From IMG/VR virus record IMGVR_UViG_3300045738_001722, positions 1 to 43,284 of that record: a stretch of DNA of 43,284 bases. One strand, 5' to 3'. The notes beneath the pieces are model-generated. The model was not told the DNA's origin and made no database searches. It saw nothing but the letters and a program-made list of their open reading frames with translations. The position numbers were made by a program, and so were the translations under genes. This document shows positions 1 to 43,284 of this stretch, one piece after another; positions within the stretch are counted from its first letter, which is position 1; every line of letters begins with the position of its first letter. Origin of the DNA: a virus.

Positions 1-314
1 TACCATGCCTGTATCTGTTCTACTTTAAATACCGGCCAGCTAAGATCTACCGTCTTTATATCTGGGTTGTACTTGGCCATTCCATTGAAAAGATTAGTGT
101 TCGCGCTATGTACTTTAGAATTTAGGCCATGTTTTTTAAATAACTTAGGCAAATGAAAAACTGACAGAACATCTCCGACACCGGGGCAAGAATTGATAAA
201 AATTATATCATTTATATTTTCAAGAACGGTCTCTCCGTCGAGAGTTTTTCGTTTTTCTGACAAAAGATCTATGTTTTCTTCATAAAACTTTGTAATTTTA
301 TCTTTTATATCCAC
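1..314 (-). CDS. Glycosyltransferase family 9-like protein, N-terminal part (runs off the window)
   Basis: An uninterrupted minus-strand frame of 104 codons begins at a GTG at 314 and runs off the left edge. The N-terminal region has a beta strand (IIFINS) followed by CPGVGDVL and then a helix, the arrangement of the first Rossmann strand-loop of GT9 (ADP-heptose:LPS heptosyltransferase type) enzymes, which usually carry a GDxL motif at this place. A role in building a glycan fits the GT8, GT4 and GT2 genes elsewhere in the window. It is divergent from the small-gene cluster starting at 376. The catalytic C-terminal half is outside the window, so the family call is tentative. Confidence 0.5.
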   Translation of the reverse strand, partial: MDIKDKITKFYEENIDLLSEKRKTLDGETVLENINDIIFINSCPGVGDVLSVFHLPKLFKKHGLNSKVHSANTNLFNGMAKYNPDIKTVDLSWPVFKVEQIQAW

Positions 315-353
315 TCTGTATAGACTTTTCTTTAAGGAAAACTATTTAAAAAA

Positions 354-359
354 GTGTAA
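354..359 (+). promoter_or_regulatory. GTGTAA-type motif upstream of the small membrane-gene cluster
   Basis: GTGTAA followed by an AT-rich stretch lies 16 bases before the ATG at 376. It is one of about ten copies found just upstream of genes on both strands. No good -35 box is seen. It may be a phage-specific promoter element. Confidence 0.4.
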
Positions 360-375
360 TTAATTATATGTAAAA

Positions 376-630
376 ATGAAAAAACAAGACCACGACGCCT
401 TAATAATCTTTGTGCTAGCCTTCGCGATTTGCGGATTGCAGGGAATCAAATCATGCCAAGAAAAAAAGGAGGAAGAAAATGGCAAGCAATCCACCCCCAG
501 AACCTCAATTTTATCCCCACTCTCGGCCCAAGAAACCAAAAAAATACAATTTAATAGTGCTACTAGTCCTTACTTTCGTGGCGGGAGCTTTACTGACGGG
601 AATAGCGGTGCAGAAAGGATGCAAAAATGA
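376..630 (+). CDS. Small membrane protein; shares 152 bases with an out-of-frame gene
   Basis: 84 codons. Residues 8-24 form one hydrophobic segment, followed by a charged, low-complexity tail. The 3' part is read in a second frame by the gene at 479, and its TGA overlaps the ATG of the gene at 627 (ATGA), which suggests translational coupling. An embedded out-of-frame partner is typical of some Rz/Rz1 spanin pairs and of holin/antiholin pairs, but no lipobox is evident here, so the lysis idea is only a possibility. The tail may simply be the by-product of coding for the partner. The start follows the GTGTAA motif at 354. Function unknown. Confidence 0.55.
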   Translation: MKKQDHDALIIFVLAFAICGLQGIKSCQEKKEEENGKQSTPRTSILSPLSAQETKKIQFNSATSPYFRGGSFTDGNSGAERMQK

Positions 631-667
631 AAAAATTATGGACGAAAATAAAATTATGGACCGTTAA
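479..667 (+). CDS. Small proline-rich, single-span membrane protein embedded in the preceding gene
   Basis: 62 residues. It begins with a Pro-rich, basic cytoplasmic-like segment (about 1-22), then one transmembrane helix (about 25-44) and a short polar tail. A strong Shine-Dalgarno (AGGAGG) lies seven bases before the ATG, the best ribosome-binding site in this cluster, so the gene is probably really translated although it overlaps the frame of the 376 gene by 152 bases. It also runs 41 bases into the gene at 627. Topology resembles small phage lysis or inner-membrane accessory proteins. No family recognised. Confidence 0.65.
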   Translation: MASNPPPEPQFYPHSRPKKPKKYNLIVLLVLTFVAGALLTGIAVQKGCKNEKIMDENKIMDR

Positions 668-1007
668 AAATAAAAATTGCTGCTATGTCGGCACCGCTTT
701 AACTCTAATATTTATGTCGCTACTCGCCATCCAAGACATAAGACACTCGATAGCGCAAGTAAAATTAGCTAACGAGAGCATTGAGATTCTTCAGGACGCC
801 AACGCTGTAATGTCGATCAACGAAATTCAAAGCGCAATCATTAAGAATCAGAAATATATAAATGATCAGCAAAAATCAAATATTAATGAAGCCGTAAGAT
901 TGTTGAACGAACAGGGAGCCCTCATTAAAAAACTTATTGATTACTTGAAAGATATTGATGAGTGGCCCCCTCAGTTTCCTGAAAATAACCGAGACAACTG
1001 GACATGA
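627..1007 (+). CDS. Membrane-anchored coiled-coil protein
   Basis: 126 residues: a basic N-terminus, one transmembrane helix (about 20-36), then a long charged helix (about 40-112) rich in heptad-like Ile/Leu positions, and a Pro/Asn-rich tail. This N-in, helix-out layout is that of i-spanin-like or tail-assembly membrane proteins, but no defined family is recognised. The ATG overlaps the stop of the 376 gene and its own stop overlaps the next ATG at 1004, so it sits inside a translationally coupled chain. Confidence 0.65.
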   Translation: MKKLWTKIKLWTVKNKNCCYVGTALTLIFMSLLAIQDIRHSIAQVKLANESIEILQDANAVMSINEIQSAIIKNQKYINDQQKSNINEAVRLLNEQGALIKKLIDYLKDIDEWPPQFPENNRDNWT

Positions 1008-1243
1008 AGATACTAAATAAACATGGCTACTGGTGGAAAAATGAAGAAAAGCAATGGGTCGCACAAGACAAGTCTGGAAATTGGTGGCTATATAATAGGG
1101 AGGAGACACCGGCAATGGAAACTAAAAGCAAAAGAAAAGGCGAGCGCTCTAATAAGCTCACTACAGAGCGCTATATCATACTAGTTTTAGCATCGGCGCT
1201 GGGCGTTAGTTTGGCTTTGAATATAGTAACGATACTATCGTGA
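1004..1243 (+). CDS. Small protein with aromatic-rich N-terminus and C-terminal membrane helix
   Basis: 79 residues. The first 30 are rich in Trp and Lys (YWWKN, NWWLY), resembling a WW-like or SH3-like strand repeat, then a very basic linker (about 42-52) and a C-terminal hydrophobic helix (about 57-78), so probably tail-anchored with the N-terminus in the cytoplasm. The ATG overlaps the preceding stop; the stop overlaps the GTG of the next gene. No family recognised. Confidence 0.6.
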   Translation: MKILNKHGYWWKNEEKQWVAQDKSGNWWLYNREETPAMETKSKRKGERSNKLTTERYIILVLASALGVSLALNIVTILS

Positions 1244-1395
1244 AAATTTGGCTGAGAAAGCAGGTGGAGTTGGCTTGTATAACTCTGTTGGCAATAAGCT
1301 TGGTTGTCAATATATTTTGCTACTTTTATATAAAAGAGCAGGGATCAATTTTAAATGAACAGAACGAAACAATCGAACAAATATTAAACAAATGA
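1240..1395 (+). CDS. Small single-span membrane protein
   Basis: A 51-codon frame starts at GTG 1240, overlapping the preceding TGA, and ends in TGA at 1393-1395, which overlaps the next ATG (1392). A basic N-terminus (KIWLRKQ) is followed by a hydrophobic helix (about 10-30) and a Glu/Gln/Asn-rich tail. The overlaps on both sides are the main support. Function unknown. Confidence 0.55.
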   Translation: MKIWLRKQVELACITLLAISLVVNIFCYFYIKEQGSILNEQNETIEQILNK

Positions 1396-1931
1396 GATTC
1401 CTAGTCATGGTGTTGGTGCCCCTTCTTGTCAGCGGGTGTGGAACAATTAAATCTTCAAGAGATTCAGGCTGGGTTAAGAGCGAGCGCGCCGCAGGAAGAG
1501 ACCCCGTTCACATAAGAAGTTGCGGCCCAGAGGCGGTGTATGACGCTCTCCATTATATACATAGGCATATTCTTTTCTTCAGAAACCCGTTCTCTAAAGA
1601 GGAAATAAGTATTATAATTCAAAAGCGACACACTACTGCGTGTAGAAATTTTTATGGTGTCTTCGATGAGAAAGCGCGAGGAATAAGTTTTATAAGCGAC
1701 TTGATAGCCGTATTAAGACACTATAACATAGGCGTTTATGATCTAGGCAGTAAAAATCTAAAAGACATAAAGTCCGAGACGGCAGCTATAGTTTTGATTA
1801 AACAGCGCGGGACACTTAACTATCATTGGATAACTTATCCTGTCCGCGATAATATCGCGACGTTTTATGGAGACGAAAAGGGTACTGAAATTAAGAAGAT
1901 ATATATACTATTTGCTCTCAACAAGGTGTAA
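1392..1931 (+). CDS. Lipoprotein with papain/C39-like peptidase fold
   Basis: 179 residues. The first 16 form a lipoprotein signal peptide with lipobox VSGC (Cys16), so the mature protein is probably membrane-anchored outside the cytoplasm. The rest contains SCGPEAVYDAL at about 43-53, matching the catalytic Cys helix of C39-type papain-fold peptidases (usually CGPAAL), and a later YHWITY strand that would supply the catalytic His. Such domains cleave peptides, including double-glycine leaders, or act on peptidoglycan cross-links. The catalytic third residue cannot be assigned by eye. It closes the coupled membrane-gene chain from 376. Family call by motif only. Confidence 0.6.
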   Translation: MRFLVMVLVPLLVSGCGTIKSSRDSGWVKSERAAGRDPVHIRSCGPEAVYDALHYIHRHILFFRNPFSKEEISIIIQKRHTTACRNFYGVFDEKARGISFISDLIAVLRHYNIGVYDLGSKNLKDIKSETAAIVLIKQRGTLNYHWITYPVRDNIATFYGDEKGTEIKKIYILFALNKV

Positions 1932-1939
1932 ATATTGTC

Positions 1940-2047
1940 ATGGAAACCGAAACAATTGCAGTGATTATTATATTTGGTACCCCGTTGGCTTTGATGTTAG
2001 CTGGATCCATATGGTGGGCGTGGAAAGATAAAGATAGATTAGACTAA
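1940..2047 (+). CDS. Very small single-span membrane protein
   Basis: A 35-codon ATG frame. It has an acidic N-terminus, a hydrophobic helix (about residues 6-27) and a short Lys/Asp tail. It overlaps the convergent methyltransferase gene by nine bases. A GTGTAAATAT stretch precedes the ATG by nine bases, although its GTGTAA is also the last two codons of the preceding gene. No recognisable family. Confidence 0.45.
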   Translation: METETIAVIIIFGTPLALMLAGSIWWAWKDKDRLD

Positions 2048-2770
2048 TAGCGTAAACCTCGGACCGTTTCGTTGTTCTTCATCTGAAATTATTTTTACAT
2101 TAGAAAGCCCGATCTCTTTCAGGATATTAATAATATCTTCCTTGAGTAGCCATCTCGAGAAGTCGTTTGTCCCCGAAAATACATCATCTCGCCCTCTCTC
2201 GGGGTAGTTGTAACATCTGTATTCTTTGTCTTGGTATTCGTAGGAGCTGTTAAGCATGCCTTCTGTAGCGTAGTGAGTGTCTAACATCATGCCTATCTTT
2301 ATCACGTCTTTCAATTGGAACAAATGTTTTACTGGATCGTTTAGGTGATACAGCACTCCCACGTGATGTACGAAGTGAACCTTGGGTAATGTTTCAAAAT
2401 GCTCGCTTAGTTCTAGGTTGCAAACACCAACGATGGGTTGATATCCAAGTAGATTACAGCGTACAACTGTTTTTATTACGTTTTCGACTCTGGCATCTAT
2501 TGCAAAAACTTTATTAGCTCTCGCGCAAAGAGCCGATGTATGTATGCCCTCGTAGCATCCCACTTCTAGCACGCTTTTATCTCTCAGGTTGAACTCTTCG
2601 TCCATCTTTACTATTCTTTCGTCTGGAATAGTTTGAGGGGTGTCTCTTTTACCTCCCCATGCAATCCCTCCCATTTTTCTATTTTTGGAATCTAATGTGA
2701 AACATGTCCAAGGCAAAATGGAGTTGACTCTTTCTAGGTCTTCGTCAGATAACTGATCAAGAGTTATCAA
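2039..2770 (-). CDS. Class I SAM-dependent methyltransferase
   Basis: 243 residues from a TTG at 2770. The TTG overlaps the stop of the upstream cupin gene and has GGGGGA just before it; an in-frame ATG at 2824 would give 261 residues but overlaps that gene by 58 bases. Motif I is VLEVGCYEGIHT, the glycine-rich SAM loop, followed by an acidic strand end (FAIDAR). The VHHVGVLYHL segment resembles post-motif II of the CmoB/DUF1698 group, where it reads D.GVLYH. The substrate is unknown: a small molecule, a glycan or a tRNA wobble base are all possible. It probably shares a transcript with the cupin and the 73-residue protein upstream. Confidence 0.8.
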   Translation of the reverse strand: MITLDQLSDEDLERVNSILPWTCFTLDSKNRKMGGIAWGGKRDTPQTIPDERIVKMDEEFNLRDKSVLEVGCYEGIHTSALCARANKVFAIDARVENVIKTVVRCNLLGYQPIVGVCNLELSEHFETLPKVHFVHHVGVLYHLNDPVKHLFQLKDVIKIGMMLDTHYATEGMLNSSYEYQDKEYRCYNYPERGRDDVFSGTNDFSRWLLKEDIINILKEIGLSNVKIISDEEQRNGPRFTLLV

Positions 2771-3120
2771 GCTATTCCCCCATGGTCTTCTCTGACTATA
2801 TCGGACTGATTCAATTCGACCCAATAGATCTCAAAGCATACCGTGTCTTCTAGAGCTTGAAAAGAATGGTACTCTCTCGGGGGAATCGTGGTAGCCTCTC
2901 CGCCTGCGAGGTCAGTAACGTCTACAAGATCATAGTCGTTTTTCCAAGCCGTAATTCGTAATTTTCCTGTTTCAACAAAGAAACAATTATATTTAAAATC
3001 GTGTTTGTGTTTGCTGCAAAAGCCCCCCTTCTTCGTTTCTATACGATGTATTTCTACATTGTTTTTATTGAATAGCGGCTGGGTGACGCCCCAAACTTTA
3101 CCTTGTTTATGTAGATTCAT
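2767..3120 (-). CDS. Cupin-fold protein
   Basis: 117 residues. It has a single beta-barrel cupin pattern: HKHDFKYNCFFVETGKL (metal-binding-type His residues, then the conserved Gly turn) and a second motif around IPPREYHSF with His. Cupins of this size include sugar epimerases, isomerases and dioxygenases, so it may act on a nucleotide sugar or small metabolite; the substrate cannot be read from sequence. It overlaps the upstream gene by 14 bases and the downstream methyltransferase by four, indicating one operon. Confidence 0.7.
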   Translation of the reverse strand: MNLHKQGKVWGVTQPLFNKNNVEIHRIETKKGGFCSKHKHDFKYNCFFVETGKLRITAWKNDYDLVDVTDLAGGEATTIPPREYHSFQALEDTVCFEIYWVELNQSDIVREDHGGIA

Positions 3121-3328
3121 GTTTGATTTCCACTTCTGTTCTCCTGTCTTCTACGAATCCCTCATCATAAAGATATTGAACGATTGTTCGCTCGAGTAAA
3201 TCACTAAGACTATTTGCGGGATCATATATTATTATTTTCTTAAAGTCCCAGTAATCAGGATAGGGATGACCTTTTCCAAATTTATTAGTAATTTTGACGT
3301 TGTATCCGTTACAAATAATCGATGTCAT
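3107..3328 (-). CDS. Small conserved protein, paralogue of the gene at 21823
   Basis: 73 residues. It begins MTSIICNGYNVKI and ends in a segment YLYDEGFVED followed by alternating charged strand residues. The same order (GYQVKI ... YLFDEGFIEDD) occurs in the 58-residue product at 21823. Both genes follow a GTGTAA motif. The shared layout (strand, charged loop, helix with the DEGF.ED turn, strand) suggests a small alpha/beta domain of unknown function. First gene of the cupin-methyltransferase operon. Confidence 0.6.
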   Translation of the reverse strand: MTSIICNGYNVKITNKFGKGHPYPDYWDFKKIIIYDPANSLSDLLERTIVQYLYDEGFVEDRRTEVEIKHEST

Positions 3329-3339
3329 TGTCTATTTAT

Positions 3340-3345
3340 TTACAC
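3340..3345 (-). promoter_or_regulatory. GTGTAA-type motif
   Basis: On the minus strand GTGTAAATAAATA lies 11 bases before the ATG at 3328. It is divergent from the copy at 3370, the two making a 30-base divergent promoter-like region. Confidence 0.45.
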
Positions 3346-3369
3346 CAAGCACGGTTTTTAAAGAAAATA

Positions 3370-3375
3370 GTGTAA
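3370..3375 (+). promoter_or_regulatory. GTGTAA-type motif
   Basis: GTGTAAATATATGT precedes the ATG at 3384 by eight bases and is divergent from the minus-strand copy at 3340. Confidence 0.45.
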
Positions 3376-3383
3376 ATATATGT

Positions 3384-3710
3384 ATGAACTTAATCATCGT
3401 TTGTGAATTGACGTGCAATCAGGGGCTTTATTTTAGGCATATAACCATGATGGCTAAAACCGAGTTAGATTATGACGTGTTGGTTGAATCAAAAGAGGAC
3501 AAGATTGATCATTATTATAAACTCTTGAAGAGTAATGGGTGGTTTGATTTTGTAGACGACTTTATTGAGCCTAGGCATAGGCTAGAAGGCGTTAGAATTG
3601 ATACGGAGTGGAACTACCCCGCGACAATTAAGACGGACAAAATAGGGTGTGAAAATGCTCTTAATATTTTAGGGCAAATGAAATCTTTAAGAGATATTAA
3701 GATCCTTTAA
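3384..3710 (+). CDS. Hypothetical protein
   Basis: 108 residues from ATG 3384. A longer frame goes back to 3294, but that start would cross the divergent promoter region, and the GTGTAA motif lies directly before 3384. The product is mixed alpha/beta, with a helix and strand around KSNGWFDFVDDF and an acidic character. It ends 14 bases inside the convergent gene at 3697. No family recognised. Confidence 0.55.
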   Translation: MNLIIVCELTCNQGLYFRHITMMAKTELDYDVLVESKEDKIDHYYKLLKSNGWFDFVDDFIEPRHRLEGVRIDTEWNYPATIKTDKIGCENALNILGQMKSLRDIKIL

Positions 3711-3984
3711 GACCATCAATTTTTTCTTCCAAACGGTCAAATCTATCGTTCATTCTCTCTGAAAACATCTTGAAGTCGTCTTTGCTAACGTATTCTTTGG
3801 GAAGGGAAAGGGCTAGATTGGTGTGCTTCTCTCTTAGCTTATCGATATCGAGGTGGTGATTTTTCATTAGGTCGTGATGCTCTCCTTTGATTTCATTTAG
3901 CGTGCCGAGAATCATTTTAAAAACCCAACCGCCCATGAGAGTGATTACTCCTACAGCTATGTTAACAAGAATTTGATAATCCAT
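3697..3984 (-). CDS. Small membrane protein with C-terminal coiled coil (holin-like)
   Basis: 95 residues. A hydrophobic helix (about 6-27, containing GGWVFK) is followed by a charged region and a C-terminal coiled coil (SERMNDRFDRLEEKIDG). This layout is common in phages, often next to lysis genes and sometimes annotated holin-like or XhlA-like. No peptidoglycan hydrolase is seen beside it here. The start follows a GTGTAAATATATATA stretch by nine bases. Confidence 0.65.
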   Translation of the reverse strand: MDYQILVNIAVGVITLMGGWVFKMILGTLNEIKGEHHDLMKNHHLDIDKLREKHTNLALSLPKEYVSKDDFKMFSERMNDRFDRLEEKIDGLKGS

Positions 3985-3993
3985 TATATATAT

Positions 3994-3999
3994 TTACAC
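3994..3999 (-). promoter_or_regulatory. GTGTAA-type motif
   Basis: On the minus strand GTGTAAATATATATAATG runs straight into the start codon at 3984, with nine bases between motif and ATG. Confidence 0.45.
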
Positions 4000-4017
4000 G
4001 AGAACCGAAAGACTTTT

Positions 4018-4341
4018 TTAACTTATTCCAAAATACTTGTATAATTTTGCTCTATTCACTGGGGAAAAAATCATTTTTTGTAGAGCTTTGTCTTTCCATA
4101 TCTCATCTCGGTTAAATCCTTCAGCTTCAGCCCAAGCCCATTTAGCTACATCTACTATAAACGGTTGCGCCGCCCAATGCGTCGGAAGCTCTTCTATAGT
4201 CAGTAACACTACCTTTTCTTTGTTATATATTAGTGCAGCTCTGTCATTTTTGGTGGCATTATAACTGATCGGCGACCCACAAGCTTCGCCATCATTATGT
4301 ATGATGAGCAACTGCTCTTCAAGTTTGGGATGAATTTTCAC
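4018..4341 (-). CDS. Hypothetical protein
   Basis: 107 residues from GTG 4341. The frame stays open upstream to 4401, but that part is an intrinsic terminator, so translation must start after it; the GTG follows GTGTAATAATCAAC. The product has an N-terminal strand-rich half and a C-terminal helical half with a Trp-rich AKWAWAEAEGF segment and a basic end. No family recognised. Confidence 0.55.
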   Translation of the reverse strand: MKIHPKLEEQLLIIHNDGEACGSPISYNATKNDRAALIYNKEKVVLLTIEELPTHWAAQPFIVDVAKWAWAEAEGFNRDEIWKDKALQKMIFSPVNRAKLYKYFGIS

Positions 4342-4349
4342 GTTGATTA

Positions 4350-4355
4350 TTACAC
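4350..4355 (-). promoter_or_regulatory. GTGTAA-type motif directly behind a terminator
   Basis: GTGTAATAATCAAC sits between the T-tract of the minus-strand terminator (4358-4389) and the GTG at 4341. A signal placed between a terminator and a start codon must drive new transcription, so this is the best single argument that the motif is a promoter element. Confidence 0.5.
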
Positions 4356-4357
4356 CC

Positions 4358-4389
4358 AAAAAAAGCCTTCCACCCGAATGGTGGAAGGC
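4358..4389 (-). terminator. Rho-independent terminator
   Basis: A perfect ten-base-pair stem (GCCTTCCACC / GGTGGAAGGC) with a five-base loop is followed on the minus strand by seven T. It ends the transcript of the small membrane gene at 4425-4595. Confidence 0.85.
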
Positions 4390-4424
4390 GAAGAGTGTCA
4401 AAACACAGATTTATGACTCAGCAT

Positions 4425-4595
4425 TTACGAATTGTGTGACCGTAATAGCTTAATGCCGCCGAACCACCAAGCAAGCCACGTTAGGGCCACTAGGGGATCA
4501 ACCACACTAGCCTGTAGCAATAGACCAAACCCAATCAAGGATAAGCCTAGCCACGAATCATAACTCTTCAAATGTTTTAGAAGTAATGTTTTCAT
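4425..4595 (-). CDS. Small membrane protein
   Basis: A 56-codon frame between a GTGTAA motif (4648) and a strong terminator (4358-4389), so it is a self-contained transcription unit. The product has a short basic N-terminus, two closely spaced hydrophobic segments (about 15-31 and 34-48, the second Trp-rich: WLAWWFGG) and a basic tail, so it is probably a hairpin in the inner membrane. Function unknown; holin-like size and topology. Confidence 0.6.
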   Translation of the reverse strand: MKTLLLKHLKSYDSWLGLSLIGFGLLLQASVVDPLVALTWLAWWFGGIKLLRSHNS

Positions 4596-4647
4596 AATTA
4601 AAAAGCACTCACAACAACACAGTCGTTAACGAGTACTGTAGATATTA

Positions 4648-4653
4648 TTACAC
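4648..4653 (-). promoter_or_regulatory. GTGTAA-type motif with preceding hairpin
   Basis: Minus-strand GTGTAATAATATC follows a short stem (GACGC / GCGTC, 4655-4667). The gene it would serve starts at 4595, 52 bases downstream, a longer leader than the other copies. Confidence 0.35.
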
Positions 4654-4733
4654 TGACGCGTGGCGTCTTCTAATCTTTATTAAAATCATTTTTTTATTAT
4701 TAAGAATTGTTAACTCCCATTTTCTTATTGAAA

Positions 4734-4739
4734 GTGTAA
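4734..4739 (+). promoter_or_regulatory. GTGTAA-type motif upstream of the signal peptidase gene
   Basis: GTGTAAT lies 21 bases before the GTG at 4761, with TATATTATAT directly against the start codon, so any transcript would have almost no leader. Confidence 0.35.
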
Positions 4740-4760
4740 TGTTTTTTCTGTATATTATAT

Positions 4761-5309
4761 GTGAAGAAATTTTCAAAACACTGGCGTTATCCTCTATGGT
4801 TAATTGCAATAATATTGGGCGTATGGTGGACATTTTTTGGTCACCAATATCAATTTATTTATAATCATGGCATCAGCATGCAGCCAACCTATCTCGATGG
4901 AGAGTGGGTAGTTATCGAGAAAAAAAGTGGCCTGCCAAAAGGTTGGGAGCCAGATAGACTTGACGTAGTAGTTATACTTGACGAAGAGTCGGGCGATAGA
5001 CTTACTAAAAGAGTTATCGGCTTAGAGGGAGACACCATAGAGATTAAAAAAGGAGTTGTATATTTAAATGATAAAAAATTCGAAGAACCATACGGTCGAG
5101 GAAAAATACTGATCTATCTTGTAGATGAAAATGATAACAATTTAAGATATTGGGAGGGCGCACAAGAGGGAGAGCCTGTAGTGGAATTGATAAATGAAAA
5201 GGCGAAGGAAATTCCGAAAGGAAACGTGTGGGTCATTGGAGATAATAGAGAGGCTTCTTGGTATGGGACACTGCCCGTTAAAAAGATTAGAGGTTTAGTG
5301 GTGTTCTAA
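4761..5309 (+). CDS. lepB: Type I signal peptidase (S26 family)
   Basis: 182 residues from GTG 4761. One N-terminal membrane helix (about 10-27) is followed by the catalytic box ISMQPTY, whose Ser39 is the nucleophile, and by LTKRVIGLEGD, whose Lys83 is the general base. A later GDNREASWYG matches the C-terminal box D (usually GDNR..S.DSR). The family cleaves Sec or Tat signal peptides from exported proteins at the outer face of the inner membrane. It is shorter than E. coli LepB and has only one membrane segment, as in many Gram-positive enzymes. Exported products nearby (5368, 18055, 33337) could be substrates, although lipoproteins need signal peptidase II instead. Confidence 0.9.
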   Translation: MKKFSKHWRYPLWLIAIILGVWWTFFGHQYQFIYNHGISMQPTYLDGEWVVIEKKSGLPKGWEPDRLDVVVILDEESGDRLTKRVIGLEGDTIEIKKGVVYLNDKKFEEPYGRGKILIYLVDENDNNLRYWEGAQEGEPVVELINEKAKEIPKGNVWVIGDNREASWYGTLPVKKIRGLVVF

Positions 5310-5310
5310 T

Positions 5311-5341
5311 AAAAAAACCCCCAGATGAAAATCTAGGGGGT
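5311..5341 (-). terminator. Rho-independent terminator for the lipoprotein gene
   Basis: A stem of CCCCC-AGAT with ATCT-A-GGGGG (one bulged A) is followed on the minus strand by seven T. It ends the lipoprotein transcript coming from 5568 and directly abuts the stop codon of the convergent signal peptidase gene. Confidence 0.75.
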
Positions 5342-5367
5342 GAGACTCTTCTATTGCGGAAGTATAA

Positions 5368-5568
5368 CTACTCCTTTTTTTTCGTTGTGTCTGCAGAGGT
5401 CTCTGCTTTTACAAAGGGCAAGGTCAAGCTTACTCCAGAGGTTCCGGCGGTTGCGCCTACTACCTCTGTTGCGTTAGCTTTGGGGCCAAGGGTCACGGTG
5501 CTCGTACAGCCGAGCATAATCGCTGCGAAAAACAGCGTACCTACAGTTAGTGTTACTTTTCTTTTCAT
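5368..5568 (-). CDS. Small lipoprotein
   Basis: 66 residues with a basic start (MKRK), a hydrophobic core and a lipobox-like MLGC (Cys21), followed by a Thr/Ala/Gly-rich mature part of about 45 residues and a charged end. It would be lipidated and cut by signal peptidase II. It is transcribed alone, convergent with the signal peptidase gene, and followed by a terminator. It may alter the host surface, for example in superinfection exclusion, but nothing in the sequence proves that. Confidence 0.7.
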   Translation of the reverse strand: MKRKVTLTVGTLFFAAIMLGCTSTVTLGPKANATEVVGATAGTSGVSLTLPFVKAETSADTTKKKE

Positions 5569-5608
5569 ATATATCAGAAAAAATTTGACAGTCGTAGGAC
5601 AAATAAAT

Positions 5609-6115
5609 TCATTTAGACGTGCATAAAAACGCTACTGTTCTGTCGTCGAAATGAAAAGATTTTTTTATATTGAATCTGGACCTGAGCTTCTCCGCCCACC
5701 AGTCTATTCCTTTTTGTATTAGGTGGCAATTGCGACCATCACTTAGAGTTTTTTCTGCCGCGCCAGTGTTAATAGTCAGGAAGGCGTGCGATTTAGTGAG
5801 GCTCATTAAGTCGTCAAGCACATCGCCTAGGCATTCCGGTTCAATGTGCTCTAACACATCTGTACATGCAACGATATCTGCGCTTTGCGGTCTAGAGTCT
5901 AGGCCAGATATACAGGGATCATAGTTGTTGATTTTAAATCCTAGTGACTTTTCAAGCGTTCGTTTTCCACAGCCGTAGTCTAATACGTCCTTGCTTTCTA
6001 TTTCGTTTATGATTTCTAGTATATGTTGTGTATATTTTTTTCCAGATATTCCATAGTAAGGATTGTCCTTATGTAGGTGCGAATTCAGCTTCTTGTATTG
6101 ACTTGATATTTTCAT
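5609..6115 (-). CDS. Class I SAM-dependent methyltransferase
   Basis: 168 residues. Motif I is VLDYGCGKRTL, a short SAM-binding loop; CTDVLEHIEPE is the motif IV/post-I region typical of Methyltransf_11/23-type small-molecule or sugar methyltransferases; a late strand-rich part (HAFLTINTG) follows. At 168 residues it has the core fold but no extra substrate domain. The start overlaps the stop of the upstream GT8 gene by four bases, so the two probably act on the same glycan. Confidence 0.8.
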   Translation of the reverse strand: MKISSQYKKLNSHLHKDNPYYGISGKKYTQHILEIINEIESKDVLDYGCGKRTLEKSLGFKINNYDPCISGLDSRPQSADIVACTDVLEHIEPECLGDVLDDLMSLTKSHAFLTINTGAAEKTLSDGRNCHLIQKGIDWWAEKLRSRFNIKKSFHFDDRTVAFLCTSK

Positions 6116-6843
6116 TTTAGTCCTTCGACTTTACCTAGGAAGGGTCGGATCCATCTTTTTTCTTGATGCTCTTTAACTAGCTCTATATCTATAGCTCCAG
6201 ACTGTAATGCCTGTGCCAAATGTTTTTCCCATAAAGATCCTAGGTGGTGGTCCGTGTATTTCCAAGGCTGCGTACCCATGTTCGTATAATGTAATAACTT
6301 AGTTACCCCTGCTTCGTAAACGTCTAAGCTGTTCCACTGTCCATTTTCGCCCAACAAGGGGGCTATCTTGGAGTGCTTGAATTCAAACATTAGTTCTTCA
6401 TAAGTTATCTCTTCATTGTCTAGCATGTCAATGATAGAATTCATGTCCCATTGAATAGCGTCGCAGTTAAGCATTAGCATCGCATAGTTGGAGCCTGACC
6501 AATTATCAAATGTCTCCATTCCTTTTGCGCTCAGTCCTTCGTTTCCTTCGAAGTCGACGTCTAATAATGGAGCCATATCATCAAACACTAACATGTCCGA
6601 GTCTAGATAAAATGCTCTACCCGTCGTTAAAGATGGGATAAAAAATCTTTGAAAACTAAACGGCGTTCTTGGCAAGCAGTTTGCATTTCTGGGTATCTTG
6701 TGGGATGTGTCTAGTTGATATAAAGGAGTAACAGTGACTGGATTTTCTGTATGTTTCTTTATAGAATATTCCAGCACTAGAGATGGAATGAGTTGCTCTG
6801 GAGCACTACCCACAAATACCTTGATTTCTTTTTTATCTTCCAT
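6112..6843 (-). CDS. Glycosyltransferase family 8-like
   Basis: 243 residues. The central YLDSDMLVF contains the DxD motif that binds the metal and nucleotide sugar in GT8 enzymes; LNCDA follows about 60 residues later as in that family, and LLHYTNMGTQPW fits the C-terminal HxxN/G box. It probably transfers a hexose from UDP- or other NDP-sugar with retention. It is coupled to the methyltransferase gene downstream and three bases from the small gene upstream. Confidence 0.75.
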   Translation of the reverse strand: MEDKKEIKVFVGSAPEQLIPSLVLEYSIKKHTENPVTVTPLYQLDTSHKIPRNANCLPRTPFSFQRFFIPSLTTGRAFYLDSDMLVFDDMAPLLDVDFEGNEGLSAKGMETFDNWSGSNYAMLMLNCDAIQWDMNSIIDMLDNEEITYEELMFEFKHSKIAPLLGENGQWNSLDVYEAGVTKLLHYTNMGTQPWKYTDHHLGSLWEKHLAQALQSGAIDIELVKEHQEKRWIRPFLGKVEGLK

Positions 6844-6845
6844 GT

Positions 6846-7037
6846 CTATAGAAGTGTCGGAGTAATTATACTAGATTGGACTTGTTCTTGCTGCGCCTGT
6901 CGCATCATCAAGCTTTTAATTTCTGTAGCTCGATCCAATAAAAATTTTCGATCTTCTTCATCTGTGATCTTATTAGCTTCCGACCAAGGGATTTGTAGGG
7001 TCGTCATTAGTTCCCAATTTTCTTCTTGTTTCGTCAT
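6846..7037 (-). CDS. Small helical protein of phage type
   Basis: 63 residues, mostly helical and charged, with a pattern (LQIPWSEANKI..EEDRKFLLDRA..IK) like small proteins common in T4-type phages, where a hydrophobic helix reading W..A is followed by a second basic helix. The function of those proteins is mostly unknown. It lies between nrdB and the GT8 gene with one-base and two-base gaps, as part of the same minus-strand operon. Confidence 0.55.
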   Translation of the reverse strand: MTKQEENWELMTTLQIPWSEANKITDEEDRKFLLDRATEIKSLMMRQAQQEQVQSSIITPTLL

Positions 7038-7038
7038 A

Positions 7039-8049
7039 TTAAAAATCCTCCTTTAGGACGCCAGAGCTCTGGTAATCTTTTACTTTTCTTTCAAAAAAAT
7101 TGGTCATCGCTTCCGTATCAACAACTTCAGAAAGCCATGGAAACGGATTGGTGTCGCTATCGAAACGAAAGTCGATGCCAATTCCTTCTAATCGTCTATT
7201 GCCAATGTATTGCATGTAATCGACGAACATCTCGGCATTTAGGCCGAGAATGCCGCGAGGGAGAACGTCATGGGCGTAATCAATCTCAAGCTCAACCGCT
7301 TTCTTAATGTGCTCAACGGTCTCTGCTTCGAATTTTTTTGTCCACACCGATGGATATTGTTCTTTTATAGTATTTATCAAATATGTTCCAAATTGAATAT
7401 GAAGACTCTCGTCTCTCAATGTGTATCTAATTTGATCGGAAAGCCCCGGCAACTTATTCTGTCTACCCAGAGCTAGAAGCATTGCGAACCCGCTAAAAAA
7501 GAACGTGCCTTCACAAACTATATAATATGTGATTAAATTACGTAAGAATTCTCTTTTTCCTTCTACTGTCTGGGTTGAAAAATTTTGTCTGTTAACGTCT
7601 GACGTTATGGTCATTAGAAAGTCGTCTTTAGCTTTAATGGAGGGGATATTTATATAAGCTTCGTAAACTTCTGAGACTTTTAACGAGTAGCTATCGCAGC
7701 ACGTAACGATGGTCCAATTATGCAACGACTCTTCGTATGCTTGTCGAAGGATGTACTGTCTACACTCTGCATCTGTTATCCACCGATTGACAGTAAGCAA
7801 TAGATTATTACCTACTAAAGATTCTGTTCCCGCAAAGAAACCTAGACATCGTTTAACTAAAAGTTTTTCATCAGCAGTTAGATTTCCATTCTTCCATTGA
7901 TCGACGTCATCGCTCATGTTCACTTCGGCGGGAGACCAATTATTAGCTACCCCTTTCAAAAAAAGATCCCATGCAAATTGATGTTTGTGGGGAAGAATTT
8001 GGTTTACCCCTGCGATCTCGTCTCCTAATATCAATCCAGTTTTACTCAT
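7039..8049 (-). CDS. nrdB: Ribonucleotide reductase beta subunit, class Ic-like (radical Tyr replaced)
   Basis: 336 residues, normal R2 length. Predicted metal ligands are Glu76, Glu107, His110, Glu180, Glu214 and His217; their spacings (31, 3, 34 and 3 where comparable) match E. coli NrdB D84/E115/H118/E204/E238/H241. The first ligand is Glu, as in the Chlamydia-type class Ic protein, and the surrounding ESLVGNN is also of that type. The position of the radical tyrosine (His ligand + 4) is Ile114, not Tyr. Class Ic enzymes use a Mn/Fe centre instead of a tyrosyl radical and have Phe there. The C-terminal tail keeps a Tyr (KVKDYQSS) for radical transfer. It partners NrdA at 8286-10766 to make deoxyribonucleotides. 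Confidence 0.92.
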   Translation of the reverse strand: MSKTGLILGDEIAGVNQILPHKHQFAWDLFLKGVANNWSPAEVNMSDDVDQWKNGNLTADEKLLVKRCLGFFAGTESLVGNNLLLTVNRWITDAECRQYILRQAYEESLHNWTIVTCCDSYSLKVSEVYEAYINIPSIKAKDDFLMTITSDVNRQNFSTQTVEGKREFLRNLITYYIVCEGTFFFSGFAMLLALGRQNKLPGLSDQIRYTLRDESLHIQFGTYLINTIKEQYPSVWTKKFEAETVEHIKKAVELEIDYAHDVLPRGILGLNAEMFVDYMQYIGNRRLEGIGIDFRFDSDTNPFPWLSEVVDTEAMTNFFERKVKDYQSSGVLKEDF

Positions 8050-8302
8050 TAATTATTTCTCCTGTTTTGCGCCTCTTTCTTTGTCTTTGCCTTTTTTCTT
8101 TTTTCTTGTGCACTTCGTTTATTCTACTCTCTGTCCAAGATTTCATTAAACGAGAGAATGACCTTTCTCTTTTGAGAAGAATAGCTCCGCAAACTCCCCA
8201 AAGAATGTTGGCGACATCCTTATTCTCTTTCGCCATTTCTTCGGCTAAGATATTGACTTTGTCAGCCAACTTTTGTCTACCGCCGCTATTGGCAGCTTTC
8301 AC
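8042..8302 (-). CDS. Small basic protein between nrdA and nrdB
   Basis: 86 residues, overlapping nrdA by 17 bases and nrdB by eight, so it is translated from the RNR operon. The first half is helical with a moderately hydrophobic NILWGVCGAILL stretch; the C-terminus is a run of Lys/Arg (about 67-81). No Cys pairs or thioredoxin/glutaredoxin motif, so it is not the usual RNR reductant. No family recognised. Confidence 0.6.
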   Translation of the reverse strand: MKAANSGGRQKLADKVNILAEEMAKENKDVANILWGVCGAILLKRERSFSRLMKSWTESRINEVHKKKEKRQRQRKRRKTGEIINE

Positions 8303-10766
8303 ATGTTCCTCCTTCTCGCATGGTTTCTACGCTACAAGTCTGATCAGTAGACTCAGAACTATCGACACTATTTGTATTGATATTACTATCGTCACCCATT
8401 TTCGTAGACTTTTCAATTCTGCTTGCACTTTTATTTCTCAAATAATATGTACTTTTTAACCCCCTCATTCTAGCATGCATATATAAATCATTCAAGAATT
8501 TTAATGAATCTTTATTGTTAAATAAATTTAAACTTTGCCCCATGTCAATCCATTTTTGTCTGACTGCCGCCCCGTCAACCAATTTTAACTGATCATGATC
8601 GAAGGCTGTTCTAAATCTATTTTTTAAATCGTCGGGGAGTTCCCCATTCAATCTTCGCACGTCTCCATCAACAGATTTTAAAGTCTCAATAAAGTGAGGA
8701 GTCCATATTCCAAGATCTTTACACTCCTTAACGAACCACTCGTTCGTAATAAATAAATTGCCAGATTTATTTTCGTAGACAAATAGCATGGAGAAGTCAG
8801 GCTCAACTGATGGGGTACATCCTTGTATATAAGAAATGGTTGCTGTCGGAGCTATTGCCATGGTGTTGCTATTTCTCATTCCATGTTCTTTAATATGAGA
8901 GCGAACGATTTTCCAATCCTGCTCTGGACAAAACTTCTTCCCTCTATGTATTAGAGGCTTCTCTTTTAGATATTCCATTAATTCCCTGTAAGTATCTATG
9001 GGGAGAATGTCTTGCTCCCATAAAGATCCGTTATAGGTTTCGTATTTTCCTTTTTCTTTAGCAAGTTTGCTGGAATTCAAGATACAGTGGTAAGAAATAA
9101 ATTCGTAGAGTTCGTCTGAAAATTTTACAGCATCATCCGATGAAAAATCTATTTTATAAGCGTGAAATACATCAGCCCAGCCCATGGTCCCCGCTCCAAC
9201 TGGGCGATGTTTCAAGTTCGCTTTCTCTGCTTCTCGCGTGGGATAAAAATTTAAGTCAATAACGCTATCCAACATTCTCATTTGTATCGCTATAGTCTTG
9301 GCGAGCATTTTAAAATCTAATTTTCCATTATTCTTTAGATGTTCTTTCAAGTTGATCGAGCTTAGATTACACACCGCTGTTTCTCCGATCTCTGTTTTTT
9401 CTCCTTGATCATATCTTGAAGGCTTGGTGTGCAGAAAAATTTCAGTACAAAGATTAGAGCTATTAATAACTCCTTGGTGCTTATTCGAATAACGAAAATT
9501 AGCATTATCTTTAAAAGTTATCCAAGGGTGCCCAGTTTCAAAAAGGCTTCTAAGCATTTTTTTCCAAAGGTCTTTCGCCTTTAATATTTTAAAGTTTATA
9601 ATTTCTCCCTCGTCTGCCATCTTGCAGTATTTCGAATAAGCTTTATCAAAATCTTTACCGCAAAAGCTGTGTAAATCCGGAGCATCTGATGGAGAAAATA
9701 GATACCAATTATCATTAGATTGAACCCGTCTAAAGAATAGGTCGGGTATCCAATTAGCGGTATTCATATCGTGACAACGGCGGCGTTCATCTCCCGTGTT
9801 TTTTTTAAGGTCGAGAAATTCTTCGATATCAAGGTGCCATGGCTCAAGGTAGGCACAGCCAGCGCCGGGACGTTTGCCTCCTTGATTAACAGCTACTAGG
9901 AGATCATTAAAAATTTTTAGCCAAGGAACGAGGCCGCTAGAAGTGCCGTTTGTACCTTTGATAAATGAACCTGCCGATCGAAAATTTGATACGTCGAAGC
10001 CTAAGCCTCCAGCAAATTTAGATTTTCTAGCCTCTTGCCAAGCACCTTCAAAAATTCCGTCTATAGAATCTTCAAAAGTATTAAGGTAACAAGAGCTGAG
10101 CTGACTACGAACTGAGCCGCTATTAAACAGGGTCGGAGTGGAAGGACAAAGCTTAAAGGTGCTAAGGTTTTCATAGAATTCTATGGCCTTTTTCTCTTTA
10201 TCTTTTTCATTTAGGGCAAGTCCCATTGCTACCCTCATCCAGAAAGATTGAGGAGACTCGAGCCTCCTTCTCTGTAAATGAAGAAAGTAACGATCATATA
10301 ATGTTTGAAGTCCAAGATACTTAAATTTAAAATCTCTCTCTAAGATAAGGGCTTCTGACAATTTTTTTAAATCAAACTCTAAAAGCTTCTCGCTTAAAAC
10401 TTTTTCCTTTACTAACAGTTTAATGTTCTTTACGAAGGAGAGTCTGTATTGGTGATCGAAGGCGTCTTTATCTACGGAGGATCCAAAAACTTCTTTATGT
10501 ACGTTGCCAAGCAAAAGTCTCGCTGCTACATATGAATAGTTCGGCTCTTTTTCTATTTTTAGACGAGCAGACATGATCAGTGCTTGGTCAATCTCTCTCG
10601 TGGTAATCTTATCATAGAGCTGCACGTTCGCATCAATAACCACTTCACTAGCAGACACGTGTTCTAAACCTTCACACGCCCTTTGAACGCAGATATTGAT
10701 TTTGTTGATGTCTAGTTTCTGAAGCCGATTATTTCTCTTCTTTACGTTGAGTGGGGGGATGCTCAT
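8286..10766 (-). CDS. nrdA: Ribonucleoside-diphosphate reductase alpha subunit, class I
   Basis: 826 residues. An N-terminal ATP-cone (about 10-95) suggests allosteric control of overall activity by ATP/dATP. The redox cysteines are Cys226 (SSCYLN) and Cys466 (TAVCNLSS); the active-site Asn438/Cys440/Glu442 lie in SSNLCTEIF; the radical-transfer tyrosines are Tyr774-Tyr775 (STYYLRN). The C-terminus ends TCESCQ, giving the Cys822/Cys825 pair that passes electrons from thioredoxin or glutaredoxin. All catalytic residues are present, so the enzyme should be active. First gene of the RNR operon. Confidence 0.96.
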   Translation of the reverse strand: MSIPPLNVKKRNNRLQKLDINKINICVQRACEGLEHVSASEVVIDANVQLYDKITTREIDQALIMSARLKIEKEPNYSYVAARLLLGNVHKEVFGSSVDKDAFDHQYRLSFVKNIKLLVKEKVLSEKLLEFDLKKLSEALILERDFKFKYLGLQTLYDRYFLHLQRRRLESPQSFWMRVAMGLALNEKDKEKKAIEFYENLSTFKLCPSTPTLFNSGSVRSQLSSCYLNTFEDSIDGIFEGAWQEARKSKFAGGLGFDVSNFRSAGSFIKGTNGTSSGLVPWLKIFNDLLVAVNQGGKRPGAGCAYLEPWHLDIEEFLDLKKNTGDERRRCHDMNTANWIPDLFFRRVQSNDNWYLFSPSDAPDLHSFCGKDFDKAYSKYCKMADEGEIINFKILKAKDLWKKMLRSLFETGHPWITFKDNANFRYSNKHQGVINSSNLCTEIFLHTKPSRYDQGEKTEIGETAVCNLSSINLKEHLKNNGKLDFKMLAKTIAIQMRMLDSVIDLNFYPTREAEKANLKHRPVGAGTMGWADVFHAYKIDFSSDDAVKFSDELYEFISYHCILNSSKLAKEKGKYETYNGSLWEQDILPIDTYRELMEYLKEKPLIHRGKKFCPEQDWKIVRSHIKEHGMRNSNTMAIAPTATISYIQGCTPSVEPDFSMLFVYENKSGNLFITNEWFVKECKDLGIWTPHFIETLKSVDGDVRRLNGELPDDLKNRFRTAFDHDQLKLVDGAAVRQKWIDMGQSLNLFNNKDSLKFLNDLYMHARMRGLKSTYYLRNKSASRIEKSTKMGDDSNINTNSVDSSESTDQTCSVETMREGGTCESCQ

Positions 10767-10775
10767 GTCATCTCT

Positions 10776-10805
10776 ATTCTAGTCTGATCTTGCGGGTTTT
10801 GAAAA
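10776..10805 (-). promoter_or_regulatory. Possible sigma70-type promoter of nrdA
   Basis: Minus-strand TTTTCA, 18 bases, TAGAAT, with the -10 box nine bases before the nrdA ATG at 10766. The -35 is weak. The same core GACTAGAATAG occurs at the promoter at 37920-37948. Confidence 0.35.
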
Positions 10806-10813
10806 CAATAAAC

Positions 10814-11161
10814 TCAAGGGGCATCTTTTACGTGTTTAATACCTTTTCTTTTTCCGCTATAATTTTTGAAATATTTCTCTTTAATTGGATCTAAGCCTTG
10901 TTGTTTGTCTCTTTTCGAACTAAGCTCGGCCGATGCATCCCAAGCATCTCCCACTGTCCAATTTTTATTTTCTGTTTTTCTCATCCATTCTTGCTCGGAC
11001 ATGTCGGCTGAATAATTGCTGTCAATAGCCATATTGGGCGAAGTAAAAACTCTATTCCACTCCAAGCCGTTATCGTCGAAGAGTGCGTGCTCATCTTTCA
11101 TGTTCTGAAAGACTTCTGTGCATTCTCCCGTCTCGGGATTTTCGAAAATATATATAGGCAT
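10814..11161 (-). CDS. Phage-type FmdB-like N-terminal domain protein (no zinc cysteines)
   Basis: 115 residues. It starts MPIYIFENPETGE and continues with a strand-rich region in which a helix ends in a strand reading RVFTSPNM. This is the layout of small proteins in T4-like marine phages related to the FmdB zinc-ribbon family, but the CxxC pairs of bacterial FmdB are absent. The rest is helical and charged with a basic C-terminus. It is two bases downstream of the GT4 gene. Function unknown. Confidence 0.6.
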   Translation of the reverse strand: MPIYIFENPETGECTEVFQNMKDEHALFDDNGLEWNRVFTSPNMAIDSNYSADMSEQEWMRKTENKNWTVGDAWDASAELSSKRDKQQGLDPIKEKYFKNYSGKRKGIKHVKDAP

Positions 11162-11163
11162 GT

Positions 11164-12243
11164 TTACACTAGTTCTAATATCTTGTCTAGCGTATTAGAA
11201 ACTGTGAATTTTTCTACCAAAGCTAGACCTTTTTCGTTCACTGGGTTTGACTTCACTCTATCTATAGCTGCATGACAGCCGTCAATGAAAGCTTTTTCTT
11301 CCCAATTAAAGATGGAACCTTGATTATATGGAGCATCTTGATGAAAAAATAATCCATCTATAGCGGAGATTTTTCCAGACGGCTCCACCAGTACAGCGTT
11401 TTCGTCATTCGCCCAGTCTTTGTAGGCGTGAGCGTTAAGAATTACTGCGTGCTTTCCTAGGCAGAGGGATTGAAATTCCGGGAGACCCCAGCCTTCCCCT
11501 CCTGACATACCAATAATTATCTCAGAAGAATTCAAGTAGTCATTATAGAGGCTATTCTCCTTCATGAAATTTAAAAAACTTACATTAGAATATCTTCGAC
11601 CTTCTAGGGCATTCATTAACAGTTTATTATTATCTTCTGTATTTAGAAACGTATTGAAGAGGGTACATTGCAAGTGATACTTGGTATTATCTCCGAACTC
11701 TTTTACCCATGCCTTTAAAATTTTGTCGTGGTGTTTTCTTTGCTCGAATTTTCCGCATATATTAAAGGTAATTCTATCGTCGTCGAAATATTTTTTATCA
11801 GTCCGGTGAAAATTGTAAGAATCAAAGAATAAAGGAATATAGCTGCATTCGCAGCCAACAGATTCAAAAACTTCCTTGGTGTAGAGGGAAGACACGGCGA
11901 CCCTTACGTTCTTTAAAACGTTTATCTCTGTTTTCGTTGGAGAGTCTAGTTCATAGAACGTCATTAACAGATGATCTTTTGAAGGCGAGTCTAGCCCCCC
12001 ATTCAAGTGCCATAGTTTAAAAGTCTTATCATCTCTAGAATGCTTTTCGTGCGCCTTGGTCACAGCTGCTCCGACCCATTCTTTAAAGGCGTCGTTGGGT
12101 TTTTGAGATGAAAGATCAATGCCCCCGCCAATGGGGAACAAAAGCGGAGACATTTCTCTTTCTCGAGATTCCCTTAGTAAAGCCGTAGAGACTTGACCAA
12201 AGGAAACTGCGTTAATAGGAACATTAAACGTTAATCCCGACAT
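11164..12243 (-). CDS. Glycosyltransferase family 4-like (GT-B fold)
   Basis: 359 residues. The N-terminal Rossmann-like half ends near the linker CSYIPLFFDS; the C-terminal half has ICGKFEQRKHHDKILKAW (start of the second domain in GT4) and the donor-site segment SGGEGWGLPEFQSLCLG, matching the GEGFGLP.EA..G motif that binds the NDP-sugar phosphate and ribose. GT4 enzymes are retaining and usually extend polysaccharides. Directly upstream is a small DUF736-like gene. Confidence 0.85.
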   Translation of the reverse strand: MSGLTFNVPINAVSFGQVSTALLRESREREMSPLLFPIGGGIDLSSQKPNDAFKEWVGAAVTKAHEKHSRDDKTFKLWHLNGGLDSPSKDHLLMTFYELDSPTKTEINVLKNVRVAVSSLYTKEVFESVGCECSYIPLFFDSYNFHRTDKKYFDDDRITFNICGKFEQRKHHDKILKAWVKEFGDNTKYHLQCTLFNTFLNTEDNNKLLMNALEGRRYSNVSFLNFMKENSLYNDYLNSSEIIIGMSGGEGWGLPEFQSLCLGKHAVILNAHAYKDWANDENAVLVEPSGKISAIDGLFFHQDAPYNQGSIFNWEEKAFIDGCHAAIDRVKSNPVNEKGLALVEKFTVSNTLDKILELV

Positions 12244-12531
12244 CTACAGGAGCTCTTCCTCGCTAGTCGATGACGACTCTTCTGAAGGAGCTGCGTCGGT
12301 AGCGACAGTCTCCGTTCGTGGACGGGATTTGTAGATCCTGTAGTCCGGCTGGTTCTCGTTCTGCTTGTGATTGTTCGCAAAAACAACCAGCTTAACGGAT
12401 TCACCAGAATTGTCAGTCATGTTAATGTGACCGGCCAAATATTTTTGGCCTCTCTGAGAAGTGCGTTTCCAAAAGGCTCCAACCTCCTCATCCTTGTATT
12501 TAGTTTGTGTTTCTTGTGAGTTTTGATTCAT
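12244..12531 (-). CDS. DUF736-like small protein with acidic tail
   Basis: 95 residues. GAFWKRTSQRGQKYLAGHIN is the characteristic opening of a family of small strand-rich proteins (DUF736-like) found in phages and plasmids, followed by VKLVVFANN. The last 25 residues are Ser/Glu-rich low complexity (EESSSTSEEEL). The role of the family is not established. It ends at the base before the GT4 gene. Confidence 0.65.
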   Translation of the reverse strand: MNQNSQETQTKYKDEEVGAFWKRTSQRGQKYLAGHINMTDNSGESVKLVVFANNHKQNENQPDYRIYKSRPRTETVATDAAPSEESSSTSEEELL

Positions 12532-12566
12532 AACTTTATAACCTTAACATACATGTGTTAGCTTTG

Positions 12567-13172
12567 TCAAACGAAATCTAACAATTTTTGTGATTTCATT
12601 TTATACTTTAGGATTTTCGATCCTCTACCATGTAGATTGATGACTGTCTGCGTACTAATATTTAATTTTTTTGCAATTTTAGCCCAAGTTTGTTTTGAGC
12701 CGTCATCATTGTATCTCTCTTCATAAACTCTATGTATCCTTCCGTCTTTGAGCTTGCTCAGTATATTAAAAATTTGAAATTTTAATTCTTTTTTATTTTG
12801 ATCATCATAATCTTCGAGCTGGCTGTTTGCCCTAGCTTCTAAGAAGTTTTCTAAATCTTTTTCGCTTTCGAATTTTATATATTTACAATTATCTTTTATA
12901 AAATTTAAACAATGGTATCTTGCATGGTTAGCTAGCCAAGTAGAAAATTTAGATTTTTTCTCAGGGTTGTAGGATTTTAAGCTCTTGAGGAAAACAAAGT
13001 CCTTATCGCTGAGCAGGTCATCTAGGCTTCCGTCGCTAGATTTTACAACATTGGAATATTTTTGACATATTTTATAATAGAGTTTTTCATGCCTTAAAAC
13101 TAGTTCTGAATAGCTCTCGCTACAATTGTCTTCTTTTACATTTAAGATTAATTCGTTATCGGCAGCCTTCAT
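12567..13172 (-). CDS. Sigma-70-family RNA polymerase sigma factor (divergent)
   Basis: 201 residues. Region 2 is recognisable at about 68-95, where FLKSLKSYNPEKKSKFSTWL matches the A...FDP.KG.KFSTY pattern of region 2.2-2.3 followed by an aromatic helix. The C-terminal 45 residues hold a helix-turn-helix of region 4 type (WAKIAKKLNISTQTVINLHGR). Regions 1.2 and 3 are absent or reduced. It would redirect host RNA polymerase to phage promoters, possibly the GTGTAA-type sites. It could also act as a non-canonical DNA-binding regulator. A second sigma factor is at 31916. Confidence 0.75.
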   Translation of the reverse strand: MKAADNELILNVKEDNCSESYSELVLRHEKLYYKICQKYSNVVKSSDGSLDDLLSDKDFVFLKSLKSYNPEKKSKFSTWLANHARYHCLNFIKDNCKYIKFESEKDLENFLEARANSQLEDYDDQNKKELKFQIFNILSKLKDGRIHRVYEERYNDDGSKQTWAKIAKKLNISTQTVINLHGRGSKILKYKMKSQKLLDFV

Positions 13173-13198
13173 AAGTAGGTTAACCGACTGGACAACTA

Positions 13199-13507
13199 CT
13201 AATTCTTCTTAGATTCTTTATTTATTCTATCCAGAATCGCGAGTCTAGCATTTAACAAGTCTTTTTTATAGTCTCCAGTCGACGTGTAATACGACGGCCC
13301 TCTCACAAACAGCATTCGAATTAGTTTAATAGGTATCCATGCGGGCATCGTCAACAGAGTCCATTTGACCAGCATAAATAGTATATACCCGGCGGCCGGT
13401 AGAATTGTTGCCCATACCCACCATATAGATAGAACCTCAACGTCTGAAAGCCAGTGGTTCCAAACTAAATTAAGGTAGGCCTCGAATATTTCATTTATGT
13501 TTTTCAT
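13199..13507 (-). CDS. Small membrane protein
   Basis: 102 residues with two hydrophobic segments (about 27-48 and 51-65) rich in Trp and Pro, then a basic, soluble C-terminal part (about 66-102). It overlaps the dNMP kinase gene upstream by 17 bases. No family recognised. Confidence 0.6.
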   Translation of the reverse strand: MKNINEIFEAYLNLVWNHWLSDVEVLSIWWVWATILPAAGYILFMLVKWTLLTMPAWIPIKLIRMLFVRGPSYYTSTGDYKKDLLNARLAILDRINKESKKN

Positions 13508-14126
13508 ACCATTTTACAAAATCATTTACATGTCTATATAATACCGCAGATTTATGTAGCTCTTCGTCAACCGTGGGCCAGTCGACTCTATATTTTGCGA
13601 GGCTCTTGAGTATTGGGTCCATTCTCTTTTCTTCCTCATTAGCGGGTTGTTTGTATTTCTGAGTCGGAACCTTAAATGGACTACGGGACCCAGCTAATCG
13701 TGAAGTTGTAAATTGAGATACATGAACTAGTACTCCTCCTAGCTCCTGAGTCAACCAATGAACTTCATCTTTTTCAAATTCTTGATACCTGATATCCGTT
13801 ATCACGGGTATGTCGTCTGTCTGAGCATTGAGTAAAAATCCTTTGATTTCTTTATCGAGAGCGTCAATCCAATGACGGCCCTTTGATTGCTTGCGTTTTT
13901 GAATACCATGAGAAACTAAGAAGGGCCGAATAAGCTCCTTCTCTTCTCTGCTGCAATTCACAGCGTCAATACCGTACTGCTTAGTCGTCCACGCAGAAGT
14001 CTCGCGCTTGAGTGCGTCTGCCAAAGCGAATCTTCTAACAGGCAACTCTTTGCTTAAAAGCTGAAAAAATAAATCTTTACCCGCCCCAGCAACGCCGGAT
14101 AAACCTATAACTGTTCTGTTCATCAT
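13491..14126 (-). CDS. Deoxynucleoside monophosphate kinase
   Basis: 211 residues. The P-loop GVAGAGKDLFF (about 11-21) is the variant used by T4 gp1-type dNMP kinases, in which GKD replaces GKS/T. FALADALKRET and DIPVITDIRYQEFE, the latter with the conserved DxR, match the family order. It phosphorylates dNMPs to dNDPs, feeding the RNR product pool. It follows its own sigma70-type promoter (14132-14161). Confidence 0.88.
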   Translation of the reverse strand: MMNRTVIGLSGVAGAGKDLFFQLLSKELPVRRFALADALKRETSAWTTKQYGIDAVNCSREEKELIRPFLVSHGIQKRKQSKGRHWIDALDKEIKGFLLNAQTDDIPVITDIRYQEFEKDEVHWLTQELGGVLVHVSQFTTSRLAGSRSPFKVPTQKYKQPANEEEKRMDPILKSLAKYRVDWPTVDEELHKSAVLYRHVNDFVKWYEKHK

Positions 14127-14131
14127 GTCTT

Positions 14132-14161
14132 ATATTATCATTTATTTATGAAGATTGTCAA
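14132..14161 (-). promoter_or_regulatory. Sigma70-type promoter of the dNMP kinase gene
   Basis: Minus-strand TTGACA, 18 bases, TAATAT, six bases before the first ATG of the kinase gene, so the transcript would have virtually no leader. It begins where the T-rich end of the upstream candidate RNA stops. Confidence 0.65.
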
Positions 14162-14164
14162 GAT

Positions 14165-14572
14165 AAAAAATTAATAAATTTTTGGCTGCTTGCCTTTTAA
14201 ATTTTTCCACTGGGTTGGATAAGAACATAGCAGTCCACTTAGAAATCATAGCAAATTTTTCTTTAGCAACCCACTTCAGTCCTTCGCTTCGGCCTCTTTT
14301 AGCCTAGCTCGCAACTTGCTAAAGCTCTGTATGTCTTTGTAATCAGAGGCGGTGGGACTTTTTTTATTGACTGCTTGCCTTTTTCCTCTTGGGAGGATTA
14401 AGTTTCTGAGCATCCCTGTTACGGGTCTTAACCTATGAAGCCGCTTTTTTCCGAAATAACTCCAGCCTTATTGGGGCCGTTTGGTTAAGGTCTTTTCACG
14501 GACCTGTGGTCTCTTACGAGTTTATGTGAGGCTTAACCCCCACAAGCTACTCACCGCAATTTTACAAAGAAC
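14165..14572 (-). ncRNA. Candidate structured RNA, about 400 nt, unassigned
   Basis: This gene-free stretch begins just after a good promoter (14579-14608) and ends in an AT-rich hairpin (AAAAATT / AATTTTT) and six T before the next promoter. In the minus-strand RNA, GCGGTG near the 5' end can pair with CACCGC some 200 bases later. There are local hairpins AGGTC/GACCT, CCTC/GAGG and CCC/GGG, and two copies of GGTTAAG can each pair with one CTTAACC, which would allow alternative folds. No ORF of note and no match that I recognise to 6S, SRP, RNase P or tmRNA. The plus strand has its own T7 run at 14359-14365, so the transcribed strand is inferred, not proven. Confidence 0.45.
14184..14383. repeat. 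Direct repeat CTGCTTGCCTTTT, two copies inside the candidate RNA
   Basis: The 13-base sequence occurs at 14186-14198 and 14371-14383, each next to a T-rich tract. In minus-strand RNA it reads AAAAGGCAAGCAG. The copies may be boundaries of a duplicated RNA module or shared protein-binding sites. Confidence 0.5.
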
Positions 14573-14578
14573 TTTATC

Positions 14579-14608
14579 AGTGTAGAATAATCTTTGTAAT
14601 ATAGTCAA
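14579..14608 (-). promoter_or_regulatory. Sigma70-type promoter of the candidate structured RNA
   Basis: Minus-strand TTGACT, 18 bases, TACACT. The -35 overlaps the last codons of the gene at 14605. Transcription would start near 14572 and enter the gene-free region. Confidence 0.6.
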
Positions 14609-15018
14609 GATAAATCTTCGTTTTTATCGTACATCATTTGAATGATACTGGTGAGATTAAGAATGTCTTTTTCGGATACGTTTTTACAATCGCACCAGTC
14701 CCTGTGATCGTTAATCAGTTCACAAAAATTATTTATTGACTTTGAGACACTCAGGGCGGTCTGAGAATTCAATGTAATATTTTGCTCCATTGAATGAAAG
14801 GGCTGTATTAGGAAATGATATGTCACGCCCTCGTATTCAGATTCTTTGACGAATGAAAGCTCTACGAAGTCCGTTAGTGCCGCTTTTATGCCCGCCTTTT
14901 TTTCTTCGTCGGTGGTATCAGTAATGAGTACGAGTTTAGAATAGTCTCTTTCTAGAGCAAAGGATTCGTTGCTTTCAAACCATTGGAAAAGGGCCTCTCT
15001 TGTTTCGCCTACCGTCAT
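14605..15018 (-). CDS. Hypothetical protein
   Basis: 137 residues, acidic, mixed alpha/beta. The N-terminal half (ALFQWFESNESF, then LVLITDTTDEEK, VELSFVKESEYEG) looks like a small winged-helix or alpha/beta domain; the C-terminal 60 residues are helical with a CDC pair in WCDCKN. Similar proteins occur in phages without known function. It stands alone between divergent promoters. Confidence 0.5.
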   Translation of the reverse strand: MTVGETREALFQWFESNESFALERDYSKLVLITDTTDEEKKAGIKAALTDFVELSFVKESEYEGVTYHFLIQPFHSMEQNITLNSQTALSVSKSINNFCELINDHRDWCDCKNVSEKDILNLTSIIQMMYDKNEDLS

Positions 15019-15062
15019 ATCTTATCATAGCTAAATTGATGCCGAAAAACAAAAAAAAGTAT

Positions 15063-15092
15063 TTGACAGGGGAACCAAGAAGGTGTTATTCT
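15063..15092 (+). promoter_or_regulatory. Sigma70-type promoter
   Basis: TTGACA, 18 bases, TATTCT, 11 bases before the ATG at 15104; short leader as for other genes in the window. Confidence 0.6.
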
Positions 15093-15103
15093 AGAAATAG
15101 ATT

Positions 15104-15370
15104 ATGGAAACTACAACTAAAACAAAACGAGGCAGGCCGAAGACTCCAGTGGTATGGCCAGATGGAGAATTTACGGCCGAGCAGGCATTCGCAGAGAATA
15201 GCACTAATATCTCTCGCGTTTCTATTCACAACAAAATTAATGAGGAGCTCGCTGCTGGCGCTTTAGTCAGGACGAAAAAGGTTAAAGCTAAAATCGGAAG
15301 ACCCAGCTTCCTCTACATGTTTGTGAATGACTCTTCTACTAATGAAAGTGTTAAAGAGCTAAATTTTTAA
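15104..15370 (+). CDS. Small putative DNA-binding protein with AT-hook-like ends
   Basis: 88 residues. A KRGRPKTP motif at about 8-15 is an AT-hook core, and a second IGRPS lies near residue 68. Between them is a helix-turn-helix-like region (TAEQAFAENSTNISRVSIHNKINEELAAG, a recognition-helix pattern with RVS.H.KI) and a basic strand reading LVRTKKVKAK that fits a winged-helix wing. It may regulate transcription or organise DNA. First gene of the plus-strand deaminase unit. Confidence 0.55.
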   Translation: METTTKTKRGRPKTPVVWPDGEFTAEQAFAENSTNISRVSIHNKINEELAAGALVRTKKVKAKIGRPSFLYMFVNDSSTNESVKELNF

Positions 15371-15372
15371 TC

Positions 15373-15444
15373 ATGTTAATTATTACAATTATTTTTGGTT
15401 GGGTGGTTCTGAACATGGTTCTATCTCTTAACTCACTCAAATGA
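15373..15444 (+). CDS. Possible 23-residue hydrophobic leader peptide
   Basis: ATG 15373 to TGA 15444, encoding a mainly hydrophobic peptide (LIITIIFGWVV). It fills the space between two genes exactly and its TGA overlaps the ATG of the deaminase gene. No Shine-Dalgarno is visible. It may be a coupling leader or chance. Confidence 0.3.
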   Translation: MLIITIIFGWVVLNMVLSLNSLK

Positions 15445-15851
15445 GTCGAGTTTCATGGCAAGAGTACGCCTTGTCCCTAGCTCAGACAGCCGCCACTAGA
15501 AGCGAAGACCCCTACCATAAGGTGGGGGCTTGTGCTTTGGGGTCCGATAATAAGGTCTTAGGTTTAGGGTATAATGGCTTGGCGTCTGGTAAAAATGTAG
15601 ATTTGTCTTTCTGGGATGATAGAGATGCTCGTCGGCCCTACATGATTCATGCGGAAGCTAATTGTCTTTCTCTTTTTCGTAGCGGAGAATGTAGATTGCT
15701 TGCGGTAACTCTTCTCCCCTGTTCGTATTGCGCCACCATGATAGCGGCATATAGGATACCCAATGTCGTCTATGCGGAGATATACAACAGAGATCCCGCC
15801 GCTTTAGAAATCTTTAAGTTTTATGATATTAATTTGATAAAAATTGGATAG
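15441..15851 (+). CDS. dCMP deaminase-family zinc deaminase
   Basis: 136 residues. HAEAN gives the zinc-binding His and the catalytic Glu; LPCSYCATMI gives the two Cys ligands. Together they define the cytidine/deoxycytidylate deaminase fold. The usual role is dCMP to dUMP, the precursor of dTMP. At 136 residues it is shorter than T4 Cd and lacks its second regulatory zinc region. It fits the nucleotide-supply genes (RNR, dNMP kinase), but a related deaminase substrate such as free cytosine nucleosides is possible. Confidence 0.82.
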   Translation: MSRVSWQEYALSLAQTAATRSEDPYHKVGACALGSDNKVLGLGYNGLASGKNVDLSFWDDRDARRPYMIHAEANCLSLFRSGECRLLAVTLLPCSYCATMIAAYRIPNVVYAEIYNRDPAALEIFKFYDINLIKIG

Positions 15852-15867
15852 TCGTATATAATTTACT

Positions 15868-16668
15868 ATGAAGGAGTGGTTACGGAAACATTTAAGATGG
15901 CTTTTTGCCGAGGAGCAGAGCGCTACCGACAAAACTCTACAAGAGCTCGCGTCAGAGGAGAGACAATACAAGAACTCCTTAGACTTTGCGACGCAACAAC
16001 TGGCAGACGTAGAAAGGGAGCTTCAGACAGAGCGGGTTTGCCTTCAAAATACAACAGTAGAGAGAGATTTTTTAAAAAATAAACTTGTTGGATACAGTAC
16101 TGCGAGGGACGTTACTCTTACGGAGGGCGAATTTTGTTTGGATTTCTCTAGCAATCCATGCTCTGCTTATGACAAACTGCAATTTTATGAAGAAAAGAAA
16201 ACAGACATGAAAATTAAATTCAAAAAAACAGAGGCAAGCGCCGTAATTCCAGTCAAGCTTAAGGAGTCGGAGCCCGGATATAGTTTATTCCTATCTAACG
16301 CGGTCCCCGCCGAACTTGGTGCGGGAGGCCTTGCCCGAGCAAATCTGGGGTTTGCCCTCGACATTCCGAAGGGATATGTGGGCAAAATTCATGCGCTCCC
16401 GCCAATGCTGGCGCAGTCGTGTGTCTACATATTTGATTCTCTAATTTATCCCGGGGACACCAAGCCAGTTCATGTAAGCATATACAACTGGAATAAAGAG
16501 ACCTCAATTTTCTTTAAACCGGGGCAACGCATTGCGACCCTTCTTATAGAGAAAGTTCTCCGTGCCGAGTTTGTTGAGGACGAGGTCGAGGTAGAACCGC
16601 TTCTAACTCCTCAAGATCCAAGGGCCGATGCGGGCGCAGATCTAACTAAGGCCAATGGATACGATTGA
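15868..16668 (+). CDS. dUTPase-fold protein with N-terminal coiled coil, catalytic motifs altered
   Basis: 266 residues. Residues about 10-75 form a Glu/Gln-rich coiled coil. The C-terminal 150 align by order with trimeric dUTPase: EPGYSLFL at motif 1 (the catalytic-loop Asp is Ser), PPMLAQ at motif 2 (the PRSGL signature lost), LIYPGD at motif 3 (the conserved Asp..Tyr lost), KPGQRIATLLI at motif 4 (kept). The C-terminal GRG..GFGS arm is missing. The fold is therefore likely but dUTP hydrolysis is not. It may bind a nucleotide or protein, or be structural. It overlaps the next gene by 14 bases. Confidence 0.6.
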   Translation: MKEWLRKHLRWLFAEEQSATDKTLQELASEERQYKNSLDFATQQLADVERELQTERVCLQNTTVERDFLKNKLVGYSTARDVTLTEGEFCLDFSSNPCSAYDKLQFYEEKKTDMKIKFKKTEASAVIPVKLKESEPGYSLFLSNAVPAELGAGGLARANLGFALDIPKGYVGKIHALPPMLAQSCVYIFDSLIYPGDTKPVHVSIYNWNKETSIFFKPGQRIATLLIEKVLRAEFVEDEVEVEPLLTPQDPRADAGADLTKANGYD

Positions 16669-17029
16669 GAGTCATGTGCAAGAACTATTTTTTTATTCCA
16701 GCACAATATCGTTAATTCTTTTTGTCTGGTTTAAGAGCAATGCTTTCGTAGAATATTGTTCTCTATTTAGATTCAAAAAATTATTTTACATAAAAGATTT
16801 TGACAAACAGAGAGAGATCAATCCAGATTTATCCTACTCAGATTATTTGGTAATTTATAGGGACAGTTTCTTCTCGAGATTAATTTCTTGCCCCCTTTGT
16901 TCTTCTATGTGGCTGGGTATTTTATTTTATTTCATTCATTTTCAATTTTTGTTGTTACCAACTACGATAGTACTTGGCTTATTAATTTATTTCTTAGCCG
17001 CGCTTTTAGAGAGAAAGGCTTATGAGTAG
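16655..17029 (+). CDS. Membrane protein with CPLC motif (DUF1360-like)
   Basis: 124 residues. It has an N-terminal hydrophobic segment (about 12-26), a basic/aromatic loop, then ISCPLCSSMWLGI leading into a second and third membrane segment (about 88-118). The CPxC before a membrane helix is typical of DUF1360-type phage and bacterial membrane proteins. Function unknown. It overlaps both neighbouring genes. Confidence 0.65.
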   Translation: MDTIESHVQELFFYSSTISLILFVWFKSNAFVEYCSLFRFKKLFYIKDFDKQREINPDLSYSDYLVIYRDSFFSRLISCPLCSSMWLGILFYFIHFQFLLLPTTIVLGLLIYFLAALLERKAYE

Positions 17030-17333
17030 GATATTAGAAATCAATAATCTAGAAGAATTTATGAACGTTGTGCGCGCAAAAATGCAGAATCGCGCGCTGG
17101 TGATGATTCCGTTTTTACTTAGATGTGAAGAGCTATACGCGTCAGTGAATAGGGGCTGCGCGTGTACAAAAAAAAATAGGATGCAACATGCAGAGGCCTT
17201 TTTTAGAAAGTCAATCATTGAGCTATGTTTGAGAGACAAAAGCGACCTACTAAGTTTGCTGGGCGTGGGAGAAGATCATGATGAAGTTATCATAAAAAGT
17301 GGTGGCGCTATATTATTAACCATGAAAAAATGA
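17022..17333 (+). CDS. Hypothetical protein with CACTKK cluster
   Basis: 103 residues, helical, with a central GCACTKKNRMQHAEAFF segment that could bind a metal (CAC plus His). Similar short helical proteins with a GCxC.K...A...F pattern occur in phages. Overlaps the gene before by eight bases and the sulfotransferase gene by four (ATGA). Confidence 0.5.
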   Translation: MSRILEINNLEEFMNVVRAKMQNRALVMIPFLLRCEELYASVNRGCACTKKNRMQHAEAFFRKSIIELCLRDKSDLLSLLGVGEDHDEVIIKSGGAILLTMKK

Positions 17334-17971
17334 GACGACTTTTATTCATACACGTGCCCAAAACTGCGGGCACGTCTTTGGCCCAAGCCTTAGGGACAAT
17401 GAGCGAAAGATATAGACCAGAGGATCTAGAAAACGCAATAGAAATTCAAGGTGATGCGGACTTGACCTTTGGTCATGTAGATATAAATATGATAAGAGAA
17501 AAGGGGATAGTGTCGGAACAATTATGGCATGAATTTTATAAATTTTGTTTTGTAAGGAACCCTTGGGAAAGAATCGTTTCGCTATATGAATATCTTAATA
17601 GAGGAGAAAGTTTCGACACATTCGTTCTTGGTTTAGGCCGCGCCGATCCGATAGGTTTTTATAACGTAAAAGGGCTGAGCCAGTGTAGGCCTCAAACAGA
17701 TTGGATTCCTAGAGATATAGATTTTATCGGAAGATTTGAAAATTTAGAAAGCGATGTTAAAAAAATTTGTGAAATTACCGAGAGATCTATTATAGGAGGA
17801 AAGCTGCCGCACATACTTCCGGTGAATCCGAAGACAGGCAAAAGAAAAAAAAGGACAAAACATTATAGAGAATATTTCTCTGATTCTTCTTCAGGAAGAA
17901 TAGTAAAAGAAATTATAGAAGAGTTTTACCAGAAAGATTTTCAAAGATTTGATTATACATTTCTGAATTAG
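17330..17971 (+). CDS. Sulfotransferase (carbohydrate-type)
   Basis: 213 residues. HVPKTAGTS (8-16) is the 5'-phosphosulfate loop that binds PAPS, with Lys11 as the catalytic residue; FCFVRNPWERIVSLY is the 3'-phosphate-binding segment (R..S); DFIGRFENLESD follows as in the Sulfotransfer_2 family. These enzymes move sulfate from PAPS to a sugar hydroxyl. The short basic insert (KTGKRKKRTKHY) may touch an acidic glycan. With an APS-kinase-like gene at 39790 and another sulfotransferase-like gene at 37329, it suggests a phage sulfation pathway. Confidence 0.85.
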   Translation: MRRLLFIHVPKTAGTSLAQALGTMSERYRPEDLENAIEIQGDADLTFGHVDINMIREKGIVSEQLWHEFYKFCFVRNPWERIVSLYEYLNRGESFDTFVLGLGRADPIGFYNVKGLSQCRPQTDWIPRDIDFIGRFENLESDVKKICEITERSIIGGKLPHILPVNPKTGKRKKRTKHYREYFSDSSSGRIVKEIIEEFYQKDFQRFDYTFLN

Positions 17972-18054
17972 TTTGTTCGTCTATATGTCTATATTAGGTA
18001 GGTCATAATAATATTTATTAGATTATCGTGGCTCCCAAAAAGGATAATAATTAT

Positions 18055-18993
18055 ATGAAATTTTTAAGACTACCCCTTATCGTGGCGCTTTCTCTCAGTT
18101 ATGGCGCTTTTAGTGCAGAAAAAAAACAATCAACAGCAGAACACTTGCAAAACGTGTCTGTGACAATCAGATCGGAGGCTGCATTTTCTGCGGGAGAAGG
18201 TTCTGGGGTGATTTTTACCAGAAAAGATTCGAAAGGAAATTTAGTAAATTTTGTATGGACCGCCGCTCACGTGGTAGATAACATGCGCCTTACTAAGCGT
18301 GTACTCGTCAATGGCACATACAAAACCATAGTACACTTCAGAGACCCCGTAGTTATTAAGGAAATTCGTCAAAACGGCAGAACAGTTGGTCGTCTTCAAA
18401 TGGACGCGGAGGTATTGAAATATTCAGAGAGCGAAGACGGGCAAGATCTTGCGCTACTTCGTATTCGCAAGTTCAATTTCGTGACCGACAGCGTAGTGTT
18501 TTACCTTGATAAAGAACTTCCGCCGTTGGGCACGGACCTCTTGCATGTTGGCTCCTTATTGGGTCAATTTGGAGCAAACTCCATGACTTCAGGGATAATG
18601 TCTCAACACGGTAGAGTCCTTAAAAACTTAAACAAACATATATTCGACCAGACGACTTGTACAGCGTTTCCGGGCTCTAGTGGCGGCGGAGTATATTTAA
18701 AAAATGATGCCAGATATGTAGGGATGTTGGTGAGAGGGGCGGGAGAAGGGTTTAATTTAATCGTACCTGTTCGCAGGATGGTAGAATATTGCGAAAAACA
18801 CAAAATTATGTGGGCCCTAGACGCGAAGGTAGAAATGCCCACCGAGGAAGAGCTAAAGAAAATGCCCATAGAGAACACGCCGAAAGAAAAAGATGACGCC
18901 GAAAATGTAGAAAAAGAAGCGGCGAAGAAGATGTTTCCCTTCATGCTGCGTGTAATTTATCCCAAGGTGCTCATTATAAAAGGGGCCAAGTAA
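18055..18993 (+). CDS. Exported trypsin-like serine protease
   Basis: 312 residues from ATG 18055; a GTG at 18028 would add nine polar residues before a normal signal peptide and is less likely. The signal peptide (about 1-21) ends near AFSAEK. The catalytic triad is visible: His in VWTAAHVVD, Asp in GQDLALLRI and Ser in FPGSSGGGVY, the HtrA/trypsin order. No PDZ domain; the C-terminal 60 residues are Lys/Glu-rich. It should act in the periplasm. Targets could be host envelope proteins, or phage proteins cut for maturation. Confidence 0.85.
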   Translation: MKFLRLPLIVALSLSYGAFSAEKKQSTAEHLQNVSVTIRSEAAFSAGEGSGVIFTRKDSKGNLVNFVWTAAHVVDNMRLTKRVLVNGTYKTIVHFRDPVVIKEIRQNGRTVGRLQMDAEVLKYSESEDGQDLALLRIRKFNFVTDSVVFYLDKELPPLGTDLLHVGSLLGQFGANSMTSGIMSQHGRVLKNLNKHIFDQTTCTAFPGSSGGGVYLKNDARYVGMLVRGAGEGFNLIVPVRRMVEYCEKHKIMWALDAKVEMPTEEELKKMPIENTPKEKDDAENVEKEAAKKMFPFMLRVIYPKVLIIKGAK

Positions 18994-19046
18994 ATTACTT
19001 GTAACATTTGTATTTTTTGGGTGCCAAGGGGGGTGGAGACACGCCT

Positions 19047-19086
19047 AAGCGTAGCATGATTTTTTAATCCTCTGCTGCGCTTTTTC
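19047..19086 (+). terminator. Rho-independent terminator after the protease gene
   Basis: A ten-base-pair stem (AAGCGTAGCA / TGCTGCGCTT, one G-T pair) with a 16-base loop is followed by further T (five in a row from 19081). Confidence 0.6.
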
Positions 19087-19116
19087 CTTTCGTAGAGTAT
19101 TATGATTTTTTAAAGT

Positions 19117-19242
19117 AAAAAAAAACAGATTTTCCCCCCGCAGAAAAAAAAATCCTATAGTGGACGATATACCATTGAGCAGAAAGAAAAAAACCGAATT
19201 TTCCCCCCCGAGGGAAAGTCAATCTATAGTGGACGATATACC
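19117..19242 (+). repeat. Imperfect tandem duplication, 69-base unit
   Basis: CTATAGTGGACGATATACC occurs at 19155-19173 and again at 19224-19242, each preceded by an A-run, TTTTC and six or seven C. The offset of 69 bases keeps the reading frame, so the second copy adds 23 codons to the small basic protein at 19160. The homopolymer runs are prone to slippage. Confidence 0.7.
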
Positions 19243-19411
19243 CGAGTACGGCAAGCAGAAAAAATATTTCAAAACAGGAAAAGGTAAATCTGCGCTAAAA
19301 AAGGCGAGAAAGCGATATGACCGAAAAGACCCAGAACGACGAAGGAAACAGAAAAGAGATTATATGCGCAGAATCAGGGAAAGGGAAAAATATGGAGAAG
19401 AGCGAGCATAG
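19160..19411 (+). CDS. Small, very basic protein whose stop lies in a tRNA gene
   Basis: 83 residues from GTG 19160, the only plausible start after an in-frame stop. The first third repeats VDDIP through the 69-base duplication; the rest is dominated by Lys, Arg and Tyr (ARKRYDRKDPERRRKQKRDY). Such a protein could bind nucleic acid. Its TAG (19409-19411) is inside the acceptor stem of the tRNA-Val gene. Expression is uncertain. Confidence 0.45.
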   Translation: MDDIPLSRKKKTEFSPPRESQSIVDDIPEYGKQKKYFKTGKGKSALKKARKRYDRKDPERRRKQKRDYMRRIREREKYGEERA

Positions 19412-19476
19412 CTCAGCGGAAGAGCATCGCGTTTACACCGCGCAGGTCGGAGGTTCGAATCCTTCTGCTCGTACCA
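19402..19476 (+). tRNA. tRNA-Val (anticodon TAC), CCA encoded
   Basis: Acceptor stem GCGAGCA / TGCTCGT, D arm AGCTCAGCGGAAGAGC, anticodon loop TTTACAC (anticodon TAC) closed by four pairs CGCG/CGCG, T arm GGAGG-TTCGAAT-CCTTC, discriminator A and encoded CCA. The 27-43 pair is a mismatch. It reads GUA and GUG-type valine codons. Confidence 0.93.
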
Positions 19477-19484
19477 TTTCTGAC

Positions 19485-19919
19485 GTGCAGAGGGTCGCAA
19501 ACTTTTTCTCCAATGAGACCTATTTTAAAATTAAAAAATGTTTTAAAAAAACAGAGAGTACCGTGCTAAATTTATTTGGTAAGTCAACCATTGATAAATT
19601 AGACAAAACGCAGAAGACTATCCTCGGAGCGGTATTTGAGCAAAGACTAAGAAAAGCTTTCAATTTTAAGAGGGGACGCTTAGACTGCGTAATTGAGTCC
19701 GTAGACGTAGACGTCAAATTTAGCATAAAGGACTCATGGATGATACCTCCAGAATGCGTGGGTAAAGTGTGCGTCTTGGCGTCGTTGAGCTTTCGAGATG
19801 GGGGCTATGCTTTTGGAATATTGAACGTCAAAGAAATGTATCTGAATAAAGGCTCCAATAGAGATAAAAAAAGGACTATAAGTAAAAAATATTATAATAA
19901 GATAAAATGGATTCTATAA
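19485..19919 (+). CDS. NaeI-type restriction endonuclease domain
   Basis: 144 residues from GTG 19485. The same frame is open back to 19317, but only through the tRNA gene, so the longer start is rejected. The core pattern Glu52 ... Asp67 ... Asp76-Val-Lys78 has nearly the spacing of the NaeI active site (E70, D86, D95-C-K97), and VDVDVKFS...SWMIPPE and a late NRDKKRT match the family signatures. NaeI itself is about 317 residues with a second, topoisomerase-like DNA-binding domain; here only the nuclease domain is present. It may degrade host DNA or act as a repair or nicking enzyme. No methyltransferase partner beside it. Confidence 0.72.
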   Translation: MQRVANFFSNETYFKIKKCFKKTESTVLNLFGKSTIDKLDKTQKTILGAVFEQRLRKAFNFKRGRLDCVIESVDVDVKFSIKDSWMIPPECVGKVCVLASLSFRDGGYAFGILNVKEMYLNKGSNRDKKRTISKKYYNKIKWIL

Positions 19920-19937
19920 TATTAAAGGATTAGAAAA

Positions 19938-21182
19938 ATGGAAGAAAAAACAACACTCCCAGATGCTCAGATAAGCGAGGCGCAATTTACTCGAGAAAAT
20001 TACTCGCAATTCTTCGAATGTAGCGCTCTAAAAAAGGGAGAGCTAATGAACCGAATAAGCACTAGCACTATGTCTGAAGAATTTAGCGTTGAGCAAGAGC
20101 AACTTCATTTGCATAAGATAGAAGAGAAAAAAGAGAAGGACGGCCTACATATGCAGTTTATGGTGGCTAATCATGTTTTTAAATGTAAATTCATCAAATC
20201 AGGAAGCTTTGAGAACGATAAGCCGACGGCTCTACTATGTATAAAAGATAATCATAAATTATTGAATTATACTTTGAACAATATGAAGGTCTTTGATGTG
20301 GACCGATATTGTAACGTGCTAGTCATTGAAGATAGGCCCAATGAAGACGCGGGAGATATACAGAGGGTTACCGAGGAGTATGGGCACTCATATCTATCGG
20401 TAAACTATGATCAAGATTTTAATTTTTCAATGCTTAACAATGTAGGTGCCGCAGTATGTGACGCGCTGGGAAATAAAGAAATAGTTTTATGGAATTCTGA
20501 CGTGTGGGTGGCTGACGATTCAACATTTCCAGAGATTCTAAGGCTGCACGTAGAGAATAAAGCAGATATCAGCGGGGCCAAGTTGCTTTATCCAGATTTT
20601 GAATGGGAAGAAGATGGCGACAAAGACAAGGTGACGAGTCGAGACGTTTATTTCAAGGATAATAGCCACGATTTTAGAGGCACGGTTCAACATGGCGGCA
20701 TTATTTTTTCAAATGTTCCAATCGCAGGAAAATGGACATATATGCCCAACCATGACGACAGATTTGGAAAACCAGATGGTGCGCTATGCAATTCTGACAA
20801 GGGTATTTTGGCTGTGACGGGAGCCTTTATGATTATAAAACTTTCTTGGTATAGAAAGGTGGGAGGCTTAAATCCGAGTCTTGCTAGGGGCTTTCAAGAT
20901 ATAGATTTATGTTTGAGATCTGACCGAGTATTTTATTTTGGCAAAGACAAGTTTCTTTATCACGACGAAAGCGTATCAATTATTTTGGGAACCAGCACCG
21001 ATGATGAGAAAGTCAAAAAGCATCACGCCCAATTATTCGAGTGCGGCGTATTATGGCAGAAGCTTCACCCTTATGCGGGCTTTATGAAGGATGTCATATT
21101 TAAGAATGTAAACCCAGCTTCGGACGCGGTTAAAGACGAAATGCCAGCCGCAATGGCCGCGAAGAAAAAATATGGCGTTTAA
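19938..21182 (+). CDS. Glycosyltransferase family 2-like
   Basis: 414 residues. After an N-terminal extension of about 90 residues that is not part of the fold, the GT-A core shows VLVIEDRPNE, FSMLNNVGAAV, VLWNSDVWV (DxD position, with one Asp kept) and a C-terminal GFQDIDLCLR with LYHDESVS, the ED.DLxxR...H pattern of rhamnosyl-type GT2 enzymes. It probably transfers a sugar from an NDP or TDP donor with inversion. A GAGAA-free but A-rich leader with AAAGGATTAG precedes the ATG. The 3' end is 15 bases from the next RNA element. Confidence 0.82.
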   Translation: MEEKTTLPDAQISEAQFTRENYSQFFECSALKKGELMNRISTSTMSEEFSVEQEQLHLHKIEEKKEKDGLHMQFMVANHVFKCKFIKSGSFENDKPTALLCIKDNHKLLNYTLNNMKVFDVDRYCNVLVIEDRPNEDAGDIQRVTEEYGHSYLSVNYDQDFNFSMLNNVGAAVCDALGNKEIVLWNSDVWVADDSTFPEILRLHVENKADISGAKLLYPDFEWEEDGDKDKVTSRDVYFKDNSHDFRGTVQHGGIIFSNVPIAGKWTYMPNHDDRFGKPDGALCNSDKGILAVTGAFMIIKLSWYRKVGGLNPSLARGFQDIDLCLRSDRVFYFGKDKFLYHDESVSIILGTSTDDEKVKKHHAQLFECGVLWQKLHPYAGFMKDVIFKNVNPASDAVKDEMPAAMAAKKKYGV

Positions 21183-21183
21183 T

Positions 21184-21189
21184 GTGTAA
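21184..21189 (+). promoter_or_regulatory. GTGTAA-type motif before the structured RNA
   Basis: GTGTAATATATTTA lies directly after the GT2 stop codon and eight bases before the closing stem of the RNA at 21198. It is the only copy that precedes an RNA instead of a start codon. Confidence 0.35.
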
Positions 21190-21197
21190 TATATTTA

Positions 21198-21297
21198 GAG
21201 TTCAGCGTTTTGCGTACACGTTGCGCCTACTAGTGGCGCGAACAAAAGCTGAGTCGAGAGACGGCGGATACAGAGTTCTAGACCGGATGCTGAACTC
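21198..21297 (+). ncRNA. Small structured RNA candidate just upstream of tmRNA
   Basis: A perfect nine-base closing stem GAGTTCAGC / GCTGAACTC encloses 82 bases, inside which GCGCC-TACTAGT-GGCGC is a strong hairpin. A competing pairing (AGC.TTTTG with CAAAAGCT) uses the end of the closing stem, so two folds may alternate. It is not a tRNA: there is no T arm. It ends nine bases before the tmRNA and may be co-transcribed with it or be part of its processing region. No ORF. Confidence 0.5.
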
Positions 21298-21306
21298 GAA
21301 TTTTAT

Positions 21307-21776
21307 GGGGGCGTACTGGTTTCGATTTGGAATCTTACGCCAGATTGCAAGCAGAGGATGATGGTTGGCCTCTTAAAAAAACTATCAAAAACATATATGC
21401 CAACGATAGCGTTGACATGGAGATGGCTCTTTCTGTAGCCGAAGCTGATGAGGTTCTTGCCAAGTTCGGCTACGTTGCGGAGGAAGATCTCCAACTGGCG
21501 GTTTAAGTCCCGCCACGTCCTACTCTGGATGCTCGTTAAGGGGCTAGGGCGACGACAGCGAGCAAAAAACTAGGGCGGCTGTAACGCTAGTATAAAATGT
21601 GACTTCAAACTCGTGTAGGCGTCTAGCGTTTTGCGCTAGTCCCAGCTGCTTTTTGAGTGGCCCGGTTGGTTTATCAGTGACCTGCCATACACGAGATAAA
21701 CAACACTGGTTAAGCTTGTAGTATATCTGAGCCGATGGCTCCGAAGACGTGGGTTCGATTCCCACCGCCTCCACCA
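21307..21776 (+). ncRNA. ssrA: Transfer-messenger RNA (tmRNA), one-piece
   Basis: About 470 nt. The ends pair as a tRNA-like acceptor (GGGGGCG / CGCCTCC) with ACCA encoded; the T arm is GTGGG-TTCGATT-CCCAC. The 5' part has the conserved CTGGTTTCGA and GGTTGGCCTCTTAAAAAA segments found before the resume codon in bacterial tmRNAs. A tag reading frame starts at GCC 21399. Downstream are several inverted repeats consistent with pseudoknots 2-4. tmRNA with SmpB rescues stalled ribosomes and tags the nascent chain for proteolysis. It is longer than the usual 350-400 nt, mainly because of the tag. Confidence 0.93.
21399..21506 (+). other. tmRNA tag-peptide reading frame, 35 codons
   Basis: The resume codon GCC begins an A-N-D-S tag and the frame ends at TAA 21504-21506, coding 35 residues that finish DLQLAV. 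The AND opening and the LAV end are typical of tmRNA tags, but most bacterial tags are 8-15 residues. The extra middle part is predicted helical and acidic. Confidence 0.8.
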
Positions 21777-21805
21777 ATTTTAATTGTTTGTAGGTTGATG
21801 GTCGT

Positions 21806-21811
21806 GTGTAA
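21806..21811 (+). promoter_or_regulatory. GTGTAA-type motif
   Basis: GTGTAATATAATATGTT runs into the ATG at 21823, 11 bases after the motif; the gene is a paralogue of the one behind the copy at 3340. Confidence 0.45.
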
Positions 21812-21822
21812 TATAATATGTT

Positions 21823-21999
21823 ATGAAGAGCATAAGCGTCACGGGCTATCAAGTTAAAATTTATAATGATGGAGAAGTTAGAATTTTTTCTAAGGAGGAA
21901 GAGCTAGAAGAAGAAAGAATTCTAGTGATAGCCAAATATCTTTTTGACGAAGGATTTATAGAAGATGACGAAGAGATTTTTATAAATGTTGTTATTTAA
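21823..21999 (+). CDS. Small conserved protein, paralogue of the gene at 3107-3328
   Basis: 58 residues. It has SVTGYQVKIYNDG at the start and KYLFDEGFIEDD near the end, matching the order GYNVKI ... YLYDEGFVED of the 73-residue protein at 3107. The middle is a Glu-rich helix in place of the longer loop of the paralogue. The start follows a GTGTAA motif. Function unknown. Confidence 0.6.
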   Translation: MKSISVTGYQVKIYNDGEVRIFSKEEELEEERILVIAKYLFDEGFIEDDEEIFINVVI

Positions 22000-22182
22000 A
22001 TGCAAATGAGCGCGGGAAAAGGTGATCATCCAAGAAGCTGTTTCTCCAAGAGGTTTAGGGAGAACTATAAGGCTATAAATTGGGGCAGAGATGCTCAAGA
22101 GGTCTTCAAAAAATGTTGTTCTCCCGAAGGCTGTGGGTGCGCCAGAAAGTCTCAGAATAAAAAACAGCGCCCAACTAGCTGA
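22000..22182 (+). CDS. Small conserved phage protein (GKGDxPR family)
   Basis: 60 residues, or 58 from ATG 22006. The opening MSAGKGDHPR and the following ENYKAINWG resemble a very widespread small protein of T4-like and other tailed phages (GKGDKPR ... NYD.IFG). A Cys-rich segment (KCCSPEGCGCA) at the end could bind zinc. Its function is not established. It is followed by a terminator. Confidence 0.65.
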   Translation: MQMSAGKGDHPRSCFSKRFRENYKAINWGRDAQEVFKKCCSPEGCGCARKSQNKKQRPTS

Positions 22183-22198
22183 GTCACTTCAACACAAA

Positions 22199-22230
22199 AC
22201 CCATCATGCTGCGGTGTGGTGGGTTTTTTT
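22199..22230 (+). terminator. Rho-independent terminator
   Basis: Stem ACCCATCA / TGGTGGGT (eight pairs, one G-T) with a ten-base loop, then seven T. Confidence 0.8.
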
Positions 22231-22258
22231 GATCTTTTCGTATATTTTTACGTATTAT
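22229..22258 (+). promoter_or_regulatory. Sigma70-type promoter directly behind a terminator
   Basis: TTGATC, 18 bases, TATTAT, with the ATG at 22265 only six bases after the -10 box, so the start of transcription falls on or next to the start codon. Confidence 0.6.
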
Positions 22259-22264
22259 AATTGT

Positions 22265-22435
22265 ATGAAACCTTTGAATTTATTAAATCAAATTATAGAA
22301 CATGCAGAAGCGGAAGACGCCAAGCAAAAATGGAAAAAACTAAGCGAAGGCGAGGGTGAAGAGGCGATAGGAGAAAGCTGGACAATTTTTCACCTTAAGA
22401 GACTAAAGGAATTAATGGAAAATGAAGAAGCCTAA
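22265..22435 (+). CDS. Small acidic helical protein
   Basis: 56 residues from ATG 22265. The frame is open to 22091, but that would cross the terminator and promoter, so the internal ATG is chosen. The product is a Glu/Lys-rich double helix (NQIIEHAEAEDAKQKWKKL, then FHLKRLKELMEN). No family recognised. Confidence 0.6.
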   Translation: MKPLNLLNQIIEHAEAEDAKQKWKKLSEGEGEEAIGESWTIFHLKRLKELMENEEA

Positions 22436-22589
22436 GAAAAGAAAAAAGAAATATTATTTGATTTTAAATAGGTCTAACGGATATAGATACGGAGCTTTTC
22501 CGCATACCCCAGAGGGACTAGAGATGGCAGAAAAATATATGAAAAAAATCAATACTACCGATGAAGAATTATATATTACAGAAAGGTGA
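22422..22589 (+). CDS. Small basic protein
   Basis: 55 residues, overlapping the preceding gene by 14 bases. It starts with a Lys/Arg-rich run (KKPKKRKKK), then a strand-turn-strand (YYLILNRSNGYRYG) and a helix. Function unknown. Confidence 0.5.
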   Translation: MKKPKKRKKKYYLILNRSNGYRYGAFPHTPEGLEMAEKYMKKINTTDEELYITER

Positions 22590-22594
22590 CGGCA

Positions 22595-23131
22595 GTGGCT
22601 AAAAAGAAGAAAAAAGCGGCGACCCCAAAGGGCGGCAAAGTTGGAAAACTTTACGAGAAGACCAGAGCGGATCTCATGCCTACCAAAAAGGGCAAAAAGG
22701 ACACTGGTAAACGTGCACGCGATTGTCCGGCCATGCAACATGAGACGGCTCATGATCGGCCTTTCGAGGCTGGAAATCCCTATTTCAATCCAACTCGCCC
22801 AGAGGACGTTGGGTCTAGGCCAAGCGTGGGCATGGACGACGCAAAAAGAAAAAAATTGGGAATCGGTACGCCATGCGACTTTGGAAGCTGGACAGTCCCT
22901 AATCGTCGCCTAAATCCGAATAATAAAGACGACGCCAAAATAATTAAAAGAGGAATGGATTCACTTTACACGAACCAGACCAATCCCTCTTGCCCCAAAG
23001 GCAATATTAACAAAAAAAAATATAACGAAAATTGTAAAGATATAGGTTTAGGGAAAAAAAAGAGCAAGAAACAAGAAGAGGAAGAAGGCTTTGAAAGAAA
23101 CGGTAACAAGTTAAAAAAGAAATATGGCTGA
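22595..23131 (+). CDS. Lys-rich hypothetical protein
   Basis: 178 residues from GTG 22595, which has AGGTGA eight bases upstream; an alternative GTG at 22586 overlaps the preceding stop. Highly basic at both ends (AKKKKKAATPKGG and KKKSKKQEEEE). The middle has Pro/Asn-rich segments (FEAGNPYFNPTRPEDVGSR, NRRLNPNNKDD) and four Cys. It could be a nucleic-acid-binding or internal virion protein. No family recognised. Overlaps the next gene by eight bases. Confidence 0.55.
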   Translation: MAKKKKKAATPKGGKVGKLYEKTRADLMPTKKGKKDTGKRARDCPAMQHETAHDRPFEAGNPYFNPTRPEDVGSRPSVGMDDAKRKKLGIGTPCDFGSWTVPNRRLNPNNKDDAKIIKRGMDSLYTNQTNPSCPKGNINKKKYNENCKDIGLGKKKSKKQEEEEGFERNGNKLKKKYG

Positions 23132-23477
23132 TATTCGAGCAATATTGACAAAGCCAAACACCAAAAGCAGAAAGGTAAACACCAGCCCCTTTATTTGTGA
23201 CGGGTGCAGCCTAGCTTACTCTAGAAAGCACTACCAAGTATTATATGATGGCAAAAAATTAGTATATTTTCTGCTTTATCCCGACTGGCAGAAGAAAAGC
23301 AGAAAGTTTTTTCTCTGTCACGATTGTTTTTACAAGAGTGCCATGCAAATTTGTGAAGAATTTGAGCTTCCAGTTTTATCAATAGGGCTTAAGCAAGGGA
23401 GGAAGTGGCACACCCTAGAATTTTACTACAGCGAGTATAGTGGGCCTTGCGACCCAACAGATTTAGATGTATTTTAG
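23124..23477 (+). CDS. Zinc-finger-like protein
   Basis: 117 residues. Two Cys pairs (CDGC at about 25-28 and CHDC at about 72-75) separated by a strand-rich 43-residue stretch could form one zinc site. A basic start and the aromatic C-terminal half follow. Role unknown; zinc-ribbon nucleic-acid binding is one option. Confidence 0.55.
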   Translation: MADIRAILTKPNTKSRKVNTSPFICDGCSLAYSRKHYQVLYDGKKLVYFLLYPDWQKKSRKFFLCHDCFYKSAMQICEEFELPVLSIGLKQGRKWHTLEFYYSEYSGPCDPTDLDVF

Positions 23478-23507
23478 TTGACAAAAATAGAAAAAATATG
23501 TTAATAT
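23478..23507 (+). promoter_or_regulatory. Sigma70-type promoter
   Basis: TTGACA, 18 bases, TAATAT; ATG nine bases after the -10 box at 23517. The -35 box begins directly after the stop codon of the preceding gene. Confidence 0.65.
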
Positions 23508-23516
23508 AAAGAAGTT

Positions 23517-23807
23517 ATGGACGATAAAGAGCTTGAGCTAAGAGACGAATTCGGACTGATGAATCAGTCTGTAGATTGGTGGAAAGAAAGAGCCAATAAA
23601 GTAGTAGGGAAACTGGAACTTTTAGAAAAAAAATTCGCAGAGGGGACGGCAAACGAAGAGGACGACGCGATATACCTCACCATTCTCGAAGAGACGAAGA
23701 TCCTGATTGCTCGCGGAGAAATAGAAAACGAAATCCTCGAAAAACTAGAAGACAACGCGAGGAAATTTTTGAAAGGAAAGCGTGAAAACGGCAATGACCC
23801 CGGATAA
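23517..23807 (+). CDS. Acidic helical protein
   Basis: 96 residues, rich in Glu, Lys and Leu, probably an all-helical coiled coil (ANKVVGKLELLEKKFAEG, then IENEILEKLEDNARKF). No recognised family. It overlaps the SET-domain gene by 26 bases. Confidence 0.55.
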   Translation: MDDKELELRDEFGLMNQSVDWWKERANKVVGKLELLEKKFAEGTANEEDDAIYLTILEETKILIARGEIENEILEKLEDNARKFLKGKRENGNDPG

Positions 23808-24333
23808 GCTTAGGCTTATTAGAAATTTAGATAAAGATACCTACGCGTCTTTCGGTTCCTCCGAAATACACGGAATAGGCGTTATAGCCATTAGGGGCAT
23901 CCCAGAGGGGGTAGATCCATTACCAATCATAAGTAAAGCGGGGCACTCAGAAAAGATAGTTAACCTCATAGAAGAAGAGCTTCTAGATATGCCTCCAGAA
24001 GTCTCAGCGAAGATTAGAAGTCTTTTTGTTAAGACGGAGGGGTCTTATCCTGTTCATTACTTAGGATTAAACGGCACCGACGTGAGATTCTATGTAAATC
24101 ACTCTGACGACCCCAATATGGTATTAGATTATAATTTTGGAGTTATCGGAGCGGGAAGAATTAGAATGGGAATGCTATATTGTCCCTTCAAAGCCGCGAG
24201 GAAGATAGAAAAGGGAGAAGAGCTAACCTACGATTACAGAACAGTCAGGGATGCGGATGATATATGCAAACAATATCCCTTTCTAAAAGAAGACGGAGTA
24301 CTCAAGAAGGCATGGAAAAAATTTGTCAAATAA
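23782..24333 (+). CDS. SET-domain protein (putative lysine methyltransferase)
   Basis: 183 residues from GTG 23782 (AAGGAAAG upstream; an ATG at 23794 is the alternative). It opens with the SET N-part SSEIHGIGVIAIRGIPEG (G.G...R.I..G), has YVNHSDDPNM (the SAM-binding NHS motif) and ends GEELTYDYRTV (the ELTYDY catalytic Tyr). The family transfers methyl groups from SAM to protein lysines. The post-SET Cys cluster is absent. Possible targets are a host or phage DNA-binding protein or a ribosomal protein; none can be chosen from sequence. Confidence 0.85.
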   Translation: MKTAMTPDKLRLIRNLDKDTYASFGSSEIHGIGVIAIRGIPEGVDPLPIISKAGHSEKIVNLIEEELLDMPPEVSAKIRSLFVKTEGSYPVHYLGLNGTDVRFYVNHSDDPNMVLDYNFGVIGAGRIRMGMLYCPFKAARKIEKGEELTYDYRTVRDADDICKQYPFLKEDGVLKKAWKKFVK

Positions 24334-24431
24334 TCGGATTTTTTTGGGGAATGCTCTTGGCTCTTGCCTATTTGACAATTTTATTTTTTGGAGCACTTTT
24401 TTGCTTGACACTTGATAGAAGAGAATGGTAG
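24312..24431 (+). CDS. Very small membrane protein
   Basis: 39 residues, overlapping the SET gene by 22 bases. Residues 6-32 are strongly hydrophobic with many Leu and Phe, ending in a basic RREW. It contains the promoter at 24405 in its 3' end. Function unknown. Confidence 0.45.
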   Translation: MEKICQIIGFFWGMLLALAYLTILFFGALFCLTLDRREW

Positions 24432-24434
24432 TAT
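24405..24434 (+). promoter_or_regulatory. Strong sigma70-type promoter
   Basis: A consensus TTGACA, 18 bases, TAGTAT. It serves the small gene at 24444, nine bases downstream, and possibly the long structured RNA behind it. Confidence 0.75.
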
Positions 24435-24443
24435 ATAAAAATC

Positions 24444-24620
24444 ATGAGCAAGAAAAGTAAAGAATACAAAGTAGCGATGGTTGAGAAGCCAGACGGAACA
24501 AAAGAAGTTAAATACGTTTTAGAACTAGTAAAGATGAACCAACACAAGAGACGTTGGCTCCCCGCTAACAAACGGGATTTTACTCGTTCGCTTAATAATG
24601 GTAGCGTCACCTGCAAGTAG
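24444..24620 (+). CDS. Small basic protein in front of a structured RNA
   Basis: 58 residues. Its start is nine bases after the -10 box, so nearly leaderless. The N-terminal half (YKVAMVEKPDGTKEVKYVLELVK) is a plausible strand-turn-strand-helix; the C-terminal half is basic (QHKRRWLPANKRD). The stop is inside a hairpin (24611-24630). It may be a real small protein or the 5' part of an RNA that happens to be open. Confidence 0.5.
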   Translation: MSKKSKEYKVAMVEKPDGTKEVKYVLELVKMNQHKRRWLPANKRDFTRSLNNGSVTCK

Positions 24621-24635
24621 CTTCTTGCAGTTTTT
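24611..24635 (+). terminator. Hairpin plus T-tract, possible attenuator
   Basis: A perfect seven-base stem CTGCAAG / CTTGCAG with a six-base loop that holds the stop codon of the small gene, followed by five T. Read-through would continue into the RNA beyond, so it may act as an attenuator coupled to translation. Confidence 0.5.
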
Positions 24636-25083
24636 GATCTTTGAAAAAACTTTGCGTTGTGGTGATTGGGGAGATCCCAATTCCTCCTTCTGGTGGGAGC
24701 ATGAATCAGAGCAGAGTTTAAAATTTTGAAATGGCGACGGTCGTTTCAAAGGAAAGTCGCCTAATAATGGTTCATGCTAGAGCCATAGGGCACCGAAACA
24801 AGAGGCAGGAGATTATCAATCTCTGGGAGCCGAGCAACACAGTCTGTGAGGGCGAAGTTGTGAAGTGAGTAGGGTACGAAGTGGTGTAGGGTCCAATGAA
24901 CTTGATCTAGCCCCGAGAGTAGTTGCAGGTAATCAAGAATTCCTGTCTTTCCACTAATTTTTTATGCGTTCTATGCGAGCAACTGAGATCTCACATTTTA
25001 AGACGGCCAATAAACCGATTCTAGGCCGCTTGAGTCTTTAGAAGGACGACGGCTATTAGAACTTCGTCTGGCCGTCTTTTTTT
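24636..25083 (+). ncRNA. Large structured RNA candidate, about 450-640 nt, unassigned
   Basis: A long gene-free stretch between a strong promoter (24405-24434) and a T7 terminator (25077-25083). Pairings include GCATGAA (24699-24705) with TTCATGC further on; an H-type pseudoknot in which TTGAAA/TTTCAA interlocks with GGCGAC/GTCGCC (24726-24761); hairpins GAGATT/AATCTC and CACAG/CTGTG; CTTGAT/ATCAAG; and a nine-base closing pair AAGACGGCC / GGCCGTCTT at the 3' end. The purine-rich single strands are typical of folded RNAs. It may belong to a large phage-RNA class such as GOLLD or ROOL, but I cannot recognise either by eye. Confidence 0.6.
25001..25083 (+). terminator. Terminator closing the large structured RNA
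   Basis: AAGACGGCC (25001-25009) pairs perfectly with GGCCGTCTT (25070-25078); a nested stem (GACGA/TCGTC) sits inside; the 3' side runs into seven T (25077-25083). Confidence 0.7.
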
Positions 25084-25084
25084 A

Positions 25085-25113
25085 TTGACATTCATTTAAA
25101 AAATATGTTATCC
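25085..25113 (+). promoter_or_regulatory. Sigma70-type promoter of the GMP reductase gene
   Basis: TTGACA, 17 bases, TTATCC, starting two bases after the T-tract of the preceding terminator; GTG start at 25122, eight bases after the -10 box. Confidence 0.6.
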
Positions 25114-25121
25114 TAACGAGA

Positions 25122-26288
25122 GTGAGAATTGAATCAGAAATAAAGTTAGACTACAAGGACGTTCTCATGCGCCCCAAGCGTTCTGTCCTAGAATCACGCA
25201 GCGATGTTGATTTAGTTCGTGAGTTCACTTTTCCTAACGCTGGCGGCGAAGGTAGTGACCCCAAAGCGTACGGTTGGAAGGGCGTTCCGATTGTTGCGTC
25301 AAATATGGACACGGTTGGAACTTTCGAGATGGCGAAGGCTCTTGCCCAACACCGCATGCTTACTTGCATTAGCAAGCATAATGATATGAAAAGATGGATG
25401 CATAAGCTAAATGGCTACGGCGTTTATAAAAATAGAGAACAAAGAGAAGCGAACTCGGGAGAAGGGGCTTGGAAGTATAAACGGGACGCAGACGATTGGC
25501 AAAGCAGAATTTACGACCATATCTCCCCGTCTATTGGCATTAAGTATGACGAAAAAGAATTTGATGACATAGACTACTTAAGAGATATCACTTTTAAGTT
25601 TTATCATACTAGATTTGTATGTATTGATGCGGCGAATGGATATACAAAAAGGTTTTGTGATTTTATCAAAAGGGTTAGAGAAGAACACCCCGCACTCATT
25701 ATAATAGCTGGTAATGTCGTCACCGGAGAGATGACGGAACAATTAATTTTAAATGGAGCAGATATTGTCAAAGTCGGTGTTGGAAGCGGTTCTGTTTGCA
25801 CTACTCGCATTCAGACTGGTGTTGGTTATCCCCAATTTAGCGCGGTGGTTGAATGCGCCGATGCTGCTCATGGCGTTGGGGGGTATATTATGGCTGATGG
25901 CGGTTGTACCTGTGCTGGAGATGTTGCCAAAGCTTTTGGTGGCGGCGCTGATTTTGTCATGCTTGGCGGCATGTTGGCTGGACATACGGAGTGTGAGGGG
26001 CAAGAAGAAGAAATAGACGGCAAAAAATATAAAACTTTTTACGGCATGAGCTCCGACACAGCTATGAGAAAACATAATGGGGGCGTTGCAAAGTATCGCT
26101 CTTCAGAAGGTAAAACGGTTAGGGTCGAGCATAGAGGGCTCGTTAAACATACTATAGAGAGTATATTGGGCGGATTACGATCCACTTGTACATATATCGG
26201 GGCCAGAAAGATCAAACAAATGCCTAAATGTGCGACATTTATCAGAGTGTCTCAACAATCTAATGAAGTTTTTGGAAAAAATATATAA
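25122..26288 (+). CDS. guaC: GMP reductase (IMPDH/GMPR family)
   Basis: 388 residues from GTG 25122. The catalytic loop is VGSGSVCTTRIQTGVGYPQ, with the active-site Cys and the Thr-Arg found in this family; IMADGGCTCAGDVAKAFGGGADFVMLGGMLAGH is the phosphate-binding part, and RSSEGKTVRVEHRG with STCTYIGA matches GMP reductase instead of IMP dehydrogenase. There is no CBS domain insert, again as in GuaC. The reaction is GMP + NADPH to IMP + NH3, returning guanine nucleotides toward adenine synthesis. It shares a transcript with the downstream gene (overlap of one base). Phage copies are uncommon. Confidence 0.9.
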   Translation: MRIESEIKLDYKDVLMRPKRSVLESRSDVDLVREFTFPNAGGEGSDPKAYGWKGVPIVASNMDTVGTFEMAKALAQHRMLTCISKHNDMKRWMHKLNGYGVYKNREQREANSGEGAWKYKRDADDWQSRIYDHISPSIGIKYDEKEFDDIDYLRDITFKFYHTRFVCIDAANGYTKRFCDFIKRVREEHPALIIIAGNVVTGEMTEQLILNGADIVKVGVGSGSVCTTRIQTGVGYPQFSAVVECADAAHGVGGYIMADGGCTCAGDVAKAFGGGADFVMLGGMLAGHTECEGQEEEIDGKKYKTFYGMSSDTAMRKHNGGVAKYRSSEGKTVRVEHRGLVKHTIESILGGLRSTCTYIGARKIKQMPKCATFIRVSQQSNEVFGKNI

Positions 26289-26854
26289 TGTTTGATACGG
26301 TAAAATGCGAATACCCGCTTCCTCTCCCCGAAGATCTTGGGGAGTGTGTTGAAATTGATTGGGCAGAGTTCGAGTTTAAGACGGCCAGCTTTGAAGGAGC
26401 GCTGGACGAATATGAAATTACCGAAGATGGAGAGATTTACCATTGGAGTATCGATAGGGAGTGGAGAGAGAACGAAAACCATCCGATGGGTGGCCATTTA
26501 GAAGAGCTTCACAGGGAGCTTAAAAAAATGGACTGGACAGGGGAAATGGTGATACATGGGATTAATCTAACGGAAAATAATGATTATTTATTTGAATTTA
26601 AATTAATTTTTTTCAAAGGACACCTCAAAGAAACAAAGAAGGTTAGTTGGAGGGTCCAAGACGCCACGCCGAGAAAAGAAATGCAAGAAAAAATAGAAGG
26701 CCTTCTTAACTCCTCTTTAGATAAAAGAGAGAAGTGGTGGTATGGAATGTATTTATTTTGGGCATTTTTTATTAAATTTTTATGTTCCATCGCGAGGTGG
26801 AGTTTTAGTGGCCTATCCCGTATATTTTATAAGATAGAGAAATGGCTCACTTAA
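26288..26854 (+). CDS. Phage protein of the MFD-x-x-CxxPLP family, with membrane segment
   Basis: 188 residues. It opens MFDTVKCEYPLPLP, the same opening as the truncated gene at 43077 (MGMFDYISCEMPLP). The first 115 residues are an acidic, strand-rich domain; a C-terminal hydrophobic segment (about 148-168) is an extension probably anchoring it to the membrane. Small proteins with this opening are widespread in phages; their function is unknown. It starts at the stop codon of guaC. Confidence 0.65.
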   Translation: MFDTVKCEYPLPLPEDLGECVEIDWAEFEFKTASFEGALDEYEITEDGEIYHWSIDREWRENENHPMGGHLEELHRELKKMDWTGEMVIHGINLTENNDYLFEFKLIFFKGHLKETKKVSWRVQDATPRKEMQEKIEGLLNSSLDKREKWWYGMYLFWAFFIKFLCSIARWSFSGLSRIFYKIEKWLT

Positions 26855-26884
26855 ATGTTTTAAAATCTTGATATAAAAAATTAT

Positions 26885-26919
26885 AATAAGAATGAAAGAG
26901 TCGAGCTCTTCGTCTTATT
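26885..26919 (+). promoter_or_regulatory. Hairpin in the leader of the VOC/ALDH unit
   Basis: AATAAGA / TCTTATT with an inner AAGAG / CTCTT pairing. It is followed by AT-rich sequence without a clean T-tract, so it may be a weak terminator or an mRNA stabilising stem before the strong AAAGGAG ribosome-binding site at 26937. Confidence 0.45.
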
Positions 26920-26945
26920 TATAATACTTATTTTTAAAGGAGCAA

Positions 26946-27521
26946 ATGAGATTAGATCATATAGCATATAGAGTGCAAAATAGATATAAAACCGCAGCCT
27001 TTTTTAATGAAGCTTTCGGTTACACCCTTGGGACCGAATTTCAAATAGAATTTGACGACAGTTCTAAGGCTGATTGTATAGCTCTAGTTCCACCGGAAAA
27101 TAGACCCCACAACACAGAGCAATGGACGCATAACGCTCTTCTGTATGCCCCTCCCCGTCACCGCGTAGACAAGAGGAATAGCACCGTTCATGCTGAATTC
27201 CATGCTCCTCCAGAAATTTTTGTTAGTGATGGAAGTGAAGGTTCTATCGTGGGCGACTGGGTTGCCGAGAGAGGGGGAGTTGGGGGCGTTCATCACATGG
27301 CCTATCAAGTGGAAGATGTAGAAGCGGTAATGAAAGAATGGAAAGAGGAGGGGTACGCAGAGTTTTATTCAGAAGAACCTATCACTTGCAAAGACCCCGA
27401 TCTTACTCAAGTATTTACAAAACCGTCTAAACTAACAGGGGTGATATATGAATTTATTAATAGAGAGGGCGCGGGATTTTGCGAAGACAGCGTTAGGCAG
27501 CTTATGGAATCAACCAAATAA
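26946..27521 (+). CDS. Glyoxalase/VOC-superfamily protein
   Basis: 191 residues with a strong ribosome-binding site (AAAGGAG). It opens with LDHIAYRV, containing the first metal-ligand His of the VOC fold; the second half has GGVHHMAYQVEDVE with the matching His, and VIYEFINR holds the final Glu ligand. Two beta-alpha-beta-beta-beta modules are thus present. Members include methylmalonyl-CoA epimerase, glyoxalase I and hydroxyphenylpyruvate or hydroxymandelate dioxygenases. The substrate is unknown; the neighbouring aldehyde dehydrogenase suggests a linked pathway. Confidence 0.75.
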   Translation: MRLDHIAYRVQNRYKTAAFFNEAFGYTLGTEFQIEFDDSSKADCIALVPPENRPHNTEQWTHNALLYAPPRHRVDKRNSTVHAEFHAPPEIFVSDGSEGSIVGDWVAERGGVGGVHHMAYQVEDVEAVMKEWKEEGYAEFYSEEPITCKDPDLTQVFTKPSKLTGVIYEFINREGAGFCEDSVRQLMESTK

Positions 27522-27537
27522 CTATCATTTTATAAAA

Positions 27538-29079
27538 ATGGAAGGCAAAAATTATATTAATGGGGCGTGGCTAAGCCCCGCTGGAGACACGTACGACAAC
27601 ATTAACCCAGCTACGGGGAAATCGTTGGGAGAATTCCCGCTGTCCGATGAGGAGACAGTAAAAAGAGCGGTAGCCTCAGCGAGAAAAACCTTTCACAAGT
27701 GGAAAAAGGTTAGCCGATTTGTTCGTTCTGATTATTTGTATAAGGTCGCTCAAATAATTGAACGCCGCAGAGAAGAATTGGCTACGGTTATTTCCCTAGA
27801 AACTGGTAAAAACTTTAATGAATCGATTGCAGAAGTAAACGAGGCGCTACACATGGCGCAATTTGCCTTCGGCTCGGGCAGGTGTTCTCACGGGGAAGCC
27901 GTATCATCAGAGATTGAAGACAAAGATTCTTATATGCTCAGAAAGCCCAAGGGCGTAATAGCTATCGTAACGCCTTTCAATTTTCCCCTAGCCATTGGAA
28001 TGTTTTGGAATGCGGCTCCGTCTATTGTTGAAGGAAACACCGTAGTAATTAAACCAAGCGAAGATGCACCGATGTCTACCCAAATGGCTGTCGAAATTTA
28101 TGAGGAAGCTGGTCTGCCTCATGGAGTCGTTAATCTGGTGCATGGTCGCGGCGATTCTGGCGACCTTCTGGTTCACGCTGATGTCGACCATATTTGTTTT
28201 ACTGGTTCTGCCGAAGTTGGGCAACATATCCGTAGAGTAGCGGCGGATAGCTGGCATAAGACTACGTCTTGCGAAATGGGCAGTAAATCTGCATGTATTG
28301 TTTTTGATGACGTAGAATATAGCCTGACCATACCCGCGACGATAGCAAGCGCGTTCAAGCTTTCTGGTCAACGCTGCGTTTCTTCTAGCAGGATAATTGT
28401 TCAAAGAACCATTTATGATGAGTTTGCAAAAAGATTTGCGATAGAAGCCTCCAAACTGAAAACCGGCAACCCATTCAAGAAGGTCTTTTCGACCAGTGGA
28501 GACCCCGGATGCGTAGGGTGGGAATCATCAATACCAGATGAAGATATATATTATGGCCCGCTCATCAATGAACAAGGATATAAAAAGGTTATAAAATATA
28601 ATCGAATGGTGGTGAACGATGCGAGTGCGGAAGTTCTATTAGAAGGGAAGAGGCTACGCGAGGGCAAGCAGGAGGGCGATGGTTATTTTATGTCGCCAAT
28701 GGTATATAAAAGCGAGTGGAGAGGAGACGCGGCCCCTTATCTCAGAGATGAAGTCTTTGGCCCTCACGTGGCCATTATTCCCTTCGACACTACAGAAGAC
28801 GCCATTAGAATTTATAATGATACTGAATATGGGCTCGCAGTCGGAGTTCTAACGAACGACTTTAGAAAAGCGAGGATCATGCGGGACGAATGCGACGCGG
28901 GAATGATCTACTGGAATGGCGGCTCAATTGCCGCCGAGTCCCACCTAGCTTTTGGCGGTGTTAAAAAATCTGGAAACGGATTTCCTAGTGCCGCAAGAAC
29001 ATATCGAGCGGTCACACACGAGATCAGCTGGACAGTGAACCATGCAGACAAGTTAACCTTTCCTCAAGGAATGAAATAA
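27538..29079 (+). CDS. Aldehyde dehydrogenase (NAD(P)+-dependent)
   Basis: 513 residues from ATG 27538; a longer frame to 27448 overlaps the VOC gene and is rejected. The catalytic Cys280 is in SGQRCVSSS and the general base Glu246 in TSCEMGSKS, with the family spacing of 34 residues. The cofactor fold shows VTPFNFPLAIG, VIKPSEDAPMS and FTGSAEVGQHI. The C-terminal part (FGGVKKSGNGF) is also typical. All catalytic residues are present. The substrate is not fixed by sequence; with the lysine-6-dehydrogenase-like gene at 30290, aminoadipate semialdehyde is a candidate. It lies 16 bases after the VOC gene. Confidence 0.93.
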   Translation: MEGKNYINGAWLSPAGDTYDNINPATGKSLGEFPLSDEETVKRAVASARKTFHKWKKVSRFVRSDYLYKVAQIIERRREELATVISLETGKNFNESIAEVNEALHMAQFAFGSGRCSHGEAVSSEIEDKDSYMLRKPKGVIAIVTPFNFPLAIGMFWNAAPSIVEGNTVVIKPSEDAPMSTQMAVEIYEEAGLPHGVVNLVHGRGDSGDLLVHADVDHICFTGSAEVGQHIRRVAADSWHKTTSCEMGSKSACIVFDDVEYSLTIPATIASAFKLSGQRCVSSSRIIVQRTIYDEFAKRFAIEASKLKTGNPFKKVFSTSGDPGCVGWESSIPDEDIYYGPLINEQGYKKVIKYNRMVVNDASAEVLLEGKRLREGKQEGDGYFMSPMVYKSEWRGDAAPYLRDEVFGPHVAIIPFDTTEDAIRIYNDTEYGLAVGVLTNDFRKARIMRDECDAGMIYWNGGSIAAESHLAFGGVKKSGNGFPSAARTYRAVTHEISWTVNHADKLTFPQGMK

Positions 29080-29080
29080 T

Positions 29081-29863
29081 ATGCAAAAAAAGAAAACAAT
29101 TTCAAAGAAGAAGAAGACGTCACCCGTCGCCTCCTCGAAGAGGAAAGCGGAGGTGGCAAAACTAGTAGCTGAAACCGAAAAAGCAACGGCAGAAACTAGG
29201 AAAGTTGAAGCCGAAGCGGGCAAAGCAGAATTAGAATTAGAAAAAGCTCAAGCCAGCAGAATGAAAGAGCTGCTTTCTGACGAGGAAAATTATTTGTACA
29301 GATTTTCAAAGGATGTTAATTCCAATTCGGTGGAGTCGTGCATGAGCAAACTTACCCAATGGCACCGTAGAGCTCCAGAGTGTGATATAGAAATAGTATT
29401 TTCTTCGCCGGGAGGAAGCATCATTGACGGGTTTGAATTATTTGATTTTATTCAAGATTTGAGAAATCAAGGCCACAAAATAACAACCGGCTCTTTGGGA
29501 ATGGCCGCGTCTATGGCTGGCATTCTTTTGCAAGCGGGTGACGTGAGGTGGATCGGGCATCAAAGTTGGATGATGATTCACAGGGCGGCATTCGGCGCGA
29601 TCGGAAAAACTTTTGAAATTGAGGACGAGGTAAAACTCGTAAAGAGAATTGAAGGCAGAATCGTCGACATTTTCACTTCGAGATCCAAATTAACCACGCA
29701 GAGAATTAAGAGAAATTGGGACAGAAAAGATTGGTGGATTGATGCGGACGAGTGCTTAGAGCTAGGGCTAGTAGACCAAATTAACGCCAAGATGCCAGAG
29801 CACAAATCAAACGTGAAGAGGAGGAATACGAAGGGTACAAAAGCGAAGAGGAGATCAAAATGA
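29081..29863 (+). CDS. ClpP-like serine protease with N-terminal coiled coil
   Basis: 260 residues. A basic, Ala/Glu-rich N-terminal extension (about 1-60, predicted coiled coil) precedes a ClpP-fold domain: FSSPGGSIIDG (oxyanion-hole Gly pair), GMAASMAG (nucleophile Ser144), SWMMIHRAA (His167) and RKDWWIDADECLELGLVD (Asp217, then the family C-terminus). The triad is complete. ClpP-like proteases in phages often process prohead proteins, but no capsid gene is close. It overlaps the next gene by four bases and ends basic. Confidence 0.85.
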   Translation: MQKKKTISKKKKTSPVASSKRKAEVAKLVAETEKATAETRKVEAEAGKAELELEKAQASRMKELLSDEENYLYRFSKDVNSNSVESCMSKLTQWHRRAPECDIEIVFSSPGGSIIDGFELFDFIQDLRNQGHKITTGSLGMAASMAGILLQAGDVRWIGHQSWMMIHRAAFGAIGKTFEIEDEVKLVKRIEGRIVDIFTSRSKLTTQRIKRNWDRKDWWIDADECLELGLVDQINAKMPEHKSNVKRRNTKGTKAKRRSK

Positions 29864-30273
29864 GCGAGCATCCAGAAGCATCTATGTACCAACAGCTGGC
29901 CGACGAAATGGAGTTTCACGAGTCCAAGAAGCTGTCTCCTGACGATAGGCGAGTTGTACTGGTGGATATTGACGAAACGATTTGTTTTTACTCCGATAAA
30001 AGGCAATACAATTTAGCCAACCCCAATAACGAGAACATAGCTAAAATAAATAAGCTATATGACGAAGGGTGGTATGTCGTTTATTGGACAGCTCGAGGGG
30101 GCTCTCAAAAATCAATTGCATTAGGCAAATGTTATTATGATTTTACTTGGCACCAATTAGAATCATGGGGTTGTAAGTTTCATGATCTATCTACGGGATC
30201 GAAGGGCAAGTGGCTTAAGCCGCCGAACGATATGATTATAGATGATAAGGCAAAAAGGATTGAAGAATTATGA
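29860..30273 (+). CDS. HAD-superfamily phosphatase-like protein
   Basis: 137 residues. DIDETICFY (Asp36 nucleophile, Asp38 acid/base) is HAD motif I, VYWTARGG is motif II, KGKWLKPPNDM gives the Lys of motif III, and IIDDKAKR is motif IV. Complete small HAD fold with a short cap, like LNS2 or capsule-biosynthesis phosphatases. It removes a phosphate from a small molecule. Translationally coupled to the ClpP-like gene. Confidence 0.82.
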   Translation: MSEHPEASMYQQLADEMEFHESKKLSPDDRRVVLVDIDETICFYSDKRQYNLANPNNENIAKINKLYDEGWYVVYWTARGGSQKSIALGKCYYDFTWHQLESWGCKFHDLSTGSKGKWLKPPNDMIIDDKAKRIEEL

Positions 30274-30289
30274 GAAATATTTTAGTTAA

Positions 30290-31426
30290 ATGACAGCCGT
30301 GGTTCTTGGGGTGGGAAGGATGGGCACCGCTATTGTGTATGCGATGGCCAAGCTCGGTTTTAGAGTTTTTGGCGTGGACTCCGACCCTAACGCGGCAGAT
30401 AATATGCCCGACGATATGGAGCTAAATTGTGACTTCATTTACGCCCCCAAGACTCAAGACATGTTCGAATGGATACTGCAAGCGAGAAAGCCAGACATAG
30501 TAATAAGTAGTTTACCCTATCATCAAACAGAAGAAGTGGGAATGTGGTGCGTAGACAATGGAGTACGCTACTGTGATTTAGGGGGCAGAGTAAGTGTTTC
30601 AGCCAATATTAATGAGTATGCAGGCCGCGTGGGCGCAGAGCATAGCCAAACTAAACCTGTGTTTACGGATCTTGGTCTTGCTCCGGGTTGGGCAAATATT
30701 CTAGCCGAACAAGGACGAAAAGCTACCCGAGGAGCTAAGAGTATCGAAATGTATGTCGGAGGATTACCTCGGATGTTTAAAGAGCGAGATCCACTGAAAT
30801 ATGAGGCCACGTGGTCTATCGATGGTCTGATAAACGAATATCGAGATAATTGTTTAATTTTAAAGCATGGAGAAATTCAAGAAGTAAAAGGCATGGATGG
30901 ATACGAGGTTGTAGATTTTCTCGGTTCAAAATTGGAAGCTTTTTATACTAGCGGTGGTGCGGCGCATACCATAGAGACGATGAAAAAGGCGGGAGTCCAA
31001 GATTGCTCTTATAAAACACTAAGGTACAGTGGGCATCGAGACGTGATTAAATTTCTTATGGAGGATTGCGAACTAGAAGAAGAAGTGCTAAAGAATATTT
31101 TTGAAAAGGGGTGCCGACCGACCGCCTCCGGAGATAGGGTGCTTATTTATGTCAAAGCGAAAAATGGCTTATTGGAATGGAAAAAATACGTAGAAGTATT
31201 GAGCGATTCGAAATTTAGTGCCATGCAAAAAGCGACTGCTTTCCCAATTGCTTGCGTGGCCTCAATTATGGCCGAGGGCAAGCTTGAGGGAGACAAAGAT
31301 CAACATAGAGATTATTGGACCAAATATCCCACCGCCCTGACCTATGCTGACGTACCATACGAAGAACTACGAAAACGTTTAGACCGGCTAGGGATAGAAA
31401 ATAATCTTTCTTATTTAGAATTATGA
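30290..31426 (+). CDS. Lysine 6-dehydrogenase / saccharopine dehydrogenase-like enzyme
   Basis: 378 residues. The N-terminal Rossmann motif is VVLGVGRMG (about 4-12). Several segments follow the order of L-lysine 6-dehydrogenase: ISSLPYHQTEEV, CVDNGVRYCDLGG, FTDLGLAPGWANILAEQG, YVGGLP, TSGGAAHTIETM, YKTLRYSGH and MQKATAFPIACVASIM. Lysine 6-dehydrogenase makes 2-aminoadipate 6-semialdehyde from lysine with NAD+; the saccharopine and carboxynorspermidine enzymes share the fold. The aldehyde dehydrogenase 1.2 kb upstream could oxidise that semialdehyde. It overlaps the next gene by four bases. Confidence 0.8.
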   Translation: MTAVVLGVGRMGTAIVYAMAKLGFRVFGVDSDPNAADNMPDDMELNCDFIYAPKTQDMFEWILQARKPDIVISSLPYHQTEEVGMWCVDNGVRYCDLGGRVSVSANINEYAGRVGAEHSQTKPVFTDLGLAPGWANILAEQGRKATRGAKSIEMYVGGLPRMFKERDPLKYEATWSIDGLINEYRDNCLILKHGEIQEVKGMDGYEVVDFLGSKLEAFYTSGGAAHTIETMKKAGVQDCSYKTLRYSGHRDVIKFLMEDCELEEEVLKNIFEKGCRPTASGDRVLIYVKAKNGLLEWKKYVEVLSDSKFSAMQKATAFPIACVASIMAEGKLEGDKDQHRDYWTKYPTALTYADVPYEELRKRLDRLGIENNLSYLEL

Positions 31427-31872
31427 ATAGACATGAAATTCTTGACCAGTATTATTCTATTTTAGATAGAGAAGAGCGGGACCCAGAAGAAATAGACTGC
31501 CGACTAGCCCTTCTAAATGAAGAAGATACAGATTCAATAAAGTCGTTGATCAGTCGTTTACCCGCTTGGACAGATATATTTATTGTAAATAATTTCCCAA
31601 AGACCTTGCTGGCGTACGATAACGTTTATGCATTTTCCTCCAAAGACTTCTTCCAACTACCTAAGGGTACTGTGCTATATGATATTATACAAGATAACTC
31701 CTTAAACGAGGATTTTAAATTAAATGCTCTAACTCAAAATTGGCACAGGATAAAAAGCGGGGGCTATCTTATATTAACAAATATCACAAGTAAAGACTCT
31801 CTCGAAGGAGGCGTCGCTATGGATGCTCACGCTTGGCACGAAGACCAAAAAATACTTATTTATAAGAAGTAA
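31423..31872 (+). CDS. Hypothetical protein
   Basis: 149 residues, coupled to the dehydrogenase gene (ATGA). Mixed alpha/beta with a Rossmann-like pattern at the C-terminal half (GGYLILTNITSK) that resembles the end of a methyltransferase fold, but motif I is not found. It may be a degenerate methyltransferase-like partner. Function unknown. Confidence 0.5.
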   Translation: MNRHEILDQYYSILDREERDPEEIDCRLALLNEEDTDSIKSLISRLPAWTDIFIVNNFPKTLLAYDNVYAFSSKDFFQLPKGTVLYDIIQDNSLNEDFKLNALTQNWHRIKSGGYLILTNITSKDSLEGGVAMDAHAWHEDQKILIYKK

Positions 31873-31882
31873 GCCCCGCATC

Positions 31883-31912
31883 TTTACTTGACTTCTCATA
31901 CACTATTATGAT
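31883..31912 (+). promoter_or_regulatory. Possible promoter of the ECF-type sigma gene
   Basis: TTTACT, 18 bases, TATGAT, with ATG 31916 four bases later; a TTGACT at 31888 with a less suitable spacing is an alternative -35. Start codons at 31916, 31922 and 31925 are all possible. Confidence 0.45.
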
Positions 31913-31915
31913 ATT

Positions 31916-32518
31916 ATGGTGATGATGGACTATAACGAAGCTGAAGAGTCTGAGCTTGTATCTTTATCTCAACAAGGAGATACCTTAGCTTTTGATCAAT
32001 TAGTTAAACTAAACAAAAATAAAATTTATTTATCTATATTAGGTAAAAAATCAAACCCAGAAGTGGCCGAAGAAATAACCCAAAGAGCCCTCATAAAAGC
32101 TTGGAAAAATATTTGTAAATTTCAAGCCAGATCAACTTTTTATACTTGGGTTTATAGAATTAGCCACAACTTGATTATTGACGACTACAGGAAAGCGAAG
32201 AGGCGAAAAGAAATTTCTTTAGATCAAAAGCTGGAGGAAATAGGCAATTCTTTTGAAAGGCAATTGGGGGGGGTCGAGCCAAAAGGCCTAGTAAATCTAC
32301 AAAACAAAGAGCTTGGAAAGATGATAGTAGAGGCCATGGAAAAACTATCACCCCCGCATAAAAAAACTTTAATATTATACGAAGTAGAGAATTTAAGTTA
32401 TAAAGAGATAGCTAGAGAAATGCACTGTTCCTCGGGAACAGTGATGTCAAGGCTTTTTTACGCCCGCAGGCAAACTAGGAAGCACCTTAATTATATATTA
32501 CTTGACATAGAAAAATAG
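31916..32518 (+). CDS. ECF-type sigma-70 factor
   Basis: 200 residues. Region 2 is complete: DTLAFDQLVKLNKNKIYLSIL, EEITQRALIKAWKNICKF, STFYTWVYRISHNLIIDDYRK. Region 4 is ALEKLSPPHKK-like (MEKLSPPHKKTLILYEVENLSYKEIAREM) followed by a helix-turn-helix with SSGTVMSRLFYAR. No anti-sigma gene is adjacent. It should redirect host RNA polymerase to promoters not read by sigma70. With the sigma factor at 12567 there are two in this window. The RsmI- or TonB-type regulators usually linked with ECF factors are missing. Confidence 0.88.
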   Translation: MVMMDYNEAEESELVSLSQQGDTLAFDQLVKLNKNKIYLSILGKKSNPEVAEEITQRALIKAWKNICKFQARSTFYTWVYRISHNLIIDDYRKAKRRKEISLDQKLEEIGNSFERQLGGVEPKGLVNLQNKELGKMIVEAMEKLSPPHKKTLILYEVENLSYKEIAREMHCSSGTVMSRLFYARRQTRKHLNYILLDIEK

Positions 32519-32530
32519 TCGTGCTAATAT
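32502..32530 (+). promoter_or_regulatory. Sigma70-type promoter inside the end of the sigma gene
   Basis: TTGACA, 17 bases, TAATAT, five bases before the ATG at 32536. The predicted transcription start is on the start codon, so the message would be leaderless. Confidence 0.65.
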
Positions 32531-32535
32531 TAGGT

Positions 32536-33072
32536 ATGGACTTATTAGACAAAACCAGAACATATTTAGTAGGCCACATGCAATACGCCAATGGAAGAGA
32601 TTGGCGCGAGTATGTAGAGCAGGAACTTAGGCCGATTGGCATTAGGATTTTTAACCCTTACAAAAAGCCTTTTGTAAAGGATGTGAACGAGGACGAAGAA
32701 GAGCGTCTTTCGGTTGCTCACTGCATGGAGCACGGCTATTACAATGATGTTGCAGATAGGATGAAGCTCATTCGCAGTTATGATTTAAATCTCGTTGATA
32801 GAAGCGATTTTATTATAGCTCACTTACTTCCAGAGGTAGCGAGCTGGGGAAGCGCAGAGGAAATTGTGACCGCAGTCAGAATGAAGAAGCCCTTATTCAT
32901 TTCAATGGAGGGCGGCAAAAGTAAAACGCCACTTTGGATGATGGGCATGTTGCCTCATCACTACATTTATGATACCATTGAAGAGGTTGTAGACATGGTT
33001 AAGCAGATTGACAATGGAGATAAAAAAATAGATAGCAATAGATGGAGGCTTTTAAAAAAGGAGTTGCGTTAA
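32536..33072 (+). CDS. Nucleoside 2-deoxyribosyltransferase-like protein
   Basis: 178 residues from ATG 32536; an in-frame GTG at 32521 lies inside the promoter and is rejected. The order is YLVGHMQYANG (start of the fold), FNPYKKP, a helix with SVAHC, RSDFIIAHLLPEVASWGSAEEIVTAV (the D.....GS..E pattern of the nucleoside-deoxyribosyltransferase/DUF4406 fold) and KKPLFISMEGG. These proteins swap bases on deoxyribose or hydrolyse nucleotides such as dNMP. Fits the nucleotide theme, though the exact activity is unknown. The stop overlaps the next ATG (TAATG). Confidence 0.75.
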   Translation: MDLLDKTRTYLVGHMQYANGRDWREYVEQELRPIGIRIFNPYKKPFVKDVNEDEEERLSVAHCMEHGYYNDVADRMKLIRSYDLNLVDRSDFIIAHLLPEVASWGSAEEIVTAVRMKKPLFISMEGGKSKTPLWMMGMLPHHYIYDTIEEVVDMVKQIDNGDKKIDSNRWRLLKKELR

Positions 33073-33335
33073 TGCCGACGAAATTTAAATATAAGATGTT
33101 CCCAGACACGGATGAACTTTTTTGGAATATGTACAAGACTCTCGGAGAAGTATCCGTACTAGATCTGAACCACGGACAGCCGATAAAAGAACAGTGGGAC
33201 GAGTTAACGCCCGACGAGCAGTGGTACGAATTTGTATACGCTTTAAAAGTGACCATAGACCTCTATAATGACCTAATGGAGGCAGAAAAACCAGAAGATG
33301 AAAAAACAAAAGATAAAAAACTAGAATTGAACTAA
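33072..33335 (+). CDS. Small acidic protein
   Basis: 87 residues from ATG 33072, which overlaps the previous stop. Two short helices and a Trp-rich middle (EQWDELTPDEQWYEF), then a Lys/Glu end. Similar short acidic proteins are common in phages. Function unknown. Confidence 0.55.
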   Translation: MPTKFKYKMFPDTDELFWNMYKTLGEVSVLDLNHGQPIKEQWDELTPDEQWYEFVYALKVTIDLYNDLMEAEKPEDEKTKDKKLELN

Positions 33336-33336
33336 A

Positions 33337-33873
33337 ATGAAAAGAATTTTATTTATAATAACACTATTTTCGTATCTGATAACTTCAGAGGCGCGAACGG
33401 CCGCCCAAATCAGAACTTCCCTGTCTCATCTAGTGATTAAGGAGACGCCGGTGCTTAATGGCTTTACGCTTTCTGAGGCGGTCAACTATTTGGATAAAAT
33501 TTTAAAATCAAAGGGGGGGCAAGTTAATATTCTGTTTAATTTACGCCCCAAAACAGAAGTAGCTTTAGAAGATATCGACCCTCTCACGGGTTTAAGTAGA
33601 CCTGTTTTGAGGGGCATAGTACATGGCCTACCAGTGGGAAAAGAAGTCGTTGAAGATGACTATGACCCCACTAAAATAAAAATGCGTGGCGCGCCCATCC
33701 CATTTAAAAATGTAACAGTTATTCAATTACTAGAAATAATTTGTATGACCGCCGAAAGACCAACAAGATATTACATTACAGACTTTGGTATTATTTTTGA
33801 ACAGACCACGAAAGAAGAGGCCAGTTTGTTTACTCGCAGATTTAATATCAATTTAATTAGAATCAAAAGGTAG
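33337..33873 (+). CDS. Exported protein with STN/secretin-N-like domain
   Basis: 178 residues. A signal peptide (about 1-19, KRILFIITLFSYLITSEA) precedes a mature part containing GFTLSEAVNYLDKIL and FKNVTVIQLLEIICMTAERPTRYYITDFGIIFEQ, the helix-strand order of the secretin and TonB short N-terminal (STN) domain, where the helix is followed by a strand pair. Such domains bind TonB-like or pilus partners in the periplasm. There is no barrel domain, so the protein is a soluble or anchored fragment. Similar proteins occur in Planctomycetota/Verrucomicrobiota-type bacteria, a weak hint about the host. Confidence 0.6.
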   Translation: MKRILFIITLFSYLITSEARTAAQIRTSLSHLVIKETPVLNGFTLSEAVNYLDKILKSKGGQVNILFNLRPKTEVALEDIDPLTGLSRPVLRGIVHGLPVGKEVVEDDYDPTKIKMRGAPIPFKNVTVIQLLEIICMTAERPTRYYITDFGIIFEQTTKEEASLFTRRFNINLIRIKR

Positions 33874-33877
33874 AATT

Positions 33878-34102
33878 ATGGACAAAAAATTAGCACTATA
33901 CAACGCCCTTCAAAAAAGGTATGAGGCACAAGTGAGCGAAGCGTTCGCAACGCTTGCTATTTATTTTGAAACTCCCGTGGGAATTGGGGAGCATGCCCAG
34001 ATTGTGGATGAGATGGCCAAACAATTAGAGAAAATATCTAATGCAGAAGGCTGCTTAGCTGCTCTAGAGAAGGATTTTAAAGCGAATGTCGTGGGAACAT
34101 GA
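33878..34102 (+). CDS. Small helical protein
   Basis: 74 residues, all helical: NALQKRYEAQVSEAFATLAIY then HAQIVDEMAKQLEKISNAEGCLAALEK. A typical small phage accessory helix pair. Coupled to the next gene (ATGA at 34099). No family known. Confidence 0.55.
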   Translation: MDKKLALYNALQKRYEAQVSEAFATLAIYFETPVGIGEHAQIVDEMAKQLEKISNAEGCLAALEKDFKANVVGT

Positions 34103-34962
34103 CAGAATATGCCCAGCATTGGGATTGGGAACGTTTACACAAAGAAGCAATGAACACGCACAAACAAAAAAAAGCGACCGTCAAAATTGGCCTACCTCAG
34201 AGACCGAGAGGCAACGAGGCGCAGAAGGTCGGTTCCCAAGCGTGGAACTATGGGGGGTCTTCAGAAGAGTCCCAAGCAGTAAAAAATAAAAAAAATACGA
34301 TAAGAGTTGACATAGCGAAAGGAAAAAATATGGAACAACAAGGAAAAGAGACAATTCGAGTGGCCGTAGGAGCGACCCAGCAAGTAGCCCCCGCAACGGC
34401 TCGTGCTGCGCCTCAACCACCGCCTCAGAAAAAGCCCGATGTTGTTCCAAACGCCGTGCAGAAACTCGTTCAAGGAGAACATGTGGGGCCAGTAACGGCC
34501 CAGCAGCTCCCTGTCGCTGCGCCGCCTATAGAGAAGGCGCTGGCAGGGCAGGCTCCCGTGGCTGCTCCCGTGCCCCCCCCCGTGGGTGCTCCCGTAGGCC
34601 CTCCCGTGGCTCCTCCGGTGGCCATAAGTGAGGTGGAACAATTAAGAAAGGAAATTGAAGAATTAAAATCAGGGGAACGACCGCACCCGCTGCTTCCAGA
34701 TCAAGGAGTAGGCACTTCCCCCGAAGCTCCCGCTCCTCAGGCACAAGCGGTTGCCGGAGAGCCGCCGTCGCCAGACGAAGGCGAGAAAAAGCCTACGCAA
34801 GCAATTCTTGTCGACGATAAGCGGCTCTGGGGGGAATTTGCGGAGAATTTAGCTGCACGTTTACACGTTTTAACTAGAAAAAGCCAATGGGTAGACTTTG
34901 GCTTAGCCTTCGTGGCCATGTTGGTCAGCATAGCGCTTTTAATTGTTTTAATGAGAATATAA
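34099..34962 (+). CDS. Pro/Ala/Val-rich tail-anchored membrane protein
   Basis: 287 residues. A basic N-terminal domain of about 75 residues is followed by a long proline-rich linker (about 95-215) with repeats of the type APV-PPPVGAPVGPPVA, a short Glu-rich helix (about 178-190), and a C-terminal membrane helix (about 263-285) with only two residues beyond it. It is thus tail-anchored, with the proline-rich part in the cytoplasm. A stiff spacer could link a membrane and a virion or replication component. The high GC of the linker reflects Pro and Ala. Confidence 0.6.
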   Translation: MTEYAQHWDWERLHKEAMNTHKQKKATVKIGLPQRPRGNEAQKVGSQAWNYGGSSEESQAVKNKKNTIRVDIAKGKNMEQQGKETIRVAVGATQQVAPATARAAPQPPPQKKPDVVPNAVQKLVQGEHVGPVTAQQLPVAAPPIEKALAGQAPVAAPVPPPVGAPVGPPVAPPVAISEVEQLRKEIEELKSGERPHPLLPDQGVGTSPEAPAPQAQAVAGEPPSPDEGEKKPTQAILVDDKRLWGEFAENLAARLHVLTRKSQWVDFGLAFVAMLVSIALLIVLMRI

Positions 34963-34977
34963 ATATATAATAATATT

Positions 34978-35310
34978 ATGAATGCAGTAGATAGAAAAAA
35001 TAGAAAAATAGAAGAGGGAGATATCGTAGCTTTCGATGTGCCAGTTTTTTACGGAACAGAAGAGCACAAAACTAAGATGTGGGACATTTTCTGGGGAAAA
35101 GCGGTGCAGGATGGCGTAATGGTCGATTTCTGCCCGATAACTCAAAAAAATAATGTCGTATATAAATTCCCTGAGGAGCCGTCGGAGCTTTTAATAATCA
35201 GAAAGCACGTGGATGGCGGGCTGCCGAACCAAATGAGTGACGGTGCCGACGCCCCCCCAGTTGAGATAGACCCCGAAGTAGTGATGAGAAGGAAAGAGGG
35301 CGAGGAATAG
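34978..35310 (+). CDS. Hypothetical protein
   Basis: 110 residues. An N-terminal strand-rich domain (EEGDIVAFDVPVF, KAVQDGVMVDFC) resembles a small beta-barrel or OB-like fold, then an acidic tail with PPVEIDPEVV. ATG at 34978 follows an AT-rich leader. No family recognised. Confidence 0.5.
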   Translation: MNAVDRKNRKIEEGDIVAFDVPVFYGTEEHKTKMWDIFWGKAVQDGVMVDFCPITQKNNVVYKFPEEPSELLIIRKHVDGGLPNQMSDGADAPPVEIDPEVVMRRKEGEE

Positions 35311-35314
35311 GTCG

Positions 35315-35977
35315 ATGAAAGGAATAGAGGAACTAATAGAAAAGATGGACAGGCCCCCGCTTCTCATTGGTAAGGGGCCGAGCTTCGCTCTAATAAAAGA
35401 AATGTCGTTGGAAAGTTGGACGACGATTGCTTTAAATCACGCGATTAGAAAAACCAAGGCTAATCTGTGCAGTATCATCGATATAGATGTAGTCAAAGAT
35501 TTGGGAGAAACACTTTACGAAAATGCGGAGAATGTTTGCCTCCCATCATTCCCCCATATAAATTTTCAATACTCAGAAAAATCTCTCTTTCGCTTTCTGG
35601 CAGAATACCCAGTCCTGATGAAGCTAGAAAACGAGGGGCGACTTTACACATATCACTTGAATAACTGCGGGTGGTGGCGGAACGATCCCAAGATAAAAAA
35701 TCTTTGTAGAGTTTACAAAATTGGAGTCAATAATGGAGATACGTTTCTGGAAGTATTGGCAGCCAATGGTCTAAAAAATGTATACAGCATAGGCGTTGAT
35801 GGGGGCAAAAGCTATGATCCTAATTTTTTTGATTTAAAACCGTTGACAAATGGAAGAGAAACGTTTTCTGATCAAGACGTCAATTTTGAAGCAATCGAAC
35901 GAGAACACGGATGCAAGCTTATTCGAATACCTTGGGCTGCGGGACGCAATTGGGACCTCGAAGAGCTAGTGGATTAG
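35315..35977 (+). CDS. DUF115/MptE-like Rossmann protein (possible glycosyltransferase)
   Basis: 220 residues. LLIGKGPSFALIKEM is the nucleotide-binding-type loop of the DUF115 family (6-hydroxymethylpterin diphosphokinase MptE-like, related to sialyltransferase-type GT42 folds). Later VYSIGVDGGKSYDP and DQDVNFEAIEREHG match the second half of that family. In bacterial cell surface loci such proteins attach sugars or link glycans to flagellin. It stands 1 base before tRNA-Gly. Its neighbours in this region include a methyltransferase and sulfotransferase. Confidence 0.65.
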   Translation: MKGIEELIEKMDRPPLLIGKGPSFALIKEMSLESWTTIALNHAIRKTKANLCSIIDIDVVKDLGETLYENAENVCLPSFPHINFQYSEKSLFRFLAEYPVLMKLENEGRLYTYHLNNCGWWRNDPKIKNLCRVYKIGVNNGDTFLEVLAANGLKNVYSIGVDGGKSYDPNFFDLKPLTNGRETFSDQDVNFEAIEREHGCKLIRIPWAAGRNWDLEELVD

Positions 35978-35978
35978 C

Positions 35979-36052
35979 GCGAGTGTCGTATAACGGTATT
36001 ACCCCAGCCTTCCAAGCTGATGACGCGGGTTCGACTCCCGCCACTCGTTCCA
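35979..36052 (+). tRNA. tRNA-Gly (anticodon TCC), CCA encoded
   Basis: Acceptor GCGAGTG / CACTCGT, anticodon loop CTTCCAA closed by CAGC/GCTG, T arm with GCGGG-TTCGACT-CCCGC, discriminator T and CCA. It reads GGA glycine codons. The gene begins one base after the stop codon of the preceding gene. Confidence 0.93.
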
Positions 36053-36055
36053 TTC

Positions 36056-36132
36056 GGGGAAATAGCTCAATTGGATAGAGCAACGGTCTTCTAAACCGTA
36101 GGTTATGGGTTCGAGTCCCATTTTCCCTGCCA
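36056..36132 (+). tRNA. tRNA-Arg (anticodon TCT), CCA encoded
   Basis: Acceptor GGGGAAA / TTTCCCT, D arm AGCTCAATTGGATAGAGC, anticodon loop CTTCTAA closed by ACGGT/ACCGT, T arm ATGGG-TTCGAGT-CCCAT, discriminator G and CCA. It reads AGA and AGG, codons that are common in the phage genes here but rare in many hosts. Confidence 0.94.
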
Positions 36133-36147
36133 GTTTAGTAAATAATG

Positions 36148-36153
36148 GTGTAA
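36148..36153 (+). promoter_or_regulatory. GTGTAA-type motif after the tRNA pair
   Basis: GTGTAATTTAAAATATG precedes the ATG at 36162, eight bases between motif and start codon. Confidence 0.45.
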
Positions 36154-36161
36154 TTTAAAAT

Positions 36162-36521
36162 ATGAAAATTATTATGACGAGTAAGGGAATAGAGGGAGAA
36201 ATAGACTTCTCTGACCAAATTAAGCAGGCTGCTGCCGACGAACTGGCTGGATATCCGCCAAATTGTAATAAAGGCTACGAAGCGAAAGACGGAAAGTGCG
36301 TCAAGATCGTAGAGGACAAGGCGAAGGATAAGGGCGAGAAGGACAGCTCCGACAAGAAAAAGAACGGCGACAAAAAGAGCGGCGACAAAAAGAGCGGCGA
36401 CAAAAAGAGCGGCGACAAAAAGAACGACGACAAAAAGAACGGCGACGAAAAGAACGGCGACGAAAAAGGCAAAGACGGTAAGAAGCTCCCGCCGTGGCTA
36501 AACAAAAAGAAAAAGAAGTAA
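36162..36521 (+). CDS. Basic/acidic repeat protein (DKKxG repeats)
   Basis: 119 residues. A short N-terminal domain (about 1-50) contains two Cys (NCNKGYEAKDGKC), then about eight copies of the five-residue unit DKKSG or DKKNG, and a short C-terminal GKKLPPWLNKKKKK. The repeat is highly charged and disordered. Proteins with such tails can bind nucleic acid or serve as flexible spacers. No family recognised. The gene follows the tRNA pair and a GTGTAA motif. Confidence 0.6.
   Translation: MKIIMTSKGIEGEIDFSDQIKQAAADELAGYPPNCNKGYEAKDGKCVKIVEDKAKDKGEKDSSDKKKNGDKKSGDKKSGDKKSGDKKNDDKKNGDEKNGDEKGKDGKKLPPWLNKKKKK
36351..36473 (+). repeat. Tandem 15-base repeat encoding DKKSG/DKKNG
   Basis: Units GACAAAAAGAGCGGC and close variants start at 36369, 36384, 36399, 36414, 36429, 36444 and 36459, after a longer 18-base unit at 36351. 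The perfect periodicity suggests recent expansion by slippage. Confidence 0.9.
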
Positions 36522-36583
36522 AGTGCGAGCTTTGTGGAATAAATTTCGGCACTGGTGCTGCAAGGTCGGGCTATGTAATCTAG
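36494..36583 (+). CDS. Possible 29-residue CxxC microprotein
   Basis: GTG 36494 to TAG 36583, overlapping the repeat gene in another frame. The product has CELCGINFGTG, a zinc-ribbon-like half knuckle. It has no strong ribosome-binding site; low confidence that it is expressed. Confidence 0.25.
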   Translation: MAKQKEKEVKCELCGINFGTGAARSGYVI

Positions 36584-36598
36584 ACACTTGCAAGTGTC
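36583..36598. promoter_or_regulatory. 16-base perfect palindrome GACACTTGCAAGTGTC
   Basis: A perfect 16-base inverted repeat with no spacer and no T-tract after it, in the 125-base gap before the methyltransferase gene. It has the form of an operator for a dimeric DNA-binding protein. Confidence 0.5.
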
Positions 36599-36646
36599 GT
36601 TGTCACAAAAGATAAATATAAGAAGCTTCGTTAGAGTCTATCTTGC

Positions 36647-37345
36647 ATGAGCGATATAGAACTCAACAATAATCTCTTCAGCCAAGCCGTCGAAACGGTT
36701 TTAACAGAAAATCCCCAAATAGAGGAGATTATAGAAACCGGAACCCATAGAGGCACGGGGTCCACAGTAGTTTGGGCAATGACGGGGCTACCGGTGAAAA
36801 CCATCGAAGTTCAGCGAGTGTTCCACGAAGAAGCGAAACGAAATCTTCAAAATTTTAGTAATGTAGAATTATATCTTGGTTCAAGTCTTCCATATACCAA
36901 GATGGAAAAGTTTATTCGAGAAAGCGAAGACTACTACTCGTCCGCATACAAGAAGAATATTGGCTGTGAAATTGATATTTATGGATCGGCGGTTAATTTC
37001 TACATAAATGAAATCAATGGGGGGGGATTTGCGGGCGGATCACAACATTTTTTTGAAGGACGGCCGGAGTCAGAAAATCTTTTGCCGGATCTCATAAATA
37101 ACGAGAAGAATCAATTAATATTTTTAGATTCTGCTGGGGGAGTGGGATTTCTTGAGTATTTAGAGGTTATGTCTATGCGGCAAGAATATCTTACAAAGAA
37201 AATCCTTTTCTTAGACGATACAAATCATGTCAAACATCATAGGTCTGTTGAAGATTTAGAAAAGCGGGGATATACAGTCACCGAAACCGGAGACGGCAGG
37301 TCTGCTTATTGTAATTTTATACAGCACCATGACGAAACCAGATAA
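36647..37345 (+). CDS. Class I methyltransferase-like protein
   Basis: 232 residues. IEEIIETGTHRGTGSTVVWA is a motif-I-type loop seen in the Methyltransf_24/cephalosporin-hydroxylase-like group, VKTIEVQ ends the second strand with an acidic residue, and IFLDSAGGVGFLEYLEVM is the matching motif-IV region. It probably methylates a sugar. It overlaps the sulfotransferase-like gene by 17 bases, suggesting they act together on one glycan. Confidence 0.72.
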   Translation: MSDIELNNNLFSQAVETVLTENPQIEEIIETGTHRGTGSTVVWAMTGLPVKTIEVQRVFHEEAKRNLQNFSNVELYLGSSLPYTKMEKFIRESEDYYSSAYKKNIGCEIDIYGSAVNFYINEINGGGFAGGSQHFFEGRPESENLLPDLINNEKNQLIFLDSAGGVGFLEYLEVMSMRQEYLTKKILFLDDTNHVKHHRSVEDLEKRGYTVTETGDGRSAYCNFIQHHDETR

Positions 37346-37889
37346 AATTTTAATTGGTGGCACGGGTAGAGCTGGGACCTCTGTTTTGATGGCAATACTT
37401 TCCTATTGCGGAATAAATACGGGCTATGAAAAGGGCGCTTATATGCGAGTGGGCAAGAGCAAGGCGGAAGCGGGTTTGGAAGATTGTGATTACGCCGCGC
37501 TTGTAATTAAACAACCGAAGGAATTATCTGAAAATATACCCCAATTCGATGAGGCTTTTAATATAAGACATTTTATTATTCCATTTAGAAATATAGACGA
37601 GGCTACCTACTCCAGAACGAATAGGGGCGAAGCGGAGGGCGGGCTAACTCCGAATCAATTAGGGGTTATTTGCCAGCCAACAGAACAGAAAGATATTTTG
37701 CTGTGGCGCTTGGGTAAAATGTTTAACGACCTCACCGAGCATAACGTGCCGTATACAGTGATTCATTTTCCTAGATTTGTAAACGATAAATCTTACTTAT
37801 ATGAGAAATTAAAACCAATTTTTCCAGAACTGGACCTTAAAGAGCTTGAAGAATGCTATGAACTATTTGTACATGAAAAAGATAAATAA
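37329..37889 (+). CDS. Sulfotransferase-like P-loop protein
   Basis: 186 residues. GGTGRAGTSVLM (10-21) is the phosphate-binding loop of the group of PAPS sulfotransferases that use GTGRSGTS/T instead of PKTAGTS. RHFIIPFRNIDEATYSR can supply the 3'-phosphate-binding Arg and Ser. The remaining helical part is like sulfotransferase-family proteins in marine phages. A related P-loop kinase is the alternative. Coupled to the methyltransferase gene; it ends before a new promoter. Confidence 0.65.
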   Translation: MTKPDKILIGGTGRAGTSVLMAILSYCGINTGYEKGAYMRVGKSKAEAGLEDCDYAALVIKQPKELSENIPQFDEAFNIRHFIIPFRNIDEATYSRTNRGEAEGGLTPNQLGVICQPTEQKDILLWRLGKMFNDLTEHNVPYTVIHFPRFVNDKSYLYEKLKPIFPELDLKELEECYELFVHEKDK

Positions 37890-37919
37890 TGAATTAGGAC
37901 CAGCAAGAACATTAAGGTG

Positions 37920-37948
37920 TTGACAGAAAAGGCAGTTTCTGTTAGACT
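37920..37948 (+). promoter_or_regulatory. Sigma70-type promoter
   Basis: TTGACA, 17 bases, TAGACT, 27 bases before the ATG at 37976, with AAAGG as ribosome-binding site. Confidence 0.65.
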
Positions 37949-37975
37949 AGAATAGCCTAGAAAGGTACAATAAAG

Positions 37976-38179
37976 ATGCACACAGAAGAAGAAGAAAGAA
38001 AGATTACGCTCGACCACATGATTGACGAGAAGTTCGGAGAGTTATTTTTTCTGGCTAAAGACGAGTTCGACATAAAGAACAACTCGCCAGAAGAACAAAA
38101 GCTTTATGACACGCTAGAGAGATTCAAAGATCTTCTAAAAAGAAAATGCAAGCAGCACTTTCAAAGTGACGAGGGATAA
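37976..38179 (+). CDS. Small acidic helical protein
   Basis: 67 residues, helical and charged (HMIDEKFGELFFLAKDEF; LYDTLERFKDLLKRK). It is the first gene of a unit that includes the TolQ/TolR-like pair. No family recognised. Confidence 0.55.
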   Translation: MHTEEEERKITLDHMIDEKFGELFFLAKDEFDIKNNSPEEQKLYDTLERFKDLLKRKCKQHFQSDEG

Positions 38180-38193
38180 AAATTAATTAAAAT

Positions 38194-38673
38194 ATGAAAA
38201 CTTTTACTAAATGGTTCCTGCTCAACGCCATACTGCTTACGGGCATTTTTTTTGCTGAAACTCGTGGCGTAGTTTCGTTAATGGTTAAAGGCGACATTAG
38301 TCATTTGACGATAGTAATTATGACCCTGTACGTTCTTGTCTCTGGCTTGGTAGGCAAATTGTGCTATCAAGCCGACAGGGCAGATGGAAATATGGTTAAA
38401 GATACAGAGAAAAGAGCCGCGTTAGCACAACGCGCTGAAGTGGGGTGGTTTGCGGCAGAACACTTTTTTTCTCTCGGCTTGTTGGGGACAGTTTTTGGGC
38501 TGTGCGTTGCCACATCGACTAGCCTGAACGAAGGGACAGAGATAAACGACATTGTATCCGGACTTAAAGTAGGCCTGAATACTGCGTTTTATACCACTAT
38601 TTGCGGCATTCTATTCAGTTTGGCGTTACAGACTCAGCTGATGATTTTGAGATTTAAATTGGAGCAGGAATGA
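38194..38673 (+). CDS. MotA/TolQ/ExbB-like proton-channel protein
   Basis: 159 residues, with four predicted membrane helices (about 8-22, 38-57, 88-105 and 125-148). The third contains GLLGTVFGL and the fourth GLNTAFYTTICGILFSLAL; both match the TolQ/ExbB signature (G.LGTV.G and L.TT..G), where Thr residues line the proton path. The family forms pentamers around a TolR/ExbD dimer in the inner membrane and converts the proton gradient into mechanical work. The gene overlaps the TolR-like gene by four bases. Confidence 0.8.
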   Translation: MKTFTKWFLLNAILLTGIFFAETRGVVSLMVKGDISHLTIVIMTLYVLVSGLVGKLCYQADRADGNMVKDTEKRAALAQRAEVGWFAAEHFFSLGLLGTVFGLCVATSTSLNEGTEINDIVSGLKVGLNTAFYTTICGILFSLALQTQLMILRFKLEQE

Positions 38674-39272
38674 TTAATAAAGGATATAAGAAATTTTTTT
38701 CATTTAGGCCGTTCATTGACGTGCTTTTTTGCTGCCTATTGATGTTGGTTGCTATTCTTTTTTTACTTAAGACAGAAGAAGAGAAAACAAAAATGCGTCC
38801 ACCAAATGTATTATACAAAGTTGTTCTTACTTGGAATGGTGAAAGCGCAGACGATTTGGATCTATATGTTCAATCGGCTTCGGGGCACATTGTTAGCTTC
38901 AACAACAGAGAGGGCGGACAGGGCAGCCTAATTAGTTTGGATCACGACGCGCTAGGTCGAAGGAATAATTCCTTAGAAAAGGGGGTGGAGGGCCTAGTAG
39001 TGGCTTTTCACGAAGAAGTAGTATCATTTAGGGGAGTGGTAGAGGGGGAAAATATTGTTACTGTGCACGTTTATTCTAAAAAAGATGAGGAGTCAATAGA
39101 GGCTACCATTAAGCTGGTAAAAATAAAGCCCTTTAAAGAGTTAATTATGAAGAGTAGAATTTTCAACGAAACGGGAGAAGAGAGAACGGCCTTTCGTTTT
39201 AAAACAGACAAGACCGGCCAAGTAATCGAAATAAATGAATTACCAGCGAATTTAATTAAACCATTAGAATGA
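38670..39272 (+). CDS. ExbD/TolR-like protein with YfaP/DUF2135-like periplasmic domain
   Basis: 200 residues. A single N-terminal membrane helix has FRPFIDVLFCCLLML, in which the Asp matches the essential membrane Asp of ExbD/TolR (PLIDVVL). After a short linker the periplasmic domain begins VVLTWNGESADDLDLYVQ, similar to the (L/V)TWD..DVDLHV strand of the YfaP/DUF2135 beta-sandwich; most TolR proteins have a different fold here. The usual peptidoglycan- or TonB-binding sequence is absent. It may transmit force to a surface or wall target. Overlaps both neighbouring genes. Confidence 0.72.
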   Translation: MINKGYKKFFSFRPFIDVLFCCLLMLVAILFLLKTEEEKTKMRPPNVLYKVVLTWNGESADDLDLYVQSASGHIVSFNNREGGQGSLISLDHDALGRRNNSLEKGVEGLVVAFHEEVVSFRGVVEGENIVTVHVYSKKDEESIEATIKLVKIKPFKELIMKSRIFNETGEERTAFRFKTDKTGQVIEINELPANLIKPLE

Positions 39273-39385
39273 AGACCGAACGCATCAAAGATTTGTTTTT
39301 GCTGGCCTTTTGGTCTATAGCTTATTTTTTAAAAGCGATAGTCGAGATCCCCTATTTATGGATGAAATCACTGTTTAATAAATAA
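39269..39385 (+). CDS. Small membrane protein after the motor pair
   Basis: 38 residues, from ATG 39269 overlapping the previous TGA. A charged start is followed by a hydrophobic, aromatic helix (about 9-33). Two bases before the next gene. It could be an accessory subunit of the motor. Confidence 0.5.
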   Translation: MKTERIKDLFLLAFWSIAYFLKAIVEIPYLWMKSLFNK

Positions 39386-39387
39386 TT

Positions 39388-39630
39388 ATGACAGAAATAC
39401 AATATGCCGAAGAAGCGTTAAAGGCTCAATATGAGTTTTTTCATATAATGACGATGATAAAATGGATTTTACTGTCCATATCGATAGCGATTTGGGCCTT
39501 AGTGTTAAAACAAGTACCTGTTTGGTGGAATGATCGCAAGAAAAAAAAGAGGTTAGGACAAATGAGAAAAGACCTAAGCTCAGCAGAGAGGCCGACGACA
39601 ATGGAAGAATTCAGAAGTGAATGGGATTAA
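39388..39630 (+). CDS. Small membrane protein
   Basis: 80 residues: a short amphipathic N-terminus, a membrane helix (about 22-42, with WILLSISIAIWALVL), then a strongly basic segment (RKKKKRLGQMRK) and a polar end. N-terminus probably outside by the positive-inside rule. Function unknown. Confidence 0.55.
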   Translation: MTEIQYAEEALKAQYEFFHIMTMIKWILLSISIAIWALVLKQVPVWWNDRKKKKRLGQMRKDLSSAERPTTMEEFRSEWD

Positions 39631-39648
39631 AATAAAAAGGAAAATATT

Positions 39649-39786
39649 ATGGCAAATAAAGAAAAAAGAAAAAAAGAAAAGAAAAAAGCCCCCCAATCAA
39701 CCCCCGAAGAAAAAAGAAAAGAGAGACAAAGAAAAAAAAGAGAAAGGAAAAAGACAAAAAAGACGAAAAAGAAAAGGGATAGATAA
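39649..39786 (+). CDS. Extremely basic 45-residue protein
   Basis: 45 residues, of which well over half are Lys or Arg, in runs such as KEKRKKEKKK and KKTKKTKKKR. The gene is short and A-rich, with AAAGG eight bases upstream as ribosome-binding site. It could be a nucleic-acid condenser or only a low-complexity frame. Confidence 0.45.
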   Translation: MANKEKRKKEKKKAPQSTPEEKRKERQRKKRERKKTKKTKKKRDR

Positions 39787-39789
39787 ATA

Positions 39790-40290
39790 ATGATTTATAT
39801 ACTATACGGACAACCAGCTTCCGGCAAAACCAGCTTAGGTAAGTTGCTGGCTGAACGCCTAGATACTCCATTCATTATTGATGGTGATGAGTTTAGAGAT
39901 ATGTTTGCAAATAATAATTACGGCAGAGAAGGGCGTGAAGAAAATATTAGAAACGCAAATGCCGTAGCGACTTACCTAAATAAGAAAGGCAAAGACGGCA
40001 ACTGGAAAGCTGTTTATATTAGCGACGAAGAAAACACTTGGAAAAGCCATCCCGTAAACAAAGAAACCCATGTGGTTATGTGCTTGGTAAATCCTTATGA
40101 TCATTTAAGAAAAGAGCTGAAGAATAATAATCAGAATGAAGTCTCAGAAGTATATTTGTTTTCCAGCAGGGAACTAAGGAAAGAATATCATGTAAAAGAT
40201 TTCGAAAAAGGTTATGCAGATTGCGTTTTAAACACAGATCAAAAAACAGAAGAAAGTTGGGAACAGCTACAGTCTTTATTAAATTTATGA
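39790..40290 (+). CDS. APS-kinase-like protein (CysC family)
   Basis: 166 residues. The P-loop is GQPASGKTS (7-15); IIDGDEFRDMF (about 30-39) and YGREGREENIRNANAVA (about 44-60) match the DGD..R and F...DR.ENIRR..EVA motifs of adenylylsulfate kinase. The distal half (FEKGYADCVLNTDQ) also resembles the DF..P..PDLVLDTD segment, while the central part is divergent. APS kinase makes PAPS from APS and ATP, the sulfate donor of sulfotransferases. ATP sulfurylase would come from the host. A related small kinase is the alternative. Confidence 0.72.
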   Translation: MIYILYGQPASGKTSLGKLLAERLDTPFIIDGDEFRDMFANNNYGREGREENIRNANAVATYLNKKGKDGNWKAVYISDEENTWKSHPVNKETHVVMCLVNPYDHLRKELKNNNQNEVSEVYLFSSRELRKEYHVKDFEKGYADCVLNTDQKTEESWEQLQSLLNL

Positions 40291-40502
40291 AACAAACAAC
40301 GCACACAAGAAGGGGAGTGACCACTATCAATAGCGTTCTCTCTCCGAATTGGAAAGGCACTGCCGTGTTCACCAAGATGCCGAAAGCAATTCTAGCGAGA
40401 ATGTACCTAGAAACAGCGGCCTATGAAGCGAACAAGCCCATTCCCAGAGGGAGGAGCGCGCAAACCTTAATAGATGAATGGCATAAGTCACTGGAGGAAT
40501 GA
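40287..40502 (+). CDS. Small basic protein
   Basis: 71 residues from ATG 40287, which overlaps the preceding TGA. N-terminus basic (KQTTHTRRG), then a helix and Arg/Pro-rich turn. Frame open upstream to 40221 but only inside the APS-kinase gene. No family recognised. Confidence 0.55.
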   Translation: MKQTTHTRRGVTTINSVLSPNWKGTAVFTKMPKAILARMYLETAAYEANKPIPRGRSAQTLIDEWHKSLEE

Positions 40503-40708
40503 TTAAAGAAAGTGATATTTTTGGCGGAACCCAATGGACGAAGCGGCGGCAGTATAGCGAGGAGATACGGTCGTTGCTCTCCCAAATATATAACACAGTA
40601 GAAAGTCATGGAAAATTATCTTGTAAGAAAAAAAAGATGCTGAAAGAGGATATGGAGCAATTTAAGTTCGCGTTAATGCAGTACGAACACGATTTAGACT
40701 TGACATAG
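40499..40708 (+). CDS. Small helical protein
   Basis: 69 residues, basic in the middle (CKKKKMLKED), mostly helix; ATGA overlap with the previous gene. Function unknown. The promoter at 40700 overlaps its last codons. Confidence 0.5.
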   Translation: MIKESDIFGGTQWTKRRQYSEEIRSLLSQIYNTVESHGKLSCKKKKMLKEDMEQFKFALMQYEHDLDLT

Positions 40709-40729
40709 CCCAGAAACCCTTGGTATGAT
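40700..40729 (+). promoter_or_regulatory. Sigma70-type promoter
   Basis: TTGACA, 18 bases, TATGAT; ATG at 40739 nine bases after the -10 box, with GGAG between them. Confidence 0.65.
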
Positions 40730-40738
40730 TGGAGATAG

Positions 40739-41101
40739 ATGGCTGACAGAGAAAAATTCATTAAGTGCGATTGCTGGGGCGAAGGTATGCTCATTACCAA
40801 GTTCGACGGTGAGGAAGAAATGTACTTCAGTTACTGGCGTCAGGGTATCAATCCCATCAAATTATCTTGGTGGATGCGACTAAAACTGTGCTGGATGGTG
40901 CTAACCAAAGGCAATGTCTACGATGACCAAGTTGTTTTGAATAAAGAAAAAGCCATGGAACTTGCGTTGTGGATTCAAGAAGAGCACAATGCTGTTCCCC
41001 CTATGGATAAGACTAAATTCGCAGTAGGGAATTTGCTCGATCGAAAACCCCTCGACCCAGCTTTAGAACAGGACATAACCCACGAACACGGGGGAGTATA
41101 A
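40739..41101 (+). CDS. Conserved phage-type protein with strand-rich N-terminus
   Basis: 120 residues. It starts with IKCDCWGEGMLI and continues with MYFSYWRQG, a basic/aromatic helix and then NVYDDQVVLNKEKAMEL, a strand-helix order found in small phage proteins whose CxC start would bind a metal. The C-terminal 35 residues are polar. Function unknown. First gene of the last transcription unit in the window. Confidence 0.6.
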   Translation: MADREKFIKCDCWGEGMLITKFDGEEEMYFSYWRQGINPIKLSWWMRLKLCWMVLTKGNVYDDQVVLNKEKAMELALWIQEEHNAVPPMDKTKFAVGNLLDRKPLDPALEQDITHEHGGV

Positions 41102-41123
41102 TTAGACGAGCATAAGACAAGCG

Positions 41124-41726
41124 ATGAGTAAAGAAGAAAGAACAATCATAAAAGAAGAAATCGTTGGAAAATTCATGGAAGATATTTTCGATAGGTCAAA
41201 AACTCCTTGGTATAAAAGAGTTTGGTGGAGATTCTGTTGGAAGTATGAAGCGATTGAATATTGGTGGCGTAGGAAACGCCAGACTTGGAGAACAGGTTTC
41301 CCACATGAACAGGCGTGGAACTTTCATAGTTGGCACTCTGAGACAGTTGTGCCTCGCTTGAAGCATCTCCGAAATAATCTCAATGGTTGTCCCAGCGAAA
41401 TGTTTGAAAAGGATTACGACCACGCAGCCGACTCCGAATTAACCGAGCAGGAGAGAGAATTAGCAATGGACAGGGCCATGCGTAAATGGGAGAAAACCCT
41501 AGACAAGATGATTTGGTCGTTTGAGCACTGGGAAGACACGATTAGCCCAATTAAGCCTAAAGACTACGACCCAAGACATAAGAAAACTACCTACAGTGAC
41601 GGCAGCGTTGGGTATGAGGGCTTGGATGACAGAAAATGGGATTGGACACCATGCGAAAAACATAGCGAGAGAGTCCAAGAGGGGTTAGATTTGTTTGCTA
41701 AATATTATTTGAATTTATGGGATTAG
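41124..41726 (+). CDS. Conserved phage-type protein, Trp/Glu-rich
   Basis: 200 residues. Rich in Trp and charged residues. FPHEQAWNFHSWHSETVVPRLKHLRNNLNGCP and DRAMRKWEKTLDKMIWSFEHWE are recognisable segments of phage proteins in which the N-terminal FP...WN...VPRLK region precedes a helical domain. No enzymatic motif. Function unknown. Confidence 0.6.
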   Translation: MSKEERTIIKEEIVGKFMEDIFDRSKTPWYKRVWWRFCWKYEAIEYWWRRKRQTWRTGFPHEQAWNFHSWHSETVVPRLKHLRNNLNGCPSEMFEKDYDHAADSELTEQERELAMDRAMRKWEKTLDKMIWSFEHWEDTISPIKPKDYDPRHKKTTYSDGSVGYEGLDDRKWDWTPCEKHSERVQEGLDLFAKYYLNLWD

Positions 41727-41760
41727 CAACTGACAAGGATTCCTTTACAGTTGGGACAAA

Positions 41761-42150
41761 ATGGAAATACTAAAAAAATACCCCAGCCTCTATCGAGAGA
41801 AAGACCTTCCGATGGATGAGTCTTGTATGCATTGGGGCTTGGATGTACCCGAAGATTGGTTGCCCGTAATTGACAAATTAAGTTACGTCCTAACTAACCC
41901 ATATAGAGTGGGACTTGGGGACGGCAGGATAATCAAACCCAAATTCACAGCAAAACAAGTAAAAATAAAATTCGGCGGATTAAGATTCTACTACGAGGTG
42001 GATATTGAAGTAAGCACTTGTTCAGGAATTTCTCTATCCAGTATTTGCATTACCAAAGAAGAAAGAGCAATCGAAGTAAGACTCGCAAGAAAATACGCTG
42101 ACGGAGCAATCGCGTTGGCGACAGAACTATGCGAGGGGGAACCATATTGA
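41761..42150 (+). CDS. Conserved phage-type protein
   Basis: 129 residues with a Trp-rich N-terminal half (MHWGLDVPEDWLPVIDKLSYVL) and a strand-rich IKFGGLRFYYEVD segment that recurs in phage proteins of this size. The C-terminal half is helical. The stop overlaps the TTG start of the macro-domain-like gene. Function unknown. Confidence 0.6.
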   Translation: MEILKKYPSLYREKDLPMDESCMHWGLDVPEDWLPVIDKLSYVLTNPYRVGLGDGRIIKPKFTAKQVKIKFGGLRFYYEVDIEVSTCSGISLSSICITKEERAIEVRLARKYADGAIALATELCEGEPY

Positions 42151-42638
42151 GATACACTCCAGAAATAATTAGCTCCTTGGAAGAGAATCAAATCTTTACA
42201 TTTGGTTCAAATCGTCGGGGCGTCCACGGAGCAGGAGCAGCACTTCTAGCAAAAAAAGCTTTCGGAGCTAAAGCTGGTATAGGTCTTGGACTAACAGGTA
42301 GATGTTACGCACTTCCGACTAAAGGTTTCGAAATCGAGACCTTAAGCCTAAGTGAAATCAGCGTGTCATTTCAAAAATTTATCAAATGCGTTCTCGACAA
42401 TCCGCACCTAGATTTCCTTCTCACTAAAGTAGGTTGCGGTTTAGCAGGATACACCACGGACGATATTGCCAGAGAATTTTGGCACGGCATGGAATACAAC
42501 GGGCAAAAGAAAATCCCCGTAAATTTATGGGTTCCAAGAGAATTTATCTTCACCGCAGACTACGAAGAATCCCACTCAATACTCTCTGGGCGGCACCTTT
42601 GTTTATTCTCTTATTCCAAATCGGCGGAAATAAATTAA
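42147..42638 (+). CDS. Macro-domain-like protein
   Basis: 163 residues from TTG 42147, overlapping the preceding TGA (TTGA). The core is IFTFGSNRRGVHGAGAALLAKKAFG, with the FGSN and GVHGAGAA loops expected of the macro-domain-like group common in phages (usually VFGSNLAGIHGAGAAK), followed by GLGLTGRCYALPTK. Macro domains bind or hydrolyse ADP-ribose and its derivatives. The role could be to remove ADP-ribose marks placed by host defences; not proven. The C-terminal 25 residues are an extension. Confidence 0.75.
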   Translation: MRYTPEIISSLEENQIFTFGSNRRGVHGAGAALLAKKAFGAKAGIGLGLTGRCYALPTKGFEIETLSLSEISVSFQKFIKCVLDNPHLDFLLTKVGCGLAGYTTDDIAREFWHGMEYNGQKKIPVNLWVPREFIFTADYEESHSILSGRHLCLFSYSKSAEIN

Positions 42639-42649
42639 AAGAAATATAG

Positions 42650-42844
42650 ATGAAAACAAATTTTAAATTATTGTGGCCTTGGTTTCGTTGGAAAAATGAG
42701 GCTGAAGATAATGCCACGTTTAAAGGGGTGGGTTTTCCCACAGAAATATCATATCACGAAATGTTTGGGGAGTGGCACTTTGAGGTTCAAATCTTTGGGT
42801 TTGGGTTCCATATTGAAAGATTCCCGATTAAAGAAAAAAAATGA
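42650..42844 (+). CDS. Small hypothetical protein
   Basis: 64 residues with aromatic and strand-rich composition (WPWFRWKNE; FGEWHFEVQIFGFGFHIERF). Overlaps the next gene by four bases. It shares the H..E(F/W).(F)..ILGFG..I.R pattern with that gene, suggesting two related small domains in tandem. Confidence 0.5.
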   Translation: MKTNFKLLWPWFRWKNEAEDNATFKGVGFPTEISYHEMFGEWHFEVQIFGFGFHIERFPIKEKK

Positions 42845-43074
42845 GACTTTATAGAAAAGAAAAACACTGGAGCAACTATTTGGAAGTTCATTTAAATTTT
42901 CCTTGGGTCGGCAAAAGAAACAAATTTGCTGATTTTACTGGTAAAGACGTAGCAGAATATGGATTTAGCTTTCCTACTGAGTGTTTTTTGCATAGAGAAG
43001 ATGAGTTTTATTGGTATTTTACCTTGAGAATTTTAGGATTTGGAACGACGATAACAAGACAGAAAGGATATTAA
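42841..43074 (+). CDS. Small hypothetical protein, distant paralogue of the preceding gene
   Basis: 77 residues. The C-terminal part FSFPTECFLHREDEFYWYFTLRILGFGTTITR aligns by pattern with the previous gene (FPTE....H...GEWHFEVQIFGFGFHIER). ATGA overlap. Probably a duplicated small beta-rich domain. Function unknown. Confidence 0.5.
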   Translation: MRLYRKEKHWSNYLEVHLNFPWVGKRNKFADFTGKDVAEYGFSFPTECFLHREDEFYWYFTLRILGFGTTITRQKGY

Positions 43075-43076
43075 TT

Positions 43077-43284
43077 ATGGGAATGTTTGATTATATAAGT
43101 TGCGAAATGCCGCTACCACGAGGCGGGGCGAATACTGTCCCTACTTTTAGGTACGGCCACCCATTCCAGACAAAGGATTTGGATAACGGTCTTATAGAGT
43201 ACAAGATTGGCAAGGATAAAATTCTTTACGAGAAGAAGGTAGAGTACGAGGAAAGGGAACTAACCGAAGAAGAAAAGAAGGATA
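43077..43284 (+). CDS. Phage protein of the MFD-x-x-CxxPLP family, N-terminal part (runs off the window)
   Basis: The first 69 residues. It opens MGMFDYISCEMPLPRGG, matching the family of the gene at 26288 (MFDTVKCEYPLPLPED), and continues as an acidic/strand-rich domain. GAAAGGA lies upstream of the ATG as ribosome-binding site. It continues beyond the right edge. Confidence 0.65.
   Translation, partial: MGMFDYISCEMPLPRGGANTVPTFRYGHPFQTKDLDNGLIEYKIGKDKILYEKKVEYEERELTEEEKKD

Follow-up and report, generated by a model that had tools for sequence, protein, structure and literature searches.

A lidless CysC-type kinase, predicted to make PAPS, and exchangeable sulfotransferase genes in a virus of bacteria

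Introduction

Viral cysC genes are usually filed under sulfur assimilation. Viruses of the Challenger Deep, for example, encode short CysC proteins that are distinct from the prokaryotic ones in a phylogenetic tree; the passages on these genes frame them as sulfate assimilation and leave loss of the lid unmentioned, and a search of that text gave no mention of sulfotransferase (PMC9529941). Viral sulfotransferases have been reported as well (PMC8290583, PMC10829341, PMC10580990). Passages of the last of these papers name phage members of the Sulfotransfer_2/3 families, i.e. the enzyme family found here, in Stenotrophomonas phage DLP6, Pelagibacter phage Mosig, Synechococcus phage S-SRM01 and OM43 phages; there they are not described alongside an APS kinase, and their function in phages is stated to be unclear. 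Genes of both kinds are known from viruses; the novelty here lies in the lidless variant of the kinase and in its linkage to sulfotransferases. Our text searches of open-licence papers found no report of a phage-encoded supply of PAPS to sulfotransferases.

Another described system that bears comparison is the cytidine diphosphoramidate kinase of C. jejuni, which we take to be an APSK-like enzyme. PMC6429109 cites Taylor and Raushel 2018 for this enzyme, and the likeness is that a kinase phosphorylates a nucleotide conjugate at its 3'-OH in the course of a sugar modification.

The object of this study is a linear IMG/VR contig of 43,284 bases from a virus of bacteria, probably a fragment of a larger genome; the whole of this stretch is referred to as the window.

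Results and Discussion

Gene content of the window

The features of the window are collected in Table 1. The initial annotation had drawn attention to two sulfotransferases and an APS kinase as parts of a possible sulfation pathway. All three open reading frames are present with the motifs quoted for them, all on the plus strand, and it is correct that they do not form one operon. The background of glycosyltransferases and methyltransferases is thinner than in that account. The figure of at least four glycosyltransferases is generous, since only the GT8 gene passes Pfam, the GT1-like gene remains under the cut-off and the genes at 19938 and 35315 have no Pfam family match. Methyltransferases at 2039 and 5609 pass Pfam but the one at 36647 fails. 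Many clade members share the metabolic genes found between 25122 and 31426, and the phage also encodes a signal peptidase I, a trypsin-like protease and ClpP.

Table 1. Positions of the features in the window, and of NMNAT-like genes at other loci
Feature	Position	Strand	Length, evidence or remark
ST1, PAPS-dependent sulfotransferase (Sulfotransfer_2)	17330..17971	+	213 aa; PF03567, phrog_3347
ST2, probable divergent sulfotransferase	37329..37889	+	186 aa; motifs, weak model; no family match
Lidless CysC-type kinase, predicted APS kinase	39790..40290	+	166 aa; PF01583, model, residues, tree
Possible SAM-dependent methyltransferase	36647..37345	+	no family match; 17 bp overlap with ST2
Variable cargo, possibly glycan-related (by eye only)	35315..35977	+	no family match
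MotA/TolQ/ExbB-like, conserved kinase neighbour	38194..38673	+	PF01618 22.8 bits, just under cut-off of 22.9
TolR/ExbD-like (by eye), conserved kinase neighbour	38670..39272	+	synteny in relatives
Putative GT2-type glycosyltransferase (by eye), variable cargo	19938..21182	+	no family match
GT1-like glycosyltransferase, widespread in clade	11164..12243	-	PF00534 20.1 bits, under cut-off
GT8-family glycosyltransferase, variable cargo	6112..6843	-	PF01501 25.3 bits, cut-off 24.3
GMP reductase	25122		metabolic gene
VOC/glyoxalase	26946		metabolic gene
Aldehyde dehydrogenase	27448		metabolic gene
HAD-like (by eye)	29860		metabolic gene
Saccharopine dehydrogenase-like	30290		metabolic gene
Signal peptidase I	4761-5309
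Trypsin-like protease	18028-18993
ClpP	29081-29863
NMNAT-like, L026	8533-8931
NMNAT-like, L252	10819-11211
NMNAT-like, L230	6148-6918
NMNAT-like, G005	105165-105497

The two sulfotransferase candidates

The identification of ST1 as a sulfotransferase held up well. Its Pfam score is far above the cut-off (67.7 bits against PF03567, cut-off 22), it matches phrog_3347 in PHROGs, and it carries both the 5'-PSB motif HVPKTAGTS and the 3'-PB motif FVRNPWERIVSLY. By these marks it is a clear PAPS-dependent sulfotransferase of the Sulfotransfer_2 family. Phage G007 has a syntenic relative at 14568 with 43% identity, the only ST1-like gene at this site among the six phages compared; the other relatives have distant family members only. 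INPHARED gave five weak matches with ST1.

ST2 is a more difficult case. The protein has a GGTGRAGTS P-loop and a 3'-PB-like motif (PFRNIDEATYSR), and has no match over the cut-off in Pfam, PHROGs or NCBIfam; a search of G000 with PF13469 was likewise empty, as was a search of INPHARED with ST2. Searches of PDB sequences gave nothing usable for either ST1 or ST2. In IMG/VR a single relative was found, even with an alignment as the query, namely a protein of 36% identity in the phage L012/G011. It retains both the P-loop and the RNxxxxxxS-like motif, it sits inside a cluster of sulfotransferases, and it adjoins a methyltransferase-like gene, as ST2 itself adjoins 36647. The structural model of ST2, for which two sequences were used, is of low quality (pLDDT 65). 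Its top folds in the PDB are mostly sulfotransferases with bound PAP or PAPS, the best at E 5e-3 and TMq 0.45.

Taken together, the fold matches and the relative in L012 point to ST2 as a probable divergent sulfotransferase. The related P-loop noted at first is as far as sequence alone goes, and the further step to a sulfotransferase is a tentative one, given the weak model and fold matches. It is possible, if clearly less probable, that ST2 is some other P-loop protein, for instance a nucleotide kinase, which would leave the window with one sulfotransferase: there is no family match, the model is of low confidence, no PDB fold reaches E < 0.001, and the fold matches include UMP/CMP and adenylate kinases. 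Against this stand the predominance of PAP/PAPS sulfotransferases among the top folds and the conservation of both motifs in a relative that is placed among several other sulfotransferases.

The kinase lacks most of the lid

The kinase at 39790 scores 31.0 bits against PF01583 (cut-off 21.1; 21.2 bits in a whole-genome search), and the match covers profile positions 6-74 of 152, i.e. the N-terminal half only. The NCBIfam test for apsK (TIGR00455) failed, with 24.1 bits against a cut-off of 138.7, and the top NCBIfam score went to PRK05541 (39.8 bits, cut-off 127), a group which presumably includes the C. jejuni kinase. INPHARED has no match to the protein. In the alignment most of the lid is gone, and the KGLY...GEIKNFTGI segment is absent from the clade of the window, from the viral L026 type and from the bacterial relatives alike. 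In M. tuberculosis CysC the lid segment holds the catalytic Lys562 and the adenine-stacking Phe576 (PMC4373884). The window kinase and most clade members also have an insertion of 20-odd residues after the central helix, another difference from the canonical enzyme.

The protein shares with CysC the P-loop, the DGD motif, the R36/R49/N52 APS site, the NPY strand motif and the fold. The residues D33, R36, Y44, R49, N52, P102, Y103 and R107 are invariant in all clade proteins aligned (21 out of 21), so that, apart from the lid, the APS site (D, R, F/Y, R, N, P; roles taken from PMC4373884) is kept in full. The AlphaFold model (pLDDT 88) has APS kinases as its top five folds in the PDB, and gluconate kinases are among the further matches. 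AAA+ ATPases came first when PDB sequences were searched with the kinase alone; we rejected them as P-loop background because a profile of eight sequences put APS kinases first.

Lidless relatives in bacteria

A genome scan found relatives of the kinase (27-37% identity) in marine Flavobacteriales, other Bacteroidota and Verrucomicrobia. At least 18 Bacteroidota loci have the lidless gene beside CysD and CysN, whose identities were confirmed, and in 17 out of 18 genomes searched (MAGs of unstated completeness) it is the sole match to PF01583 at E up to 1e-6. The expectation that the APS-kinase label would fail, as only half of the profile was matched, was overturned by this context. In the tree, the clade of the window falls inside a lidless group with the short CysC proteins of Bacteroidota and Verrucomicrobia, apart from canonical CysC, with support of 100/100; the tree is midpoint-rooted, so the monophyly of the lidless branch depends on the root. 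The stem branch of the clade is long (2.1 changes per column). Fusion to a HAD-type domain is frequent among the lidless CysC proteins of Flavobacteriales (L207, L214, L216 and others).

Judging from alignment and tree, we conclude that the kinase fails the canonical lid and equivalog tests, yet belongs to a lidless branch of CysC. The lidless clan, the cysD/cysN neighbours, the APS-site residues, the fold and the linkage to sulfotransferases make it most likely that 39790 is a functional APS kinase, as initially named, albeit an atypical one. If the lidless enzyme does work, it would show that the lid is dispensable, though it is held essential in the enzymes studied.

Kinases and sulfotransferases in other phages

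Viral CysC loci of the lidless and the canonical type were scanned separately (80 loci each, near-copies then removed). Lidless CysC had 17 sulfotransferases within 4 kb as opposed to 1 at 4-10 kb (p 3e-5), and canonical CysC had 14 as opposed to 2 (p 4e-4). Before the removal of copies, a sulfotransferase was present within 4 kb in 36 out of 80 lidless loci, directly adjacent in 19, a count that takes in one group (c18) which Pfam does not recognise; in the control, 3 out of 80 NrdB loci had one within 3 kb. Kinases of both types thus lie beside sulfotransferases far beyond chance, and phage modules of PAPS synthesis plus sulfotransferase are real. Individual phages outside the clade of the window display the pairing: in L030 the sulfotransferase gene overlaps that of a canonical CysC by 4 bp, and L026 has two sulfotransferases with a lidless CysC. 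This linkage points to sulfation, not assimilation, as the process that many viral cysC genes serve.

Five or six sulfotransferase-like genes, the sole relative of ST2 among them, occur in the phage L012/G011 together with nucleotide-sugar genes, glycosyltransferases and a canonical CysC that is fused to DUF2061. Positions 4129-18746 of this 94-kb contig look like a surface-glycan cluster, with several sulfotransferases, CysC, rmlC-, dehydratase-, aminotransferase- and acyltransferase-like genes and glycosyltransferases. By analogy with the neighbourhoods in L012 and L026, sulfation of a glycan is plausible for the window phage; the suggested blocking of adsorption by competitors found no support.

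The clade of the window

Seven related virus contigs encode close relatives of the kinase, at 62-74% identity. Among 45 sampled contigs of the clade or its sister (at least 40 kb each), 21, about half, have the kinase, seven of these 21 having been found via the kinase itself. The gene remains near the 38194/38670 pair in each of the six relatives whose genes were compared one by one, and in G007 the 38670-type gene overlaps it by 4 bp. This MotA/ExbB-like and TolR-like pair (38194-39272 in the window) adjoins the kinase across the clade. The GT1-like gene at 11164 is found in five of the six relatives, and ST2, 36647, 35315, 19938 and 6112 are absent from all six.

Sulfotransfer_2 was found in 10 out of 21 kinase-positive and 5 out of 24 kinase-negative contigs (p 0.11), a count on contigs that are fragments and on this family alone, Sulfotransfer_3 having been searched in a smaller set; within the clade proper the value is p 0.48. 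What co-occurrence there is can mostly be explained by the length of the contigs, and we rejected it as proof of coupling, as it is not significant and is confounded by that length. The 158-kb contig G032 has the kinase and no Sulfotransfer_2. The link between kinase and sulfotransferase in the window's own clade is weak, and the proposal that the three genes make up one pathway in this phage, for which co-occurrence in related phages was the suggested check, is not supported: the kinase recurs across the clade, and ST1 and ST2 are variable cargo. G032 also encodes a terminase, a DnaB-like helicase and a DNA polymerase; a taxonomy search found no close cultured relative, NrdB being at most 46% identical to those of cultured phages.

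What the genes may do

With moderate confidence, we propose that the window encodes a lidless APS kinase, which would convert APS to PAPS, together with at least one and probably two PAPS-dependent sulfotransferases, the kinase being a recurrent gene of the clade and the sulfotransferases exchangeable cargo. The host CysDN would make APS, the phage kinase would turn this into PAPS, and ST1 (and ST2) would spend it on an acceptor, probably the cell surface, the virion or a small molecule. Several findings count against this explanation, namely the missing lid segment with the counterparts of Lys562 and Phe576, the long stem branch and the insertion, as well as the weak co-occurrence in the clade, the case of G032 and the weak support for ST2.

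The kinase might also be a real APS kinase that serves sulfur assimilation or the general supply of PAPS, the sulfotransferases being unrelated cargo that draws on PAPS of the host. We consider this unlikely, even though the kinase recurs in the clade with varying sulfotransferases and no significant co-occurrence, and passages of PMC9529941 interpret viral cysC in this way: the annotated genes of the window gave no sign of a PAPS reductase, and the same branch of kinases adjoins sulfotransferases in other phages. It is more improbable still that the substrate of 39790 is another small molecule, or a nucleotide conjugate other than APS that it phosphorylates at the 3'-OH in the manner of the C. 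jejuni kinase (passages of PMC6429109 provide the precedent of 3'-phospho-CDP-phosphoramidate), since for all its PRK05541 score, long stem branch, lost lid and insertion it has invariant phosphosulfate-binding arginines, and its bacterial relatives sit with CysD/CysN, the enzyme that makes APS.

An additional gene accompanies the lidless kinases of other phages. Downstream of lidless viral CysC, 42 out of 44 non-redundant loci have a nucleotidyltransferase of about 130 aa that resembles NMNAT; near canonical viral CysC it occurs in 18 out of 61. It was not found in the window, and within the clade it was found in G005 only. We speculate, with considerable doubt, that in several phage lineages it forms a donor-activation module with lidless CysC and an enzyme of the sulfotransferase fold, in which its role may be that of a minimal ATP sulfurylase or the synthesis of some other nucleotide conjugate, so that sulfate activation would be independent of the host. 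In one Bacteroidota MAG the NMNAT-like nucleotidyltransferase is fused to CysC.
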